In this document: positions 1-64,000 of the stretch, piece by piece | How the letters are laid out: every line of letters begins with the position of its first letter | Numbering within the stretch: position 1 is the stretch's first letter | NCBI GenBank assembly: GCA_028874215.1 | Contig: JAPPLF010000080.1 | Coordinates: 83,299-147,298 of the forward strand | Length of the DNA stretch: 64,000 nucleotides | Reading direction: 5' to 3' | DNA from: Acidobacteriota bacterium | GTDB taxonomy: Bacteria > Acidobacteriota > UBA6911 > RPQK01 > JAJDTT01 | Made by a program: the position numbers and the translations under genes | Notes under the pieces: model-generated | The model's database searches: none | Told to the model about the DNA's origin: nothing | Seen by the model: only the letters and a program-made list of their open reading frames with translations

Positions 1-169
1 TCCGCACCCCGGAGAACGATCCCGGAATCCTCCTTGCTCTCAACACGATCTCCGAGTTCGCTCCGACGCGGGTGAGGATCGCAGGCCGGGCCGAGGTGAA
101 CGGCCGGGAGTTGATCCGCACCCCGGAGAACGATCCCGGAATCCTCCTTGCTCTCAACACGATCTCCGA
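1..169. repeat. 55-bp exact direct repeat, 114-bp period, in frame
   Basis: Bases 1-55 are repeated exactly at 115-169. The 114-bp offset is 38 codons, so the duplication keeps the reading frame and repeats the peptide RTPENDPGILLALNTIS. The left copy may extend beyond the window. It could be a genuine internal duplication in the secreted protein, or an assembly artefact near a contig end. Confidence 0.85.
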
Positions 170-515
170 TCTCACCGTGGCCGTCGACCGTCAGGAGGTT
201 CGTCTGGAGCCGGGGAAGGAGGCGCGCATCCGCGTTGACATCGACCGTCTCGGCGAGTTTCAGGGCCGGGTCCCGGTGAACGTACGCAATCTCCCTTACG
301 GCGTCCGGGTGATGAACGTGGGGCTCAACGGCATTTTGGTGACGAAGGAGGAGAGTAGCCGTGTGTTCACTCTCTACGCCGAACCCTGGGTGAAACCCCT
401 GGCCCAGCCCATCTATGTCGTGGCTCGAGTCGAGACGAACTCATCCAATCCCCTGGAGCACGCGGCGGCAGCGGTCCATCTCCAGATCGCCGGTGATCCG
501 GCGGCGGACCGATAA
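1..515 (+). CDS. C-terminal part of a large secreted protein (partial)
   Basis: The frame is open from the left edge, so the true start lies outside the window. A GTG at 72 is an internal codon rather than a convincing start. The readable part ends in a beta-rich region (VPVNVRNLPYGVRV, then a Val/Thr-rich strand pattern) that looks like the terminal Ig-like domain of extracellular pre-peptidase-type proteins of Acidobacteria and Planctomycetes. No catalytic motif is visible. Near the left edge 38 codons occur twice in frame (see the repeat at 1-169). The next gene follows after 20 bases on the same strand. The function is unknown, and the domain call rests only on strand pattern and context. 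Confidence 0.6.
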   Translation, partial: RTPENDPGILLALNTISEFAPTRVRIAGRAEVNGRELIRTPENDPGILLALNTISDLTVAVDRQEVRLEPGKEARIRVDIDRLGEFQGRVPVNVRNLPYGVRVMNVGLNGILVTKEESSRVFTLYAEPWVKPLAQPIYVVARVETNSSNPLEHAAAAVHLQIAGDPAADR

Positions 516-535
516 CCGGCAAGCGGAGAAAAGCA

Positions 536-1837
536 TTGAAACCCTATCGATTCCGTCGATCCCAAGAGCTGTACCAGGAGGCCTGCAAGGTTCTGGCCGG
601 GGGCGTCAGCAGCCATTTTCGTACCCTGGGACGTCCCCATCCCATGTTCTTCTCCGAAGGGCGGGGAGCCCGGGTCCGGGACGTGGACGGCAACGAGTAC
701 ATCGACTTCACCCTGAGCCAGGGACCCATGCTGCTGGGACATTCCCACCCGGAAGTCCTGGAGCGGGTCCGGGTCGAGCAGTCCAGGGGCCAGCTATTCG
801 CGGCCCAGAGCGAGCTTGAGATCGAACTGGCGCGGCTCTTGACTAGGGTTCTGCCCGGCGCCGACCTGGTGCGGTTCTCCAACAGCGGGTCCGACGCGGC
901 CCATGCGGCCTTTCGCATGGCCCGGGCCCTGACCGGAAAGCGAAAGATCCTCAAGTTCGAGGGCCACTACCACGGATGGTTCGACGACATCTTCCTGGAC
1001 GTCAAGCCGGCGGAGGACGGTTCGGGATACCGGACCTCTCTTCTCACCGGAGGGCAACCCGCCTCGGTTCTGGACCAGGTCGTCGTCCTTCCCTGGAACG
1101 ATCTGCAGGTGGTCCGGGAGACCTTGGAGCGGGATCCCGAGATCGCCGCTGTCGTCACCGAACCCATCATGTGCAACAACAGTTGCATCCTCCCGGAGCC
1201 CGGTTTTTTGGAGGGACTTCGGGAATTCTGCACCCGGCACGGTGTGGTGCTCATCTTCGACGAGGTCATCACCGGTTTCCGTGTTGCCCTGGGAGGGGCA
1301 CAGGAACTGCTGGGAGTCCAGGCCGACTTGTCGATCTACGGCAAGGCGATGGCCAGCGGCTTTCCCCTCAGCCTGGTCGCCGGAAGACGATCCTTCATGG
1401 AGTGCCTGGCGGACGGCCGGGTGATCCACGCCGGGACCATGAACGCGAATATCCCCGTTCTGGCGGCTTCTCTGGCTTCGGTCGAGATTCTGACCCATGA
1501 GCGAAGCGAGTTGTACCCGAGAATCACCCGGCTCGGACGGCGTCTGATGGAGGGCCTTCAGGCCCGGGCCCGCGCTCAAGGCCTTCCCTTGCTGGTCCAA
1601 GGACTCGGGCCCGTGTTTCACACCGGGTTTTCGACCCGGGAATCGATCCGAAACTACCGCCAGTGCGCCGGCTACGACGCCGGACTGATGGATGAGTTTG
1701 CTTACGGCCTGCTCCGAAGAGGGGTTCGGATCATCGGAAGGGGGCTTTGGTTCGTCTCGGCCGCCCTCACCGGGGACGACGTGGAAACGGTGTTGGAGAC
1801 GGCGGAAGAGGTCTTCGAGGAGATGACGAGGAGGTGA
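536..1837 (+). CDS. Class-III PLP aminotransferase, glutamate-1-semialdehyde aminomutase-like
   Basis: The 433-aa protein matches the class-III, fold-type I PLP aminotransferase layout: an N-terminal substrate region (GGVSSHFR), a SNSGSDAAHAAFRMAR helix, a GHYHGW segment, the cofactor Asp in FDEVITGFR, and the Schiff-base Lys in IYGKAMASGFP. The order and length fit the HemL/GSA-aminomutase group. The Lys region departs from typical HemL (GKIIGGG), so it may be a paralogue acting on another amino acid or amino alcohol rather than making 5-aminolevulinate. The start is TTG at 536, chosen because GGAG lies about 8 bases upstream. A separate cofactor gene, protoporphyrinogen oxidase, lies far away at 55.3 kb, so there is no haem operon here. 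Confidence 0.85.
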   Translation: MKPYRFRRSQELYQEACKVLAGGVSSHFRTLGRPHPMFFSEGRGARVRDVDGNEYIDFTLSQGPMLLGHSHPEVLERVRVEQSRGQLFAAQSELEIELARLLTRVLPGADLVRFSNSGSDAAHAAFRMARALTGKRKILKFEGHYHGWFDDIFLDVKPAEDGSGYRTSLLTGGQPASVLDQVVVLPWNDLQVVRETLERDPEIAAVVTEPIMCNNSCILPEPGFLEGLREFCTRHGVVLIFDEVITGFRVALGGAQELLGVQADLSIYGKAMASGFPLSLVAGRRSFMECLADGRVIHAGTMNANIPVLAASLASVEILTHERSELYPRITRLGRRLMEGLQARARAQGLPLLVQGLGPVFHTGFSTRESIRNYRQCAGYDAGLMDEFAYGLLRRGVRIIGRGLWFVSAALTGDDVETVLETAEEVFEEMTRR

Positions 1838-1941
1838 AATGCCGGAGCGGGTCGTCACCCGGCTCCGAATTCAGGCCGATTCTGGTCTTTCCGTATGGAC
1901 TGTGCTAAAAATGACACATATTTCCCACCAGGAGGGACACG

Positions 1942-2607
1942 ATGCGCGGTTTTAAGATCATCTTGATGTCTTTGGTCATTCTCTCGATTCCGGCTTGCTC
2001 CGGGCCGGCCGGAGGAGATGTCGCCAAGGCCCCGGAAGAAAAGCCCGAGCCGCCACCTCCGGCAGGGGACCCGGTGGTGACGATCCAGACCATCAAGGGG
2101 GACATCGTCATCCGATTGCGTCCCGATCTTGCGCCCAATACCGCGGAACGGTTCAAGATCATGGCGATGGCGGGATTCTACAACCGTTCCACCTTTCACT
2201 ACGTGAGCCGGGGCTTCATCCAGGGAGGAGATCCGTTCTCCAAGGACAACGATCCCTACAACGATGGCAAGGGCAACGCCGCCGAGTGGATCAACGCGGA
2301 GTTCCAAGAAGATTACGACGTGGGGCGCGGGGCCGTGGGCATGATGCGGAAGGACACTCAACCCGACTCGTCGAGTTGTCAGTTCTTCATCGTCCTTCGC
2401 CGCAAGAGTGAGTGGGACGGCAAGTACAACATCTTCGGCGAAGTGATCGAAGGGATGGAGGTGGCCGACGCCATCGGAGACTCTCCCATCGTCAAGAACG
2501 ACCGGAAGTTGAACAACTATCCGACCGCCAAGATGACCATCAAGCGGATGAGAGTCGACTACCGGGAGTTCCCGGAAGAGACGGCCACGGAAGCCAGCGC
2601 GGGATAG
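1942..2607 (+). CDS. Cyclophilin-type peptidyl-prolyl cis-trans isomerase, lipoprotein
   Basis: The 221-aa protein has a lipoprotein signal peptide with a lipobox ending at Cys19 (LSIPAC), then a Pro/Glu-rich linker. A cyclophilin domain covers about residues 45-205. Recognisable elements are GDIVIRLRPDLAPNTAERF, the catalytic-loop FHYVSRGFIQGGDP and SSCQFFIVL. In the first loop the canonical Arg-Val-Ile (FHRVI) is YVS, so the usual catalytic Arg is not at that position. It probably assists folding of exported proteins, anchored to a membrane facing the periplasm. The ATG at 1942 is preceded by AGGAGG at good spacing. It appears monocistronic. Confidence 0.9.
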   Translation: MRGFKIILMSLVILSIPACSGPAGGDVAKAPEEKPEPPPPAGDPVVTIQTIKGDIVIRLRPDLAPNTAERFKIMAMAGFYNRSTFHYVSRGFIQGGDPFSKDNDPYNDGKGNAAEWINAEFQEDYDVGRGAVGMMRKDTQPDSSSCQFFIVLRRKSEWDGKYNIFGEVIEGMEVADAIGDSPIVKNDRKLNNYPTAKMTIKRMRVDYREFPEETATEASAG

Positions 2608-2930
2608 CCGGGCGTCCTGATCGAAACGGGTCAATTGGTCCCACCGAAGCTGCAGACCGGCCGGCCCGGGAACGGACTGGCCGGAAGGTCTTTTACTGCA
2701 CGGCTGGGTTGATTTCCGCCTGAGTCCCGGATCCAGATACAAATCCCAACTCTTCGGAATTTTTTCCGGCTGCCTCTCTCCGCGAGGTTGCCTCAGTCGG
2801 ATCTCCGTCCGCTTCGATTTGACATTGTTTCGGGGGGTTTCGTACCTTGACACGCTATTGAACGGGTTCCGTGCCGGTGAGACTGCGGAAACCGGATCCG
2901 GGGCGGGAGCGGGAAACAAGAGGAGCACGA
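2608..2930. other. Gap without a gene
   Basis: These 323 bases hold no convincing gene. Two TTGACA hexamers (2819-2824 and 2847-2852) could be -35 elements for the downstream SDR gene. Neither has a good -10 at 16-18 bp, so no promoter is called. The region around 2755-2770 is T-rich after the cyclophilin gene but shows no clear stem. Confidence 0.4.
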
Positions 2931-3689
2931 ATGAGCTTGTCAGGCAAAGTCGCCCTGGTCACGGGCGCCAATCGGGGGATCGGACGGGGTTGCGCTCTGG
3001 AGATGGCCCGCCGGGGGGCGGACATTGCCGTCAACTACCGGAGCCACGGAGACGAGGCGGAAGAGGTCGCGGCCGAGGTGCGATCCCTGGGCCGGCGGGC
3101 CATCGTGCTGCAGGCGGACGTGTCGGACCGCCAACAGGATCGGGAACTGGTCTCCGCCACGGTGGAGCAACTGGGACGGCTCGACATCCTGGTGGCCAAC
3201 GCTGCGGTCAGCAGGCGCAAACCATTCGTGGATCTGAGCGTCGCGGACATGCAGTTGACTCTGGATGTCTGCCTTTGGGGTGTGATCCATTGCTGTCAGT
3301 TTGCAGCCCGCCAGATGTTGTCGCAGGGCCAGGGCGGAAACATCGTCATCATCAGTTCGGTCCACGCTTATCTCCCCATCGTGAATTCCATTCCCTACAA
3401 CATCGCCAAGGCCGGTATCAATCACATGGGCCGGACCCTGGCCATGGAGCTGGTGAAGGACGAGATCAGGGTCAATGTCGTGGAACCGGGGTGGATCGAC
3501 ACGCCCGGAGAACGCAAGTACGCCACCGAAGAACAGATCAGGGAAGCGGGGTTGAAGCTGCCCATGGGCCGCCTCGGGACCATCGAAGAAATCGGCAAGG
3601 GGGTCGCCTACCTGGTCAGTGATGACGCCAGCTACGTGACCGGTTCGATCCTCCGGATCGACGGAGGCTTCGTGCTGCCCCGTCCCTGA
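2931..3689 (+). CDS. Short-chain dehydrogenase/reductase (SDR)
   Basis: The 252-aa protein is a classical SDR with a Rossmann cofactor motif (TGANRGIGRG) at about residues 12-21, a NAA motif (VANAAVS), a catalytic Ser in IVIISSVHAY, and YNIAKAG supplying the catalytic Tyr and Lys. The C-terminal DGGF signature is present. It probably oxidises or reduces a hydroxyl/keto group of a small metabolite with NAD(P). The substrate cannot be read from sequence. I chose the ATG at 2931 (AGGAG just upstream); an upstream GTG at 2871 would add 20 charged residues not typical of the family. Confidence 0.93.
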   Translation: MSLSGKVALVTGANRGIGRGCALEMARRGADIAVNYRSHGDEAEEVAAEVRSLGRRAIVLQADVSDRQQDRELVSATVEQLGRLDILVANAAVSRRKPFVDLSVADMQLTLDVCLWGVIHCCQFAARQMLSQGQGGNIVIISSVHAYLPIVNSIPYNIAKAGINHMGRTLAMELVKDEIRVNVVEPGWIDTPGERKYATEEQIREAGLKLPMGRLGTIEEIGKGVAYLVSDDASYVTGSILRIDGGFVLPRP

Positions 3690-3768
3690 TCGGAATTCGG
3701 CCGCGCTATCACGACGGCGGCGGTCCAACGCCATCATTCAGCCAGTCAAAGAACACTGTTCCCTCGCC

Positions 3769-4653
3769 TCAGACCTGGACGACGGGATTTTCCAGGATTC
3801 CGATGTCTTCGATTTCGATTCTGACCCGGTCTCCCGGCTGAAGGGAGAATTCCTGATGCGGAACGATTCCGGTTCCCGTCAGGACCACGGTTCCGTCCGG
3901 GACCGTGTTGTGCCGGGTGAGGAATCCGGCCAGTTCTTCGCAGGTTCTGACCATCCGGGAGGTGGAAGTTTCCCCCGAAAATACCAGGTCGCCGTCGCGG
4001 AATATTTCGCAGCTTACGGCCAGGTTGTGGGGATCGGCAACGGACCCGGCGCTCACGATGCAAGGGCCGATGGAGCAGCATCGGCGGTAGATCTTGGCTT
4101 GGGGGAGGTAGAGGGGGTTGGCTCCCTCGATGGAACGGCTGCTCACGTCGTTGCCCGCCGTGAAGCCGGTGATTCGCCCGTCATGGAGGATGAAGGCCAA
4201 CTCGGCTTCCGGCACGTCCCAGCCGGAATCCCCGCGAACGCCGACCGCCTCTCCGGGGCCGACGCAACGGGCCGGGGTCGCCTTGAGAAAAATCTCGGGT
4301 CGTTCGGCCCGGTAGACCTTGGCGTAGGGATCGGGGGTTTCGCTTTCCCGCTCCCGCTCGTCGCGGCTCTTGCGATAGGTGACGCCGGCCGCCCAGACTT
4401 CGGGTGGAACCAGTGGCCGGGCAAGCCGCAGACCCTGGCCGCTCAGTTCCTCAGTCGAAACCCGCCGGTCGCCGTTCCGCAGCAGGTTCCCCACCAGGCC
4501 GTCCACGCTTTGGCCCATGAGACGGGCCCAGCGGACCAGATCGGTGAAGCCTTCAACGGGACCATCGCGGGTCAGATCGAACAGTCCGCCCGTTCCGTCT
4601 TCCACGATGAGATGAGCATCGCCCTGGGCGTTCCGGTAGCGGAAATACTTCAT
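3769..4653 (-). CDS. Fumarylacetoacetate hydrolase (FAH)-family enzyme, possibly sugar-acid dehydratase
   Basis: The 294-aa protein has an N-terminal small domain and a C-terminal FAH fold. Metal-site features are the acidic cluster in DVPEAELAF and the Asp in GNDVSSR. The stretch AAGVTYRKSRDERERES followed by YAKVYRAERPEIFLKA resembles the 2-dehydro-3-deoxy-D-arabinonate/pentonate dehydratase branch more than fumarylacetoacetase itself. That would place it in oxidative sugar-acid breakdown; this is an inference. GGAGGA precedes the ATG. It is convergent with the SDR gene, with 79 bases between them and no clear terminator. The C-terminus (QPGDRVRIEIEDIG) is family-typical. Confidence 0.88.
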   Translation of the reverse strand: MKYFRYRNAQGDAHLIVEDGTGGLFDLTRDGPVEGFTDLVRWARLMGQSVDGLVGNLLRNGDRRVSTEELSGQGLRLARPLVPPEVWAAGVTYRKSRDERERESETPDPYAKVYRAERPEIFLKATPARCVGPGEAVGVRGDSGWDVPEAELAFILHDGRITGFTAGNDVSSRSIEGANPLYLPQAKIYRRCCSIGPCIVSAGSVADPHNLAVSCEIFRDGDLVFSGETSTSRMVRTCEELAGFLTRHNTVPDGTVVLTGTGIVPHQEFSLQPGDRVRIEIEDIGILENPVVQV

Positions 4654-4817
4654 GGAGTCCTCCAGCAGTTTGTCGAGGGTCTAATCTCACACGTTGCCGG
4701 ACCGGTTCGCAACTGGACTTTTCGCGGGTACTTGTTGGACCATACCGTCGGTGCCGGGATCCGGCGTGCGGGCCGGCCGGCCATTGATGAGGCGAGTCCG
4801 TCCCCGGGGGAATCGAG

Positions 4818-6317
4818 ATGAGCGCATCGCAGGATTGGTTTGACGAGCAGAGCAGGGAACTGGTCCATCTGGAGAGCGTTCTGGAGGTGCTCGGCTGGGA
4901 CCAGAATACCACCATGCCTTCGAGTGGAGCCGGTGCCCGGGCCCAACAGAGTGCCTCCCTGGCGGCCCTCTATCACCAGAGGCTCACTCGGCCCCGTTGG
5001 GCAGAGGTTTTGGACGAGCTCGAGTCCAGGGAGCAGGACGAGTGGACAGGAGCGGCCGTCCGGGAGATGAGGCGGAGATACGACCGGGCGACGCGCATCC
5101 CCGAGGCTCTGGTCCGGGACTTGGCGGAAACGACGTCGCTGGGATACGAGGCCTGGGTCGCGGCCCGGAAGGACTCCGATTTCGAGGGATTCCGGCCCTG
5201 GCTGGAGCGAATTCTGCGTCTCAAGCGTCAGGAGGCCGCCTGTCTGGCGACCGGTGACTGTCTCTATGACGCTCTACTGGACGACTACGAACCGGGGATG
5301 ACCGTCAGTGAGCTGGACCCTGTTTTCTCCCGCCTGCGGCCGGAGTTGACACGGTTGCTGGGCAGAATCCAGGAGTCGACCCGACAGCCACCGGCCGGGA
5401 TGTTGAAGGGACACTATCCCAGAGCCGCTCAGGAGGCGTTCGGACGAAGTGTCCTGACCGCCATTGGGTTCGACTGGAAGGCAGGCCGGCTGGATGTGTC
5501 TCCTCATCCATTCTGCTGCGGGTTTTCTCCTCAGGACGTACGCATCACGACCCGATACGGGGAAGACTCCTTTGTCTCCTCCTTTTTCGGCATCGTTCAC
5601 GAGGGCGGCCATGCCCTCTACGAACAGGGACTGGGTGGAGAGCGGTATGGTTCTCCCGCCTGCCAATCCATCTCTCTGGGCATACACGAGTCCCAGTCCC
5701 GGCTCTGGGAAAACCAGGTGGCCCGAAGCCTTCCTTTTTGGGAGTACTGGTACCCGAAACTTCGCAATGTATTTCCCGGGCAGTTGGACACGGTCCCGCT
5801 GGATTCTTTCCTGAGAGGAGTCAATCAAGTCGAGGCCAGCCTGATCCGCGTCGAAGCCGACGAGGTCACGTACGGGTTGCACATCATTTTGCGTTACGAG
5901 TTGGAAAAGGCCCTTCTGGACCAGGATCTTCCGGTTTCGGACTTGGAGGGGATCTGGGTCGAACGCATGCGGGAGTACCTGGGAATCGTACCCGGCAACG
6001 CCGCCGACGGGGTGCTCCAGGACACCCACTGGTCCTGCGGGCTCGTCGGCTACTTCCCCACTTACCTTTTGGGAAACCTGTATGCGGCGCAGATCTACGC
6101 CCGGGCGCGCCAGTTGTTCCCCGACCTGGACTCACAATTTTCTGCCGGCCGATACCTTGCCCTGAGGGAATGGCTGCGGGAGCGGATCCACCGGAAGGGG
6201 AGAACCCGGACCGCCGGGGAGTTGATTCTGGAGATCAGCGGAGAACCCTTGGATTCTCGTTTCCTGCTGAACTATCTGGAGCGGAAGTTTTCCCGGCTGT
6301 ACCAACTCGACGGCTGA
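4818..6317 (+). CDS. M32-family metallocarboxypeptidase
   Basis: The 499-aa protein is the normal length for thermostable carboxypeptidase 1 (M32). The zinc motif HExxH is present as HEGGHALYEQG, and the downstream family motif HESQSRLWEN supplies the third ligand region. No signal peptide is visible, so it should act in the cytoplasm, removing C-terminal amino acids from peptides. The N-terminal region (LESVLEVLGWDQNTTMP) is also family-typical. It is followed after 19 bases by the GlcD-like gene on the same strand, so the two may be co-transcribed although their roles differ. Confidence 0.95.
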   Translation: MSASQDWFDEQSRELVHLESVLEVLGWDQNTTMPSSGAGARAQQSASLAALYHQRLTRPRWAEVLDELESREQDEWTGAAVREMRRRYDRATRIPEALVRDLAETTSLGYEAWVAARKDSDFEGFRPWLERILRLKRQEAACLATGDCLYDALLDDYEPGMTVSELDPVFSRLRPELTRLLGRIQESTRQPPAGMLKGHYPRAAQEAFGRSVLTAIGFDWKAGRLDVSPHPFCCGFSPQDVRITTRYGEDSFVSSFFGIVHEGGHALYEQGLGGERYGSPACQSISLGIHESQSRLWENQVARSLPFWEYWYPKLRNVFPGQLDTVPLDSFLRGVNQVEASLIRVEADEVTYGLHIILRYELEKALLDQDLPVSDLEGIWVERMREYLGIVPGNAADGVLQDTHWSCGLVGYFPTYLLGNLYAAQIYARARQLFPDLDSQFSAGRYLALREWLRERIHRKGRTRTAGELILEISGEPLDSRFLLNYLERKFSRLYQLDG

Positions 6318-6336
6318 TCCCCGAGGAAGGAAGCCC

Positions 6337-7764
6337 ATGGACAAGGAGGAGATCAGGCGGCAATTGGAGGCCATCGTGGGAGAGGACAAGGTCCAGTCCC
6401 ACCCCTCCGAACTCGTGGTCTATGAGTGCGACGCGCTGATCTTTCACCGGCGCCCGCCCGATTTCGTGGTCTACCCGACGACCGCCCGGCAGATCCAGGA
6501 GATCGTTCGGCTCGCCTATGCCAACGACGTTCCCTACCTTCCACGGGGCGCCGGAACCAGTCTCAGCGGCGGCGCCGTTCCCATCAGCGGCGGCATTCTG
6601 ATCCAGCTCTCCCATCTGAACCGGATCCTCGAGGTCAACGCCCGGGAGCGTTATGCCGTGGTGGAACCGGGCGTGATCAATCTGGAGCTCTCGGAACAGG
6701 TCAAGCCGCAGGGTCTCTACTTCGCGCCCGACCCGTCCAGCCAGAGCACCTGCACCGTCGGCGGAAACATCGGCGCCAATGCCGGAGGGCCGCACTGCCT
6801 CAAATATGGCACGACGGTTCTGCATGTCCTGGCCGCCGAGGTGGTGACCCCCGAGGGAGACCTGGTGCAGTTGGGGAGTCCTCAAGGCGAGAATGCCGGC
6901 TTCGACTTGACGGGACTGTTCACCGGAAGCGAAGGGACCCTGGGGATTCTGACCAAGGCCTGGGTCCGGCTGCTGCCACTCCCGGAGCAGGTCAAGACGT
7001 TCCTGGCCGATTTTACCAGCATGGCGGACGCCACCCGGGCGGTGAGCGGCATCATCGCCCGGGGCATCATCCCGGCCGCCATGGAGATCATCGATCAGTT
7101 GACGATCCAGGCCGTGGAAGACTCACACTATGCCGCCGGGTACCCCACCGATGCGGCGGCCGTGCTGTTGGTGGAACTGGACGGGTTGGGGTGCGAGATC
7201 GAGGACACCGAGGGTCTCATCGACCGGATCCTCAGGAACAATGGTGCTCGAGAGGTTCTGGTGGCTCGCGACGAGGCGCAGCGGGCCAAGCTCTGGGCCG
7301 GCCGGAAGAAAGCCTACGGCGCCTTTGGGCGGCTGGCCAGGAACTTCTATCTCCAGGACACGGTGGTTCCCCGGACCCGCCTGACCGAAGTGTTGGAGAA
7401 GATTTACGCCATCGCCGACAAGTACGACTTTTCGGTGATCAACGTCTTCCATGCCGGCGACGGAAACCTGCATCCCATGCTTCCGTACGACGCCAGCGAT
7501 CCCCAGGACGTGGACCGGGTCTTGAAGGCCGCCGAGGAGATGGTCCGGGCTTCCATCGAAGCCGGAGGATCGCTCAGCGGGGAACACGGGGTGGGCCTGG
7601 AGAAGAGAGACCTCATGCCCTACCTGTTCACGGATGACGACTTGGAGGTCATGCGCGCCATCCGGCAGCTCTTCGACCCCAAGCAGCTCTGCAATCCCGA
7701 AAAGATCCTGCCGACGACCAAGGTCTGCATGGAGTTCCGGGAAAAGGGCGCCTTCATGCTCTAG
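6337..7764 (+). CDS. FAD-linked oxidase, glycolate/lactate oxidase GlcD-like
   Basis: The 475-aa protein has the FAD_binding_4 fold (PRGAGTSLSGGAVP), followed by the C-terminal oxidase domain with the metal/substrate motifs NVFHAGDGNLHP and SGEHGVGLEKR. It probably oxidises a 2-hydroxy acid such as glycolate or D-lactate to the keto acid, passing electrons to a membrane acceptor. The usual partners GlcE and GlcF are not adjacent, so a stand-alone D-lactate or D-2-hydroxyacid dehydrogenase is equally possible. AGGAAGGA gives a good ribosome site. The NamZ-like gene follows 22 bases downstream. Confidence 0.9.
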   Translation: MDKEEIRRQLEAIVGEDKVQSHPSELVVYECDALIFHRRPPDFVVYPTTARQIQEIVRLAYANDVPYLPRGAGTSLSGGAVPISGGILIQLSHLNRILEVNARERYAVVEPGVINLELSEQVKPQGLYFAPDPSSQSTCTVGGNIGANAGGPHCLKYGTTVLHVLAAEVVTPEGDLVQLGSPQGENAGFDLTGLFTGSEGTLGILTKAWVRLLPLPEQVKTFLADFTSMADATRAVSGIIARGIIPAAMEIIDQLTIQAVEDSHYAAGYPTDAAAVLLVELDGLGCEIEDTEGLIDRILRNNGAREVLVARDEAQRAKLWAGRKKAYGAFGRLARNFYLQDTVVPRTRLTEVLEKIYAIADKYDFSVINVFHAGDGNLHPMLPYDASDPQDVDRVLKAAEEMVRASIEAGGSLSGEHGVGLEKRDLMPYLFTDDDLEVMRAIRQLFDPKQLCNPEKILPTTKVCMEFREKGAFML

Positions 7765-7786
7765 GCCGCATTTCTACCAGGTCGCT

Positions 7787-9076
7787 ATGCGTTTGACGAA
7801 AGCGAGCCACTTTTTGAACAGATACGCGAGTTTTGCCGGCCGGCTGCTTCCGATCCTGCTGGGAGTCTGGATCCTGGGCGCCTGCAGCGAATCGGCGCCG
7901 GCTCCGTCCCCGCCTTCCCGTCCGACGTTGCGTCTGGGCAGCGACCGGCTCTTCGAGGAACCGTATCTGGGCTGGATCCAAGGGAAATCGGTGGGGTTGA
8001 TCGCCAACCACACGGCGCTCAACTCCAGGCTGGAAGCGGTTGCCGGCGTGCTCACAAGCCGCCCCGGGATCAAGGTGAAGGCCATATTCTCTCCCGAACA
8101 CGGTTTTTCAGGTGATGTCCAGGCTGGCGTGCTCGTGCCCCATCAGTCCCGGGTCTACAGTCTCTATGGAGCGCACCGTTCGCCGACGGCGGAAATGCTC
8201 CGTGGCGTCGATCTGCTGATCTACGATATCCAGGACGTGGGAGTTCGTTTCTACACGTACATCTCCACACTCTACGAGTGCATGAAGGCGGCGGCCCGTG
8301 AGGGGATCCCCCTGGTCGTCCTGGACCGCCCCAATCCCATCGATGGCGACCGGGTCGAGGGACCGCTTCTGGATACGAGTCTCATCTCATTTGTGGGGGT
8401 TCATCCCCTCCCCATCCGGTATGGAATGACGGTGGGAGAACTGGCCCGCCTCTTCAATCACGAAGGGGAACTGGAATGCGATCTGAGGGTGGTCCCCATG
8501 CAGGGCTGGCACCGTTCCCGATGGTTTGACGAGACCGGTCTGGTCTGGGTTCCTCCGTCTCCCAACATGCCCACCCTGACCACGGCGACTCTCTACCCCG
8601 GATTCTGCCTGGTGGAAGGAACGAATCTTTCCGAAGGCAGAGGAACGACTCGTCCCTTCCAACTGGTGGGCGCCCCCTGGCTCGACGCCCCGCGTCTGGC
8701 GGAATCACTCAATTCCCTCGGGCTGGCGGGAGTCTATTTCCGGGTCCAATCCTTCACCCCGACCTTCTCCAAATTCAAGGGCCAGATCTGCCGGGGCGTC
8801 CAGATCCACATCGTGGACCGGAACCGTTTCGATCCCATCTCCTGCGTCCTGCACTTTCTCCGGCAGACGCTCGATCTGCACCCCGGGGAGTTGGAGTTCC
8901 AGGATCAAATGTTCGATCGGCTGGCGGGTCAACCCGGTCTCAGAACCGATCTCCTGCAGGGGGTCCCGGTGGAACAGGCTGTGTCTTCGTGGCGGTCCGG
9001 ATTGGAGTCATTCCGGGAACGGAGAGCCCGGCATCTCTTATATCCGCAGGATGACGGGATTTGGAAAGAGAGATGA
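7787..9076 (+). CDS. Exo-beta-N-acetylmuramidase NamZ-like (DUF1343) lipoprotein
   Basis: The 429-aa protein starts at the ATG at 7787; the frame is open further upstream but that part overlaps the preceding gene. A lipoprotein signal ends in ILGAC with Cys33. The DUF1343/NamZ core shows VGLIANHTALN, FSPEHGFSG, YSLYG, YDIQDVGVRFYTY and LDRPNPI in order. NamZ enzymes cleave terminal N-acetylmuramic acid from muropeptide sugars, so this protein probably works in cell-wall recycling or scavenging at the envelope. No muropeptide transporter or kinase lies next to it. Confidence 0.88.
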   Translation: MRLTKASHFLNRYASFAGRLLPILLGVWILGACSESAPAPSPPSRPTLRLGSDRLFEEPYLGWIQGKSVGLIANHTALNSRLEAVAGVLTSRPGIKVKAIFSPEHGFSGDVQAGVLVPHQSRVYSLYGAHRSPTAEMLRGVDLLIYDIQDVGVRFYTYISTLYECMKAAAREGIPLVVLDRPNPIDGDRVEGPLLDTSLISFVGVHPLPIRYGMTVGELARLFNHEGELECDLRVVPMQGWHRSRWFDETGLVWVPPSPNMPTLTTATLYPGFCLVEGTNLSEGRGTTRPFQLVGAPWLDAPRLAESLNSLGLAGVYFRVQSFTPTFSKFKGQICRGVQIHIVDRNRFDPISCVLHFLRQTLDLHPGELEFQDQMFDRLAGQPGLRTDLLQGVPVEQAVSSWRSGLESFRERRARHLLYPQDDGIWKER

Positions 9077-9124
9077 GGAGAGAACGGATTTGGCGGTTCC
9101 AGTGGACCATGTCGAAAAGGAGCT

Positions 9125-9352
9125 TCACCGGGGCGGGATCGAAATGAGCCTGCGCTCACGCTCCGCGGCGAACGCCAGCACTGCCAGGATGTCTTCCTGT
9201 TCCAATGCCGGGAAATCCGCCAGGATTTCCGACTGTGTCATGCCGGAGGCCAAATACTCAAGAATATCGTACACCGTAATCCTGAGTCCGCGAATGCACG
9301 GCTTCCCGCTCCGCTTGTCCGGCTCCAGAGTGATGCGATCCAAATGGTTCAT
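9125..9352 (-). CDS. DUF433 small DNA-binding-type protein (orphan antitoxin-like)
   Basis: The 75-aa protein carries the DUF433 signature: RITLEPDKRSGKPCIRGLRITVYDILEYLASG followed by an acidic helix (seen here as two adjacent blocks). DUF433 proteins usually pair with a DUF5615 PIN-like toxin in VapBC-like modules. No such gene follows here: only 48 bases separate its stop from the convergent NamZ-like gene. It is therefore an orphan, either a remnant or a protein working with a distant partner. Confidence 0.8.
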   Translation of the reverse strand: MNHLDRITLEPDKRSGKPCIRGLRITVYDILEYLASGMTQSEILADFPALEQEDILAVLAFAAERERRLISIPPR

Positions 9353-9472
9353 GCCTCAGAGTAGCCTAAGGCCGGATCAAGGGTCAAAAGGCCCCAAAGA
9401 GCGGCAACAAATTTCAGACTTGGTTGAGTCCACTTCGACTCTCCATCCAGTGCGGTCACAGGGGACTGCGCA

Positions 9473-10906
9473 TCAGGGATTCCCCGGTGACTGGGAAGAC
9501 GGTGGAGTCTGCGGGTCCGGAATGGACTCGTATTCCTTGAGAAGTTCGTTGAAGTCCTTCCGGTAGCGGATCACGTCCAGGTCCGAAGTCACCTGCTTCA
9601 GAATCCGGCGCACCAAGGGGACGTAGGTTTCCGGTTCCATGCGGATGGCTGCCGTCAGATGAACCATGGCCTCTTCCGGCTGCGATTGCACGGCGAAGAA
9701 TTGGGTCAGCCGGAAACGTCCCTGCGGCCGGTCGACGCCACAACGGATCGCCTCCAGAAAATGCCGTTGAGACCCGTCGTGTTCCTTGCGCTGATCCAAC
9801 AGCACGGCCAGACTGTAGTGAGCCCGGCCCTCCTGGGGACTGACCTTGATCGCCCGTTTCAGGAATTCCTCGGCCTTGTCCTTCATTCCCAGGCTCACCT
9901 GCATTGCGGCCATGTTGTAGAGAGTGCTGAAGTTCTCGTGGCCCAGGTCCAAGGCTTGCCCGTACGCTTCGACGGCTTCCTGGTGCTTTTTCTGGAAGCT
10001 CAGGACATCGCCCAGATTGGCCCACAGTTGATCGTTGTCCGGAGCCTCTGCCAGAGCCAGGCGCAAGTATCTCTCGGCGTCGGCATATCGCTTTTCCCGT
10101 CTCGCGATGAGCCCCAGGTTGCCCAGGTTCCACGCGTCGCCCTCGCCGGCCCGGGAAAGTCGCTTCTTCGCCTCGTCTGGATTGCCCAGCTCAAGATAAA
10201 GACCGCCCAGTTCCCGCAGAACCGCTGGATCATCGGGTTTCAGCCGTTCCGCCTTCAACATTTCCTGTAGTGCTTCTTTTTTCCGTCCGGCCTCCACATG
10301 GAGCAATCCCAGGCGAAACCGGGCCTGGAAATCCTCCGGATGAGCTTTGAGAAAGGCCTCGTAGTGGGCTTGAGCTTTCTTGTCTTGACCCAGCCGCTGA
10401 TACGCCTGCGCCAGATTGATGTGGGGCTGGGACGTGGAGGGGTTCAACTTCAGGACTTGTTCGAAAGCGTCGATGGAGTCCTGATCCCGCCCCTGTTGGA
10501 AATGAATGACGCCCAATAGATGCCAGGAGATGGGGTCCTGAGGATTGATCTGCAGCGCTCTGCCCAGATCCTCCCGCGCCGGCTGTATCTGTCCTTCTCC
10601 GAACCGGATCTGAGCCCGCATCTGGAGCCCCCGGGCGTCCTCGGGCTCCAGCTCGATGAGGGCGTCGAGGTGCTCGACCGCCTGATCCGATTTCTTCTGC
10701 TGGAGGTAGATCACTGCCAGGTTGTAACGGGCGGAGGCGAAGGCGGGAGAGATATGGACCGCCCGCTCGAAGAACTCGGCCTGCCGGTCGGAAAACTGGT
10801 CGGGGGTCCCGATCAGTTCCTCCCCTTTTCGGAACCACTCCACCGCGCGCCGGTCGATCTGGGCGCCTGCTTGGAACAACAGCCAGAAGGCAAGAAGGAG
10901 GCTCAT
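9473..10906 (-). CDS. Secreted tetratricopeptide-repeat protein
   Basis: The 477-aa protein has a short signal peptide (LLLAFWLLFQAGAQ), then about a dozen TPR units of 34 residues with the usual spacing (for example HINLAQAYQRLGQDKKAQAHYEAF, split here at the helix turn). There is no enzymatic domain. TPR arrays hold protein partners, so it is probably a periplasmic scaffold. It is the last gene of a three-gene operon after the PfkB kinase (16-base gap) and MTA phosphorylase. Its role with those cytoplasmic enzymes is unclear; co-transcription may be the only link. Confidence 0.85.
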   Translation of the reverse strand: MSLLLAFWLLFQAGAQIDRRAVEWFRKGEELIGTPDQFSDRQAEFFERAVHISPAFASARYNLAVIYLQQKKSDQAVEHLDALIELEPEDARGLQMRAQIRFGEGQIQPAREDLGRALQINPQDPISWHLLGVIHFQQGRDQDSIDAFEQVLKLNPSTSQPHINLAQAYQRLGQDKKAQAHYEAFLKAHPEDFQARFRLGLLHVEAGRKKEALQEMLKAERLKPDDPAVLRELGGLYLELGNPDEAKKRLSRAGEGDAWNLGNLGLIARREKRYADAERYLRLALAEAPDNDQLWANLGDVLSFQKKHQEAVEAYGQALDLGHENFSTLYNMAAMQVSLGMKDKAEEFLKRAIKVSPQEGRAHYSLAVLLDQRKEHDGSQRHFLEAIRCGVDRPQGRFRLTQFFAVQSQPEEAMVHLTAAIRMEPETYVPLVRRILKQVTSDLDVIRYRKDFNELLKEYESIPDPQTPPSSQSPGNP

Positions 10907-10922
10907 GATGGGTCCGTCCGAA

Positions 10923-11876
10923 TCAGGAGAGAATTTTCTCCCTGGGTTGCGCGAAGTCGTCGAAACGAGTCATTCGCTGAAGTTCATGGTAACGGATCTC
11001 GATTTCGGTGAGCGTCACCTCTTTGAGACGGTCCAGGGAGAAGCCCTCGACGGTGAAGCTGGCCATGACCGAGCCGAAGATGACGGCTTGCCGGAGGGCG
11101 CGGCGGTCAGACCGGCCGGTTCCGGCCAGATAGCCCATGAATCCGCCGGCGAAGGTGTCGCCTGCGCCGGTGGGATCCAGCACGTCGGCCAGGGGATAGG
11201 CGGGAGCGCCGAAAATGTCCAAACCGCCTCCCTTCTCCCGGCGGAACATGAGCGCCCCGTATTCACCCCGTTTGACCACCAGGATGCGGGGACCCCAGCC
11301 CAGGATCTTCTCGGCTGCCCGGATCAGGTTCGACTCCCGGGAGAGCTGCCGCGCCTCGCCGTCGTTGATGAGGAGGAGCCCCACCCCCTTGAGGGTCTCC
11401 AGCAGAGAGGTGAAGTGCTCCTCGATCCAGTAATTCATGGTGTCGCAGGCAACAAGTTTGGGCTTCCCGACCTGTCGCAGGACTTCTCGTTGCAGATCCG
11501 GATCGAAATTGCCCAGAAAGAGGTATTCGCTGCTTCGGTAATGCTTGGGGAGGTTGGGCCGGAAGTCGGCCAGGACGTTCAGTTGAGTGTCCAGGGTTTG
11601 GGGGTCGTTGAGGTCGTATCCGTAATGCCCGGACCAACGGAAGGTCAGACCCGGCAGGAAGTCGAGTCCGGCCAAATCGATGTTTCTGGACTCCAGAAGC
11701 GAGACATCCCTCTTTCTGAAATCACTTCCCACGGCCCCGACGATCTGGACTTCCGTGAAATAGGCAGCCGCAATGCTGGCAAAGGTTGCAGCGCCTCCCA
11801 GTGCCTCCTCCACCTTGCCGAAGGGGGTTTCCACGGAATCGTAGGCGACCGAACCGACGACCACGAGGGATGCCAT
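10923..11876 (-). CDS. PfkB-family carbohydrate kinase
   Basis: The 317-aa protein starts with a ribokinase-type N-terminus (VVVGSVAYDSV, then ALGGAATFAS) and ends with the PfkB signature DPTGAGDTFAGGFMG, where the Asp of GAGD is the catalytic base. It transfers phosphate from ATP to a sugar or nucleoside hydroxyl. The gene lies directly after an MTA/purine-nucleoside phosphorylase, so the substrate may be a released pentose or nucleoside; that is inference from context. AAAGGAG precedes the ATG. Confidence 0.9.
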   Translation of the reverse strand: MASLVVVGSVAYDSVETPFGKVEEALGGAATFASIAAAYFTEVQIVGAVGSDFRKRDVSLLESRNIDLAGLDFLPGLTFRWSGHYGYDLNDPQTLDTQLNVLADFRPNLPKHYRSSEYLFLGNFDPDLQREVLRQVGKPKLVACDTMNYWIEEHFTSLLETLKGVGLLLINDGEARQLSRESNLIRAAEKILGWGPRILVVKRGEYGALMFRREKGGGLDIFGAPAYPLADVLDPTGAGDTFAGGFMGYLAGTGRSDRRALRQAVIFGSVMASFTVEGFSLDRLKEVTLTEIEIRYHELQRMTRFDDFAQPREKILS

Positions 11877-11918
11877 CCTGTCTCCTTTTCGAATCCTTCC
11901 TCTATCCGGCGATCGCCA

Positions 11919-12779
11919 TCAGCCCAGGTACTTTCCCACGATGGGCTCCAGACGCCGGCGAACCTCCGCGGGGATGGAATCCGGATCGGTGATGATGGCG
12001 TTTTGGAGGGCGTGGTGGCAGGGACAATCGAAATCGCGGGGTATCCGGCTGACCGTCCGGGCAATCAGGCGCTTCGCGTTTTGGCTGTTCTTGTTCAGGT
12101 AATCGATGAGCATTTCCACCGTAACCGGCTCTTCTTCTTCGTGCCAACAGTCATAGTCCGTCACCATGGCCACGGTGACGTAGCAGATCTCGGCCTCCCG
12201 GGCCAGCTTGGCTTCCTGGAGGTTGGTCATACCGATCAGGTCCATCCCCCAACTCCGGTACAGACAGGATTCGGCGCGGGTGGAGAAGGCCGGGCCCTCC
12301 ATGCAGACGTAGGTTCCACCCCGCTTGATGGGTAGATCGATCTCGCCCGCCGCCTGCTGCACGACATCCATCAGGTGGCCGCAGATCGGATCGGCCAGGC
12401 TCACGTGAGCCACGATCCCTTCCCCGAAGAAGGTGGAGACTCGACTGAACGTGCGGTCTACGAATTGATCCGGGAGGACGAAGTCCATCGGCGCATGCTC
12501 GATCTTGAGCGATCCGACCGCGCTGGCGGAAATGATCTGCTTCACGCCAAGGCGTTTGAAACCGTAGATGTTGGCCCGAAAGTTCAATTCGGAGGGCAGC
12601 AGGCGGTGTCCTCTGCCATGCCGGGCCAGGAACGCCACCGGTTTGCCCTCAAGTTTCCCCAGCAGATAGGAATCGCTGGGATCCCCGAACGGCGTGGGCA
12701 CGCGCAACATGCGGCTGTTCTCGAGCGGCATATCGTAGAGTCCGCTGCCGCCAATGATTCCGACTCTCGCTTCGTCCAT
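11919..12779 (-). CDS. mtnP: S-methyl-5'-thioadenosine phosphorylase / purine nucleoside phosphorylase
   Basis: The 286-aa protein shows the MTAP/PNP family elements [30 protein letters not shown] (phosphate- and base-site region), [29 protein letters not shown] and the Asp in MVTDYDCW. It phosphorolyses methylthioadenosine, or another purine nucleoside, to base and sugar-1-phosphate in purine and methionine salvage. I chose the ATG at 12779; an upstream GTG at 12836 would add residues that do not align with the family. It is the first gene of the operon with the PfkB kinase. Confidence 0.9.
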
Positions 12780-13117
12780 ATCTGGTTCCCAATAATATCT
12801 TGGATTTCCTGCCTTTACCCAAAAAACATCTTCCACACCGAGTTTTTCTGGCGAAAGAGACTAGTACGGGCAATTTTCTGCACACTCACAAAAACCAGTT
12901 CCGACAAGTCTCAATCTTCGAGGGCCGGCTGCATCCTGGTGAACGCGCAGCGTATCGGCAACGGATGCGGGAGGAGGAAACAGCAGGAGAGAGAGTTGGA
13001 GGAACGAATCGAAAAGCTTCGGCGGAAATCCGAGCCGGATCAGGAGCCCGACCCCGAAGACAAATGAGGTTGGCGTCAACCCCTGCTTATATAATTCCCC
13101 ATGTCAAACAAGGAGAA
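12780..13117. other. Divergent gap with a possible 42-aa ORF
   Basis: The 338 bases lie between the divergently transcribed mtnP and TonB-receptor genes. A plus-strand frame from GTG 12939 to TGA 13067 encodes a charged, helix-prone 42-aa peptide (KQQERELEERIEKLRRKSEP). It has no good ribosome site and may be chance or a remnant. A perfect TATAAT sits at 13090-13095, but the nearest -35-like hexamer (TTGGCG, 13070-13075) is only 14 bp away. Confidence 0.35.
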
Positions 13118-15907
13118 GTGAGGTTGAACGCCGGTTGTCCTGCCCTTGTGGTCTGTTTAGTCGTTCTATTTTCCCCCGTATCATCACTTCCGGCGATCGC
13201 CGAAAATACTGGCAAGCAGAAAGAACAATGCCTTGAGGTCCAGGTTCTGGATCCTTCGTCCGCGACGATGCAAGGCGCCACGGTCACCATCGGGGATCGG
13301 GAGGAGAGAACCGGCGACTCGGGTATTGCCTCCTTCTGTGGACTCGGCGCCGGGCCCCACTGGGTCATCGTGTCGGCGGCGAATTTTCAGGTCGACGAAG
13401 GCTCTGTGGACCTGTCGGAGGGTCGGGTCACCATTATCCTCCAAGCCCGGCTGGAGACGGAACAGGTGGTGGTCGTCGGCAGCCGCGCGCAGCCGCGGTC
13501 GGTGACGAAATCCCCGGTTCCCATCGACGCCATTCCATTTCGCGATGTCATGAGCCAGGGAGCGACCACGCTCGACTATCAGCTGCGGAACCTGGTCCCT
13601 TCATTCAACGTCGCCACGCACCCGATCAGTGGGGCCGCCTCGCTCGTGCGACCTGCAAGCCTGCGCAACCTGGCCCACGACCATACGCTGGTGCTGGTGA
13701 ACGGCAAGCGCCGCCACCGCTCGGCGATATTGGTCTGGTTCGGTGGCGTCACGGACGGCACGCAGGGATCGGACATCTCGACCATACCGTCGATCGCCCT
13801 GCGCCAGGTGGAGGTGCTGCGCGACGGCGCCTCAGCGCAGTACGGATCCGACGCCATCGCCAGCGTCCTGAATTTCCTGCTCAAGGACGCCCGCGAGGGT
13901 GGCAGCGTGGAGTTCAACACCGGAACCTATCGCGCGGGCGACGGCGATGCCTACAACGTCGCCGGCAATGTCGGACTGCCGCTCGGCGACAACGGCTTCG
14001 CCAACCTCAGCCTGGAGTATGGCAACGCCGATCCGACCGACCGCAGTGTCCAGCGCGCCGACGCGGCAGCGCTCATTGCGGCTGGCAACACCTCGGTGGC
14101 TGACCCGGCGCAGCCGTGGGGAAACACGACTAATGAGGACGACCTCAAGCTTTTCGTCAATTTCGGCCATCTGCACGCCAGCGGACTGCAGTTCTACGGT
14201 CACGCCAACTACGCGAACAAGACGTCGACGCAGGGATTCTACTTTCGGAACCCGAATACTCGGGCCAACATCTTCAGTCTCGACGGTGGCCAGACGCTGC
14301 TGGTCGGGGACGTGCTCGATGCGCGCGACGGAGTCCGCGACGGCTCAGCCGGCTGTCCCACCGTGAAAATCACCGGCCACACGCCGGATCAGGCGGCCTT
14401 GGCGCGGGTGTTCGCCGACCCGAACTGCTTTTCCTTTCAGGAGATCGCCCCGGGCGGGTTCACCCCGTCCTACAGCGGAGTGATCACCGACCTGTCGACG
14501 GTCGCCGGCCTGCGCCGCTCCGCGGCCAACGGCCTGACCTGGGACGTCAGCGCGAGCTACGGCGCCCACCAGGCGGACTTCTTTCTTTTCAACACCGTCA
14601 ACGCGTCGCTAGGTCCCGAAACCCCGCGCGATTTCGATCCCGGACTCTATCGGCAGGAGGAGGTCAATCTCAATTTCGATGTCTCTTATGCCGCCACCCA
14701 AATGGTCCACGTGGCCGGCGGCGCCGAGTGGCGGGACGAGCGCTTCACCATCCGCGCCGGGGAGCGCCCGTCGTGGGAGGTCGGTCCGTTCGCGGCGCAG
14801 GGCTTCGTCTCCGGGTCCAACGGCTTCGCGGGATTTCCGGATTACACGGCCGGTACCTGGACCCGCGCCAATGTTGCCCTCTACGGCGATGTGGAGCTGG
14901 GCAACCCCGACGACCGCTGGACCATCGGCGGCGCTCTACGCGTCGAACGCTTCGACGTATTCGGCGCGACGGCGAACGGCAAGCTGTCGGCCCGCTACGG
15001 GCTGGGCGGCGCCGTTTCCGTGCGCGGCGGCGTGAGCACGGGGTTCCGTGCCCCCACGCCCGGTCAGCAGAACACATTCAACGTGCAGTCGACCATCAAC
15101 CCCAGGACCCTGGACCTGGTCGATAGCGCCACCGTGCCGTCCACCTACAGAGCCGCGCAGCTGCGGGGTGGCCAGCCGCTTGATCCCGAGAATTCTACCA
15201 ACGCAACGGCCGGTCTCGTGGTCGACACCGGAGCATTTACTCTGACCGCCGACTACTTTCATGTCGCCGTCTCGAACCGCCTTGCGCTGTCACAGAACTT
15301 CACCCTCGGGGAGGACGAGCGCGCATTGCTCCTGTCGGAAGGCATCACTTCGGCGCGCACGCTGGCCTTCTTCCGGTTTTTCATCAACGACTTTTCGACC
15401 GGGACCCGGGGGATCGACATCGTTTCGACCTATGCTCCCCCCGGGCTGGGTGGCGACACGGTTTTCAGTCTGGCGCTGAACCACACCGACACGGAGGTGA
15501 CGGAAGAGTCGGACCTGCTTGGTCTCGGCGACGTGCTCGCCCTGGAACGGGGCGTACCGGAGACGCGATGGAATGTCGCCGTCAACCATCGCGCCGGCCG
15601 GGTTGGCCTGCTCGGACGCCTGCACTACTTCGGATCGTGGGTCGATCACCTCGACGCGCGGTCCGCTCGCGGCGCCGACGCGCAAGTTCTCGGTGGCCGT
15701 TTCATCGTCGACCTGGAGGCCAATATCGCACTGGGCCCGGGCGTGACGCTGGCGGTCGGCGGCCAAAACGTCTTCAACACATTCTCGGACCGGATGGACC
15801 TGTTCGCCGCGCGTTTCGGCCTGCCCTACAGCCAGTTCACGCCGTGGGGCCTGAGCGGCGGGTACTACTACGCCCGCCTCAAGTATTCGTGGGGGAGCAG
15901 TTTCTAG
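13118..15907 (+). CDS. TonB-dependent outer-membrane receptor
   Basis: The roughly 929-aa protein has a signal peptide, then a short carboxypeptidase-regulatory-like beta domain (VQVLDPSSATMQGATVTIGD) and a plug domain (LVLVNGKRR, VEVLRDGASAQYGSDAIA). A 22-strand-type barrel follows, ending in a terminal Phe, the usual assembly signal. It imports a ligand such as a metal chelate, cobalamin or oligomer using TonB energy. The start is uncertain. GTG 13118 and TTG 13124 lie just after AGGAG, with the TTG better spaced. ATG 13064 would add 18 residues. Codon choice (many cgc, gcg and gac triplets) looks different from neighbouring genes, which could mean transfer. No cognate transporter is adjacent. 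Confidence 0.9.
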   Translation: MRLNAGCPALVVCLVVLFSPVSSLPAIAENTGKQKEQCLEVQVLDPSSATMQGATVTIGDREERTGDSGIASFCGLGAGPHWVIVSAANFQVDEGSVDLSEGRVTIILQARLETEQVVVVGSRAQPRSVTKSPVPIDAIPFRDVMSQGATTLDYQLRNLVPSFNVATHPISGAASLVRPASLRNLAHDHTLVLVNGKRRHRSAILVWFGGVTDGTQGSDISTIPSIALRQVEVLRDGASAQYGSDAIASVLNFLLKDAREGGSVEFNTGTYRAGDGDAYNVAGNVGLPLGDNGFANLSLEYGNADPTDRSVQRADAAALIAAGNTSVADPAQPWGNTTNEDDLKLFVNFGHLHASGLQFYGHANYANKTSTQGFYFRNPNTRANIFSLDGGQTLLVGDVLDARDGVRDGSAGCPTVKITGHTPDQAALARVFADPNCFSFQEIAPGGFTPSYSGVITDLSTVAGLRRSAANGLTWDVSASYGAHQADFFLFNTVNASLGPETPRDFDPGLYRQEEVNLNFDVSYAATQMVHVAGGAEWRDERFTIRAGERPSWEVGPFAAQGFVSGSNGFAGFPDYTAGTWTRANVALYGDVELGNPDDRWTIGGALRVERFDVFGATANGKLSARYGLGGAVSVRGGVSTGFRAPTPGQQNTFNVQSTINPRTLDLVDSATVPSTYRAAQLRGGQPLDPENSTNATAGLVVDTGAFTLTADYFHVAVSNRLALSQNFTLGEDERALLLSEGITSARTLAFFRFFINDFSTGTRGIDIVSTYAPPGLGGDTVFSLALNHTDTEVTEESDLLGLGDVLALERGVPETRWNVAVNHRAGRVGLLGRLHYFGSWVDHLDARSARGADAQVLGGRFIVDLEANIALGPGVTLAVGGQNVFNTFSDRMDLFAARFGLPYSQFTPWGLSGGYYYARLKYSWGSSF

Positions 15908-15916
15908 CTTGCAAAC

Positions 15917-16759
15917 TCAGTCCTCCCACGGAACCGGCTCGACCACATACCGGCCCTCTTGGCGGCTCATGACTCCGGCCACCACGTCGGGATCATGGTC
16001 GAATAGCAGGAGCCACTTTTCCGCCGCCGCCCGGGAGTAGATACGTTTTCTGGTTTCGAGAGTGGTCAACGGGAAGAGATCGTAACCCATGATCCAGGGG
16101 AGCGGAACGTGGGCCGTGGTGGCGCAGAGATCGCCCAGGAAGAAGACGGTCTCGCCGCCGGACCGGACCTTGACCGAGTGGTGGCCGGGGGTGTGCCCGG
16201 GAGTGTGGACCAGCGAGACACCCGGGACGATCTCCTGCTCTCCGTCGACAAGCCGGAGTCGATTGGACTCCTGGAGCGGCAGCCAGTTCTCGGACCGGTA
16301 GGAGACCGCCGTCCTCTCGTTCCGGCCGGTTGCCGTCAGGTAGTCTTCCCGCGCCACGATGCAGGTGGCGTTGGGAAAGGTGGGCACCACCGCCTCACCC
16401 TCCCGGCGGGTGTTGCCTCCGCAATGGTCGAAATGGAGATGGGTGTTGATCACCAGGTCGACATCCGTCGGCTCCATGCCAAGGCGTCCCAAGCGGGCGA
16501 CAATGTCCGGCTCCTCGCCGACGCCGTAGATGTCCTGCTCCTTGGGGGAGTATTTCCGTCCGGCGCCGGTGTCCACCAAAATGGCTTCGTGTGGCGTGCG
16601 GATGAGCAGGCAGTTGAGTCCCAGACGAACCCGGTTGCGGTCGTCCGGACGCAGCTTCCGTTCCCAGAGGACTCTGGGCACGATCCCGAATACGGCGCCG
16701 CCGTCCAAGCGGATGGAACCGTCGGAGATGTGGCTGAGTTGGAACCTTCCCAGCCTCAT
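15917..16759 (-). CDS. Metallo-beta-lactamase-fold hydrolase
   Basis: The 280-aa protein has the MBL zinc motif as THLHFDHCGG and further ligands in HTPGHTPGHHS, FLGDL (Asp) and FDHDP (His). It resembles the lactonase/quorum-quenching and alkylsulfatase-like side of the superfamily, so it may hydrolyse a lactone or ester. The substrate is not readable. Its ATG overlaps the stop of the methylmalonyl-CoA epimerase gene by 4 bases (ATGA), showing translational coupling in the MeaB operon. It is convergent with the TonB-receptor gene, with 9 bases between them. Confidence 0.9.
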   Translation of the reverse strand: MRLGRFQLSHISDGSIRLDGGAVFGIVPRVLWERKLRPDDRNRVRLGLNCLLIRTPHEAILVDTGAGRKYSPKEQDIYGVGEEPDIVARLGRLGMEPTDVDLVINTHLHFDHCGGNTRREGEAVVPTFPNATCIVAREDYLTATGRNERTAVSYRSENWLPLQESNRLRLVDGEQEIVPGVSLVHTPGHTPGHHSVKVRSGGETVFFLGDLCATTAHVPLPWIMGYDLFPLTTLETRKRIYSRAAAEKWLLLFDHDPDVVAGVMSRQEGRYVVEPVPWED

Positions 16760-17169
16760 TCCCTCGGCGGGGCGGGGGCCTGGGTCAGTTCCACCAGGAC
16801 GCCGCCGGTGCTGCGCGGATGGATGAAGGCGATGAGGCGGCCTTCGGCTCCGGTACGCGGAACCTCGTCGATCAGGACCACGTTCCGTTCCCTCAACCGC
16901 CTGAGATCTTCACGGAGATCGTCGACTTCGAAGGCGATGTGATGGATGCCTTCTCCCCGTTTCTCCACGAAGCGGGAGATGACCGAGTCCGGTTCGGTCC
17001 CCTCCAACAATTCCACGGCCGTGTCCCCCACCGGCAGGATCGCTGCCCGGACCTTCTGGTCCGCGACGGTTTCGGTGGATTCCACTTCCAAGCCGAGGTC
17101 TTCGTAAAGGCGGGAGAGAGACTTCAGAGAGCGGGTGGCGATCCCCACGTGGGCCAGTCTTCGAATCAC
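16756..17169 (-). CDS. mce: Methylmalonyl-CoA epimerase
   Basis: The 137-aa single VOC/glyoxalase-fold protein has the family hallmarks LAHVGIATRSLK, VELLEGTEPDS, GIHHIAFEVDD and IAFIHPRSTGGVLVELTQ, carrying the His/Gln/Glu metal ligands. It interconverts (R)- and (S)-methylmalonyl-CoA in propionate breakdown or formation. It starts 2 bases after the MeaB gene ends and overlaps the MBL-fold gene by 4 bases. The methylmalonyl-CoA mutase itself is not in the window. Confidence 0.93.
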   Translation of the reverse strand: MIRRLAHVGIATRSLKSLSRLYEDLGLEVESTETVADQKVRAAILPVGDTAVELLEGTEPDSVISRFVEKRGEGIHHIAFEVDDLREDLRRLRERNVVLIDEVPRTGAEGRLIAFIHPRSTGGVLVELTQAPAPPRE

Positions 17170-17171
17170 TT

Positions 17172-18131
17172 TCAGGACCTCGATCCCGATCGCTCAAAGA
17201 TGCGATCCACCAGAGTATAGGGGTCCACCTCCCGATTGGCCATTTGCCGCGCCCATCGATCCAGTTCTTCCGATCCCAGGTCGTCCACGACTCGCTCGGC
17301 CACTCGGTCACGGATCATCTCAAGGACTTTCTGCCGGTAGAGGAAGACCCGTCGCCGGGAGGCCGTCTCGCGGCTGGTGAATCGCCGGAACGTCTCCACG
17401 GCTTCGGCCACCTCTTCGATTCCGTGGTCCCGTGTGGCCACGGTCTGAACGATGGGAGGGTCCCATCCGTCGTCACGCGCCGCCAGGGAGAGGACGGCGC
17501 GCAGTTCCCGCTCCGTCTTCATGGCTTCGGGGCGATCCGCCTTGTTGATGACGAAGATGTCTCCGATCTCCATGATTCCGGCCTTGATGCTCTGGATCTC
17601 GTCTCCCATGCCCGGGACCAAAAGGACCAGGACCACCTCGGCGGTCCGCACCACGTCGACCTCGTCCTGACCCACCCCTACCGTCTCTACCATCAGCCGC
17701 TTGAAGCCCCCCGCGGCCAACACCACCAGGGCGTCGTCCACTGCGCTGGAGAGCCCTCCCAAGCGTCCCCGGGTGGCCATGCTGCGGATGAAGACCCCCG
17801 GGTCGGTGAACAGATTCTGCATTCGAACCCGATCCCCCAACAGGGCGCCTCCCGAGAAGGGCGATGTCGGGTCCACGGCCACGATTCCCACCTTCTCGCC
17901 GGCGCCGCGATAGTGACGGGCCAGCGCCTCCACCAGCGTGCTTTTTCCGGAGCCGGGACTCCCGGTGATCCCGGTCACCCAGGAGCCGTCGGTCATGGGA
18001 AAGAGAGACTTGAGCAGGCTTCGGGTCGCAGGCGTCGGGGAATTCTCGACTTCGGAAAGGATGCGGGCGAGTTGACGGATGTCACCGCGGCAGATGTCGC
18101 GGATCTCGTCCAGTCGTTCCGGGTCGTTCAC
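17172..18131 (-). CDS. meaB: Methylmalonyl-CoA mutase-associated G protein MeaB (ArgK)
   Basis: The 319-aa P-loop GTPase shows Walker A (GSPGSGKST), the G-domain motif DPTSPFSGGALLGDRVRM with switch residues, VETVGVGQDEVDV and the base-recognition motif NKAD. MeaB gates cobalamin loading and protects methylmalonyl-CoA mutase from inactivation. Gene order MeaB-epimerase supports this over a role in arginine transport. The start is GTG at 18131; the MetE-like gene lies 22 bases upstream. Confidence 0.95.
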   Translation of the reverse strand: MNDPERLDEIRDICRGDIRQLARILSEVENSPTPATRSLLKSLFPMTDGSWVTGITGSPGSGKSTLVEALARHYRGAGEKVGIVAVDPTSPFSGGALLGDRVRMQNLFTDPGVFIRSMATRGRLGGLSSAVDDALVVLAAGGFKRLMVETVGVGQDEVDVVRTAEVVLVLLVPGMGDEIQSIKAGIMEIGDIFVINKADRPEAMKTERELRAVLSLAARDDGWDPPIVQTVATRDHGIEEVAEAVETFRRFTSRETASRRRVFLYRQKVLEMIRDRVAERVVDDLGSEELDRWARQMANREVDPYTLVDRIFERSGSRS

Positions 18132-18153
18132 CTTCTTGATCCGCGGCGATGAC

Positions 18154-19242
18154 TCAGCCGTATCGTTGGCGCAGAATACGTGCCCCGTGGCACATGGCCT
18201 TGAGCTTCAGGTAGGCCTCGTCCAGGTCCATGGGATTGAGACTGGAGGGGGCGAATCCACAGTCGGGATTCAGGGTGATCCGTTCCGGCGGGACGTACTC
18301 CATAGCCTGCTCGACCCGGCCGACCACTTCCCCGGGTGTCTCCACATGCGGGTCGGTGTGGTCGATCACCCCCAGCCCCAGGAGCTTGTCCGTGGGGAAT
18401 CGCCTGAGGCTCTCGATGCTTCCTGCATCCGGGGTGGCGAACTCCATGGCGATTCGATCCACGTTCATCTCTCCCAGCGCGTCCATGATGAGGTGGTACG
18501 GACCGCGGGTGGAGTGGGCGCGGTTGAAATGGGCGTGGCAGAGATGGACGCTGATGAACGCGCCCTCGAATCCACTCACCGTCGCATTGAAACACTCGAC
18601 GCAAAGGGAGATCTCCTGCTCAAGATCGACGATATTTTCACGCTCCCGATAATCGGGGTCCACCAGCAGCGCCAACCAAGGGTCGTCCAGTTGAATGGCA
18701 TCGACCCCGATGGCCATGAGTTCCTTGATCTCACGGCGCAGGAAGGGAATGCAGGCCCGCATGAAGGCTTCCCGGGTGGGATATGCCCCGGTCGAAAAAC
18801 GGGGGTCCCACATCCGGCGGCCCAAGGTGTACGCGGAAGGAATGGCGGCGAGAACCCTGCGGTCCGTGTGCTCGCGGACGAAGCGGATCTCGTCCACGGC
18901 GATGAATCGGTGCGCCTTCATCTCCGAGACCACCGACGGATATCGGAGCTGGGGGAAATCGGTGGCTCCCGCCGAGACCGTATCGATTTCGAAGCCGGAA
19001 ACCGATTCGGAGAAGACCTTCATATAGCTCTCGCGGCGCCACTCTCCGTCGGAGACGTAGTCGAGTCCGGCCCGTTCCTGCATCTTCAGGTTCGACGGGA
19101 TGGCTTCGTCGAGCAGCCGGTCCGCCTCAGTGGCAGCGATGAGCCCCGCCTTCCGGTCTTCGATCAACTCGCGAATCCACGCAGGCCGGGGGAGGCTCCC
19201 GACCACGAAGGTGGGGAAGGGGTGGGGAATCGATTCCGTCAT
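18154..19242 (-). CDS. MetE-C-like methyltransferase (cobalamin-independent methionine synthase family)
   Basis: The 362-aa protein corresponds to the C-terminal catalytic barrel of MetE without the N-terminal half. It has the family start VGSLPRP, the Zn-ligand regions SVHLCHAHFNR (His and Cys), a Glu in AMEFATPDAG and Cys in LNPDCGFAP. It probably transfers a methyl group from a methyl donor to a thiol, with the acceptor not necessarily homocysteine. It leads a possible operon with MeaB, the epimerase and the MBL hydrolase. I see no cobalamin or SAM riboswitch upstream. Confidence 0.85.
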   Translation of the reverse strand: MTESIPHPFPTFVVGSLPRPAWIRELIEDRKAGLIAATEADRLLDEAIPSNLKMQERAGLDYVSDGEWRRESYMKVFSESVSGFEIDTVSAGATDFPQLRYPSVVSEMKAHRFIAVDEIRFVREHTDRRVLAAIPSAYTLGRRMWDPRFSTGAYPTREAFMRACIPFLRREIKELMAIGVDAIQLDDPWLALLVDPDYRERENIVDLEQEISLCVECFNATVSGFEGAFISVHLCHAHFNRAHSTRGPYHLIMDALGEMNVDRIAMEFATPDAGSIESLRRFPTDKLLGLGVIDHTDPHVETPGEVVGRVEQAMEYVPPERITLNPDCGFAPSSLNPMDLDEAYLKLKAMCHGARILRQRYG

Positions 19243-19427
19243 GCCGCGTTCGCTCCCGGGTGGCCGCCTGGCCCGAAAGTTCGTTCGGAACCTGGGGGAG
19301 GCCTGCCGGCGCCCAGTCTACTACGAGCCGGTGCGGCAAGTCGGAGAACCGGTGGGATCCGGTCAGGCCGGCCCGAATGGCGGGACGCGGGTTGAGCGCC
19401 GCGTCCGCATCTGTTAAACCGTGACCC

Positions 19428-20093
19428 ATGAGTTCTCCACGGAGCCTGGTTGCCGGCGGTTGCTTGGCGGTTCTCGTCCTGGTGTCCTTTCTGCGGGCTG
19501 AGACCGGTGACGCCATTGCGGTCGAGATTTCGCCCGGCCGGATGCAGGTCGAGGCGCCCGATTGTCTCACCCTCCTCTTCAACCGTATGACGCCGGTTCC
19601 GGTCCGTATGACAAACCGGACCGGGAAGGAGGTCGAGCTTAATATCACGACACGTTCCGACGTCCTGGGCCTGGTTCCGTTTCGGGAAGAGGTTTCGGCC
19701 GGGGGCAACGGGGAAGGAGAGGAGTTGGTCCTGATTCCGCTGATGGCGGGAGAGTGGGATGATGACCTGATTCTGACGTCCGGGGACCGGACCCGGTCTT
19801 GGACGCAGCGATTCTGTGTATTGCCGCCGGCCCGATTGCACGCGCGGGTCCGCGATTCGAATGACCGGGTGGTGCCGGCCCGGGTCCGGGTGACCGGTGC
19901 GGACGGACGCGAATACACGCCGGACGGCCATGATTCGGGTGAGTTCCGGACGGAGGGGCTCTTCGAGTTGCTGGTGCCGGCCGGCGCCGCCACGATTTCC
20001 GTCCGTTCCGCAGATGGAGACGCTCCGGCGCGCGAGACACAAGTCGATCTTCCCGTAAACCGCACCGTATTCGTCGAACTGGCTCTCCCATGA
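19428..20093 (+). CDS. Secreted beta-domain protein paralogous to the N-terminus of the next gene
   Basis: The 221-aa protein has a signal peptide (LAVLVLVSFLRAE), an Ig-like segment and a carboxypeptidase-regulatory-like segment (RVRDSNDRVVPARVRVTGAD ... LLVPAGAATISV). The same two-domain order occurs in residues about 120-310 of the adjacent PHP hydrolase (ARVYVVGAD ... LVLPSGPARLLV). It appears to be a domain duplicate without the catalytic part. Its stop overlaps the next ATG by 4 bases (ATGA), so the two should be made together and may interact. Confidence 0.75.
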   Translation: MSSPRSLVAGGCLAVLVLVSFLRAETGDAIAVEISPGRMQVEAPDCLTLLFNRMTPVPVRMTNRTGKEVELNITTRSDVLGLVPFREEVSAGGNGEGEELVLIPLMAGEWDDDLILTSGDRTRSWTQRFCVLPPARLHARVRDSNDRVVPARVRVTGADGREYTPDGHDSGEFRTEGLFELLVPAGAATISVRSADGDAPARETQVDLPVNRTVFVELALP

Positions 20094-22234
20094 GAGTCCT
20101 CCGCATCGTCTGGATTCTGTCGATCCTGGCCCCGGTTTCTCTCGTAGCAGCGGGACGCGCCTGGAATCCCTACGGGCTGAGCGAGGATGAAGTGGATGCC
20201 CTGCGCGTCCGGCATCCGGCCCTCCGGGAGTTCGCCGAGTTCTTTACGGCGCTGCTTCGTTATGAGGATGCTCCTCGGGACGAGAACCTCGCCGTCTACC
20301 GTCCGATCCGGCGACTGGCCATGCGGCGCAGGACGGTTCGAGGCTCCTGGTCTCCCGAGGCGCAGGATGGGATCCAAGGCCAGGTCAGCCAGGCTCTCTG
20401 GCGCCTGACCTCACCCGAATTGACGCGAATCGACCTCAACCCGGAGGTCCTCCTGACCCCTTCCGCCCGGGTGCCCGTCTTCACCGTGGGGCTGGAGAAC
20501 CGGGTTCTGCTCCTGCTTCGCAACAACGGCAGGAATCCGGTGGAGTTGAGTCTGTCCCCCAACGGCGGCATGCTTCATTTTCCGCCTCGCGAGGCGTCTC
20601 TGGCTCCGGGACAGGTGACGGGAATACAGTTTCGGGTCTGGGGAATGGGCGGCGACTCGCTGGGCCTGCGGCTGAACGTCCAAGGGACCACGGCCGAACT
20701 TTCATTGCCGATTCAATGGCGTGAGGCGGCCCGTTTGGATCTGACCGTCAGAACTCACGACCGCGGCAGTTTCCTTCCTGCCCGGGTCTACGTGGTGGGG
20801 GCGGATCGCTTGGCGCGAGGCCCCGCGGGGACTTTTCTGAGGAGCACCTGGACCGAAGGGCACCAATATTTCCATACCCGGGGAGCCAGTAATCTGGTCC
20901 TGCCCTCGGGACCGGCTCGCCTCCTTGTGGTTCATGGTTTCGAACACGCTCCCGTGACCATGAACGTGGATTTGGAGCCGGGAAGCAATCAGGTGGAGGT
21001 CATCCCTCAACCGGGGATCGATTGTGCCTCTCGGGGATGGTATTCGGGAGACATCCATATCCACCTCAATCTGGTCCATAAGACGCTGGACCAACTGGTC
21101 TCGACTCAAGACGCGCTTCTGCAGGCAGAGGCCGAAGACCTGGATGTTTCCAATTTGCTGGTCTGCAACTCGCTGGGCTCCATCACGTTCGATCGCAACC
21201 GCTTCACCGGATCGCTCCATCCACTATCGACGGTGGACCGGATTCTGTATTGGAACGAGGAGGTTCGGGCTGCCCTCTACGGTCACTTTGCCGCACTCAA
21301 CCTCAAGACATTCCTGGAGCCCAACTTCACCGGGTTTCGGAACACCGACCACGCGTTCGACTATCCTTCCAATACCATTCAGGCCCGGAAAGGGAGGGAA
21401 CAGGGGGCCGGGATCTTCTACGTTCATCCGGTCCACAATCCGGAGGCCAACGATCTGGCCGGGTCCAGCGCCAAGGCGGTTCCCGTGGACGCGGCGTTGG
21501 GCCTCGTCGACGGAATGGAGATCCTGGGGTACGGGCATCTCGCCGCCTCCCTGCGCCTCTACTACCGGTTGTTGAACTGTGGTTTCCGGTTGGCGGCCGC
21601 GGCCGGCACCGACGCCTTCAACAACATCCGGCGCCACAAGGTCATCGGCGGCGACCGCGTCTACGTGCATACGGGGGGCGTCTTCAACTATGACTCCTGG
21701 GTTCAGGGGCTCAAGGCGGGTCGAAGCTTCGTGACCAACAGCCCCCTCCTGTTCTTCGAGGTCGACGGCCGCTTGCCGGGATCGGAACTGGAATTGGATG
21801 GGCCGGACCGGGTTCAGGTTCAGGTGGAAGCTCATTCCCATGCTCCCATGGATCGACTCGAGCTGGTCTTCAACGGGAAGCCGGTCCACACGGTGAAGGC
21901 TTCGGGAAACGGGAACCATCTGCTCTTTCGGGGCTCGCTTCCCATCACCGGGAGCGGGTGGCTGGCTGCGCGGATCCAGGGTGGTCCTCACCGTCTGGCC
22001 GTCAACAACACGGACCTGTTCGCCCATACGACCCCCGTGTACCTGACCGTGGGGGGCAAGCCGTATGCGGATCCCGATTCCGTGGCCCACTTTTTGCGCT
22101 GGATCGGAGATCTGCGGAAGCGGACGCTATCCGAGGGATTGTTCCAGGAACCGATTCAGAAGCGCGAAGTCCTGGATCAGTTCCGGCGGGCCGAAGCCGT
22201 CTACCGGCAGAAGCTGGCTTCCGCCGAGGAATAA
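20090..22234 (+). CDS. CehA/McbA-family PHP metallohydrolase, secreted
   Basis: The 714-aa protein has a signal peptide, then Ig-like and regulatory beta domains. A PHP-type catalytic domain begins at GWYSGDIHIHLN (HxH metal ligands) and continues through FLEPNF, YVHPVHNPEAN and AAAGTDAF. A final beta segment (HAPMDRLELVFNGKPV) follows. CehA/McbA enzymes hydrolyse carbamates and related esters. In environmental bacteria most members have unknown substrates, so the activity is inferred as extracytoplasmic hydrolysis only. It is coupled to the preceding paralogous protein and convergent with the gene at 22239. Confidence 0.82.
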   Translation: MRVLRIVWILSILAPVSLVAAGRAWNPYGLSEDEVDALRVRHPALREFAEFFTALLRYEDAPRDENLAVYRPIRRLAMRRRTVRGSWSPEAQDGIQGQVSQALWRLTSPELTRIDLNPEVLLTPSARVPVFTVGLENRVLLLLRNNGRNPVELSLSPNGGMLHFPPREASLAPGQVTGIQFRVWGMGGDSLGLRLNVQGTTAELSLPIQWREAARLDLTVRTHDRGSFLPARVYVVGADRLARGPAGTFLRSTWTEGHQYFHTRGASNLVLPSGPARLLVVHGFEHAPVTMNVDLEPGSNQVEVIPQPGIDCASRGWYSGDIHIHLNLVHKTLDQLVSTQDALLQAEAEDLDVSNLLVCNSLGSITFDRNRFTGSLHPLSTVDRILYWNEEVRAALYGHFAALNLKTFLEPNFTGFRNTDHAFDYPSNTIQARKGREQGAGIFYVHPVHNPEANDLAGSSAKAVPVDAALGLVDGMEILGYGHLAASLRLYYRLLNCGFRLAAAAGTDAFNNIRRHKVIGGDRVYVHTGGVFNYDSWVQGLKAGRSFVTNSPLLFFEVDGRLPGSELELDGPDRVQVQVEAHSHAPMDRLELVFNGKPVHTVKASGNGNHLLFRGSLPITGSGWLAARIQGGPHRLAVNNTDLFAHTTPVYLTVGGKPYADPDSVAHFLRWIGDLRKRTLSEGLFQEPIQKREVLDQFRRAEAVYRQKLASAEE

Positions 22235-22238
22235 TCGG

Positions 22239-23096
22239 CTATTCGGGAGCCGGCTCCGGGGCCGGGTTGGAATCGGCGGATGACTCCGGCTCCGATTCCG
22301 GCGCCGGTTTCGCCTGCGGCTCCGGCGTTGGCTCCGGTTGCGGTTCCGGCTCGCCGACGACCTCGCCGAACTTGATCGAGGTCCCCACCTCGTACTTCTT
22401 GAAATCGGAATAGGTGATCAGCTCGCGGATGTGGACGCGCCGGCTACGCCTGAAGCCTCCGCCGAACACGAGGATGTCGTCCGCCTCGCTCCAGGTCGGG
22501 AACCAGTACTTGCCGTCGACCTGTTGTCGGAGCGTCTCGAAGGCCGGAAACTTGTTGTTGCCCAGGTCCGGGACGGCTTTCCCCTTGGTCATGACGATCT
22601 GCAGGTCCAGGTCGTCCACCCAGATCCGTCCCCTGAAGTAACGCCGGTTGCGGCGGATCCGCTTCGGCTTCACGTCAAACACGTAGCAGTTGAGTTCGTC
22701 CACCTGCTCCTCTCCCTTGTACTTGATCTCGTATTCGGGAAGGTCCTCGGTGGTCAGCGCAAAGGGTTGCAGGTTGAGGGCGTCGTCCAGATCTTCCTTG
22801 GTCAGTATCACCGACTCGAGCCTGCCCCGGTCGTAAACGATGCGGTGTTGGCGTTCTCCGTCGCTGGTGAAGAAGATCTCGATGGTCATTTCCCGCTGCT
22901 CACGCACCCGGCCGGTACGGGTCAGGACCTGAAAGACGATATCTTGAGTGTAGGTGTATTGTTGCCAGACCTCGCGGAACTCCGATTCTTTCTGGGCGAA
23001 GCGCTTGATGATGTCCTGGGGGTCCACCTTCGCTCCGGCCCCGGAACCCGTGGCGAGGAAGAGCAGGAACAACGACATCGGGGAAGTTTTCTTCAT
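22239..23096 (-). CDS. Secreted protein, outer-membrane lipoprotein-sorting-like
   Basis: The 285-aa protein starts at the ATG at 23096 (MKKTSPMSLFLLFL, a signal peptide). The middle is beta-rich with motifs reminiscent of LolA/LolB or LppX-type carriers (YTYTQDIVFQVL, YVFDVKPKRIRRNRRYFRGRIWVD, split after RNR), as found in LolA-like DUF families. The last 50 residues are a Pro/Glu/Ala-rich low-complexity tail (PEPQPEPTPEPQ). It could carry a lipophilic molecule across the periplasm. The family call is tentative. It follows the PfkB kinase gene by 52 bases. Confidence 0.65.
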   Translation of the reverse strand: MKKTSPMSLFLLFLATGSGAGAKVDPQDIIKRFAQKESEFREVWQQYTYTQDIVFQVLTRTGRVREQREMTIEIFFTSDGERQHRIVYDRGRLESVILTKEDLDDALNLQPFALTTEDLPEYEIKYKGEEQVDELNCYVFDVKPKRIRRNRRYFRGRIWVDDLDLQIVMTKGKAVPDLGNNKFPAFETLRQQVDGKYWFPTWSEADDILVFGGGFRRSRRVHIRELITYSDFKKYEVGTSIKFGEVVGEPEPQPEPTPEPQAKPAPESEPESSADSNPAPEPAPE

Positions 23097-23148
23097 GACG
23101 TCATATTTGATGCATCTTTGCCCGAAAAGGGTCTCGGTAACCTCCACT

Positions 23149-24135
23149 CTAACTCTCCCGGGGATGAGCCTTCAACAGGGAAAGGACCTCTTCCAAGGGG
23201 GGAATGCCGGCCCTGGCGCCGACCCGGGTGCACGACAAGCTGGCGGCGGCGCCGGCGAAGAGGAGGCATCGCCGGACGCTCCAGTCTTGGAAGAGACTAT
23301 AGATGAAGGCTCCGTGAAAGACGTCGCCCGCGCCGTTGGTGTCGACCGGACGAACAGGGAAGGCCGGCAACTGGTAAATCCGGCCGTTCCAGATCGCGGC
23401 GGTTCCCTTGCGGCCCCGGGTCACGGCCACGAAACCGCGGCTCCGCCGGGCCAGGTCCCTCAATCCCGATCTCCAGTCCTCATGCCCGGTGAAGTTCCTC
23501 ACGAAGGCCTCGCTCGGAATCAGAAAGTCGGTCAGCTCGACGACCTCGTGGATGCCCGCCTGGACGTCGTCCACGTCCAGGGACACCTTCATCCCAGCCT
23601 CTCTGGCCCAGCGGGCAGCCTGGAGGTTGGCGTCCGGGTCGCAGCCGTCCAGGTGAAGGAGCCGGCCGGAAACGATCCACTCCCGTTTCAGTTCGCCCTC
23701 GGCGTATCGCAGTCGCCGGTCCCGGTGCCATAGGACGGTCCTCTCTCCCGTGAGGCGATCGACCAGGATGATGCCTACTTGGGTGGTCGCGCCGGGAACG
23801 ACCCGTACACAGGAGAGGTCCATGGGCTCCCGTCTCAGATCCTCAAGCGAGAACCGGCCCAAGTCGTCTCCTCCCACACTTCCGATGAATCTGGCCTTGA
23901 GGCCGTAACGTCCGCAGAGTGCTGTAGCCGTGGCCGCGGGTCCGCCGCCCAGCTTCGTAACTTCGTCGCATTCGGTCCGGCTGCTGTGGACCGGATAATG
24001 GGGAAGGAAGCACACCCAGTCCACCGCGTCCATCCCCTGTCCGATCACGTGAAAGGACCTGTCCCGGGGCCAGCGAATATCGAAAAAGGCGCGATGGAGA
24101 GGGCTGGAGGACGATTTGGGATTTGCGCCGGTCAT
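23149..24135 (-). CDS. PfkB-family carbohydrate kinase
   Basis: The 328-aa protein shows the ribokinase fold: HVIGQGMDAVDW at the start, KLGGGPAATATAL, and the PfkB box DTNGAGDVFHGAF with its catalytic Asp. It differs clearly in sequence from the kinase at 10.9 kb. The start at ATG 24135 removes a long unlikely extension that runs into the upstream radC gene. The substrate is unknown; sugar, sugar acid or nucleoside are all possible. Confidence 0.9.
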   Translation of the reverse strand: MTGANPKSSSSPLHRAFFDIRWPRDRSFHVIGQGMDAVDWVCFLPHYPVHSSRTECDEVTKLGGGPAATATALCGRYGLKARFIGSVGGDDLGRFSLEDLRREPMDLSCVRVVPGATTQVGIILVDRLTGERTVLWHRDRRLRYAEGELKREWIVSGRLLHLDGCDPDANLQAARWAREAGMKVSLDVDDVQAGIHEVVELTDFLIPSEAFVRNFTGHEDWRSGLRDLARRSRGFVAVTRGRKGTAAIWNGRIYQLPAFPVRPVDTNGAGDVFHGAFIYSLFQDWSVRRCLLFAGAAASLSCTRVGARAGIPPLEEVLSLLKAHPRES

Positions 24136-24190
24136 CCGGGCGTGTTCCCGGTTGCGGTGAGATGCGGGATATTCACGTTGGACTTCCCGA

Positions 24191-24865
24191 TCAGAGCAGG
24201 CCTTCGTCGGCGAAACTGAAGTGCCGGTGGGGTCCGATGATAACATGGTCCAGAACCCGGATCCCCACCATCTCGCCGGTGGCCACGAGGCGGCGTGTGA
24301 TCTCACGGTCCTCCCGGCTCGGTGTCGGATCCCCGCTGGGATGGTTGTGAGCCAGGATGACGCCGACCGCCGCTTCCTCGATGGCCGGCCTGAAGACTTC
24401 CCGCGGGTGGACCAGAGACGAAGTCAGCGTTCCCTCCGAGACTTTCACGAGTTTCAGGGTGCGGTTCTTTCCATCCAGAAGGAGAGTCCAAAAGCATTCC
24501 TTGAGAAGCGCCGGGACCGAACCCCGAAAGTGACGGTAAACCTGGGCGCTGTTGTGAAGCGAGTCGCCGGCCGCAAGAGGAACGTTTCCCAATCGCTGGA
24601 AGAGGTGGGCCGCAGCCAGTAGGGCGTGAGTCTGTCTCCGGGTCATTCCGGCCTGCCGGAGAAGCGAGTAGCTTGCCCGGCGCAGCCTCCGGATCGAACC
24701 CAGCAGTTCCAGAATTCGCCGGGCCCGCGTAAGGGCCTGCTGATCCGAGTCGGTCGGAGCGAGGACCAACGCCAACAGTTCAACATCCGAGAGTGAATTC
24801 CAGCCGGACTCGAAGAGTCGCTGCGCAGGCAGGAGTTCGGCGCTTCCATTCATATTCAGTAACAA
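24191..24865 (-). CDS. radC: RadC-family JAB1/MPN-domain protein
   Basis: The 224-aa protein has an N-terminal HhH-like helical region and a RadC JAB/MPN domain with the metal motif AHNHPSGDPTPSREDREIT. Despite the name, RadC proteins are no longer thought to be DNA-repair enzymes, and their activity is unclear. The length is normal for the family. An alternative start at 24853 (MNGSAEL) is possible. It is divergent from the RRM gene. Confidence 0.92.
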   Translation of the reverse strand: MLLNMNGSAELLPAQRLFESGWNSLSDVELLALVLAPTDSDQQALTRARRILELLGSIRRLRRASYSLLRQAGMTRRQTHALLAAAHLFQRLGNVPLAAGDSLHNSAQVYRHFRGSVPALLKECFWTLLLDGKNRTLKLVKVSEGTLTSSLVHPREVFRPAIEEAAVGVILAHNHPSGDPTPSREDREITRRLVATGEMVGIRVLDHVIIGPHRHFSFADEGLL

Positions 24866-24938
24866 CGAGTCAGATCGGCAATCAATGGGAAAAGATTTTC
24901 CGCGGAGACAACCTTCGTTTGCCCTGTCTTGCGGTGAC

Positions 24939-24967
24939 TTGTGAGGGAACGGGGATGGTGGTATGGT
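24939..24967 (+). promoter_or_regulatory. Candidate sigma70 promoter of the RRM gene
   Basis: TTGTGA (24939-24944) and TATGGT (24962-24967) are separated by 17 bp and lie upstream of the RRM gene. The predicted leader is about 115 nt, in the range of cold-regulated 5' leaders. This is a pattern match only. Confidence 0.35.
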
Positions 24968-25090
24968 GATTTCAACCTGAATGACCTGCTCATTCCAAAT
25001 AGCCTGATCCGAACATCCGGGATTTGTGGCGTGGTCCGTCTTGGGGACAGACCGGCGTCGGGCGGGATTTCACTATCCTAAGGAGTCCGA

Positions 25091-25405
25091 ATGAACAAAA
25101 TTTTCGTTGGCAATCTGAGCTTCAGCGTCAGTGAGAGCGCCCTGGAAATGTTTATCCGCGAGTTCGGTATAGAGGTCGAAGAGATTCGGATCATTCGAGA
25201 CCGCTATACCGGCCGGTCCAGAGGCTTTGGATTCGTTGAGTTGCGCGAAGGCCAGGATCTGGATGAAGTCATTTCACAGTTGCATGGAAGGAATCTGGAA
25301 GGGCGCGACCTTCGGGTCGATCGGGCCAATGAGCGCCCCAAGAGAGACTCGTACGGAGGCCGAAAGGATTCGTTCGGGGACCGGCCGCGACGCCGGTACT
25401 ATTGA
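25091..25405 (+). CDS. RNA-binding protein with a single RRM domain
   Basis: The 104-aa protein has RNP2 (KIFVGNL, residues 3-9) and RNP1 (RGFGFVEL, 44-51), followed by an Arg/Gly/Asp-rich basic tail ending RRRYY. This is the bacterial glycine-rich RRM type, often cold-induced, that binds single-stranded RNA. AAGGAG precedes the ATG. A stem of terminator type lies just after the stop (25411-25429). Confidence 0.95.
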   Translation: MNKIFVGNLSFSVSESALEMFIREFGIEVEEIRIIRDRYTGRSRGFGFVELREGQDLDEVISQLHGRNLEGRDLRVDRANERPKRDSYGGRKDSFGDRPRRRYY

Positions 25406-25410
25406 GACCC

Positions 25411-25429
25411 CGCGGTGAGCCTCACCGCG
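25411..25429. terminator. Perfect 9-bp inverted repeat between convergent genes
   Basis: CGCGGTGAG, one C, then CTCACCGCG form a perfect inverted repeat with almost no loop if fully paired. It sits between the ends of the RRM gene and the O-methyltransferase gene. The downstream tract is only weakly T-rich (aaaccctt), so it is probably a shared, possibly factor-assisted terminator. Confidence 0.5.
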
Positions 25430-25442
25430 AAACCCTTCCTCC

Positions 25443-26072
25443 TCAGCTCCGCTTGACGCTCACCGATACTCCGTCCCGAATCGGAATCACGGTGGAAACG
25501 TACTCTTCGTTCTGGAAGATCAGCCGCGTATACTCCCGCATTCCCCGGACATTTTCATCGGCGCCCGATTTCAGAACCCGCCCCTGACACAAGAGATTGT
25601 CCGAGATCAGCATTCCGCCTGCCTTCAACAATCTTGAGGCCTGAGTGAACACCAGCGGATACCGAGCCTTGTCCACGTCGTTGAAAATGATGTCGAACGG
25701 CCCGGAGACCTGCTCGAGTGTCCTCAGGGCATCCCCGACTCGAAACTCCGTGCGGCAGGAGATTTCTCCCCGTCTGAAATACCTCTCGGCGTCTCGAAGG
25801 TTCCGGGACGAGAGATCGGTCAGAATGAGCTGGCCCGCGGAGCCAACGGCAGAGCCGAACCAGTAGCCGGAATATCCGAATCCCGAACCCAATTCCAGAA
25901 TGCGTTTGGCTCCGCTGATGCAGGCAAGCTGAAACAGCAGGCGTCCCACCAATGGACCGACGATGGGAAAGGAGTCGGCCGCCGCCCGGGACTCCATTTC
26001 CGCCAGGATCGAGTCTCGCGGGGGGCAAGCCCGGAGCAGATACGCGTCGATTTCCGCCAAGAGCATGTTCAT
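25443..26072 (-). CDS. O-methyltransferase, class I SAM-dependent
   Basis: The 209-aa protein has the caffeoyl-CoA-type O-methyltransferase pattern: a helical N-terminus, SAM motif I (ILELGSGFGYSGYW), an acidic residue after the next strand (LILTDLS) and a metal-site Asp in FDIIFNDVDKARY. It methylates a hydroxyl of an unknown small molecule. I chose the ATG at 26072 because the extra upstream frame does not look like protein. Confidence 0.88.
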   Translation of the reverse strand: MNMLLAEIDAYLLRACPPRDSILAEMESRAAADSFPIVGPLVGRLLFQLACISGAKRILELGSGFGYSGYWFGSAVGSAGQLILTDLSSRNLRDAERYFRRGEISCRTEFRVGDALRTLEQVSGPFDIIFNDVDKARYPLVFTQASRLLKAGGMLISDNLLCQGRVLKSGADENVRGMREYTRLIFQNEEYVSTVIPIRDGVSVSVKRS

Positions 26073-26228
26073 GGGGGTATGTTGGCATCCGAGTGGGGTG
26101 GGGACAACCGCTGCTTGCGGGGAACCGTGTAAAACGAAAGAGGGCGCCCACGAGGAGTTCCCCTGCGTTGTTCCCGTAAGCGGAAACAAGGGTAAAGTTG
26201 AGGTGGGTGCGATCAAGAAAATCGCGGT

Positions 26229-27992
26229 CTATGGCGGCGAACCGGTGGACGGGCCCGGGAGATCCATAGCCGAGGCCACCGGCGAAAAGATGGGATCGTC
26301 CTCGCGCCAAGGGCGCCGGCAGGGTTGTCGGCTTTGGTAAAGCGCGAGGTTTTCGTTCAGGAGCCGCGCCAGATCGAAGCGCTGGTTCCGCTGTAGATCG
26401 GAAATCATGGCCCGTTGCATCTCGGCTGCCCGTTCAAACTGCCCCGTTGCGGCGAAGGCCATTGCCAGAGTTTCGACGTATTCCAGTTCAAGCTCGCCCT
26501 GGCCCTCGAACAGGCCTTTGAGAATCTGCAACGCTCTCATTCCATTTCGGATCTTTGGGTCGGGAGAAGCGGCGAGCAGCCGGGCCACGGCGTGCGTCAT
26601 GTCGGCGTGGCCTGGAAAAGCCTGCAGTCCTTGCTCCAATACCTCTAACGCCTGCTCATGCCGGCCCAATTGGACCAGGGCCATGGCCCGCATGAAATGT
26701 GCCAGGATGCTCATTTGCCGGATCTGTCCGCCTCCAGCGCTATCGGCCGGGGACCGGCTGGCGAAACCGGAATCGAGTTCGGCGACGGCCGCGTAGTGGG
26801 GGATGGCCTGATCGAAACGCCGGAGGCGCATCAGCAGATTGGCCAACTGAAAGTGCGCCTCCATGAACCCCGGGTTCGCCTCAATGGCTCGCTGATAGTG
26901 CCGGGCCGCTTCCTCTTCGGACTGCAACCCCATCAACGTGGTTCCCAGGTAGTAATGGAGCATGGGATTTCCGGGCGAGACCCGCAGCGCCTGAGCGTAT
27001 TCCCGCGCCGCCCCTTGGAGGTCCCCCATTCGGGCTAACGCCGAACCCAGATCGGTGAGCGGAACCGGGTTCTTGGGATCCAGAGCCACCGAGGTGCGGT
27101 ATTCCTTGACGGCCTCCGCAAAACGCCCTTTTCCGAACGCCCGCATTCCACGGACCCAATGATGGCGCCAACCTGTGGTCAGATCGTCCAGGGCTTCCAT
27201 CAGGGGATCCGGATAACCGGCGGTGGCATGGCCGCGCCGGAGCCTCTCCAGCATGGCGACCTGCTGGAAATGGGCCTGGGCCTGGTCCAGGTCTCCTTGC
27301 CTTCGGTAACTCATGGCCAACAGGTAGTGGATGCTGTTGGCTTCCGGTTGCAACGCCAGGGCGGCCTCGAAGTTGCGGATGGCTTCCTTGGTGTTCCGTC
27401 TTGAGGACGCGATCTTTCCCATCCCCACCAGGGCGGGAGCACAGTCTTCGTCCAGTGCCAGCGCCCGCTCGAACAACGGTTGCGCCCGTTCGTAGCGGTT
27501 GAGGCTGAGATAACCTTCGGCGGCGCCCAATATGGCCGGGACGTTCTCGGGTTGATGCTCCATGGCCCGCTGGTAAGCGGCGATGGACTGCTCGAGATCA
27601 CCCTTGTTCCGAAAGATGTGACCCAGGTAGTAAGGCCAGCGAAAGTCTGTCGGCTCCAGTGACTCCGCATTGAGATAGCTGGCCTCGGCCGCGCCCAGGA
27701 AATCCTGGACGTGGTAGAGCTTGCCCATCTCGCCGTAGGCTTGGGAGAGTTCCTCGGAGCTGGCCTTTCCCGCTTTCGCCATCGACTCCAGCCCTGCCCG
27801 CGTGTCCCTGATTCGCTTCCGGGCGGCAGGCTCCAGGCGGCTCAAGTCCGGGTGGGATATGGGCTGAATCGAATCATTCGATGGGGAGACCGGCGCGGAT
27901 TCTCCCGCGGCCGCGAAGGGCAGGACGCCGAGCCCCAAGAGCAACAGGGCGCCGGCACGAAACCGGTTGCGGAGCTTCGTCGAATCACTCAT
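26229..27992 (-). CDS. TPR protein with CRxPWxxDDPxFSP tail (TPR-A)
   Basis: The 587-aa protein has a signal peptide (ALLLLGLGVLPFAAAGE), a conserved HPDLSRLEP entry segment, and about ten TPR units. A distinct C-terminal module follows (THAVARLLAASPD ... AMAFAATGQFERAAEMQRAM) and ends in CRRPWREDDPIFSPV. It is homologous over its full length to the protein at 45549-47276. Its C-terminal module is also fused onto the haem/copper lipoprotein at 31650. It should be a periplasmic scaffold or partner protein. Its ATG overlaps the stop of the CRTAC1 gene by 8 bases, so it is the third gene of an operon GWxTD-CRTAC1-TPR. Confidence 0.85.
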   Translation of the reverse strand: MSDSTKLRNRFRAGALLLLGLGVLPFAAAGESAPVSPSNDSIQPISHPDLSRLEPAARKRIRDTRAGLESMAKAGKASSEELSQAYGEMGKLYHVQDFLGAAEASYLNAESLEPTDFRWPYYLGHIFRNKGDLEQSIAAYQRAMEHQPENVPAILGAAEGYLSLNRYERAQPLFERALALDEDCAPALVGMGKIASSRRNTKEAIRNFEAALALQPEANSIHYLLAMSYRRQGDLDQAQAHFQQVAMLERLRRGHATAGYPDPLMEALDDLTTGWRHHWVRGMRAFGKGRFAEAVKEYRTSVALDPKNPVPLTDLGSALARMGDLQGAAREYAQALRVSPGNPMLHYYLGTTLMGLQSEEEAARHYQRAIEANPGFMEAHFQLANLLMRLRRFDQAIPHYAAVAELDSGFASRSPADSAGGGQIRQMSILAHFMRAMALVQLGRHEQALEVLEQGLQAFPGHADMTHAVARLLAASPDPKIRNGMRALQILKGLFEGQGELELEYVETLAMAFAATGQFERAAEMQRAMISDLQRNQRFDLARLLNENLALYQSRQPCRRPWREDDPIFSPVASAMDLPGPSTGSPP

Positions 27993-29760
27993 TCCCGCTG
28001 ACTGTCCGGCCACTTCCTGCCAGTAGTGTGGAGTAGCGGCCAATGGGAAGATCCCTCCACTCCTCGACACCGCCGCCGGGCCAGGTCACACGGACGGCGG
28101 CGACTCGGTTCCGGTTCCCCAGCCCCACCAGCACCCGGGGATCGTTGGCGGAACCGTAGCTGCCGTCGGTCCTGACACGCCGTAGCAGCGTGAGACCATC
28201 AGGGAAGACGACTTCCACCCGCGCTCCCAACATGTCCCGCGGGGGGTCTTTGCCCAGCAGCCGCAATCCCAACCAGTGACGGCGAGTCCCCACGTTGTTG
28301 ATGAGCAGGCGTGCCGGACCGTTGTTGTTGACGATCAGCACGTCCACGTCTCCATCGTTGTCGACATCCCCAAAGGCGCCGCCGCGGCTCACCTCGGAGA
28401 GCTGGAAAACGGCTCCGCCTCGTTGGGTGACCTCCTCGAAACTTCCGTCGCCCAGGTTGCGGAAGAGCTGGTTGGGTTGATGCAACGGATAGGGATCCCG
28501 CAGTTTTTCCAGGGCCTCGATGGTGGCCACCTCCCCGTGCAGGGCCAGAATGTCCAGCCAACCGTCATTGTCGTAATCCAGGAAGGCGGTCCCGAAACCG
28601 GTGTAGGGCATGCTCGCGACCCCCAATTCGCTCTCGAAGGTCTGGTCTTCGAACCATCCCTGGCCATTGTTGAGGTAGAGCGTATTGGTTTCCCGGATCA
28701 GATGGGTCATGAAGAGGTCTTCGTCGCCGTCGTTGTCCAGGTCTCCGGCGTCGACTCCCATGCTGGCCTCGGTCTTCCCGTCCCGGTTCAGGGCGCAGCC
28801 GGCCACCAGCGCTTCCTCCCGGTAACTTCCGTTTTTCTGGTTCATCCACAGGTGATTGGGACGTTGATCGTTGGCGACGTAGAAATCGATCCAGCCATCT
28901 CCGTTGAAGTCGGCGCTCACCACCCCCAGCGCGCCGCCGTGCCTGGTGGCGACGCCGGTCCGGGAGGACACGTCCTGGAATGTCCCGTCACCCCGGTTGC
29001 GATAGAAACGGTTGGACTGGGCCGGGTAGCTGCGGGGTCCACAGTAGTCGATGGCGCCGGTACTGGAGTAGCACTTCTTGGGATTGGACAGCCGGTAGTC
29101 CACGTAGTTGCCCACGAAAAGGTCCAGCCAACCGTCCCGGTCGTAGTCCAGGAAGGAGGCGCTCACGCTCCACGCCGTATCGGCGCCGTCACCCACGGGG
29201 ACCTCGGTGAAGGTGCCGTTGCCGTTGTTGCGGTACATCCGGTTCCTGCCGAAGTTGGTGACGTAGAGATCGACCCAGCCGTCGTTGTCGATGTCTCCCG
29301 CCGCCACGCCCATTCCGTAGCCCAGCGAGACGATCCCGCTCTCGGCGGTCACGTCGGTAAAGCGCAGGTTGGGCGTCCCGTCCGGGTTCGACGTCAGGTC
29401 GTTTCGAAAGAGCCGGTCACGGAGCGGAGGCTCTTCCGGCGGCGGAAAGAGGGCGTCGTCGATGGTCTTGTCCGGGCCCAGCATCTGTCCCTGAACCAGG
29501 TAGACGTCCAGGTCGCCGTCGTTGTCGAAGTCCAAGAGGGCGCCTCCGGGACCCATCATCTCGCAAAAATAGTATTCCCCGGACATTCCGTTGAAGTGGC
29601 GGAAGTGGATTCCGGCTGCCGGGGCGACGTCCTCGAACCAATCGGCGCCGGTGTCTCCCGTCTTGGACGGGTGCGTCCACGAGGTGAAGAACCCCAAGGT
29701 GGCGACCCCGATTAGCAGGATCATCCGGTTGTGTTGTGGGTTTGAATGAGGACTAGCCAC
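27985..29760 (-). CDS. CRTAC1-family FG-GAP/VCBS propeller with ASPIC/UnbV domain (copy A)
   Basis: The 591-aa secreted protein has a short N-terminal hydrophobic segment, then HFNGMSGEYYFCEMMGPGG. At least seven Asp-rich calcium-type repeats follow (DFDNDGDLDVYL, DIDNDGWVDLYV, DYDRDGWLDLFV and so on), as in FG-GAP/VCBS beta-propellers. An ASPIC/UnbV C-terminus (LGARVEVVFPDG, RVLVGLGNRNRV, VTWPGGGVEEW) ends it. Human CRTAC1 shares this architecture; bacterial functions are unknown. GTG 29760 overlaps the GWxTD stop by 8 bases. ATG 29724 and ATG 29799 are alternatives. It is closely similar to the protein at 39748. Confidence 0.88.
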   Translation of the reverse strand: MASPHSNPQHNRMILLIGVATLGFFTSWTHPSKTGDTGADWFEDVAPAAGIHFRHFNGMSGEYYFCEMMGPGGALLDFDNDGDLDVYLVQGQMLGPDKTIDDALFPPPEEPPLRDRLFRNDLTSNPDGTPNLRFTDVTAESGIVSLGYGMGVAAGDIDNDGWVDLYVTNFGRNRMYRNNGNGTFTEVPVGDGADTAWSVSASFLDYDRDGWLDLFVGNYVDYRLSNPKKCYSSTGAIDYCGPRSYPAQSNRFYRNRGDGTFQDVSSRTGVATRHGGALGVVSADFNGDGWIDFYVANDQRPNHLWMNQKNGSYREEALVAGCALNRDGKTEASMGVDAGDLDNDGDEDLFMTHLIRETNTLYLNNGQGWFEDQTFESELGVASMPYTGFGTAFLDYDNDGWLDILALHGEVATIEALEKLRDPYPLHQPNQLFRNLGDGSFEEVTQRGGAVFQLSEVSRGGAFGDVDNDGDVDVLIVNNNGPARLLINNVGTRRHWLGLRLLGKDPPRDMLGARVEVVFPDGLTLLRRVRTDGSYGSANDPRVLVGLGNRNRVAAVRVTWPGGGVEEWRDLPIGRYSTLLAGSGRTVSGNE

Positions 29761-31402
29761 CTTTGACTCGGAAGCTGTCTCCGACCTGAGTCCTGGCATC
29801 GTTGAGCTGATCCCAAGCTTCGACTTCCACCCGGTAGGTTCCGGGTTCCAGGCCCCCCAGGTGAAAGCCCTTCACCAGGACCAGTCTGTCCGGCGAGAAA
29901 AACTGAACCGACTCCCCGTTGTTGTCGGTGGTTTCGTGAATGAGGTCGCCGCCGCGCCTGATCTGATAACGCACCTTCAACTCGGGCGCGTTGGAGGATT
30001 GATCCAGGCCGAAGTTGTACAGATGCAGGTAAACCGCCAGCAGGGACTTGGGGGAAAAGCTCTTGTCCATGCTGGGCCGTACCTTGACGTCTCCCAAAAC
30101 GAACATCTGGTCGTCTTCGGGGACCTGGTCCAGCTTGCGGATGAAGTCGGAAAGAACGAGCGAACTGTTGCTCAGTTTCGCGCCTTCCTTCAATCCCGAC
30201 GGCGGAATGATGGCTTGTTTGACGGCGCCGATGTTGCTGCTTTCGACGTCCTTCACGACCAGATCGAGCTTGTATCGGGTCTTGTTGTCCAGAATCAGGA
30301 CTTTCTGGTACATCGATCGGCCCCTCAAACTCCTTTCAAACTGCTCCGGCGTGTATGAGATCACCAGTTCATCGTCGAATTCCTGGATCAACTGATTGTC
30401 CAAGCTGGTCACGGCGCCGTAGAGGCCGATTCGAGCGGTATGCAGGTCTCCCTTTCGCTTGAAGGTCATGTCCTTGTTCTGGAGCTGCAAGGTGACGGGA
30501 ACCAGAAGCTTCTCCCGGTTGAGTTTGAAGTAGTCCCTTCGAACCTGGAAAGCGAGGTTTGAATAGCCGATGTTGACCTTCACCAACTCCTTCAGATCGT
30601 TGTACTTGATCTCTTTCGGGGTCTGCACCTGGGAGAAAATCTCGTAGCGGTAGAAGGGGTTGTTTCGGAAACTGCCGGTGTTGTACGCGGGGTTGTGGCG
30701 TCCCGGAGCAAAATAGGGGCGGTCCTCTTTTCTGGTAAGACCGACCTGCTCGGCCCAGGTCAGGCCCTGCCCCGGCATGTGCAGTAGGGCGTCCTTTTCT
30801 TCCGGATTGAGAGCCAGGTGGTAGTCTCCGGTGAAGGACTTGTCCACGAATTCCAACTCGATGTCGTCTCCGATGCCCTCCAGGTGCCGATAGCGCCACC
30901 GTTCGAATGCATAGACGGTCGTCTGTCCGCCACCCTGTTCGAATTCGCGGTCGTAGAAGCTTCCTGCGGCGTAGGTCTCGATTTCAGCCGGTTCCCCGTG
31001 AATGATGTAGACACGGCCCCGATCCGAGCGCCATCCCTCCTTGCCGGAGTGGAATCGCTCATTGGCATAGGCGATGCGCCGATAGTGTTCTTCCTTGAAC
31101 TCGTTGAGCGCCGTCCGGGGATCGGGGTCTCGCCGTCGCCAGAACTGTTCGATGAAGCGTTCCTTTTCGTCCTCCGTCGTCAGCTTTGCAAAGACCGACT
31201 TCTCCTCTTCCGTAATAATGTAGATGGCATCCCGTTCCAGCCAGTTCTTGAAATAGTCCTCACTTTCCTCACGGCGAACGTCGGGATCCACCTTTTGCTT
31301 TGCCCCCATCGCGGGAAAGAAAGGCCCCAGCGACAGAATCATCAATAGGGGAGGGAATAGAAGACGCACGGCTCTGGCCCTTTGTTCCATTGGAAACCTC
31401 AT
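29753..31402 (-). CDS. GWxTD-domain protein
   Basis: The 549-aa protein has a signal peptide (LLFPPLLMILSLGPFFPAMG), then the GWxTD domain with the helical segment ERFIEQFWRRRDPDP and the name motif as GWRSD (residues 123-127), followed by GRVYIIHGEP. The remainder is a beta-rich region. GWxTD proteins occur mainly in Acidobacteria, Bacteroidetes and related phyla and have no assigned biochemical role. It leads the operon with CRTAC1-A and TPR-A. An alternative start is 31390. Confidence 0.88.
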   Translation of the reverse strand: MRFPMEQRARAVRLLFPPLLMILSLGPFFPAMGAKQKVDPDVRREESEDYFKNWLERDAIYIITEEEKSVFAKLTTEDEKERFIEQFWRRRDPDPRTALNEFKEEHYRRIAYANERFHSGKEGWRSDRGRVYIIHGEPAEIETYAAGSFYDREFEQGGGQTTVYAFERWRYRHLEGIGDDIELEFVDKSFTGDYHLALNPEEKDALLHMPGQGLTWAEQVGLTRKEDRPYFAPGRHNPAYNTGSFRNNPFYRYEIFSQVQTPKEIKYNDLKELVKVNIGYSNLAFQVRRDYFKLNREKLLVPVTLQLQNKDMTFKRKGDLHTARIGLYGAVTSLDNQLIQEFDDELVISYTPEQFERSLRGRSMYQKVLILDNKTRYKLDLVVKDVESSNIGAVKQAIIPPSGLKEGAKLSNSSLVLSDFIRKLDQVPEDDQMFVLGDVKVRPSMDKSFSPKSLLAVYLHLYNFGLDQSSNAPELKVRYQIRRGGDLIHETTDNNGESVQFFSPDRLVLVKGFHLGGLEPGTYRVEVEAWDQLNDARTQVGDSFRVKGG

Positions 31403-31649
31403 CGAGTCGAGCCCGATTATCGACTAGTTTAGGCAAGATCCGATTGGGGTTCAATGACGGCGCGCCGTCGATCTGCAGGGCCGTCGCACGGTGGGTGACC
31501 GGTACCTGAAGAGGGACAGCCGCAGGGTTGGTCCCGACTTGACCGGTTTGACGGTCAGGCCGCAGGATGGGTTCGGTGGCGGCAATCGTCAGTTGGATTG
31601 AAACAGGCCGCAGATTCGGCGATCTCTGCCGCCTGCTTGAGACAAGCCG

Positions 31650-33872
31650 GTGAAGCTTTACAGATCGGGTCGGCCCCTTCAGCGGAGATTCAAGGCAACC
31701 TTTGCTTTTCCCATCATCTTGGGGACCCTGTTCGGCTCGAGTTGGATCGGATGCACGCAATCGGAACCGCCGCAACCGCCACCTTCCGCGACAGATTCAG
31801 GCTCTGAAGAAGCAGCGGAAACCAGGGAGCCCGAGCCTCCCGTTGGCTTGACCTTCACCCGGGACATCGCGCCCATCGTCTTCCGGAACTGTTCTCCTTG
31901 TCATCGTCCGGGCGGGGCGGGTCCGTTCGATCTGCTCAGCTACGACGACGTCAAAACGCGGGCCCGGTTGATGGTCGCGGTGACGCAGAGCCGTTTCATG
32001 CCTCCCTGGCAGCCCGAGCCCGGCTATGGAGAATTCATCGGCGAGCGCCGGCTCGGCGTTGAGCAGATCGAGATGTTTCAGGAGTGGGTGGCCCAAGGGT
32101 CGGCAGAAGGGGATCCGGCCGACCTGCCCAGTATCCCGGAGTGGCCGACGGGATGGCTGCTGGGGCCGCCCGATTTGGTAGTGACCATGCCCCGGCCATA
32201 CACCCTGGCCGCCGAGGCCGGCGCGGCGGGGAAGGACGTCTTTCGCACCTTCGTGCTGCCGGTTCCGCTGGAGTCCATGCGTTACGTCCGGGCGTTGGAA
32301 TTGAGGCCCGGAAATCCCAAGGTCGTGCATCACATCGTGGGTGGGGTCGATCCCACGCCGCGCTCCCGGCAGCGCGACCAGCAGGACCGGACACCCGGAT
32401 TCGATGGGATGAGGTCCACGCAGACGGCTCGTCCGCCCGGGGGCCATATCCTGGTCTGGACACCTGGAAAGGTCCCCATGGAGTACGCGCAGGGCTTGGC
32501 CTGGGGTCTACGGGAAGGGACCGACCTGGTGCTGGAACTGCACATGCAACCGTCAGGCCGGCCGGAGCCGGTTCAGCCCAGCGTCGGTCTTTATTTCAGC
32601 GACGAGGCGCCCACCAAGACCCCCTTCATCCTGATTCTGGGGTCCGTCGCCATCGATATTCCGGCGGGCAGCAAGGACCACCGCGTAGAAGACAGCTATG
32701 TGCTGCCGGTGGACGTGCAGGTGACGAGTCTCTATCCGCACGCCCATTTCCTGGGCAAGCAGATGGAGGTCTTCGCGCGCCTTCCCGACGGGAGCCGGCG
32801 CTGGCTCCTCTACATCAAGGATTGGGACTTCAACTGGCAGGACGATTATCTCTACTCTGAGCCCGTCTCGCTCCCGCGCGGCACCGAACTGACCATGCGC
32901 TACAGCTACGACAATTCAGCCGACAATGTTCGCAATCCTCACAATCCGCCCCGGCGAGTGGTCTACGGCCCCAATTCCTTCGACGAGATGGGCGAGGTGT
33001 GGATTCAGATGCTCACCCGCGACCAAAACGACCGGACAACGCTGCAGACCGATTATCGGCGCAAACAACTCGATCTGGGCATTGCCGGTTTCCGGCATAC
33101 CCTGGACACCAGGCCCCAGGACGCCAAGGCCCATCTGCAACTGGGTCAGGCACTGTACGCCCAGGGAAAGATCGACGAGGCCATCAAGCATTATCGCCAG
33201 GCGCTGGACCTGCAACCTGCCAGCGCCGAAACGCATGCTTATCTGGCCAACGCCCTAATGCAACAAGCCAAGCCGGAGGAGGCGATCCGGCATTATTCCC
33301 GGGCGTTGGAGATCAAACCGGACTTTGTGGAGGCTCACCTGCATGCCGCCAACGCGCTGATGGGGATCGGAAGACACGCTCAAGCGGAAGGGCACTATGC
33401 GCGAGTCGTCGAATTGAAAGGCGGCCACGCCTTCGCCCGCTACATGCAGGCCATGGCGCTGATCCGGCTCGGCCACTACCAGTCCGCCCGGTCCCGGTTG
33501 GAAGAAGGCCGCCGGACGCTGCCCGGCGATATCGACATCACTCACGCCCTGGCCCGGCTTCTGGCGGCGGCTCCCGACAGCAGCGTCCGCAACGGACCGC
33601 TGGCCCTTCAGCTCTTGCAGGAGGTGTTTCAAGCCCAGCAGGAAGTCTCCTTCGAGCACGTGGAAACGCTGGCGATGGCCTTCGCGGAGACGGGGCAGTT
33701 CCAGCGGGCGGTCCAGATGCAGCAGGCCATGATCGAGGACGTCAGCCGCGGTGGCCGAATGGACCTCGCCCGAATGCTGCAGGAGAACCTGGGACGGTAT
33801 CGCCGGGGACAGGCGTGCCGGGAACCCTGGAAGGACGATGACCCGGTCTTTTCACCGCTTCCGGGGAAATAG
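31650..33872 (+). CDS. Lipoprotein: c-type haem + PHM-like copper monooxygenase + TPR (copy A)
   Basis: The 740-aa protein has lipobox Cys35 (SWIGC), a haem c site CSPCH (81-85) with a later candidate Met ligand (SRFMPPW), and an ascorbate-dependent copper monooxygenase-like region. The PHM ligand set can be traced: HH at 227-228, His298 in LELHMQ, HxH at 364/366 in YPHAHF and Met447 in FDEMG. Spacing is close to rat PHM (HH107/108, H172, H242/H244, M314). About five TPRs follow, then the tail module CREPWKDDDPVFSP shared with TPR-A and TPR-C. It would act in the periplasm or on the outer membrane as a redox enzyme; the substrate is unknown. The start is GTG, divergent from the GWxTD gene. 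Confidence 0.87.
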   Translation: MKLYRSGRPLQRRFKATFAFPIILGTLFGSSWIGCTQSEPPQPPPSATDSGSEEAAETREPEPPVGLTFTRDIAPIVFRNCSPCHRPGGAGPFDLLSYDDVKTRARLMVAVTQSRFMPPWQPEPGYGEFIGERRLGVEQIEMFQEWVAQGSAEGDPADLPSIPEWPTGWLLGPPDLVVTMPRPYTLAAEAGAAGKDVFRTFVLPVPLESMRYVRALELRPGNPKVVHHIVGGVDPTPRSRQRDQQDRTPGFDGMRSTQTARPPGGHILVWTPGKVPMEYAQGLAWGLREGTDLVLELHMQPSGRPEPVQPSVGLYFSDEAPTKTPFILILGSVAIDIPAGSKDHRVEDSYVLPVDVQVTSLYPHAHFLGKQMEVFARLPDGSRRWLLYIKDWDFNWQDDYLYSEPVSLPRGTELTMRYSYDNSADNVRNPHNPPRRVVYGPNSFDEMGEVWIQMLTRDQNDRTTLQTDYRRKQLDLGIAGFRHTLDTRPQDAKAHLQLGQALYAQGKIDEAIKHYRQALDLQPASAETHAYLANALMQQAKPEEAIRHYSRALEIKPDFVEAHLHAANALMGIGRHAQAEGHYARVVELKGGHAFARYMQAMALIRLGHYQSARSRLEEGRRTLPGDIDITHALARLLAAAPDSSVRNGPLALQLLQEVFQAQQEVSFEHVETLAMAFAETGQFQRAVQMQQAMIEDVSRGGRMDLARMLQENLGRYRRGQACREPWKDDDPVFSPLPGK

Positions 33873-33895
33873 GGGGGAACAGGAATGTCCCCCCT
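33871..33895. terminator. Stem-loop terminator between convergent genes
   Basis: AGGGGGGA (33871-33878) pairs with TCCCCCCT (33888-33895) around a 9-base loop. It begins inside the stop codon of the copper-haem gene and lies just before the end of the Oar-like receptor gene. T residues follow on the plus strand (cctttac). It probably terminates transcription from both sides. Confidence 0.5.
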
Positions 33896-33898
33896 CCT

Positions 33899-36800
33899 TT
33901 ACCAGGCGATCCTTAGCCGGAACTGAATGATTCGGGCAAGAGCCGTATTGCGATATCGTGCGAAGGCGCTTGGGTTCGCGAGGGAAAAGCTCGGGCTATA
34001 GAACTGCGCCCGGTTGAAGACATTGAAAATTTCTGTCCCAAACTCCAGACGCACGCCCTCTGTGACCTGAAAGTCTTTCAGGATCGACAGGTTCTCGGTC
34101 GAGTATCCGAACTTGCGAACATCCGGCAACTGTCGGGTGTCCGCAAAGCCGATCACCCGGTTCTCAGGCGCAAATGCGTCCACGTTGAGGGTGTTTTTCT
34201 GCGAGCCGTTGGGATCGTACGCTCCATGGCTGACACCGCCCCCGATGCCTCTTCCGGTGCGATTGACACGCCCCAGGTCGATGGGGTCTCCCGACATGTA
34301 GTTGTGCCACCCCATGACCCGCCATCTCCCGATGAAGTGGTTGAGCACGGTGGAGGCGTCGGCACCCCATTTCTGCCCCCGGCCGAAGGGCAATTGCCAA
34401 GTCCAGGTCAGGGCCAAATTCTGGGGACGATCATAAGGCGTCAGGAAACGGACTCGGCCCCCTCCATATCCCTCATGCGACACACCGGGAGCGCCGAATA
34501 CTCCATAACCTCTGCCAGTGGCGATGTTCTTGGAAATGGTATACGCCAGCAGAAAACTGAGGCCCCCGCCAAAACGCTTCTGGGCGCTGATGTTGGCGGC
34601 ATGGTAGGAGGTAATCCCTCCGTGGGCGCCTCTCAGGTTGACTCCCGTGTATTGGGGATAGGGACGCGAAGCCTGCCGGACACTACCGGTGAACCCCGCA
34701 TAGGGCACGCCGACGCCGGTCGCCATGCCTGCGGGGGAGGACAACGGCTGATCGATGACCGGTCCCAGCCTGAAGATCGCGGGAGGCACCTCGTTGCGTT
34801 CCCAATTCAGCCGGTAGTGCCGGCCCAGCTTGCCGACGTAATCCCCCTTGAGCAGGAGATTCCACCCGACCTCCCTTTCAATCCCGAAACCGAAGTTGTT
34901 GCTGGTGGTCCACTTGTTGTCCTGAGGATGAATCCAGTGCACGGCCGTCCCGTTGGCCAGGGTTGGGTCGAGGTTGGGAAGACTGGCGACGATCTGGAGT
35001 CCTTCGGCCGGAAACCCGTCGTTCCAGTTGAAGGCCGGAGTCACCCCTCCATCGGTCGAGCTGTATTCGGGCTGGGCTGCCCACCCCAGAGCCGCAACAT
35101 TCCCACCGCCCTGCAGCTCGGCGCCCGGATTGGCGTAGGTGATTCCCGCGTAAGCTCGAATCACGGTCCTGTCATCCAAGGCATAGGCCAGACCCAGACG
35201 GGGCGACCAGGCGCCCCAATCCCGATCGTAGGCCCGGGTTCGACCGTTTCGCCCCGGTCCCTCGCCGTTGAATGTCAAGGCGCCCAGACGTCCGTCCGCC
35301 CCGGCATTGGGAATGTCGGGACTGAAGTAGCCCATACGATGATAGGTTTCGCCGAAGGGAGTCCACCAGTTGTATCGAAGCCCGTAGTTGACGGTCAGTT
35401 GGCGGGTGGCGCGCCACGTATCCTGCAAATAGATGGCATAGACGCGATTGTTGACCCTCTTGTTGTCAGACGGCCTCATGAAGGCGGTGTTCACTTCTCC
35501 CAACAGGTAGCTGGCCCAGCCGCGGCCTGTCAGCGCGATGTCGGGGAACGCGGAGACGTTGCCGCCCGCATCCATCTGATTGCCGCCGGCCAATCCCGTC
35601 GTGATGTCGCTGAAGGTGAAATTGCCGTTGGTGAAAATCTGGACGTTCCGTCCCACGGCGGCGTATCTGCCCTGGATGCCGAACTTGTAGTTGTGGCTCC
35701 CTTTGACCCAGGTCAGATCGGTATAAACCGGGTACGTGAACTCGGGCATGAAGAGATTCAGGAAAAGGAATCCGAATCCGGAGGCGCCCTGGATGTTGGT
35801 GAAGGGAGTATCGGGCGTCACCAAGCCGGTGAGTCCCGAATCCCGCCCGTAGGTGTTCCCCGGTTTGCCGATCTCCCGGGGGACCCCCTGGCCGGCAAAG
35901 CGCAGACTGAAGAGCACGTTGGGCCGCACGGTGTAATAGTTCGAGAACCGGTAGCGGAACTGCTTGCCCAGCGTCAAGTGGGTGGTATTGATCTTCTGGT
36001 CATAGCCGGCATTCCCGGGCCAGACGACGTCCTTCCTGTGCCAGTCCATCCCGAACGAGAACTTGTAGTTGTCGGTAAATTTGTGGTCCGTCTTCAAGGT
36101 CAGCTTGTCGATGTCCTGCTCGCCCTTGTCCAGCGGACCGACATGGTTGTTCACCGTTCCGGGCCGGTTGGGCATGGGGACGCCGTCCTGAAACGCGGCC
36201 GAAATGGAGCTGATCCGGTCGCGGGGGATGACGTTGCCTGGGAAGGGATCGCGAATGAATCCTCCATGTCCGTCCGGCCGGGTGGTGGCCGGATCGTAGA
36301 TCTGGCCCTGCATGATGGGTCTTCCCAGGACATCGGTCCCGATCTGACCACCCAGGAACTCGCTGAAGTCCCCACCACGCATCAACGCCGTGGGAACGGT
36401 CGAGGTCTGGCCGCCGGCCGTCCGCCGCTCGCGGTATCCGGTATAGCTGGCCAGAAAGAAGTGCCTGTCCTGGATGATCTTCCCGCCGACGACGGCTCCG
36501 AACTCGTTCTGCCGGTGCGGGTTGACGTCTGCCGCGAACCACTGGCGGGCGTCCAGGACGTCATTCCGGAAGTACTCGAAAAGGCTGCCGTGGAACTCGT
36601 TGGTTCCCGATTTCATGACCATTTCCACGCTCGAGCCCATGTTCCAGCCGTGCTCGGCGTTGACGTTGGCCACCGTTCGAAACTCGCTGATGACCTCGGG
36701 AATCAGCCCCGAATCCTCCCTCATGCCGAAGTTGTTGGCGGGACTGGAGTAGATCCCGTCGATGTTGGTGCTCATGACCCCCACGACCCCGTGGATGTAG

Positions 36801-37351
36801 CCCCGGTCGGTGGTGTCGGTCTCCTTGCCATAGGGATCGTAAGAGAAACCGGGCAACGTCCGAGTGAAGGACAGACTGTGCCGGGCCCCCTGGTTGACCG
36901 CCATGGGGAGTTCCTCGATCTCCTCGACCACCCGGGTGAGGCCTGCGCTGGAGGATTGGTTGTCGACGGCCAGGGCCTGACTTTCCACCGTCACGGTGTC
37001 GACCACTTCTCCAATGGGCATGGTGATGTCGAGCGTTATGGCCAAGCCGGAAACCACGCGGACGCCCACTTGTTCGATGGTCTTGAATCCAGGGAGACTC
37101 GCGCTGATCGTATAGGACCCGATGGGCAGGCCTGGAAAAGAGTAGTCTCCCGCTTCGCTGCTGATGGTGGCAGTCTCGAGCCCGGTCGCTTCATCGCGGG
37201 CCGTCACGTCGACGCCCGGAATCCGCGCCCCCGTCTCGTCGGCGATGGCCCCGGCAATCCTGCCGAAGTTGTCCTGGGCCGATACCGGGAGGGATACCAG
37301 CAGAAGCATCAGCGGTAGGATGATCCTGACTGAAGAGAGATAAGACTGCAT
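33899..37351 (-). CDS. Oar-like TonB-dependent receptor with carboxypeptidase-regulatory domain
   Basis: The 1150-aa protein starts at the ATG at 37351, preceded by AAGGAGG at ideal spacing, and has a clear signal peptide (LPLMLLLVSLPVSAQ). Residues about 30-115 form a carboxypeptidase-regulatory domain (GRIAGAIADETGARIPGVDV, then SLPGFKTI). A plug region and a very long barrel follow (LDARQWFAADVNPHRQNEFG, split at VNP). The C-terminus ends in Trp. This matches the large Oar-type receptors abundant in Acidobacteria, thought to take up oligomers or adhere. It sits between the two haem/copper gene sets and is the only receptor of that cluster. Confidence 0.9.
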   Translation of the reverse strand: MQSYLSSVRIILPLMLLLVSLPVSAQDNFGRIAGAIADETGARIPGVDVTARDEATGLETATISSEAGDYSFPGLPIGSYTISASLPGFKTIEQVGVRVVSGLAITLDITMPIGEVVDTVTVESQALAVDNQSSSAGLTRVVEEIEELPMAVNQGARHSLSFTRTLPGFSYDPYGKETDTTDRGYIHGVVGVMSTNIDGIYSSPANNFGMREDSGLIPEVISEFRTVANVNAEHGWNMGSSVEMVMKSGTNEFHGSLFEYFRNDVLDARQWFAADVNPHRQNEFGAVVGGKIIQDRHFFLASYTGYRERRTAGGQTSTVPTALMRGGDFSEFLGGQIGTDVLGRPIMQGQIYDPATTRPDGHGGFIRDPFPGNVIPRDRISSISAAFQDGVPMPNRPGTVNNHVGPLDKGEQDIDKLTLKTDHKFTDNYKFSFGMDWHRKDVVWPGNAGYDQKINTTHLTLGKQFRYRFSNYYTVRPNVLFSLRFAGQGVPREIGKPGNTYGRDSGLTGLVTPDTPFTNIQGASGFGFLFLNLFMPEFTYPVYTDLTWVKGSHNYKFGIQGRYAAVGRNVQIFTNGNFTFSDITTGLAGGNQMDAGGNVSAFPDIALTGRGWASYLLGEVNTAFMRPSDNKRVNNRVYAIYLQDTWRATRQLTVNYGLRYNWWTPFGETYHRMGYFSPDIPNAGADGRLGALTFNGEGPGRNGRTRAYDRDWGAWSPRLGLAYALDDRTVIRAYAGITYANPGAELQGGGNVAALGWAAQPEYSSTDGGVTPAFNWNDGFPAEGLQIVASLPNLDPTLANGTAVHWIHPQDNKWTTSNNFGFGIEREVGWNLLLKGDYVGKLGRHYRLNWERNEVPPAIFRLGPVIDQPLSSPAGMATGVGVPYAGFTGSVRQASRPYPQYTGVNLRGAHGGITSYHAANISAQKRFGGGLSFLLAYTISKNIATGRGYGVFGAPGVSHEGYGGGRVRFLTPYDRPQNLALTWTWQLPFGRGQKWGADASTVLNHFIGRWRVMGWHNYMSGDPIDLGRVNRTGRGIGGGVSHGAYDPNGSQKNTLNVDAFAPENRVIGFADTRQLPDVRKFGYSTENLSILKDFQVTEGVRLEFGTEIFNVFNRAQFYSPSFSLANPSAFARYRNTALARIIQFRLRIAW

Positions 37352-37405
37352 TGTCGCGTCCTCCTTAGGGACGGAAGTGGAGTAGGTGGAAAGTGGATTC
37401 CACAA

Positions 37406-37435
37406 GATGTAGCGGACGCTACCTGATTCCGTCAA
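37406..37435 (-). promoter_or_regulatory. Candidate promoter of the Oar-like receptor with a palindrome in the spacer
   Basis: On the minus strand TTGACG (37435-37430) and TACATC (37411-37406) are separated by 18 bp. The inverted repeat GTAGCG-GA-CGCTAC (37409-37422) covers the spacer and touches the -10, a classic repressor-site position. A second TTGAC lies 11 bp further upstream. Confidence 0.4.
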
Positions 37436-37473
37436 AAAAAGTCAAGCACAAATCGTGGCCGCACTTTCTCAAA

Positions 37474-37514
37474 CTTATTGGACGGGTACATGGGCTTATT
37501 GGACGTCTACATGA
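37474..37514. repeat. Two-copy 21-bp imperfect tandem repeat
   Basis: CTTATTGGACGGGTACATGG (37474) recurs 21 bp later as CTTATTGGACGTCTACATGA (37495). The two differ at three positions. It could be a pair of regulator-binding sites in this divergent region, since 21 bp is two helical turns. Confidence 0.5.
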
Positions 37515-37657
37515 GCGGTTGATGCTAATCGGCGGGAAGGTCTCAATTCTGCTGTACAACATCCATGCCACGGCCTTGTGAGAATCTGCCGGACTGCGGT
37601 CGCAATCACGTAGAATCGGGAATCAGGCGTCTCTGTAATCTGACTGGGGGTAAGGCG

Positions 37658-39688
37658 GTGAAGCTTTACGGGCCGGATCGGCCTCTCGGGGAGAGATTCA
37701 AGGCAGGCGTGGTCTTTCCGCTCTTGATGGGGGCGTTGTTCAGCTCGATCTGGATGGGGTGCACACAACCCGACTCTCTTCAGACAGCCCCGCCGCCTCC
37801 CGAGTCAAGCGTAGAAGACTCGCTGAAAACTTATGCGCCCCGGCTGGCCGGCAGCTTGACCTTCCACCGGGACATCGCTCCCCTGGTGTTCGAGAACTGC
37901 GCGCCCTGCCACCGGCCCGGGGGATCGGGTCCGTTCAACCTGCTCGGCTACGATGACGTCAACCGCCGGCGAAATCAGATCGTCACCGTCACGCAGAGCC
38001 GTTACATGCCGCCCTGGCAACCCGAGCCGGGATACGGCGAGTTCATCGGCGAGCGCCGCCTGAATGCGGATCAGGTCGGGATGTTGTCCCAGTGGGTGGC
38101 CGAGGGGGCGATCGAAGGAAATCCGGAAAATGCCCCGGAGGTGCCGGAATGGCCGTCCGGCTGGCATCTGGGTGAGCCGGACCTGGTTCTCACCATGCCT
38201 CGGCCCTATACCTTGGCGGCTGATGGTCCGGACGTCTTCCGGATGTTCGTGATACCGGTTCCCTTGAAGTCAAGCCGTTTCGTCCGTGCCTTGGAAATAC
38301 GCCCCGGCAACTCCAAGGTGGTGCATCATGCGGTGGGACTGGTCGACACGACCCGGCGCTGCCGGAACCTGGACGCGGAGGATCCCGTTCCCGGCTTCGA
38401 AGGCATGAGGTCCACCGAGTTCGCTCGCGCCCCCGACGGCAACTTCCTGGGGTGGACGCCCGGCAAGATTCCGACGGAGAGCGCCGGAGGGAGGACCTGG
38501 CGGCTGAAGAAGGGGGCAGACCTGGTCATGGAACTGCACATGATGCCCTCCGGCAAACCGGAACCGATTCAGCCCAGCGTGGGGCTCTATTTCAGTGACG
38601 AGGCACCGGCCAAGTCCTCCTTCATCATCGGGCTGGGGGCCCGGACCATCGACATTGCCCCGGGGGAGAAGGAGTATTGGATCGAGGACAGTTATGTCCT
38701 GCCGGTGGCCGTGGAGCTTCTGGGCGTTTACCCGCATGCCCACTATCTGGGGAAACGGATGCGGGCCTTTGCACAGCTTCCCGACGGCAGCAGGCGGTGG
38801 CTCGTCTACATCAAGGAGTGGGACTTCAATTGGCAGGACGAATACGTCTACCGTGAGCCGATTTCTCTGCCGCAGGGAACCCGTCTGACCATGCAGTACA
38901 GTTACGACAACTCTGCGGAGAACATACGCAATCCCCACAATCCGCCGCGGCGGGTGGTCTACGGCCCCAATTCCAGCGATGAGATGGGTGACCTGTGGCT
39001 CCAGGTATCGGCGGAAAACAGAAATGACCTGCTGACCCTGCAGACCGACTACCGCGTCAAGGAGCGTGACCGGTTCATTGCGGGCTACCGGCACGCCTTG
39101 CAGATCAAGCCGGGGGATGCCCGGACCCATGACCACCTGGGACAGGTGCTTCAGGCGCGGGGAAGGGTTGAGGAGGCCATCGGCCACTATCGTCAAGCGC
39201 TGAAACTCCGTCCGGGTTATGCGGAGTCCCACAGCAATCTGGCGACCGCCCTGGCACAGCAGGGTCATACCGAGGAGGCGATCGGCCACTACGGGCAAGC
39301 CCTCAAGATCAAGCCGGACCTGCTCGAAGCCCACTACAACCTGGGCGGAGCCCTGCTGGCCATGGGCCGCGCCGGCCAAGCCATCGCCTCCCTGCGGCGA
39401 GCCATCCGGATCGAGCCGGAGTTTGCCAGGGCGCACAACAACTTGGGCATCGCCTTCGCTCAGCAGGAGGATTTGGCCCAGGCGCTGTTCCACTTTGAGC
39501 GGGCGGTGAGGATCGATTCGGACTTTGCGGAGGCCCGCAACAATCTTGGCAATGCGCTTCTCGCGACCGGGGATTTCAGCCGTGCCGTGTTCGAATACCG
39601 GCGCGCCCTTCAGATCGACCCCAGCTATGCGGATGCCGAGCGCAACCTGAAGCTGGCACAGGAACTGCTGCTGACTTCCCCCAATTGA
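37658..39688 (+). CDS. Lipoprotein: c-type haem + PHM-like copper monooxygenase + TPR (copy B)
   Basis: The 676-aa protein is a paralogue of the product at 31650. It has lipobox Cys35 (IWMGC), haem motif CAPCH at 81-85, and the same copper-ligand set: HH 223-224, His294 in MELHMM, HxH 360/362 in YPHAHY and Met443 in SDEMG. The C-terminal part is a different, regular TPR array (HYNLGGALLAMGRAGQAIASL) that lacks the CRxPW tail. The start is GTG 37658, aligned with the paralogue (GTGAAGCTTTAC in both). It is followed by CRTAC1-B 59 bases downstream. Confidence 0.87.
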   Translation: MKLYGPDRPLGERFKAGVVFPLLMGALFSSIWMGCTQPDSLQTAPPPPESSVEDSLKTYAPRLAGSLTFHRDIAPLVFENCAPCHRPGGSGPFNLLGYDDVNRRRNQIVTVTQSRYMPPWQPEPGYGEFIGERRLNADQVGMLSQWVAEGAIEGNPENAPEVPEWPSGWHLGEPDLVLTMPRPYTLAADGPDVFRMFVIPVPLKSSRFVRALEIRPGNSKVVHHAVGLVDTTRRCRNLDAEDPVPGFEGMRSTEFARAPDGNFLGWTPGKIPTESAGGRTWRLKKGADLVMELHMMPSGKPEPIQPSVGLYFSDEAPAKSSFIIGLGARTIDIAPGEKEYWIEDSYVLPVAVELLGVYPHAHYLGKRMRAFAQLPDGSRRWLVYIKEWDFNWQDEYVYREPISLPQGTRLTMQYSYDNSAENIRNPHNPPRRVVYGPNSSDEMGDLWLQVSAENRNDLLTLQTDYRVKERDRFIAGYRHALQIKPGDARTHDHLGQVLQARGRVEEAIGHYRQALKLRPGYAESHSNLATALAQQGHTEEAIGHYGQALKIKPDLLEAHYNLGGALLAMGRAGQAIASLRRAIRIEPEFARAHNNLGIAFAQQEDLAQALFHFERAVRIDSDFAEARNNLGNALLATGDFSRAVFEYRRALQIDPSYADAERNLKLAQELLLTSPN

Positions 39689-39710
39689 GGGGGTTCGGGT
39701 ATCCGGTTCT

Positions 39711-39735
39711 CCACTACGGAATGTGTTCGTAGTGG
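39711..39735. other. Hairpin between the copper-haem gene B and CRTAC1-B
   Basis: CCACTACG (39711-39718) pairs with CGTAGTGG (39728-39735) around a 9-base loop in the 59-base gap. It lacks a T tract, so it is more likely an mRNA-stabilising or attenuating stem than a terminator. It ends 12 bases before the start of the next gene. Confidence 0.4.
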
Positions 39736-39747
39736 GATGAGAAAAGC

Positions 39748-41562
39748 ATGGGCGCTCTCCGACGGGGTTTCCGGGTCATCCTGATCATCGACGCCCTGCT
39801 ATCCGTCTGTCTTGCCCGGAGTCCTCAGCAGGCCGCCGCTCCGGGGCAGCAAGAAGGAGATTCGACGGCCACCGAAATATTTGTGGATGCCACGCGGGAA
39901 GCGGGGATCGATTTCGTCCACTTCAACGGGATGTCGGGAGAACGCTACCTGTGCGAAATGATGGGCCCCGGCGGAGCCATGTTCGACTATGACAACGACG
40001 GCGACCTCGACCTCTACCTGGTCCAGGGCCGCATGCTCGGACCGGGAAAGACGCTGTCCGATGCCATCTTCCCTCCACCCGGTTCCGGACCGTTGATCGA
40101 CAGGCTCTTCCGAAACGACCTGCGGAAGAACAGGAGCGGCGAACGACGATTGCACTTCACCGACGTGACGGAGGAAAGCGGGATCCAGTCCCCGGGCTAC
40201 GGGATGGGCGTGGCGGCGGGAGACTTCAACAATGACGGATGGACCGACCTGTACGTGACCAATTTCGGGCCCAACCAGATGTTTCGGAACAACGGGGACG
40301 GGACCTTTACCGATGTGACCGCGGCAACCGGCACGAATGACCCGCGCTGGAGTGTCAGCGCGGCGTTCGTGGACTACGACCGGGATGGCTGGCTCGACCT
40401 TTACGTGGGCAACTACGTCGACTTCAGCTTCTCGAACCACAAGCGCTGCTTTTCTTTCTCCGACGCGGGCGGCGGCAGCGCACTTGAGTATTGCGACCCC
40501 AGCCAATACCAACCGTTGCCGGAGAGCCTGTTCCGCAACCGGGGGGATGGGACCTTTGAAGATGCCTCCCACAAGGCAACAATTGCACGGGAATCGAATG
40601 GCGCCTTGGGCGTGAGTACGGCCGACTTCAATGGCGACGGCTGGATCGACATCTACGTCGCCAATGACAAGCGGCCCAATCACCTCTGGATCAATCAAAA
40701 AGACGGCAGTTTCCGGAACGAGGCTTTGCTGAACGGATGCGCCGTCAGCGGGGAGGGTTTTTCCGAGTCCAGCATGGGTGTTGACGCCGGCGACTTTGAC
40801 AGTGACGGAGACGAAGATCTCTTCATGACCCACATGTCGCTCAACGAGAAGAACACCCTCTATGTCAACCAAGGGAAGGCGTCGTTCAAGGATGCCTCCT
40901 ACCCGAGCGGGCTGGCCCTTCCCAGCATTCCATTCACCGGATTCGGAACGGCGTTCCTGGACTACGACAATGATGGCCGGCTGGACCTTCTGGCCGTCAA
41001 TGGACACGTCAAGAATGTCGAGGCGCTGGCGCGGGCCAAGGACCCCTACCCCTTGCATCAGACCAATCAACTCTTCAGGAATCTGGGGCAGGGAAGATTT
41101 CAGGAAGTGACCCGAACTGCCGGGGCCGTGTTCGGGCTGTCGGAAGTGAGCCGCGGAGCGGCGTTCGGGGATGTGGACAACGACGGAGACACGGACGTTC
41201 TGGTCCTCAACAACAGCGGGCGGGCGCGGCTGCTGGCCAATCAATCCGGAAGCGTCAACCATTGGATAGGACTGAGGCTTGCCGGCCAGCCGCAGGGCCG
41301 GGACATGTTGGGCGCGAGAGTCGCGGTCCTGCTCCCCGAGGGCCGAACCCTGTGGCGCCGGGTCCGCTCGGACGGGAGCTACGCTTCCGCCAATGACCCC
41401 AGGGTGCTGGTCGGGCTAGGCCGGGCGGATCGAGTCGAGGCGGTGCGCGTCTACTGGCCCGACGGACGGGCGGAAGAATGGAAAGAACTGCCGATCAATA
41501 CGTATTCAATGTTGGTGCAAGGCGCAGGGACCCGGTTCTCCGTGCCGCCCGAGCGTCGATAG
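39748..41562 (+). CDS. CRTAC1-family FG-GAP/VCBS propeller with ASPIC/UnbV domain (copy B)
   Basis: The 604-aa secreted protein is clearly paralogous to copy A: HFNGMSGERYLCEMMGPGG, then DYDNDGDLDLYLVQGRMLGPG. The Asp-rich repeats recur (DFNNDGWTDLYV, DYDRDGWLDLYV, DFNGDGWIDIYV, DFDSDGDEDLFM). An ASPIC/UnbV end follows (LGARVAVLLPEG, RVLVGLGRADRV). Each repeat can bind calcium. It lies directly after the haem/copper gene on the same strand, which is the strongest hint that the two work together. A signal sequence is present (VILIIDALLSVCLA). Confidence 0.88.
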   Translation: MGALRRGFRVILIIDALLSVCLARSPQQAAAPGQQEGDSTATEIFVDATREAGIDFVHFNGMSGERYLCEMMGPGGAMFDYDNDGDLDLYLVQGRMLGPGKTLSDAIFPPPGSGPLIDRLFRNDLRKNRSGERRLHFTDVTEESGIQSPGYGMGVAAGDFNNDGWTDLYVTNFGPNQMFRNNGDGTFTDVTAATGTNDPRWSVSAAFVDYDRDGWLDLYVGNYVDFSFSNHKRCFSFSDAGGGSALEYCDPSQYQPLPESLFRNRGDGTFEDASHKATIARESNGALGVSTADFNGDGWIDIYVANDKRPNHLWINQKDGSFRNEALLNGCAVSGEGFSESSMGVDAGDFDSDGDEDLFMTHMSLNEKNTLYVNQGKASFKDASYPSGLALPSIPFTGFGTAFLDYDNDGRLDLLAVNGHVKNVEALARAKDPYPLHQTNQLFRNLGQGRFQEVTRTAGAVFGLSEVSRGAAFGDVDNDGDTDVLVLNNSGRARLLANQSGSVNHWIGLRLAGQPQGRDMLGARVAVLLPEGRTLWRRVRSDGSYASANDPRVLVGLGRADRVEAVRVYWPDGRAEEWKELPINTYSMLVQGAGTRFSVPPERR

Positions 41563-41632
41563 AGACTGGCTCAAGCGGACCGGCCCGATTCTCGGAACGT
41601 CTGCCGCGACCGGATCGTCGGTCCGACCGGGT

Positions 41633-42790
41633 TCACTGTGGCGTTCCCTGCAGGAAGCTTCCGGCATCGCGCTGCTTCTTATCGCGTTCCTGCGTGTCCA
41701 GTCTCTGAAACAGCTCCAGCTCTTTTCGAGCCTCTTCCGTCCGTCCCAGCGTCTTGTAGATCTGAGCCAACTGATAGTGGGGCTGGGGCTGGTTCGGATC
41801 CAGGGCGATGGCTCTCTGCAACGCCGCCACGCCGTCCTGTAGCCGTCCCTTGGCCACGTAGGCCGAGGACAAGGCGACGTAAGCATCGGGAATCTGATTA
41901 TCGACGCGGGTCACCGCCTCCAGATGCTGGATCGCTTCGTCGAACTTCTGGCGGTAGTTCTTGATGATTCCCAGCTCCAGATTGACGATGGGATGGTGGG
42001 GATCGATCTTCAGCTCCTTTTCCAGCACCGGCTCCGCCTTGTCGTACTGTCCCAAACCGAAGTAGAGATCACCCAGCGCGAAGTTGACCCCGGGCGCGTT
42101 GGGATTCAGGGCGACGGCTTTCTCGTATTCTTCGATGGCCTGGTTCAGACGCCCCTGGGTGGCGTAAGCCTCCGCCAGCAATTGGTGGGTGCGGAAGGAC
42201 TCCGGATCGATCTCCTCGATCCGCGAGAAGACCTGCTGGAACTTGTCGTAGGCGCTTCTGGTCCGGTTCAAGTAAGCCTGGGCCAAAGTCTGAAGTGCCT
42301 CCAGCTCCTGGGGATGTTTCTTGGTGACCTCCTCCAGGTGCTCGATACTCTCGTCAAGCCGTTGCAGAGCCAGGAAAGAGACCCCCAGGTAGACCTGCGC
42401 CTTGATGTTTTCGGGATTCTGGGAAATCGCCTGTTGGAATGCCCCGATCGCCTTCTGATAGTCATACAGGCTGTAGTGGGCGAGTCCCAGAAAGAAGTGG
42501 GCGTCGGGCAGCTTGGGTTCGAGTCTCAGCGCCTTCTCGATCGAGGCGACCGCTTCCGTGAATCTTCCCTGAAACTGATGGATCAGCCCCAACTTGGCAT
42601 GGAGAGGCGCGAACTCGGGTTGGATCGCCAGCGCTGCCCGGTAGGCCTGTTCGGCTGCGCTCCAGTCGCCGTTCTGCTCGGCGCGAGCGGCATTCTGGAG
42701 CTGTTCCTGAACCGCTGGAGGCAGTTGGACGGGTGTTCCGGCCGCCTGCATCCCCGCCAATGTCAGAAGCAACAAACTATGAATTGCCAT
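41633..42790 (-). CDS. Secreted TPR protein (TPR-D)
   Basis: The 385-aa protein has a signal peptide (LLLLTLAGMQAAG) and about nine regular TPRs (HAKLGLIHQFQGRFTEAVAS, HFFLGLAHYSLYDYQKAIGA and so on) with no C-terminal special module. It is unrelated to the CRxPW-tail type. It follows the SCO-CRTAC1 gene by 17 bases on the same strand and probably forms an operon with it. It ends convergently, 70 bases from the CRTAC1-B gene. Confidence 0.85.
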   Translation of the reverse strand: MAIHSLLLLTLAGMQAAGTPVQLPPAVQEQLQNAARAEQNGDWSAAEQAYRAALAIQPEFAPLHAKLGLIHQFQGRFTEAVASIEKALRLEPKLPDAHFFLGLAHYSLYDYQKAIGAFQQAISQNPENIKAQVYLGVSFLALQRLDESIEHLEEVTKKHPQELEALQTLAQAYLNRTRSAYDKFQQVFSRIEEIDPESFRTHQLLAEAYATQGRLNQAIEEYEKAVALNPNAPGVNFALGDLYFGLGQYDKAEPVLEKELKIDPHHPIVNLELGIIKNYRQKFDEAIQHLEAVTRVDNQIPDAYVALSSAYVAKGRLQDGVAALQRAIALDPNQPQPHYQLAQIYKTLGRTEEARKELELFQRLDTQERDKKQRDAGSFLQGTPQ

Positions 42791-42807
42791 AACTCAGCTA
42801 CTACAGC

Positions 42808-45279
42808 CTACGGCTCCGTTACATTCAATTCGGAACCGGCTGGTATGGGTCCAGGAAGCACTTGTTGCTGACCTGACGGCCATAGCACCTCGACCTGATC
42901 GACCTTTCCGGCTTCGCCGAGCCCGAAGTAGAGCGGCCAGCGACTCTGTGAGAGGTATCCGGACTGGCCGTCCTGCACCTTGGTGTAGGTGGCCGAACCC
43001 GCCCGGACCGTGACCCAGGCGCCGAGCCCGTCGCGGTTCGACCGGGTCCCGGTGAGATTGACTTTGAGGAAATGAATCCGCTTCCGATCAGCCAGGTCGC
43101 TGACCAGGACCATGGGTTCGGAATTGAAATCGTTGGTCACGATGTCAAGGTCCCCGTCGTCATCCAGGTCGAAAATCACCGATGAACGTGAGCCTATGGC
43201 ACCCCAGGCCACGACACGGGTGACTCTGGCGCCCCGGGCCCGGGCCTTTTTGACCAGTTCGTGGTCCTTGTCGGCGCCGAGCACGTCCAGTTCGAACCAG
43301 GGGATGAGGGTCCGGCCGCCGCGCCTGGGTTCCACTCCCAAAATGAATTCGCTGTCCACGAATCTCCGTCCGCGGTCATTCAGCAGCAGACTGTTGATTC
43401 CGTAACGATAGCCGTAGTTCATGCAGGACGTGATGAAGGCGTCATCGAATCCGTCGGCGTTCAGGTCCCCCACGCTCAGTCCCCAGGGCCAGTAGTTCTC
43501 GGCATTGAATCGATCCGACATTTCATTGAAGGCGCCGTCTCCCTGATTGCGGAAGAAGGCGTTTCCCCAGACATGATTCCCGTCGGTGGCCAACATCTGC
43601 TTCTCGGCGATCTCCTCGGGGAAGGGGATCTTTTCCTTCTCGCTGAACGGATCGAGATGCTTCCACATGTCCGTGTGCATGTCGGTCAGATAGAGGTCCA
43701 GGCGCCCGTCGTTCTCGAAGTCGAAGACCTTGATCCCCATGGTTCCCCACGGCGTGGCGGGAAACAGCCGGCGGCTCTTCTTCACGAATCGCCGGCCTTC
43801 GACGTTCTCGTAGTACTGATCGTGGCCCTGCATGTTGGCCAGATAGAGGTCAGGCCACCCATCGTTGTTGGCATCCAGCGGACTGGCGTCGCCCGACCAA
43901 CTCGTATCCTGCAGACCCGCCTGGACGGTGACGTCGACGAACCGGTTTCCTCCCTGGTTCCGGTAGAGGATGCTGGGCTCCGAGAGCGCGTCATTCAGGT
44001 GGCGGTTGAAGGCATCCGGCGTGGAACGAAAGTAGGTATAGGTGGCGCGATCGGTTCCGGTAAAGGAGTCATGGACGACCGTCCTGATTTCGTCCGTCGT
44101 GTAAATGCCGACATTCACCAGGAAGAGGTCCAGGCGGCCGTCGCGGTCGTAGTCGAAGAAGACCGCCGCCGAGGAATGGCCTTTGTACCCGAGGCCGGAC
44201 TCGACGCTGATGTCCTTGAAGACTCCCTTCCCGTCGTTCTCGAACAACACGTTGCCCCCGCGAACGGTGGTGACGTACAGGTCCGCATCGCCGTCATTGT
44301 CGATATCGGCAAAAGACGCGGTCACGCCGATTCGCTCTTTGACACCGACCCCCGCCCGCTCCGTGATGTTCTCGAACCTGCCGCCGCCCAGGTTCTTCCA
44401 GAGTTCATTGCTGCCGGCCTGGCTCACGAAGTAGATGTCATGCCGGCCGTCGCCATCGACATCGGCAATGGCGAGTCCGTTGCCATGGTCGTAATGGGCG
44501 AAAATAAAGGACCTTCCAGCATCGTCGACGATCCGGTTGCGAAAAGTTATGCCCGATTCCCCGACCCGGTCCTCAAACGAAAAATCGTGGAGGACCTGGA
44601 TGCCGCCGGCGCTTTCAAGCTGGGCCTGCCGGCGTTCTTCCAACCACGGGAATTCCTGCCACAGGAGACGTTCCTGCAGCGTTGTCAGGACATCCCTCTT
44701 CAGGGCCTCTCTCTGGCCGGCTGCGTTGCCGTCGTAGAACCCTCGGACATGCCCTTGCGGATCGACCAGCATCCATTTCCCGCTGTGCGCAGGCGCCGTC
44801 CCGGCGAACCCTGAATGTACTCGCTCCAGTACGTCCCGGGAGCCGGTCAGGAAGCTCCACTGTTCCCAGTCCACTCCGGCCGCAGTTGCGTGACTCCGAA
44901 GGACTTCCGGCGAGTCGCGCTCCGGATCGGCCGTAAAGGTGACCAGACGAGTGTCGGCCCAGCCCGGCCGTCTCTTGAGTTCCTTTTGGAGCTTCGCCAG
45001 CGCGGCGGTCTGCGACGCCGCCTGCGGATCGCGGGTGCGAATGAAATCCGCGATCCATGCTTTGCCCAGCAGTTGGTGGGTCCCAAAGGTCCGGGAGAGG
45101 TGATCGGTCAAGGAGAACTCGGGCATACGGCGCAGTACGGGAGGTTGATGGTCTTGCGGGCGGGTTCTCTCGTCGGCCTCCTGGCGCAGGTTCGGCGCGG
45201 CGGACGGAGCCGCCGCCAGACCGAGCCAAACCACTGCCAATATGCCGCCCGCCCTCCTTGCCGAATTTGGTGGGACCAT
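42808..45279 (-). CDS. SCO-like (cysteine-less) domain fused to CRTAC1 propeller + ASPIC/UnbV
   Basis: The 823-aa protein starts at the ATG at 45279 with a signal peptide (GGILAVVWLGLAAAPSAAP). Residues about 50-190 resemble SCO1/SenC copper chaperones (GKAWIADFIRTRDP, GTAPAHSGKWMLVDPQG). The usual CxxxC after the DFIxT strand is absent: Asp and Ala replace the cysteines, although the late His is kept. The rest is an FG-GAP/VCBS propeller (DVDGDGRHDIYF, DIDNDGDADLYV, DYDRDGRLDLFL) with an ASPIC/UnbV end (LGAWVTVRAG, LYFGLGEAGKV). It is probably periplasmic. The domain cannot carry copper the SCO way. An upstream extension to 45567 in frame crosses the palindromic element and is not used. Confidence 0.82.
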   Translation of the reverse strand: MVPPNSARRAGGILAVVWLGLAAAPSAAPNLRQEADERTRPQDHQPPVLRRMPEFSLTDHLSRTFGTHQLLGKAWIADFIRTRDPQAASQTAALAKLQKELKRRPGWADTRLVTFTADPERDSPEVLRSHATAAGVDWEQWSFLTGSRDVLERVHSGFAGTAPAHSGKWMLVDPQGHVRGFYDGNAAGQREALKRDVLTTLQERLLWQEFPWLEERRQAQLESAGGIQVLHDFSFEDRVGESGITFRNRIVDDAGRSFIFAHYDHGNGLAIADVDGDGRHDIYFVSQAGSNELWKNLGGGRFENITERAGVGVKERIGVTASFADIDNDGDADLYVTTVRGGNVLFENDGKGVFKDISVESGLGYKGHSSAAVFFDYDRDGRLDLFLVNVGIYTTDEIRTVVHDSFTGTDRATYTYFRSTPDAFNRHLNDALSEPSILYRNQGGNRFVDVTVQAGLQDTSWSGDASPLDANNDGWPDLYLANMQGHDQYYENVEGRRFVKKSRRLFPATPWGTMGIKVFDFENDGRLDLYLTDMHTDMWKHLDPFSEKEKIPFPEEIAEKQMLATDGNHVWGNAFFRNQGDGAFNEMSDRFNAENYWPWGLSVGDLNADGFDDAFITSCMNYGYRYGINSLLLNDRGRRFVDSEFILGVEPRRGGRTLIPWFELDVLGADKDHELVKKARARGARVTRVVAWGAIGSRSSVIFDLDDDGDLDIVTNDFNSEPMVLVSDLADRKRIHFLKVNLTGTRSNRDGLGAWVTVRAGSATYTKVQDGQSGYLSQSRWPLYFGLGEAGKVDQVEVLWPSGQQQVLPGPIPAGSELNVTEP

Positions 45280-45453
45280 CGCTTCAGCTACGGGGGTTCG
45301 GAGTACCACCCCGTGAAGGGGATAGGATCTTCTTTTTTCGGGAGCCTGGCAAGGCCAACTCCTGCGCGGCGGAGCTTGGTCCATGGCACTTGGACAGCCG
45401 TCACCGAGAAGCCTCTCTGTTCCCTCCGGTGGTATTCTTCTAAGAAAAAGGGG

Positions 45454-45524
45454 GGGCGATTTCCAATCGCCCAGTCTTCGTTGCCAAGTTTGTCGCACCG
45501 GAGATCGGCGGTTAGGAAACCGCC
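45454..45524. repeat. REP-like pair of palindromes
   Basis: Two tight hairpins lie 35 bp apart. GGGCGATT / AATCGCCC with a 3-base loop spans 45454-45472, and GGCGGTT / AACCGCC with a 4-base loop spans 45507-45524. The pair sits in the divergent gap between the SCO-CRTAC1 gene and TPR-C. Such twin palindromes resemble REP/BIME or small MITE-type elements. Other copies would have to be found elsewhere in the genome; I see none in this window. Confidence 0.55.
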
Positions 45525-45548
45525 GCTCCTTTGGGGGAGCTTCTGAGA

Positions 45549-47276
45549 ATGTTTCGGTTCTTCGCAAACGGCAAAGGAGCCTTCCCGGTACCGGCCGGGC
45601 TGACCCTGGCTCTGGTTTTCCTGGGTGTGGCCGGTGTCCATGCCGCAGGCGTACCGGCCGGGCTTCAGGACCCCGCCGCCAGAGATTTGACCCCCGTTCC
45701 TCATCCCGACCTCAATGCCGTCGAGCGGCTGATTCGGGAGCAACTTCAAGCGGAGCGTTCCAAGTTGGCGGCCAAGGTCTCCGCGGTCGAAGTTTCCGAT
45801 TCGGCTCGGGCTGATGCTTTCGGAGGACTGGGGAGGCTTTACCATGCCTATGATTTCACCGAGGCCGCCCGCGCCTGCTACCGGAATGCGCTGGTCCTGA
45901 AGCCGAAGGATTTTCGCTGGGCCTATCTGCTGGGCCGCCTGTTGGAAAGCCAGGGGGACCTGCAGCAGGCTGTCGAGCAATACCGGCGCGCCGCCGGCAT
46001 CGAACCCGAAGATCTTCCGACACTGCTGCATCTGGCCCAGGCGCAACTGAACCTGAATCGCCCGGACCTGGCCGAACCGCTCTTCAAGGAGGCCATCTCC
46101 CGCGACCCGTATCCGTCGTCAGCCTCGGCGTTGGCGGGGCTGGGCAAGATTGCTCTCTCTCGAAACGATCCTGAGGAGGCCATCGAGTACTTCGAATCCG
46201 CCGTCTCGATGCAACCGGACGCCAGCAGCATCCACTATCCGCTGGCCATGGCCTACCGGCAGATCGGGGATCTGGAGAAAGCGCGGGAACATCTCAAGAA
46301 GCGCGGGACCAAGACCCCGGAATATCCGGATCCGCTGATGGAAGAGCTCCGTAAAGTCAGAACGGGCAAGCAGTTTTTTTGGAGTCAGGGCACAGTGGCG
46401 CTGAGCGAAGGACGCTTTGCCGAGGCCGCCGAGGCTTTCCGCCAAATGGTGGCGGCCGATCCCCAGGAGCCGATCGCCCACATGGACCTGGGGACGGCGC
46501 TGCTTCAAATGGGAGACGTGGGCGGAGCCATGGCCAAGTACCAGGAATCGCTCAGGCTCTCGCCGGGCAATCCCCGGCTTCACTACAATCTGGGGTTGGT
46601 CTACACCCTGCGGAAGGCCTATCCGAAGGCTCTCGAGCATTACCGGAACGCCGTCGAACTGGATCCCGGATTCGAGAACGCCCATTTCAATGCGGCGAAT
46701 CTATTGATGAGACTGGGGGCCATGGCGCAGGCCGGGCAGCACTACGGCCGAGTCAATGAACTGAATCCCAGCCACGCGTTTGCCCGATTCATGCAGGCAA
46801 TGACGTTGGTGAAGCTGGGCCGTTTTCAGGCCGCGCGAACGCTTCTCGAAACGAGCCACAAGGCTCTGCCGGAGGACATCGATATCACCCATGCCCTGGC
46901 GCGCCTGCTGGCAGCTTCGCCCCAAAGCACGGTCAACGACGGACGGCTGGCTCTGAAGCTCCTGCAGGGTGTCTTCAAGTCCCAGGACGAAGTGGCTTTC
47001 GAGCATTTGGAGACACTGGCGATGGCCCTGGCAATGAGCGGCCAATTCAATAGAGCTTTGCAGGTCCAGCAGGGAATGATGAACGAAGTCACGCAATCCG
47101 GCCGCGCGGATCTGGCTGCCTTGCTTCAGGAGAATCTGGTTCTTTATCGGAGTGGCCAGCCCTGCCGTAAACCGTGGAGGGCCGACGACCCGATTTTCTC
47201 GCCCGTCCCGGGAGACCTGGCGCCGCTGAAGTCAGCAGGAGAGGGGGCCAATCCATCTCCAGCCCTGACGAATTGA
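45549..47276 (+). CDS. TPR protein with CRxPWxxDDPxFSP tail (TPR-C)
   Basis: The 575-aa protein starts at the ATG at 45549 with a signal peptide (LTLALVFLGVAGVHAAG). It is homologous over its whole length to TPR-A: the PHPDL entry segment, about ten TPRs with YPDPLMEELRKV near the middle, and the C-terminal module (THALARLLAASPQ ... LETLAMALAMSGQF) ending in CRKPWRADDPIFSPV. It probably serves as the scaffold for the second copper/haem set, as TPR-A may for the first. It is convergent with the GH51 gene. Confidence 0.85.
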   Translation: MFRFFANGKGAFPVPAGLTLALVFLGVAGVHAAGVPAGLQDPAARDLTPVPHPDLNAVERLIREQLQAERSKLAAKVSAVEVSDSARADAFGGLGRLYHAYDFTEAARACYRNALVLKPKDFRWAYLLGRLLESQGDLQQAVEQYRRAAGIEPEDLPTLLHLAQAQLNLNRPDLAEPLFKEAISRDPYPSSASALAGLGKIALSRNDPEEAIEYFESAVSMQPDASSIHYPLAMAYRQIGDLEKAREHLKKRGTKTPEYPDPLMEELRKVRTGKQFFWSQGTVALSEGRFAEAAEAFRQMVAADPQEPIAHMDLGTALLQMGDVGGAMAKYQESLRLSPGNPRLHYNLGLVYTLRKAYPKALEHYRNAVELDPGFENAHFNAANLLMRLGAMAQAGQHYGRVNELNPSHAFARFMQAMTLVKLGRFQAARTLLETSHKALPEDIDITHALARLLAASPQSTVNDGRLALKLLQGVFKSQDEVAFEHLETLAMALAMSGQFNRALQVQQGMMNEVTQSGRADLAALLQENLVLYRSGQPCRKPWRADDPIFSPVPGDLAPLKSAGEGANPSPALTN

Positions 47277-47297
47277 CATTTTCGCGCCGGGTCGCCT

Positions 47298-48899
47298 CTA
47301 CGATCCCGTCTCCACCGCCGTAAATCGAACCAGCGTGAGGGAAAACGGCGGGCACGACAAGGTCCACTCTCCACCCTGTCCGCCAACGCTCGCCGCCGCA
47401 GGCCTGACTCGATCCGGCGCCTGAAAGTCATTGAATTCCAATGGTCCGGAGGCGGTCAGTACGGTCGCCGCAGGCTGCAGCCGCCGGGCGCCCTCAAGGT
47501 TCAATCGGACGGTCTGCTCGCGGCTCAGGTGGGGGTTGACGACGGAGACGACGAACTGGCTCGAATCACTGTTCGCGGAAGCCATGATGTCCAGATCGGG
47601 CAGCGAGCGCGTCCTGCCCTCGTCCACAAATCCGAAGCCGCCGATCGTTGCGTCCACCCCGACGACATCCATGTTCATATGGTGTTTGAGCAGATCAAAG
47701 ACATGGAAGGTGGGAGTTCGAACCAGCTTGGGACCCTGGGTCTTAATGACGTTATGAATGATGTTGATGGATTCGGTCAGATGGGCCAGGCGCAGACGTT
47801 TCGCCCTGCGCATGAACCCGTGCAGCATGCGTGCCGCCATGAGTGCGTCGCGCATGGTGTCCGGCTGCATCCAGTCCTTTCCTGAAATCTCCACCGGAAA
47901 GGATTGAACGGGATCGATCTCCTTGTGCCAGGAGCCCCACTCGTCGAGCATGATACCGATGTCCTTGCGGTCCCCGATCCAGCGGTCGATCGATTTGGCC
48001 GCGAGATCAATCACTTCCTGACACCGCTCGACATCGGCCAGCAGGGTGTAGGTGTCGGCGGCTTGGCTTTCGGCGGCAAGAGCCGGCTTCAGGTAGCACT
48101 GAACCGAAATCAGGTCGAACAACTCGAGGCGGTCACGGAGTGCTTTCAGCAGCCTGTCGACCCAGTCGGTGTCCGGTTCCCCGTTGATGATGATCTTGGC
48201 GTCCGTGGCATACTGACGCATGTAGAAACCGTAGCGGCGCACCTGGATGGCGTAGAGTTCGGGCGTCCAGTGATAGCTGGTCTCATTGCCGATGGTCCAG
48301 TACTTGACCCCGTAGGGTTCGAGGTGGCCGTTCTTCCGCCGCAATTCAGCATACTGGGTGTCGTGAATGCCATTGGCGTATTCCATCCAGGCCAGGATCT
48401 CGCTGGGGTCTCCCATCCCGATATTGGTCTGGATGACCGGTTCGGCGCCGATGGCGGCGCACCACCGCAGGAACTCGTCGGTTCCAAAGGAATTAGGTTC
48501 AACCTCCTGCCAGATGTTCATGATGCGGGGCCGTTGAGATCGAGGGCCGATCCCGTCCTTCCAGCGGTAGCTGTCGGCAATGGTCCCCCCCGGCCAGCGA
48601 AACGCGGGAGCGCGGAGTTGGCGATAGGCTTCGATGGTGTCGAGCCGCAAGCCGCCGTCATTGGGGATGTTGGAGTCCTCGCCGACCCAGATGCCGTCGT
48701 AAATGGTCGTGCCGATCATCTCCACCATGTGACCGAAGATCCCGGGAGCGACTGTTCCCCGGCGCTCTGAGGGATTCAGCTTCACTGTGTACTCGGCCCC
48801 GGATTCGCGGCCGCCTGGAGGATTGGAGCCCTGCGCTTGGATGGCGGCGGCCGGTCCGGCGGCCGCCGCGAGAACCAGAGGAAGAAACATTCTCTTCAT
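47298..48899 (-). CDS. Secreted GH51-type alpha-L-arabinofuranosidase
   Basis: The 533-aa protein starts at the ATG at 48899 (MKRMFLPLVLAAAAGPAAA, a signal peptide). It has the GH51 barrel with acid/base Glu206 in WTIGNETSYHW and nucleophile Glu320 in MLDEWGSW, about 114 residues apart as expected. Substrate-side motifs are APAFRWPGGTIADSY and HLTESINIIHNVIKTQG. A beta-rich C-terminal domain follows. It would release arabinose from plant or algal polysaccharide outside the cytoplasm. It lies downstream of the VanZ gene, with 71 bases between them. Confidence 0.92.
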   Translation of the reverse strand: MKRMFLPLVLAAAAGPAAAIQAQGSNPPGGRESGAEYTVKLNPSERRGTVAPGIFGHMVEMIGTTIYDGIWVGEDSNIPNDGGLRLDTIEAYRQLRAPAFRWPGGTIADSYRWKDGIGPRSQRPRIMNIWQEVEPNSFGTDEFLRWCAAIGAEPVIQTNIGMGDPSEILAWMEYANGIHDTQYAELRRKNGHLEPYGVKYWTIGNETSYHWTPELYAIQVRRYGFYMRQYATDAKIIINGEPDTDWVDRLLKALRDRLELFDLISVQCYLKPALAAESQAADTYTLLADVERCQEVIDLAAKSIDRWIGDRKDIGIMLDEWGSWHKEIDPVQSFPVEISGKDWMQPDTMRDALMAARMLHGFMRRAKRLRLAHLTESINIIHNVIKTQGPKLVRTPTFHVFDLLKHHMNMDVVGVDATIGGFGFVDEGRTRSLPDLDIMASANSDSSQFVVSVVNPHLSREQTVRLNLEGARRLQPAATVLTASGPLEFNDFQAPDRVRPAAASVGGQGGEWTLSCPPFSLTLVRFTAVETGS

Positions 48900-48970
48900 T
48901 GCTGCTGCCCGCCTTCCATTTCTCGTGCGTTCCACTCCGGCATATTGCAAATTATTGCGCCCCTTGGTGA

Positions 48971-49327
48971 CTAGAAACGGTTCCGGACCAGACGGTAAGC
49001 TGCCAGGACCAGAGTGATTCCCGCCACGTCCGCCAGCAGGTCTCCAGCGGAGGCGATCCGGCTGGGAACGAAGGACTGATGGATCTCGTCGGTCACCGCA
49101 AAGAGCGTTCCCAGTATTCCGAGCCACACGAGTTGGCGTGTCCGGATTTTCCGCCGCAGTCCTGCGCTTCTTCCCCAGACCAGGGTCAGAGTCAAAAACG
49201 CATACTCGATAAGATGGAGCAGAGGGTTCAGACCCAATCCGGCTCCGGGCAGACGGCTCTGATGAGAAAGGAAGACGATCAGGCCGATGGTGACGAGAGC
49301 CGGAATCCAGTGCAGGACGGTCCCCAC
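48971..49327 (-). CDS. VanZ-family membrane protein
   Basis: The 118-aa protein has four predicted membrane segments and the VanZ signature DEIHQSFVPSR near residues 80-91. VanZ-like proteins are associated with teicoplanin resistance in enterococci, but most environmental members have unknown roles in the envelope. The start is GTG at 49327, 13 bases after the stop of the 56-aa membrane protein. It is the third gene of a small membrane operon. Confidence 0.88.
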   Translation of the reverse strand: MGTVLHWIPALVTIGLIVFLSHQSRLPGAGLGLNPLLHLIEYAFLTLTLVWGRSAGLRRKIRTRQLVWLGILGTLFAVTDEIHQSFVPSRIASAGDLLADVAGITLVLAAYRLVRNRF

Positions 49328-49340
49328 GTCGCCACCGTCG

Positions 49341-49511
49341 CTACCACGGAATCAGCTGCATCAGCCACACGGCCGCCAACGATCCCAGAACCAGATAGGC
49401 CGTCAGGGAGAGGAAATACCGGACCCGGTCGCCCGTATCCTCCTTGTTGATCAAGGCGAAGACCGCGCCGATGCTCAACGCCAGAAGGACCAACCCGGCA
49501 AGGTGGTTCAT
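49341..49511 (-). CDS. Small 56-aa two-helix membrane protein
   Basis: A 56-codon frame runs from the ATG at 49511 to TAG at 49341. Its start overlaps the stop of the DUF6677-like gene by 4 bases (ATGA). The peptide has two hydrophobic helices (LAGLVLLALSIGAVFALI and LTAYLVLGSLAAVWLM) separated by a charged loop (NKEDTGDRVRYF). Coupled start, hydrophobicity and location between two membrane-protein genes argue that it is translated. I do not recognise a family. Confidence 0.65.
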   Translation of the reverse strand: MNHLAGLVLLALSIGAVFALINKEDTGDRVRYFLSLTAYLVLGSLAAVWLMQLIPW

Positions 49512-49870
49512 CGTCGATTCCCCGCCGCGATGTCGTAGCTGTCCAGCACCATCAGCATGTTGAGCAACCCCGCCGTGTAGAGGAAGGTATTGCCGTATTC
49601 ATAGCCGAAAGAATGGATGTTGCCCGCTCCCCAACCGGCCCATTTCCCCAGGAGGTAGGGAAGTCCGATGCTCAGATCGGCGATGAATTTGAGCTTGCCG
49701 AAGAACCCTGGCCCCAAGCCGAATAGGCGGCCCTCCATGGAGAGGCCGAAGACGAACAGGATCATTACGACTGCGAAGAAAAGCAGCCCCCTTGCCCACC
49801 GCCCCTGGAGCAGGTGGCCCGATCCCGGAATCAGCCAAGCGGCCAGACAGAGAGCAATCTTCGTAGGCAC
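49508..49870 (-). CDS. Small multi-pass membrane protein, DUF6677-like
   Basis: The protein of about 120 aa has a characteristic segment AAWLIPGSGHLLQGRWARG followed by three or four hydrophobic helices. This resembles DUF6677-type acidobacterial membrane proteins. The start is uncertain: GTG 49870 gives VPTKIALCLAAW, while TTG 49954 would add 28 residues. Neither has a strong ribosome site. It opens an operon with the 56-aa protein and VanZ. The function is unknown. Confidence 0.65.
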   Translation of the reverse strand: MPTKIALCLAAWLIPGSGHLLQGRWARGLLFFAVVMILFVFGLSMEGRLFGLGPGFFGKLKFIADLSIGLPYLLGKWAGWGAGNIHSFGYEYGNTFLYTAGLLNMLMVLDSYDIAAGNRR

Positions 49871-50006
49871 GCGTGAAGAATAGAAAGAGTCGTCCCGGAG
49901 TTCAAGCCGCCGGATCCAGGCTGTCTGCCCGCCCGGATAGAATGACGGGGACAAGACGCGGGACTTTCACCACGGACTGTTAGAATCCCCCGGTCGAGGA
50001 ATGTTG

Positions 50007-50822
50007 ATGGAAGATCTGTTTGGATTTCGCGGGTGGCATCCGGTTCTGCAGGCCTTGGGTGCGACTGGATTCACCTGGTTCATGACCGCTCTCGGGGCGG
50101 CCCTCGTCTTCGCCGCCAAGGACCTGAACCGCAAGGTCCTGGATGGCATGTTGGGATTCGCGGCGGGGGTGATGATCGCCGCCAGCTATTGGTCCCTACT
50201 GGCCCCGGCCATCGAAATGTCGGAAGGCGGGACCCTGCCGGAATGGTTTCCCGCAGCCACCGGATTTCTGATCGGCGCCTCGTTCCTGTGGTGCGTCGAC
50301 AAGGTGATGCCCCACCTTCACCTGGGATTTCCAAAATCCGAGTCGGAGGGGATCAAGACCACTTGGCACCGGACGAGCCTGTTGATACTGGCCATAACCA
50401 TCCACAATATTCCGGAGGGCTTGGCCGTCGGGGTGGCGTTCGGATCCCTGGGCGTCGATTCGGCCATGACTCTGGGGTCGGCGGTGGCGCTCGCCATCGG
50501 AATCGGACTCCAGAATCTGCCGGAGGGGGTGGCTGTGGCCATGCCGTTGCGCCGGGAGAAGGTCTCCCGCTTGAAGTGTTTCTGGTACGGTCAACTTTCG
50601 GCCGTGGTGGAGCCGGTGGCCGGCGTCCTGGGGGCCGTCCTGGTCTCTCTTTCGCGGCCGTTGCTGCCCTATGCCTTCGGTTTCGCCGCCGGAGCCATGA
50701 TTTTCGTCGTGGTGGAGGAGGTGGTCCCCGAGTCCCAGCGGGCAGGCGACACGGATCTGGCCACCATGGGCGCCATCTTCGGATTCACCGTGATGATGAT
50801 TCTGGACGTGGCCCTGGGCTGA
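50007..50822 (+). CDS. ZIP-family metal transporter
   Basis: The 271-aa protein has eight membrane helices and the two ZIP pore motifs HNIPEGLAVG (helix IV) and QNLPEGVAVA (helix V). The second has Gln in place of the usual His. It should import zinc or a similar divalent cation. ATG 50007 fits GAGGA spacing best; ATG 50001 would add two residues. It is followed by the potassium channel gene after 121 bases. Confidence 0.93.
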   Translation: MEDLFGFRGWHPVLQALGATGFTWFMTALGAALVFAAKDLNRKVLDGMLGFAAGVMIAASYWSLLAPAIEMSEGGTLPEWFPAATGFLIGASFLWCVDKVMPHLHLGFPKSESEGIKTTWHRTSLLILAITIHNIPEGLAVGVAFGSLGVDSAMTLGSAVALAIGIGLQNLPEGVAVAMPLRREKVSRLKCFWYGQLSAVVEPVAGVLGAVLVSLSRPLLPYAFGFAAGAMIFVVVEEVVPESQRAGDTDLATMGAIFGFTVMMILDVALG

Positions 50823-50943
50823 ATGGACGGTCCGCATCGACGGCGGACCCGGCCCGGGAAGGGCCGGAAGCGGCGCCGCACGAGGTTATGGTTTTTCGCC
50901 CGGCTCGGAATCGCCCTCCCTCTGAATCCCGGTCTGGAGGAAT

Positions 50944-51945
50944 ATGGCGCGAAGACGTTCCACTCTGATCCTGGGAATCGGTCTGCTCCAGACATGGTTG
51001 GTGGTGGGCAGTCTGGGATTTTCCTGGATCGAGGGGTGGTCGCTGCTGGACAGTGTCTACATGACCGTCATCACCATCTCCACGGTGGGATACGGAGAGG
51101 TGGAACCGCTTTCGGCCTATGGAAAGGCGTTCGCCACCTTCCTGATCGTGGCGGGTCTGGGGACGGCGATCTATACCTTTACTGCCCTGGGCCAGACGTT
51201 GCTGGAAGGAAAGTTGGCGGAAGCATTGGGGAGACGGCGCATGAAAAGCGATCTGGGCAAGCTCGAAGACCACTTCATCGTCTGCGGCCACGGGCGGGTG
51301 GGCCGCACCGTGGCGATCGAGCTGGGCCGCCGCAATCTGCCCTTCTGCGTGATCGAGGCCGACCCGGCCGCAGAGGAGGATCTGAGACGGCTCCGCTATG
51401 GGCATGTGATCGGCGACGCCACTGAAGATCGAAATCTACTCCTCGCCGGGTTGGCCCGGGCCAAGGCGGTGTTCGCCCTCCTGCCGTCGGATGCCGACAA
51501 CCTGTACCTGACGCTGACGGCCAAGGGTCTCAATCCATCGGTGGTGGCCGTGGCCCGGGCCTCGGGAAAGAGTGCGGAGACGAAGCTGGAAAGGGCCGGA
51601 GCCGATCATGTGGTGTCGCCGTACGAGCTGGTGGGACTGAGGCTGCTTCACAAGGTCCTGAGTCCGGCGCTGGTGGAGTTCATGGACCTGGTGATCCGTC
51701 GGGAACGCCTGCAACTCGTCATGGAGGAGATTCAAATCGCTCCGGACTCGGAGGTGGCGGGACGCTCCATCGAAGAGTCCAGGATCCGGAGCGGGTACGG
51801 TCTGATCATCGTTGCCGTCAAACGCTCCCAGTCTCCCGTGGTCTTCAACCCCGATGACGCCGTGAAGATCGGAGCCGGAGACGTGCTGGTGGTGCTGGGC
51901 CCGGAGGACCGGGTCCGAGAGTTGGCCCGAGCCAAGCGCGGGTGA
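50944..51945 (+). CDS. Potassium channel with RCK/TrkA domains
   Basis: The 333-aa protein has two transmembrane helices with a pore loop carrying the filter TVGYG (residues 47-51). An RCK_N/TrkA-N Rossmann domain follows (GHGRVGRTVAIELG), then an RCK_C domain (VVFNPDDAVKIGAGDVLVVLG). This is the MthK/Kch-type architecture, gated by ligands binding the cytoplasmic RCK octamer. GGAGGA precedes the ATG. It is monocistronic. Confidence 0.94.
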   Translation: MARRRSTLILGIGLLQTWLVVGSLGFSWIEGWSLLDSVYMTVITISTVGYGEVEPLSAYGKAFATFLIVAGLGTAIYTFTALGQTLLEGKLAEALGRRRMKSDLGKLEDHFIVCGHGRVGRTVAIELGRRNLPFCVIEADPAAEEDLRRLRYGHVIGDATEDRNLLLAGLARAKAVFALLPSDADNLYLTLTAKGLNPSVVAVARASGKSAETKLERAGADHVVSPYELVGLRLLHKVLSPALVEFMDLVIRRERLQLVMEEIQIAPDSEVAGRSIEESRIRSGYGLIIVAVKRSQSPVVFNPDDAVKIGAGDVLVVLGPEDRVRELARAKRG

Positions 51946-51998
51946 CGGCGGCTGGTCCTGACACCTGTCGGCGCCGGCGTGGCCGCCGTATCTGGCAT

Positions 51999-52026
51999 TT
52001 GGCAGGGGATTCGTGTAAAGTAAAGT
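51999..52026 (+). promoter_or_regulatory. Candidate sigma70 promoter upstream of korA
   Basis: TTGGCA (51999-52004), a 16-bp spacer and TAAAGT (52021-52026) lie about 150 bases before korA. The rest of the 232-base gap shows no other clear signal. This is a pattern match only. Confidence 0.35.
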
Positions 52027-52177
52027 GGTCTTCGCGAGCGCGTCTGAAAGGAAGGACGGGTAGATTTGGCGGCGGTGGGAGTGTTCCCGCCCGCCATTTC
52101 TTTATTCGGATACGAGTTTCGACCCTGGCGGAGTTCACGAGCGACTCGTCCGGGTCCGCCCCCAACTCGAGGAGAGA

Positions 52178-53965
52178 ATGGATATGAGTTCGGGACAGTT
52201 CGATTTTGCCTTGGCCATCGGTGGCGCTGCCGGTCAGGGAATTGCGACGCCGGGAAACATCCTGGCTCGAATCTTCGTGCGGCGCGGCGTTCACCTGCAC
52301 GCATACAATGCCTACCAGTCCATCATTCGCGGTGGGCACATTTTTCTTACGATTCGGCTCAAGGACGGCTATCCATCGACTCACGGCGACAAGCTGGATC
52401 TCCTGGTCTGCCTGAATCAGGACACCATGAACCGGCATCTTGGTTTGCTGGGCCCGGGTGCTTGCGCCATCTACAACAGCGACGCCATCACGCCCGGGGA
52501 CGCCGCCGATGGAGTCCAGTTGTGCCCCATGCCGGTCGTGGACCTGACCAGCGGCAATCGGAACCGGCTGGTCCAGAACACCGTCGCCCTGGGTGTGATG
52601 GTGTCCCTGCTGCGATTGGACTTCGATGTGCTGGCCGGCGCGTTGAAGCTCCAGTTCGGGCGTAAGGGGCAGGCCGTGGTGGACGAAAACGTCACGGTTG
52701 CGGAAGCCGGATACAAGTTCGCCGAAATCAACTTCGATCCTTTTCCCGTCCAAGTCCCGGTGGGACCGAAACCGCTTGCGGTCTGGACCGGCAACGATGC
52801 CCTGGCCATGGGCGGAGCCGCCGGCGGCTGCAAGTTCTATTGCGCTTATCCCATGAGCCCGTCGACCGGCGTGCTCCACTGGATGGCCAGGAATGCCCCG
52901 GAATTGGGGATCATGGTGCGGCAGGTCGAGGATGAGATCGGAGTCGCCAACATGGCGATCGGTGCGGCGCATGCCGGAGCCCGGAGCATGTGCGCCACCT
53001 CGGGTGGCGGGTTCGCGCTCATGACCGAAGCCATCGGCGCAGCCGCCATGATGGAGATCCCGGTGGTCTTCATCGACGTGCAGCGGGCGGGTCCGTCCAC
53101 CGGTGTCCCCACCAAGACGGAACAGGGGGACCTGTGGCAGATGCTGGGGGCGAGCCAGGGAGACTTCCAGCGTTTCATCGTTGCCCCGAAGAACGCGCTT
53201 GACGCCTTCAACACGGTTCCCGAGGTCTTCAATTTGACCGATCGATATCAGTGCCCGGGCATCGTGCTTTCCGATCTGTTGATTTCGGAGGGGACCTTCA
53301 GCGTCGATCCGGACGACATCGATTTTCAACCTGAGATCGACCGGGGGCAATTGATTACCGAGCACTCCGCGACCGACGGCTACAAACGCTATCTGGACAC
53401 CGACAGTGGGGTGTCTCCGCGGGCCATCCCCGGGCTGGAGGGATACGTCCATGTCGTGGCCACCGACGAGCATGACGAGGACGGAGTGCTGATCAGCGAC
53501 GAGTTCACGAATCCCCACAAACGCCGTCAGATGGTGGAGAAACGAGCTCGAAAGTTCGACAGGGTGTTGGAGGACATCGAGGCGCCCCGGTTGGAAGGCG
53601 CGGCGGAAGCTGAGGCCACGCTGGTCGGTTGGGGATCCACCTATGGCGTGATCCAGGAGGCGATCGAACAGCTCGAGGAGCAGGGGGTTCAGATCAACCA
53701 TCTGCCCATCAAGTGGATCGTCCCGTTGCACGGCGACGCCATCCTGGAGGCTCTGGCAGGAGCCAAAAGGACCATCATCGTCGAGAACAACCACTCGGGA
53801 CAGTTTGCCCGGTATCTCCGAGGCGAGACCGGTTTCGTGGCGGATGGCCACATCCGAAAGTATGACGGCGAACCCTTCATGCCCCACCACATCGTGGAAG
53901 CGGTGCTGGAGCAGTTGAGGGGCAAAACGAACCACTCCGTTCCTTACCAGGAGATCATGGTATAG
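52178..53965 (+). CDS. korA: 2-oxoacid:ferredoxin oxidoreductase, fused gamma-alpha subunit
   Basis: The 595-aa protein joins the gamma domain (residues about 5-190, starting FALAIGGAAGQGIATPG) and the alpha/PYR domain (FYCAYPMSPSTGVL, VRQVEDEIGVANMAIGAAHAG) of the KorAB/PorAB family. A C-terminal domain follows (VGWGSTYGVIQEAIEQL). With korB it oxidatively decarboxylates 2-oxoglutarate or another 2-oxoacid to the acyl-CoA, reducing ferredoxin. It can also run in reverse for CO2 fixation. The exact 2-oxoacid is not certain. GAGGAG precedes ATG 52178; ATG 52184 is also possible. korB follows 55 bases later. Confidence 0.93.
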   Translation: MDMSSGQFDFALAIGGAAGQGIATPGNILARIFVRRGVHLHAYNAYQSIIRGGHIFLTIRLKDGYPSTHGDKLDLLVCLNQDTMNRHLGLLGPGACAIYNSDAITPGDAADGVQLCPMPVVDLTSGNRNRLVQNTVALGVMVSLLRLDFDVLAGALKLQFGRKGQAVVDENVTVAEAGYKFAEINFDPFPVQVPVGPKPLAVWTGNDALAMGGAAGGCKFYCAYPMSPSTGVLHWMARNAPELGIMVRQVEDEIGVANMAIGAAHAGARSMCATSGGGFALMTEAIGAAAMMEIPVVFIDVQRAGPSTGVPTKTEQGDLWQMLGASQGDFQRFIVAPKNALDAFNTVPEVFNLTDRYQCPGIVLSDLLISEGTFSVDPDDIDFQPEIDRGQLITEHSATDGYKRYLDTDSGVSPRAIPGLEGYVHVVATDEHDEDGVLISDEFTNPHKRRQMVEKRARKFDRVLEDIEAPRLEGAAEAEATLVGWGSTYGVIQEAIEQLEEQGVQINHLPIKWIVPLHGDAILEALAGAKRTIIVENNHSGQFARYLRGETGFVADGHIRKYDGEPFMPHHIVEAVLEQLRGKTNHSVPYQEIMV

Positions 53966-54020
53966 GAGAAGCAAAACAGGTCGGTTCCGGTCAGCGGCCG
54001 ACACAGGAAAGGGAAGTATC

Positions 54021-54923
54021 ATGAGTATGGCTGTCACTCAACAAGCATCGGTCAAGCCCTTGAAGGCAAAGGATTTCAAGGGAAAGGTCGAACCGGACTG
54101 GTGCGCCGGATGCGGAGATTTCGGCGTCCTGCGGACGCTGCAAAGGGCCTGCGCCGAGTTGGGTCTCCAACCTCATGAGATCCTCACGGTCAGCGGGATC
54201 GGATGTTCTTCGAATCTGCCGGGGTACTTCAACGGCTACGGAATGCACACCCTGCACGGCCGGGCTCTGGCGGTGGCCACGGGCGCGCAAATGGCCAATC
54301 ACGAGTTGACGGTCGTGGCGACCGGTGGAGACGGAGACGGCTACGGAATCGGCGGCAACCACTTCACCCATACGGCCCGCCGCAACGTGGACATGACCTA
54401 CCTGGTCATGAACAATCAGATTTACGGTCTGACCACCGGGCAGGTTTCTCCGACCAGCGAAGAGGGAATGAAGACCAAGAGCACTCCCTACGGCAGTGTC
54501 GAGATGCCGGTGAACCCTATTACTTCAGCCATCATGAACGGCGCCACCTATGTGGCTCGCGGGTTCAGCGGACAGGCGCTTCACCTGGTGAGTCTTATCA
54601 AGCAAGCCATCCTGCACAAAGGGTTTGCCCTGGTGGACGTCTTCAGTCCCTGCGTCACCTTCAACCACGACAACGACTACAAGTTCTTCAAGCCCCGGGT
54701 CAGGAAGCTGGAGGACATCGAGCACGACACCACCGACTGGAAGGCCGCCTGCGAGAAGGCGATGGTCTGGGGTGACGACATCTACATCGGCTGCTTCTTC
54801 CAGAAGTTGGCACCTTCCCTCCACAACCTGGAAGGGGTTCTGGACGAAGGCGGACCCTTGGCGCACCGGGAACTGGGCGTCACCAACGAGCAGGCGCAAC
54901 GCATCATCAAGCGGATGATGTAG
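54021..54923 (+). CDS. korB: 2-oxoacid:ferredoxin oxidoreductase beta subunit
   Basis: The 300-aa protein carries the TPP and iron-sulfur subunit features: DWCAGCGDFG with its CxxC, IGCSSNLPGYFN, the TPP-Mg motif GDGDGYGIGGNH and NNQIYGLTTGQ. The length is normal. It binds thiamine diphosphate and, with korA, forms the catalytic heterodimer. The cysteines CAGC, the Cys of IGCSS and the later Cys of FSPCVTFN are placed to ligate the 4Fe-4S cluster. Confidence 0.94.
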   Translation: MSMAVTQQASVKPLKAKDFKGKVEPDWCAGCGDFGVLRTLQRACAELGLQPHEILTVSGIGCSSNLPGYFNGYGMHTLHGRALAVATGAQMANHELTVVATGGDGDGYGIGGNHFTHTARRNVDMTYLVMNNQIYGLTTGQVSPTSEEGMKTKSTPYGSVEMPVNPITSAIMNGATYVARGFSGQALHLVSLIKQAILHKGFALVDVFSPCVTFNHDNDYKFFKPRVRKLEDIEHDTTDWKAACEKAMVWGDDIYIGCFFQKLAPSLHNLEGVLDEGGPLAHRELGVTNEQAQRIIKRMM

Positions 54924-55296
54924 TCTTGACCGACCGTGTCGTCACGGCGCCGCGCAATCGCTGTGAGGCTCGACCGGAAACCGGAGTCGCGACTATCCGG
55001 GGGCGCTTGCATCTTAACTACTTGCCGTCGGGTGGGACCTTAAGAGGCTGGGGACGCTTCGATCGGATGTTGATGGAACGGTATTCCCGGGGTATCGGAC
55101 GCCGGGAATACCGGTTCCAACTACCGTAACCGGGGAGACCGTGAAACGGTTATCCCCGCAGCGGGCCGCCGGAGGCTTCAGCCATGAAGCGGGCGATTCT
55201 GGCCGACCAATCTCTCTATCCTCAAGCCCGAACCTGGGACCGAAACTCCAAGAATCCGGCGGTCTCCATTCTCATTCAGGCATTCGACGTCCCTCA
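54924..55296. other. Gap of 373 bases with one strong hairpin
   Basis: No gene is supported between korB and the protoporphyrinogen oxidase gene. The frame of the latter is open back to 55141 but that part has no family match. The main feature is the 12-bp inverted repeat at 55079-55113. A second, weaker pairing (AACCG / CGGTT) follows at about 55130-55155. Confidence 0.45.
55079..55113. repeat. Perfect 12-bp inverted repeat
   Basis: CGGTATTCCCGG (55079-55090) pairs with CCGGGAATACCG (55102-55113) around 11 bases. There is no T tract, so it is not a standard terminator. A regulatory site or processing stem upstream of the protoporphyrinogen oxidase gene is possible. Confidence 0.6.
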
Positions 55297-56706
55297 ATGC
55301 CTTCCGGACTGAGGGTAGGAATCGTCGGCGGAGGACTCTCCGGACTGGCGGCGGCCTACTACCTGAGCCGAGCAAGCTCCGCCGTAGGACTGGACCTGGA
55401 GATTACGCTCCTGGAGAAGGCGCCTCGCCTGGGTGGAGTCGTCCGCTCGAGACGCGTTGGCGACTTCCTCCTGGAAGACGGCCCCGAAGCCTTTGTTTCC
55501 TACAAGCCGGCGGCTCAGGACCTGGCCCATGAACTGGGCCTCGGCGCCGACCTTCTGGGGTCCAGGGATGACCGGCGCAAGGTCTACGTCCTGGGGCCGG
55601 AAGGTCTGAACCCGCTTCCGGAAGGCATGGTCTTTCTCGCCCCGGTTCGGAGGCGAGCCTTCTGGTCCTCGGCCACATTGAGTCCGGCGGGCAAGCTGCG
55701 AGCCCTTCTGGAACCGTGGATCCCACGTTCCCGGATGGACACCAGTGTCCAGAAATTCTTCCATCGGCGCCTGGGCCGGGAGTTCACCCGCCGGGTCGCG
55801 GAACCTCTGGTTTCAGCCATCTACGGAGGCAACATCCGTCATTTGAGCATGGAAAGCGCTCTGCCCCTCCTCTACCGGTTGGAGCAGACCCAGGGAAGCC
55901 TCCGGAAAGGATTCCTTCGCCGGCCCCTCGAGAGTTCATCCCAGCCGCTCCCCCTCTTCCTGACCCTGCGCAACGGGATGCAGCAGTTGACGGATGCCCT
56001 CGGAAAGCGCCTCCCAGGAGTGCAGATCCGCACTGGAGTCGCCGGGTTGCGCCTGACCGCCATTGCCGGGAGAAGGTATCGACTGCAAGGAGACGGGTTC
56101 GACGGGGTCCAGGACGCGGTCATCCTGTCGACTCCGGCTCCGGCGGCCTCAAGGCTCCTCGCCGGTTTGACCGCAAAGGACAGCTCTCCCCTGAGCCGGG
56201 TTCCCTATACGTCGACCCGGATCGTCTATCTGGCCTACAGGCGATCCGAGTTCTCGCATCCCCTGAACGGATTCGGCTTTGTCGCGTCCAAGGGGGCGGA
56301 CACGGTGCTGGATGCTTGCACCTGGGTCAGCAGCAAGTTCGATGAGCGCTGTCCCCCGGACTCGGTTCTGCTTCGATGTGCCGTCCACGACGGGCGCCGG
56401 CGCCGGACGGGGATGAGCGAGGATGAGAATGTGGCCCGGACGCACCAGGAACTCCGGCGGATCCTGAAGATCTCCTGTTCCCCCACCCTGAGCTACGTCT
56501 GGGAACATGGCCCGGTCATGCCCCAACCCGTCGTCGGACACGCCAAGAGGATGGAAGCAATCCGCGCTACCCTGAACAAATTCCCGGGGATCTACCTGAC
56601 CGGCGCCTTCATCGGAGGAGTCGGAATCCCCGACTGCATCGAGACTTCCCGGAAGGTCGCGGAAGAGGTTGCCGTACGCGCTCGCAAGCGCATTCACGGT
56701 GACTAG
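55297..56706 (+). CDS. hemY: Protoporphyrinogen oxidase (PPOX, HemY-type)
   Basis: The 469-aa flavin amine-oxidase-type protein starts at the ATG at 55297 with an FAD dinucleotide motif (VGIVGGGLSGLAAAYYLS) and ALEKAP-like acidic end (LLEKAPRLGG). Later motifs DFLLEDGPEAF, EPLVSAIYGGN and GIYLTGAFIGGVGIPDCIETS are typical of HemY/HemG-type protoporphyrinogen IX oxidase. It performs the six-electron oxidation to protoporphyrin IX using oxygen. Other haem genes are not nearby. It is convergent with the FGE-like gene with a 4-base overlap of the two ends. Confidence 0.93.
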   Translation: MPSGLRVGIVGGGLSGLAAAYYLSRASSAVGLDLEITLLEKAPRLGGVVRSRRVGDFLLEDGPEAFVSYKPAAQDLAHELGLGADLLGSRDDRRKVYVLGPEGLNPLPEGMVFLAPVRRRAFWSSATLSPAGKLRALLEPWIPRSRMDTSVQKFFHRRLGREFTRRVAEPLVSAIYGGNIRHLSMESALPLLYRLEQTQGSLRKGFLRRPLESSSQPLPLFLTLRNGMQQLTDALGKRLPGVQIRTGVAGLRLTAIAGRRYRLQGDGFDGVQDAVILSTPAPAASRLLAGLTAKDSSPLSRVPYTSTRIVYLAYRRSEFSHPLNGFGFVASKGADTVLDACTWVSSKFDERCPPDSVLLRCAVHDGRRRRTGMSEDENVARTHQELRRILKISCSPTLSYVWEHGPVMPQPVVGHAKRMEAIRATLNKFPGIYLTGAFIGGVGIPDCIETSRKVAEEVAVRARKRIHGD

Positions 56707-57605
56707 TCCACGTCACGGGCGCAGCGGAAACCCAGATTCGTCAGGCCCGAATCGGGGGCGGTCTTCTGACGCGCGGCCACGCGGTAGCCTTGACAGTAGT
56801 TGACGCTGCACATCCAGGAGCCTCCCCGGATCACCCGCTCGGAACCCTTCGCGGGACCCGCCGGATTTCGGGCGCCGCCGGAATGGCGGTAGTAGTCGTT
56901 CCGGTACCAGTCCCGGGTCCATTCCCACACGTTGCCGCCCATGTCGTAGAGCCCGTAGCCATTGGCCGGGAAGGAGCCGACGGGCGCCGTGGTGCGGAAT
57001 CCGTCCAATACCTGGTGCCGGACGGGAAACACGCCCTGCCACAGGTTGGCCATGTGCCGGTCGTCAGGATTCAGGTCGGCGCCCCAGGGAAAGGGACCCT
57101 GATCCAGTCCCCCGCGGGCTGCCCATTCCCATTCCGCTTCGGTGGGAAGCCGCTTTCCAACCCACTGGGCGTAGGCAACGGCGTCGTTCCATGAGACGTG
57201 GACCACCGGGTGGTCCAGCCGATCTTCGATAGAGGAATCGGGACCCGTGGGATGTCTCCAAGAGGCCCCTGTCACCGGGTTCCAGGCTTCCTCTTCTTCG
57301 GAAAACACGCCCGACCAACCGAAGGTCTCCGCCTCGGTTCTGTGGTCGGTCTCGGTGACGAAGTCGCGAAACTGGCGATTGGTGACCTCGTAACGATCCA
57401 GCCAGAAGGCGCTCACGCTGACCCGGTGCGGAGGGCCCTCGAAGGGAAATCCCTGATCCGTCCCCATGAGAAAAGTGCCTTGGGGAATCCGCACCATCTC
57501 TTCAGGCGGTGGTTGGGGCACGGTCCGGCAGGAGGAGAAAGCCATGCAGACGAGGGACCCCAAGACGACGAACTGACCGGCCGGACGGTTGAAGGCTTTC
57601 GTCAC
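56703..57605 (-). CDS. Formylglycine-generating-enzyme-family lipoprotein
   Basis: The 300-aa protein has a lipoprotein signal with lipobox Cys26 (AFSSC) and the FGE/SUMF1 fold: MVRIPQGTFLMGTD, DRYEVTNRQF, VSWNDAVAYAQWVGKRLPTEAEWEWAARGG (split after WV) and GGNVWEWTRDW. The two catalytic copper-binding cysteines of true FGE are both present, Cys266 and Cys271 in RGGSWMCSVNYCQGYR. It could therefore convert a sulfatase Cys to formylglycine, yet no sulfatase is in the window, and a lipid-anchored location is unusual. The start is GTG at 57605, 6 bases after the symporter gene. Confidence 0.9.
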   Translation of the reverse strand: MTKAFNRPAGQFVVLGSLVCMAFSSCRTVPQPPPEEMVRIPQGTFLMGTDQGFPFEGPPHRVSVSAFWLDRYEVTNRQFRDFVTETDHRTEAETFGWSGVFSEEEEAWNPVTGASWRHPTGPDSSIEDRLDHPVVHVSWNDAVAYAQWVGKRLPTEAEWEWAARGGLDQGPFPWGADLNPDDRHMANLWQGVFPVRHQVLDGFRTTAPVGSFPANGYGLYDMGGNVWEWTRDWYRNDYYRHSGGARNPAGPAKGSERVIRGGSWMCSVNYCQGYRVAARQKTAPDSGLTNLGFRCARDVD

Positions 57606-57611
57606 GAGTGG

Positions 57612-59408
57612 TTATGCCGGGGATCCAGTGGTCCTTCGCCGGGTAAACAGACCCAGCAGACCTGCGGAGAAGAGGGTCACCAGACAGGAACTGGGAAGCA
57701 CCCACATCCACGACACGGCCTTGACCTTGACCAAAAGGCGATTCCCCGCAATCTCGATGGAATCGTCGGGCCGGATCTGGGATTGGGAAACGAGCTCATC
57801 ATTGATCCGGGTCTCGGCCAGGCTCTCCAACTGCCAGCCGTCCTCGGTTCGCCGGACGACGGCATGTCGTTCGGCCACCCCTTCGCCGGTCAGGACGAAC
57901 TCATTCTCGCCCGAATCCGATCCGATGGCGTTGTCCTGGTCCCTGGATGGTTCCCAGCGCATGGTCTCCGCCTGACCGGGCGCGTCCACGTAGACGAAGA
58001 TGTCCGGGTGGGTCTGTATCCAGGTGGCGAGGGAGAGGTAAAAGCCGACGGCCATGCCCAGAAACCCCGACGCGATCATCATGGGGCCGGTGCAGCGGAA
58101 GCGCAGGAAGGCCGCGAAGAACATGCCTCCCAGGGCACCGGTGATGTAGCTGCTGATTCGAACAGTGAGATCGAAGAGATTGCCCCGGGTCTCTTCGGGA
58201 ATCGTGTTGAGATAGAGGCAGAAGCCGACCGCGAACAGGCCGGCCAGAATCGTGATCGTCCGGGCCAGCTTCAGCTCGGCGGCCGCGTCGAGGGCCTTCT
58301 TGCGCAGACGGCGGAAGAAGTCGACCGTCAACACCGTGGCTACCCCGTGCATCCCCGAGTCCAGGCTCGACATGGCGGCCGAGAAAAGCGCCGCCACCAC
58401 CAGGCCGGCCAGTCCCCGGGGCATGCCGTGGGCGATGAAATGGGGAAAGGCCTGGTCGGGCGTGCCGGGGAGTTGTCCCAGGTAGAAGGAGTAGAGGGCC
58501 ATGCCGGTGAGCCCCAGGGAGAGGGCAATGGTCATGTCGGCGCCGAGATTGGACGCGAAGGAGCGCCGGGCGCCCTGGACCGAGCCGGTAGTGAGGTACC
58601 GTTGGATGGCCACCTGATCCGAGCCGGCGGTGCAGGTCCACCAGAACATGGCGTAGATGGCCATGCCCAGGAGGCTGACCCGGACATAGGGGTCGAAGGC
58701 AAAGAAGGGTTGCGGCTCCCGTTCCGCCTGCATCACGTCGTTGAACCAGGTGGCGGGGCCGGTCCCGGTCTCGAAGAAGACGAATCCCACGGTAAACGCC
58801 AGGCCGGCGAAGAGGATGGCGAACTGGGCCACGTCGGTCCAGATCACCGCCCGCATTCCGCCCATGGTGGTGTAGACGATGGCGATGGAGCCGATTCCCA
58901 CCACCACCCAGATAAAGGGCAGGCCGGTCATCCGGACCATGGCGAAGGAGGCGGTGTAGACGATCATCCCCATCCAGAACAGCCGATTGAGCATGAACAG
59001 GATCGACGCGAAGAGCCGGGCGCCGAGACCGTATTGCGTCTCCAGGTATTCATAGGCGCTGGTGAAACGCTTGCGCATGAAGAACGGGATCAGGACCAGA
59101 GTGACCAACGCCAGGGTGAAGGGAATGTGCATCTGTCCCCCCCAGATGCCCAGACCGTTCTTGATGATTTCGCCGGGACTGGAGAGGTAGCTGACCGTGG
59201 ACAGGAGGGTGGCGAACATGCTCACGCCCACCACGAACCAGGGCATGCTCCGGCCCGCCATGAAGTACTCTTCCGTCGATTTCTGCCTCTTGCTGAAGTA
59301 GTAACCGGCGATCAGCATCACGATGAAATAGAGGACGACGGCCCCGTAGTCGATGGATTGGAGGCCATCGAACAGGTCTGGTCTGCCCTGGTCGAGGGCT
59401 AGCAACAT
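57612..59408 (-). CDS. Sodium:solute symporter with FHA-like domain
   Basis: The 598-aa protein is an SSS-family transporter: sodium-symporter helices begin at GAVVLYFIVMLIAGYYFSKR, and the family sequence STEEYFMAGRSMPWF is present. Residues about 487-560 form a domain resembling FHA: an N-terminal IGSDSGENEFVL, ERHAVV, WQLESLAETRINDELV and IRPDDSIEIAG. The pThr-contacting Arg (IGR) and Ser (SxxH) of FHA are Ser and Ala here. A last membrane helix follows (WVLPSSCLVTLFSAGLLGLF). It imports a solute with Na+; the added domain could bind a protein partner. It precedes the FGE-like gene by 6 bases. Confidence 0.85.
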   Translation of the reverse strand: MLLALDQGRPDLFDGLQSIDYGAVVLYFIVMLIAGYYFSKRQKSTEEYFMAGRSMPWFVVGVSMFATLLSTVSYLSSPGEIIKNGLGIWGGQMHIPFTLALVTLVLIPFFMRKRFTSAYEYLETQYGLGARLFASILFMLNRLFWMGMIVYTASFAMVRMTGLPFIWVVVGIGSIAIVYTTMGGMRAVIWTDVAQFAILFAGLAFTVGFVFFETGTGPATWFNDVMQAEREPQPFFAFDPYVRVSLLGMAIYAMFWWTCTAGSDQVAIQRYLTTGSVQGARRSFASNLGADMTIALSLGLTGMALYSFYLGQLPGTPDQAFPHFIAHGMPRGLAGLVVAALFSAAMSSLDSGMHGVATVLTVDFFRRLRKKALDAAAELKLARTITILAGLFAVGFCLYLNTIPEETRGNLFDLTVRISSYITGALGGMFFAAFLRFRCTGPMMIASGFLGMAVGFYLSLATWIQTHPDIFVYVDAPGQAETMRWEPSRDQDNAIGSDSGENEFVLTGEGVAERHAVVRRTEDGWQLESLAETRINDELVSQSQIRPDDSIEIAGNRLLVKVKAVSWMWVLPSSCLVTLFSAGLLGLFTRRRTTGSPA

Positions 59409-59510
59409 GTGTTCACTCCTGTGCTCGCAGTGATGGAAGGTCGATTCGATGCCGGCCGGGTCCGCGCGGGGCCAAGAACTTCCCTTCGCGTTCCCAAATG
59501 CCCGGCGGGG

Positions 59511-60590
59511 CTATTTCGCTGCCCTGTAGATCGGCTCACCGAGCCCGTGGTCGTAATCCTGGTAGTGGGCGGCCAGGACATCGTGTCCGAAGTCCCCGTT
59601 CCAGTCTCGCCAGACCGTGTGGCTGTGGTTGGCCCGGTTCTGGGTGTTGGCGTATTCGATGAGAAAATCGGGCGTCTGGACCCGGTAGTAGACCCCTTCT
59701 CCGGGCTGGGTCCCTCCGGCCCAGGCGAAGTGGACTTTCGCCCTGGGCGTCCCGTCGAAGCGAGCCATTCTCCCCTTGGTAATGGCGGTGGATCCGTTGG
59801 CGGCGTACTCGTGCACCAGGCTCCTCAGCGCCTGGTACTGCTCATCGGTGAGCTCCGCGGCCGCCAGCCCGGGAGGCTCGTTGACCAACCGCGCCCGCTT
59901 ATCGACGAAGCTCAGGATGTCCCTGTAGGCGACGTGTTGCACGACCGCCAAGTCGCGTTGTCCGGACTCCAGGCTCTGCAGCAACTGCTTGGCCTTGTCC
60001 TCTTCCGCGCCCAGCACCCTCAGGCCCTTGTCGGCTCCCCCGCGGACTTCGTGGGGATTGGCGCCGAGGAAGGCCGGAGTGGCGGAGACCAGCTTGCCGT
60101 CCCGGATGGTGAAGTTCAGGGAAAGATGGTGCCCTTCCAACCGCCAGCCCCAGGTCCCGGAAGCCGAAGGCTTGCCGAAAACGGTGTAGTAGTAAGCTTC
60201 CCGGTCACGGTTTCCTGAAGTGTCGTTCTCCAGGATCCGGAGGATTTCCTCCAGTTGGATCACCCCCTGAACCTTGGAGAAGCCCTGCTCGCTCGTCCCG
60301 GCCCGAAGCAGGTTGTGGGCCAGCTTCTCCTGCTTTTCGTCCATGTACTTGTAGCCGATGCCGGGCCGGGCGTAGCCGTAGGACCGCTGGTAGCCGCTGT
60401 CGGGAAAGTAGTGCCACTCCACCCGTTTCGCGCCGTCGAAGGAATACTGGGTCACGGCCTTCTGCATGGCGGAGAGGGAATCCAGGAAACGACTGGCTTC
60501 TCTGATCATGGCTTCACCATCCCCAGACGCACCGGAGGACGCAACCAGGGAGGCGGCGCCCAGCAACAGGACCAAGAGTCGAAGTCTCAT
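59511..60590 (-). CDS. DUF3500 secreted protein
   Basis: The 359-aa protein starts at the ATG at 60590 with a signal peptide (LRLLVLLLGAASLVASSG). It matches DUF3500: MQKAVTQYSFDGAKRVEWH near the start, FGKPSASGTWGWRLEGHH in the middle and ANTQNRANHSHTVWRDWNGDFG near the end. DUF3500 has no established enzymatic role. The adjacent symporter and dehydrogenase genes give only weak context. Confidence 0.88.
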   Translation of the reverse strand: MRLRLLVLLLGAASLVASSGASGDGEAMIREASRFLDSLSAMQKAVTQYSFDGAKRVEWHYFPDSGYQRSYGYARPGIGYKYMDEKQEKLAHNLLRAGTSEQGFSKVQGVIQLEEILRILENDTSGNRDREAYYYTVFGKPSASGTWGWRLEGHHLSLNFTIRDGKLVSATPAFLGANPHEVRGGADKGLRVLGAEEDKAKQLLQSLESGQRDLAVVQHVAYRDILSFVDKRARLVNEPPGLAAAELTDEQYQALRSLVHEYAANGSTAITKGRMARFDGTPRAKVHFAWAGGTQPGEGVYYRVQTPDFLIEYANTQNRANHSHTVWRDWNGDFGHDVLAAHYQDYDHGLGEPIYRAAK

Positions 60591-60766
60591 CAGATCGCTC
60601 CATATGGTTCGAAGTGGTTCGCCGCCCCAGGGCCCCGGGTCGGGGGCGACCGGCGGTCGATTATATCCGGCGGATGAGGTTCCCGCCACCGGAGGACGGC
60701 CGGCGGCCGGCTTCCTTCCGGTTCGGTCCGGCCAGGCGACGCAATGCCGAAGGATCAGGGGACGAC

Positions 60767-61852
60767 TCAGGACTCAACGAATTGCGGAGGATCGATCCCG
60801 AACTTCCGGCTGGTCTCCTCGATCCAGGGGAGCACCGCGGGAGACACGGGTATGCCGTGGCGGACCCGGTGTTCGCAGGTCCGGTGCTCCAGCTCCCCGG
60901 GGATCAGGACCTGGTCTTGACCGGCTACGGTAGGTGTCCGGTGCAGGGTATCGATCAAGTCATCCATCATGGCCTTGAACCGGGCCGCCGGCTGGAACGC
61001 GGAAACGTCGATGGCCGCCACCCAGTGGTAATTCTCTCCGGCCACGATGCGGGGGCCGATGTTGCCGCCGGCCAGCACGCCGCAGAGAATCTCCACGATC
61101 AGTCCCAGCCCGTAGCCTTTGTGGCCGCCGTGGAGGAGACCTGCCCCGCCCAGTGGCAGGTGCGATCCGGACTGGAGACCGACGGTGGCATCCGTCAAGG
61201 GATCTCCTTGCTCGTCCACCATCCAACCTTCGGGCATCTTCTTCCTGGCCAGGTGGGAGAGATAGACCTTGCCTCCGGAGACCACGGTGGTGGCCATGTC
61301 CAGCTCGAAAGGGGGATGTTTCCCGGCAGGCGCCGCCATGCTCATGGGATTGGTGCCCAGACGCGCCTTGCGGCCGAAGGTGGGGACGGCGGCCGGCATG
61401 GTGCTGGTCATGGTGAGGCCGATCATGTCCTGGGCCACGGCCATGAGGGGATAGAAGGCGCACATTCCCAGGTGCGTGCTCCGGGTCACCGAGACCATGC
61501 CGATGCCGTGGGTGCGAGCCCGTCCGATGGCCAGCTCCATGGCTTCCCAGGCCGCCACCTGGCCGAAGCCCCAGTCGCCGTCCAGCAGCAGAGCGGCGCC
61601 CTGGTCCCGGAGGATCTTCAGGTTCGGCTTCAGGTTGATCTCTTGCAGGTTGGGCTTGACCTGCTCGATGCGGTCCAGGTAGGGCTGGACACAGACGAAG
61701 ACCCCGTGCGTGTCGACCCCTCTCAGGTCGGCCTTGATCATGACCTCGGTGACCCGCTCCGCATCCCGGGGCGGAGTCCCCTTGGCCAGGAGTATCTGCT
61801 CGGTCCAGCGGCGGAGGGGTCCGGCGTGGACGTAGGTTTCAGATGCGGTCAT
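60767..61852 (-). CDS. Ldh-family (malate/L-lactate/ureidoglycolate) dehydrogenase
   Basis: The 361-aa protein belongs to the NAD(P)-dependent Ldh/type-2 malate dehydrogenase fold: VDTHGVFVCVQPYLDR, LDGDWGFGQVAAWEAME, VSVTRSTHLGMCAFYP (nucleotide region), GTNPMSMAAPAG and GHKGYGLGLIVEILCG. It oxidises a 2-hydroxy acid such as malate, lactate or a sugar-derived hydroxy acid. It lies 49 bases after the aldo/keto reductase gene in a catabolic operon with an SSS symporter. Confidence 0.93.
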   Translation of the reverse strand: MTASETYVHAGPLRRWTEQILLAKGTPPRDAERVTEVMIKADLRGVDTHGVFVCVQPYLDRIEQVKPNLQEINLKPNLKILRDQGAALLLDGDWGFGQVAAWEAMELAIGRARTHGIGMVSVTRSTHLGMCAFYPLMAVAQDMIGLTMTSTMPAAVPTFGRKARLGTNPMSMAAPAGKHPPFELDMATTVVSGGKVYLSHLARKKMPEGWMVDEQGDPLTDATVGLQSGSHLPLGGAGLLHGGHKGYGLGLIVEILCGVLAGGNIGPRIVAGENYHWVAAIDVSAFQPAARFKAMMDDLIDTLHRTPTVAGQDQVLIPGELEHRTCEHRVRHGIPVSPAVLPWIEETSRKFGIDPPQFVES

Positions 61853-61901
61853 GGTCCTGCCTCTTGCTTCTTCGACACTGTCGGCATCTTGGTCCCCCGG
61901 A

Positions 61902-62813
61902 CTATGCGTTGGGCCACTGTCTCATGTCCAGAAGCCGCCGAGGAACCTCGATGACGGCTCGGTCGATCTCCTCCATGGTCTCCCGGCTCAACTCCCCTTG
62001 ACCGATCCAAGCCAGGTTGTCCTCCAATTGTGCAAGGGTCTCAAGACCGGCCAGCACGCCGAGGACGCCGGGAAGGGATGCGACATAGCGAAGCGCCAGG
62101 GAGGCCAGGCCCTGGTCTCCCGCGATGCGGGCCAGACGGCGGCGGACGGGATGCAGATCCTGAAGAAAGTCGGGCAGGTCGTCATCGGACAGTCCCAGAA
62201 CGCCCTGCAGATAGACGCTGCGGACAAACACCGAGATGCCCTGCCGCTCCGCCCGGACCGGGATCTCGCATTTCAGGAAACGCCGGTCCAGGACGTTCAG
62301 GGGAACCTGGATCGCTTCGATTCCCTCCAGGGACAGGGCCTCCAGCGCCTGTTCCGGTTCGTAGACCGAAACTCCCACGTGTTCGACGTAACCCTTCTCC
62401 TTCAGGGCCAGTGCGGCGTCCAGATAGGGCAGATCGTCGTAGCGGTGAAAAAGGCAGAGGGGCAACCGGTCCAGTCCCAGGTTTCGAAGCGCCCGGACGA
62501 TCCCCCTTTCCAGAAACCGGTCGGGATGCTCGTCCCCGGATTGATGGACCCAGGGGAACTTGGTGATCACGAAGGCCCGGTCCCGCAATCCCAGGTCCTT
62601 CAGAGCCCGGCCCAGGACCATCTCCGACTCACCGTAGAGGGCCGCCGTGTCCAGGGCGTTCACGCCCCCCTCGAAGGCCCGTTCCAGGATCTTCAAGACG
62701 GCGCGGTAGGACGGCTGACCCACCTGGTTGGCGATGCCGTAGTCGTAGCCGAACTGGGCGGTTCCCAGCAGCAGTTGCGAAATCGTGTGTCCGTGAAACC
62801 TTACTGTCTTCAT
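61902..62813 (-). CDS. Aldo/keto reductase
   Basis: The 303-aa protein starts at the ATG at 62813 (SQLLLGTAQFGYDYG). The catalytic tetrad of AKRs is traceable: Asp and Tyr in NALDTAALYGESE, Lys in FVITKFPWV and His in LCLFHRYDD. It reduces a carbonyl group of a sugar or aldehyde with NADPH. It follows the SSS symporter gene by 14 bases, so the transported solute and this enzyme's substrate may be related. Confidence 0.93.
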   Translation of the reverse strand: MKTVRFHGHTISQLLLGTAQFGYDYGIANQVGQPSYRAVLKILERAFEGGVNALDTAALYGESEMVLGRALKDLGLRDRAFVITKFPWVHQSGDEHPDRFLERGIVRALRNLGLDRLPLCLFHRYDDLPYLDAALALKEKGYVEHVGVSVYEPEQALEALSLEGIEAIQVPLNVLDRRFLKCEIPVRAERQGISVFVRSVYLQGVLGLSDDDLPDFLQDLHPVRRRLARIAGDQGLASLALRYVASLPGVLGVLAGLETLAQLEDNLAWIGQGELSRETMEEIDRAVIEVPRRLLDMRQWPNA

Positions 62814-62827
62814 GGCGCCGCGTGCAG

Positions 62828-64000
62828 TCACCCCTCCTTGTGCTGGGTCTGAATGGTCAAGCCTTGCAGTCTCCCGGGGGGAATTCGAGTCGTCGCGAGG
62901 CTCAGCAGGTAACCCGTAACCAAAGTGACGACACTGCCCAGCGGGGCGTACCAGAGGAAGCTCATGGAGGTCCACTGGGCGGCCGCCACCACGGCGGCAA
63001 CCCCGCAAACGGCGCCGATCACGACTCCGGGGGCCGTCGTCCGGGTCGAGAGCATGCCCAGCAGGAAGATGCCCAGCAGGCTCCCGGTGAAGAATCCGGC
63101 CAGGGTTTTGGAGGCGTTCAGAATGCCGGAGAAAAATGAGTCGACAAATAGGGCGCATACGGTGGCCACACCGCCCCAGAAGACGGTGAAGAGGCGGGAC
63201 ACGTGCAGATTAGTCCTCTCGTCGGCCTCGGCCCGAAAATAGCGCTGGTAGAGATCCTTCATCGTGGAGGTGGAGAGGGAGTTGATGGCGGAGTCGATGG
63301 TGGACATGGCGGCTGCGAACATGGCCGCGATGAAGACTCCCGAGATCCCTGCCGGGAGTTCGTGGACGACGAAATGGGGCAGGACGGCGTCACCCTTCAG
63401 TCCCTCGGCCAAGCGGGCCGGAAACTGCTGGTAGAAGACGTAGAGGGCGCCCCCGACGAAGAGGAGCAGCAGGGCGGCGGGGACGACCATGAATGCGTTC
63501 AGGATCATGGAATTGCGGCCCGCCCGGAGCGTCGGCGTGGTCAGGTACCGCTGCAGCGTGATCTGATCCGCTCCGTACATGGACAGATGAATGAAGAAAC
63601 CGTTGATCAGTACCGCCACGAGTGTCACTTCCGCCCAACTGTTCCAACTGAGCTCGACGTGGAAGGGGCCTCCCTGGGAGGCCACCGCAACGATTTCTCC
63701 CAGGCCGCCGTCGACCCGGAGGATCAGGACGGCCGTCACGAGAATGAGTCCACCGAACAGGACAGCCGCCTGAACCACGTCGGTCCAGATGACCGCCTTC
63801 ATCCCGCCCAGGAGGGTGTAGAGCGTCGCCAGACCGCCGATAAGCAATATGGTCCAGCGTAGCTCCATTCCGGTCACGGTGGAGAGGACCAGAGAGGGTG
63901 CGTAGATGACGACGGCCAGGTAGGTTCCCCTCAGGAAGAGGAAGAGCAGGCAGGATGCGAGCCGGACCGAGGGATCGAATCGGCGTTCCAGGTACTCATA
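62828..64000 (-). CDS. Sodium:solute symporter (partial at right edge)
   Basis: The 391 codons read from the right edge include SSS-family helices (WTILLIGGLATLYTLLGGMKAVIWTDVVQ, split after LLG) and the motif YGADQITLQRYLTTPTLRAG. The ATG at 63877 is internal, because the frame continues through YEYLERRFDPSVRLAS to base 64000; the true N-terminus is outside the window. It is a second, distinct SSS transporter, ending with a long C-terminal helix region and no FHA-like domain. It starts the catabolic operon. Confidence 0.9.
   Translation of the reverse strand, partial: YEYLERRFDPSVRLASCLLFLFLRGTYLAVVIYAPSLVLSTVTGMELRWTILLIGGLATLYTLLGGMKAVIWTDVVQAAVLFGGLILVTAVLILRVDGGLGEIVAVASQGGPFHVELSWNSWAEVTLVAVLINGFFIHLSMYGADQITLQRYLTTPTLRAGRNSMILNAFMVVPAALLLLFVGGALYVFYQQFPARLAEGLKGDAVLPHFVVHELPAGISGVFIAAMFAAAMSTIDSAINSLSTSTMKDLYQRYFRAEADERTNLHVSRLFTVFWGGVATVCALFVDSFFSGILNASKTLAGFFTGSLLGIFLLGMLSTRTTAPGVVIGAVCGVAAVVAAAQWTSMSFLWYAPLGSVVTLVTGYLLSLATTRIPPGRLQGLTIQTQHKEG

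Follow-up and report, generated by a model that had tools for sequence, protein, structure and literature searches.

A predicted haem-fed, PHM-like copper oxygenase pair in an Acidobacteriota gene block with an Oar-type receptor and CRTAC1-TPR partners

Do ten neighbouring genes of an uncultured Acidobacteriota bacterium encode a single envelope oxidation system? The original prediction was of a duplicated extracytoplasmic redox system in which a copper oxygenase, a propeller protein and a TPR scaffold act together, with an Oar-like receptor as the surface port. An ORF check of the window, i.e. the whole 64,000-nucleotide stretch analysed, finds the ten ORFs at 26229-47276, and Pfam supports the TPR, FG-GAP_3+UnbV_ASPIC, GWxTD, OMP_b-brl_4+CarboxypepD_reg and SCO1/SenC assignments; the inventory and its paralogy, with identities far above chance, are borne out. 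Predicted export was read from the N-termini by eye. The genes and the features of HC_A are as follows.

26229..28070, minus strand: TPR_A, predicted exported TPR protein with C-terminal tail module (Pfam TPRs, tail family alignment)
27985..29799, minus strand: CRT_A, CRTAC1-type propeller, six FG-GAP_3 plus UnbV_ASPIC (Pfam)
29753..31402, minus strand: GWxTD-domain protein (PF20094 and TIGR04514, both above cut-off)
31650..33872, plus strand: HC_A, with lipobox-like N-terminus, predicted c-type haem and PHM-like copper domains, TPR and CRTAC1-partner tail
31848..32100, plus strand: HC_A predicted cytochrome c domain (CSPCH at residues 81-85, Met117; PF13442 sub-threshold)
32172..33014, plus strand: HC_A PHM-like copper domain, H227, H228 and H298 (CuH type), H364, H366 and M447 (CuM type)
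33345..33869, plus strand: HC_A exchanged tail, residues 566-740 (TPR_C match 62%; sliding identity, BLAST)
33899..37435, minus strand: Oar-like outer-membrane beta-barrel receptor (PF25183 E=2e-165, PF13620)
37658..39688, plus strand: HC_B, predicted haem and copper protein with ordinary TPR tail (58% to HC_A)
39748..41562, plus strand: CRT_B, CRTAC1-type propeller (Pfam, 64% to CRT_A)
41633..42790, minus strand: TPR_D, predicted exported TPR protein downstream of SCO_CRT (Pfam)
42808..45567, minus strand: SCO_CRT, degenerate SCO1/SenC domain fused to CRTAC1 propeller and UnbV (PF02630 E=1e-10, PF07593)
45531..47276, plus strand: TPR_C, predicted exported TPR protein with CRTAC1-partner tail (Pfam, 45% to TPR_A)

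The ten genes are spread over the two strands and make up at least six transcription units, which rejects a single operon; an uninformative promoter scan found 0 against 3.6 expected, with no shared promoter seen, and an Rfam search of the window gave no match. CRT_B starts 59 bp past HC_B on the same strand, and the GWxTD gene is the first of a minus-strand GWxTD-CRT_A-TPR_A run. An arabinofuranosidase gene (47298-49127) lies just beyond the block. Three further species belonging to the genus (G001-G003) keep the whole block at 83-98%. The GWxTD protein gives a poor AlphaFold model (pLDDT 65.9) whose low-confidence Foldseek matches to RbmA and transglutaminases (TM <=0.31) only suggest that its C-terminal domains are Ig-like, and a literature search for GWxTD found no paper in the library covered.

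The simple picture of one set duplicated around the Oar gene does not survive. En-bloc duplication is rejected since the nearest paralogues of CRT_A are two genes on another contig (C111), not CRT_B, to which it is 64% identical over 559 aa; TPR_A and TPR_C are just 45% identical over 560 aa, and the GWxTD gene, like that for Oar, is single within the block. HC_A and HC_B are nonetheless a genus-level pair, forming sister clades with support of 100/99 in the tree.

The two HC proteins are 58% identical over 645 aa, paralogy that is far above chance, and they have the common features that had been claimed for them: a start VKLYxxxRPLxxRFKA, a lipobox-like W-[IM]-G-C, a CxxCH and the copper motifs. 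The lipobox is non-canonical, with W at -3, and its Cys is kept across the genus; HC_B probably starts at the GTG at 37658 rather than at 37565. Both marks of a c-type cytochrome domain are present, CxxCH in 27/27 and Met117 in 28/28 of the homologues reaching each site, with PF13442 below its cut-off, and Met117 may be the sixth haem ligand. Conservation of the copper ligands was scored over up to 29 homologues, some only ~30% identical: H227, H228, H298, H364 and H366 are invariant wherever a homologue covers the site, and M447 is kept in 28/29 (one Met-to-Thr). PF03712 scores 12.1 and 13.5 bits on the HC proteins against a cut-off of 23, PF01082 is unmatched, and a PDB sequence search gave no significant match. 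The AlphaFold model of the HC_A copper domain (pLDDT 88.8) finds PHM (3mll) first in a Foldseek search of the PDB (probability 1.00, TMt 0.67, 288 columns), together with DBH (4zel), and these two are its sole strong PDB fold matches. Because ligand invariance and fold agree, the copper-domain assignment is secure where Pfam alone is sub-threshold. On the basis of ligands and model, HC_A and HC_B are predicted to be c-type cytochrome plus PHM/DBH-fold proteins, as their original copper and haem reading had it.

PHM (peptidylglycine alpha-hydroxylating monooxygenase) and DBH (dopamine beta-hydroxylase), both copper type II monooxygenases, are animal peptide- and dopamine-modifying enzymes. The HC proteins share their two-domain fold and six ligands (HH..H..HxH..M) at ~18% identity, but differ in carrying a c-type cytochrome at the N-terminal end and either a TPR tail or a CRTAC1-partner tail at the C-terminal end, in their lipobox-like N-terminus and bacterial envelope setting, and in falling under the cut-offs of the Pfam copper models. 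They would be lipid-anchored or periplasmic PHM/DBH-type copper oxygenases in which, to judge from the fusion, the haem domain takes over from ascorbate or cytochrome b561 as the source of electrons.

The HC family is found in 89/396 Acidobacteriota genomes and 60/210 genera, and its neighbourhoods bear out the place given to Oar: an Oar gene is present in 21/40 HC regions outside the genus versus 3/20 control regions (Fisher P = 0.005, with counts that ignore kinship and small control sets). HC-Oar-HC trios in another family are made of deeply separate HC clades, and the layout therefore arose independently. The receptor in the window matches PF13620 (CarboxypepD_reg, 65.7 bits) and PF25183 (OMP_b-brl_4, 552.7 bits), with no match to the plug domain PF07715 at 1e-3 in Pfam; it shares with Myxococcus xanthus Oar an N-terminal CarboxypepD_reg domain and a large beta-barrel (PMC6434023), and differs in being flanked by predicted haem-copper enzymes. 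The phylum-wide adjacency suggests that HC works with the neighbouring Oar-type channel, which could carry substrate inward, or product or a substrate protein outward. That the transporter is a secretion rather than an import route is the best placed of the alternatives, a minority view to be taken seriously: Oar-type genes adjoin genes for predicted exported proteins here and in relatives, but most TonB-dependent transporters are importers, and the sequence features that separate secretion from import are not known (PMC6434023).

A second association centres on the propellers. CRT_A, CRT_B and SCO_CRT carry FG-GAP_3 repeats and UnbV_ASPIC above both Pfam cut-offs, as in CRTAC1/ASPIC-UnbV proteins generally; here they differ in being paired with a dedicated predicted exported TPR protein and, in one copy, in bearing a degenerate SCO domain. 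A TPR neighbour stands beside 21/47 CRTAC1 genes in this genome, where TPR genes make up just 2 of 288 background genes, and CRTAC1-TPR adjacency recurs in 12/20 phylum regions, with two fusions. The TPR subfamily defined by the tail module, which in TPR_A reads ...QPCRRPWREDDPIFSP, adjoins a UnbV/CRTAC1 gene in 22/24 cases versus ~0.3 (0.27) expected, so that the pairing of propeller and TPR protein is upheld. The CRTAC1 family is common to bacteria and vertebrates, and we know of no established function for its bacterial members. A literature search for CRTAC1 with Acidobacteria found no paper in the library covered; an ASPIC/UnbV paralogue group is reported in Solibacter usitatus (PMC3174227). 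CRTAC1 and its dedicated TPR partner would make up a two-protein unit that is separate and widespread and probably provides a Ca-dependent platform for binding and docking, either on the surface of the cell or in the periplasm. Copper handling by SCO_CRT is not supported: the protein matches PF02630, as SCO1/SenC does, but is fused to a propeller and has DPQAA/DPQAS in place of the copper-binding CxxxC in the orthologues read (window, L067, L070), and a role as copper chaperone is rejected on that account.

Within the locus the two associations meet in one protein. The C-terminus of HC_A, unlike that of HC_B, is homologous to TPR_A and TPR_C (sliding identity, BLAST), which substantiates an HC-TPR link: judged by its sequence, HC_A is a fusion joining the HC and CRTAC1-TPR modules, the partner tail having replaced its own. 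With this tail HC_A could therefore dock where TPR_A and TPR_C dock. A general HC-CRTAC1 partnership, as had been proposed, is unsupported; phylum-wide, HC regions show no enrichment of CRTAC1 (5/40 HC regions versus 2/20 controls; 2/19 within 5 kb, P = 0.05), and in a separate sample HC lay within 5 kb of 0/34 CRTAC1 genes. HC and CRTAC1 meet in this genus and a few other lineages, with CRTAC1-TPRtail-HC groups in three further genomes (G137, G214, G241). Two distinct associations hold across Acidobacteriota, HC with Oar and CRTAC1 with TPR, in adjacency counts that throughout ignore kinship and use small control sets; the expected co-occurrence of the families is found for these pairs and fails for HC with CRTAC1 phylum-wide.

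The preferred reading of the locus, whose chances we put at about even, is that a copper oxygenase fed by haem and coupled to Oar docks on a platform of CRTAC1 and TPR proteins. The HC-Oar and CRTAC1-TPR units would have been brought together in the genus to form a station for surface oxidation coupled to Oar, where the two enzyme copies would serve different substrates or positions. Partial recurrence of the layout elsewhere in the phylum makes it look like a genuine, uncharacterised surface oxidation machine. The idea of one system keeps its copper and haem enzyme, the HC-Oar and CRTAC1-TPR links and the HC_A fusion, and loses the simple duplicated set, the phylum-wide HC-CRTAC1 tie and copper handling by SCO_CRT.

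Chance neighbourhood of two independent modules, HC-Oar and CRTAC1-TPR, in a genome rich in Oar (~42 copies), CRTAC1 (46) and GWxTD (18) genes is rather less likely, though it gains from those copy numbers, the lack of a significant HC-CRTAC1 link outside the genus, the six transcription units on both strands and the separate affinity of CRT_A. Against it, four species retain the complete block, the HC_A-TPR tail fusion sits inside it, the CRTAC1-TPRtail-HC groups of the three other genomes are similar, and GWxTD, Oar and UnbV genes cluster beyond expectation across the genome. Unlikely, too, is uptake of the SusC/SusD kind, with Oar as SusC, TPR as SusD, CRTAC1 as a surface glycan or peptide binder and HC pre-oxidising the substrate. 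The CarboxypepD_reg plus barrel architecture of Oar has been likened to that of SusC (PMC6434023), Oar-TPR-CRTAC1 runs exist in other genomes (L198, L209, L213, L214), and the block resembles the Bacteroidota systems, by analogy only, in setting a receptor beside predicted exported helical-repeat and surface proteins. It differs in that TPR_A, TPR_C and TPR_D match TPR-type models only, SusD membership being rejected for want of a SusD-family match among the Pfam models listed, and in that the block has no glycoside hydrolase cluster, the arabinofuranosidase gene falling just outside. Least probable is that HC has kept the PHM fold without catalysis and serves in the periplasm as a copper/haem redox sensor or as a store for copper: no enzyme assay for the architecture was found and copper binding is gone from the SCO partner, but 29 homologues, some just ~30% identical, keep the catalytic ligands of both copper sites with a single Met lost, and a protein that does not catalyse would have no need of such conservation.

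A broader version of the preferred docked-oxygenase reading is more doubtful than that reading itself. CRTAC1 with tail-type TPR proteins might be a general Acidobacteriota docking platform, Oar-coupled and recruiting interchangeable redox modules by their TPR tails, as an undescribed modular envelope oxidation system; as part of the same tentative proposal, the module would here be the haem-fed PHM-like oxygenase, and in other places a multihaem cytochrome, a redoxin or an SCO-like domain. In this genome and in others, multihaem cytochrome-TPR fusions (7-8 CxxCH) and CRTAC1-redoxin(-TPR) fusions lie close to CRTAC1 genes, whereas 0 of 40 background/control regions have such fusions, a point that favours the docked-oxygenase reading as well.

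Literature searches for the HC family, and for ascorbate-dependent monooxygenases with Acidobacteria, found no paper in the library covered, and in the two members scanned the Pfam copper models fail to recover the family. The predicted haem-fed PHM-like oxygenase family occurs in about a fifth of sampled Acidobacteriota genomes, and its recurrent position beside Oar would supply a first biochemical partner for these receptors, which are numerous and functionally blank. The CRTAC1-TPR pair, at 22/24, provides a concrete partner for CRTAC1. The platform model, if true, would explain why such genomes hold on to CRTAC1, TPR and Oar paralogues by the dozen.

The ten genes of the original prediction, whose proteins are predicted to be exported, are all present as described in gene calls (made with a home-made codon score) and Pfam searches of the window, which spans G000:C80:83299-147298 in a 5.7 Mb assembly. 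Gaps and strands assign them to six transcription units, in a roughly mirror-like order with Oar at the centre:

Minus strand: GWxTD-CRT_A-TPR_A (GWxTD-domain protein; CRTAC1-type propeller with FG-GAP_3 and UnbV_ASPIC domains; TPR protein)
Plus strand: HC_A (haem/Cu protein: c-type cytochrome, PHM/DBH-fold copper domain, TPRs)
Minus strand: Oar (outer-membrane beta-barrel receptor)
Plus strand: HC_B-CRT_B (second haem/Cu protein; second propeller)
Minus strand: SCO_CRT-TPR_D (SCO1/SenC domain fused to a CRTAC1 propeller; TPR protein)
Plus strand: TPR_C (TPR protein)

An alpha-L-arabinofuranosidase-like gene (47298-49127) directly follows TPR_C and is not known to be part of the unit; elsewhere in the window lie genes for a NamZ exo-beta-N-acetylmuramidase (7787-9076) and a TonB-dependent receptor with a plug domain (13268-15907). 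Positions 45454-45529 hold one copy of the palindromic repeat GGCGGTTNGGAAACCGCC, adjoining a second palindrome, GGGCGATTTCCAATCGCCC. The former is a dispersed REP-like element, with 19 exact copies across 12 loci of this genome (L046, L047, L048, L050, L056, L057, L060, L062, L082, L083, L086 and L105) and 0 in loci of other genomes.

HC_A and HC_B are 58% identical across 645 aa, and only their TPRs are secure in Pfam, the cytochrome and copper domains being sub-threshold. Among 29 homologues from Acidobacteriota, Planctomycetota and one Chthonomonadaceae genome, CxxCH, Met117, H227, H228, H298, H364 and H366 are kept in all that reach each site, and M447 has one exception. The ligand order HH-H-HxH-M is that of peptidylglycine alpha-hydroxylating monooxygenase (PHM), whose rat enzyme binds copper through H107, H108, H172, H242, H244 and M314. 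The AlphaFold model of the HC core (pLDDT 88.8, pTM 0.87) retrieves PHM and dopamine beta-hydroxylase (DBH) at the top Foldseek ranks (best E = 8e-13; first unrelated match 1.4e-5). Conserved ligands, their order, the model and the ranking thus give good support to reading HC as a PHM-fold dicopper-type protein with a haem motif of its own; it may be an active oxygenase. A single ORF of ~1389 aa in another genome (L150:8165-12331, G214:C35) holds two tandem HC domains and TPRs between CRTAC1-TPR pairs.

Of the 396 Acidobacteriota genomes sampled, 89 carry HC, and these represent 60 of 210 genera; most of the genomes compared are apparently metagenome-assembled. Two contigs have public titles that look wrong: L015, of Acidobacteriota type (Bordetella parapertussis), and L011, of this genus (Candidatus Aminicenantes). 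An Oar-type gene, often within 1.3 kb, lies in 21 of 40 HC regions outside the genus versus 3 of 20 controls, a small set drawn from a subset of the genomes supplying the HC regions (Fisher P = 0.005); each of this genome's three HC genes has one within 5 kb (expected 0.2, P = 0.0003). The order HC-Oar-HC recurs in family f31 (L148, L157, L160, L164, L165). This sandwich thus has more than one origin: the f31 pairs join members of deeply separate clades, whereas HC_A is sister to HC_B, the two having diverged inside this genus's lineage.

The genome encodes 46 UnbV, 18 GWxTD and ~42 Oar-type genes. The TPR, CRTAC1 and Oar profiles of the analysis were made from this genome, and distant members may escape them. 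A TPR gene immediately neighbours 21 of 47 CRTAC1 genes read, versus 2 TPR genes among 288 in background regions, and in 20 other genomes 12 of 20 CRTAC1 regions have a TPR adjacent or fused (two CRTAC1-TPR fusions); these counts and those for HC with Oar are not independent, the sampled genomes being related. TPR_A, TPR_C and HC_A end in a common tail that marks out a subfamily with members in 50 of 396 genomes, and 22 of 24 tail genes (one of which had served in building the profile) lie within 2.5 kb of an UnbV domain against 0.27 expected (ten genomes, five families). In this genome 8 of 18 GWxTD genes are within 5 kb of UnbV (expected 1.2) and 13 of 42 Oar genes within 8 kb (expected 4.1).

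HC_A itself is chimeric. Up to about residue 565 it matches HC_B at 50-60% identity per 30-aa window, and beyond at 0-30%, where identity to TPR_C climbs to 53-73% (62% across the tail); against tails of HC proteins outside its own orthologue group it reaches 34% at best. Because every species of the genus read has the chimera, HC_A must have acquired the CRTAC1-partner tail before these species split. Near CRTAC1 genes lie cytochromes with 7-8 CxxCH fused to TPRs (L061:14203-16548 and L054:14964-17858, both in this genome, and L205:12448-14766) and one gene of this genome in which FG-GAP/UnbV_ASPIC is joined to an AhpC/TSA redoxin domain and numerous TPRs (L047:3730-5793, G000:C101). Outside this genome, comparable fusions are present in G117 and G067; neither type occurs in 40 background and control regions (small sets of 20 each). 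These fusions support a redox function for the CRTAC1-TPR neighbourhood. Counting against it, CRTAC1 shows no enrichment around HC across the phylum as a whole; the two lie within ~10 kb in G028, G067, G126, G137, G214, G241 and G357.

The proposed single duplicated block is ruled out, as CRT_A groups not with CRT_B but with two paralogues on C111 (95/97), a contig that also has a SCO_CRT relative. There, a paralogous cluster (G000:C111:8031-16840, L056) encodes three CRTAC1 proteins, including the two closest to CRT_A, together with a TPR protein and a SCO_CRT-like protein that has no SCO domain; the stretch read contains neither HC nor Oar. Nor is SCO_CRT likely to deliver copper, as its SCO domain retains CxxxC in none of the orthologues read.

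A role of Oar as a surface port is plausible and may run in either direction: Myxococcus xanthus needs its Oar for protein secretion (PMC6434023). Sequence comparison and modelling establish the haem-PHM architecture with conserved ligands, the HC-Oar and CRTAC1-TPR adjacencies and the tail fusion. Within HC the haem would feed electrons to copper, Oar may pass substrate or product, CRTAC1-TPR may dock HC_A, and the whole assembly would work at the outer membrane.
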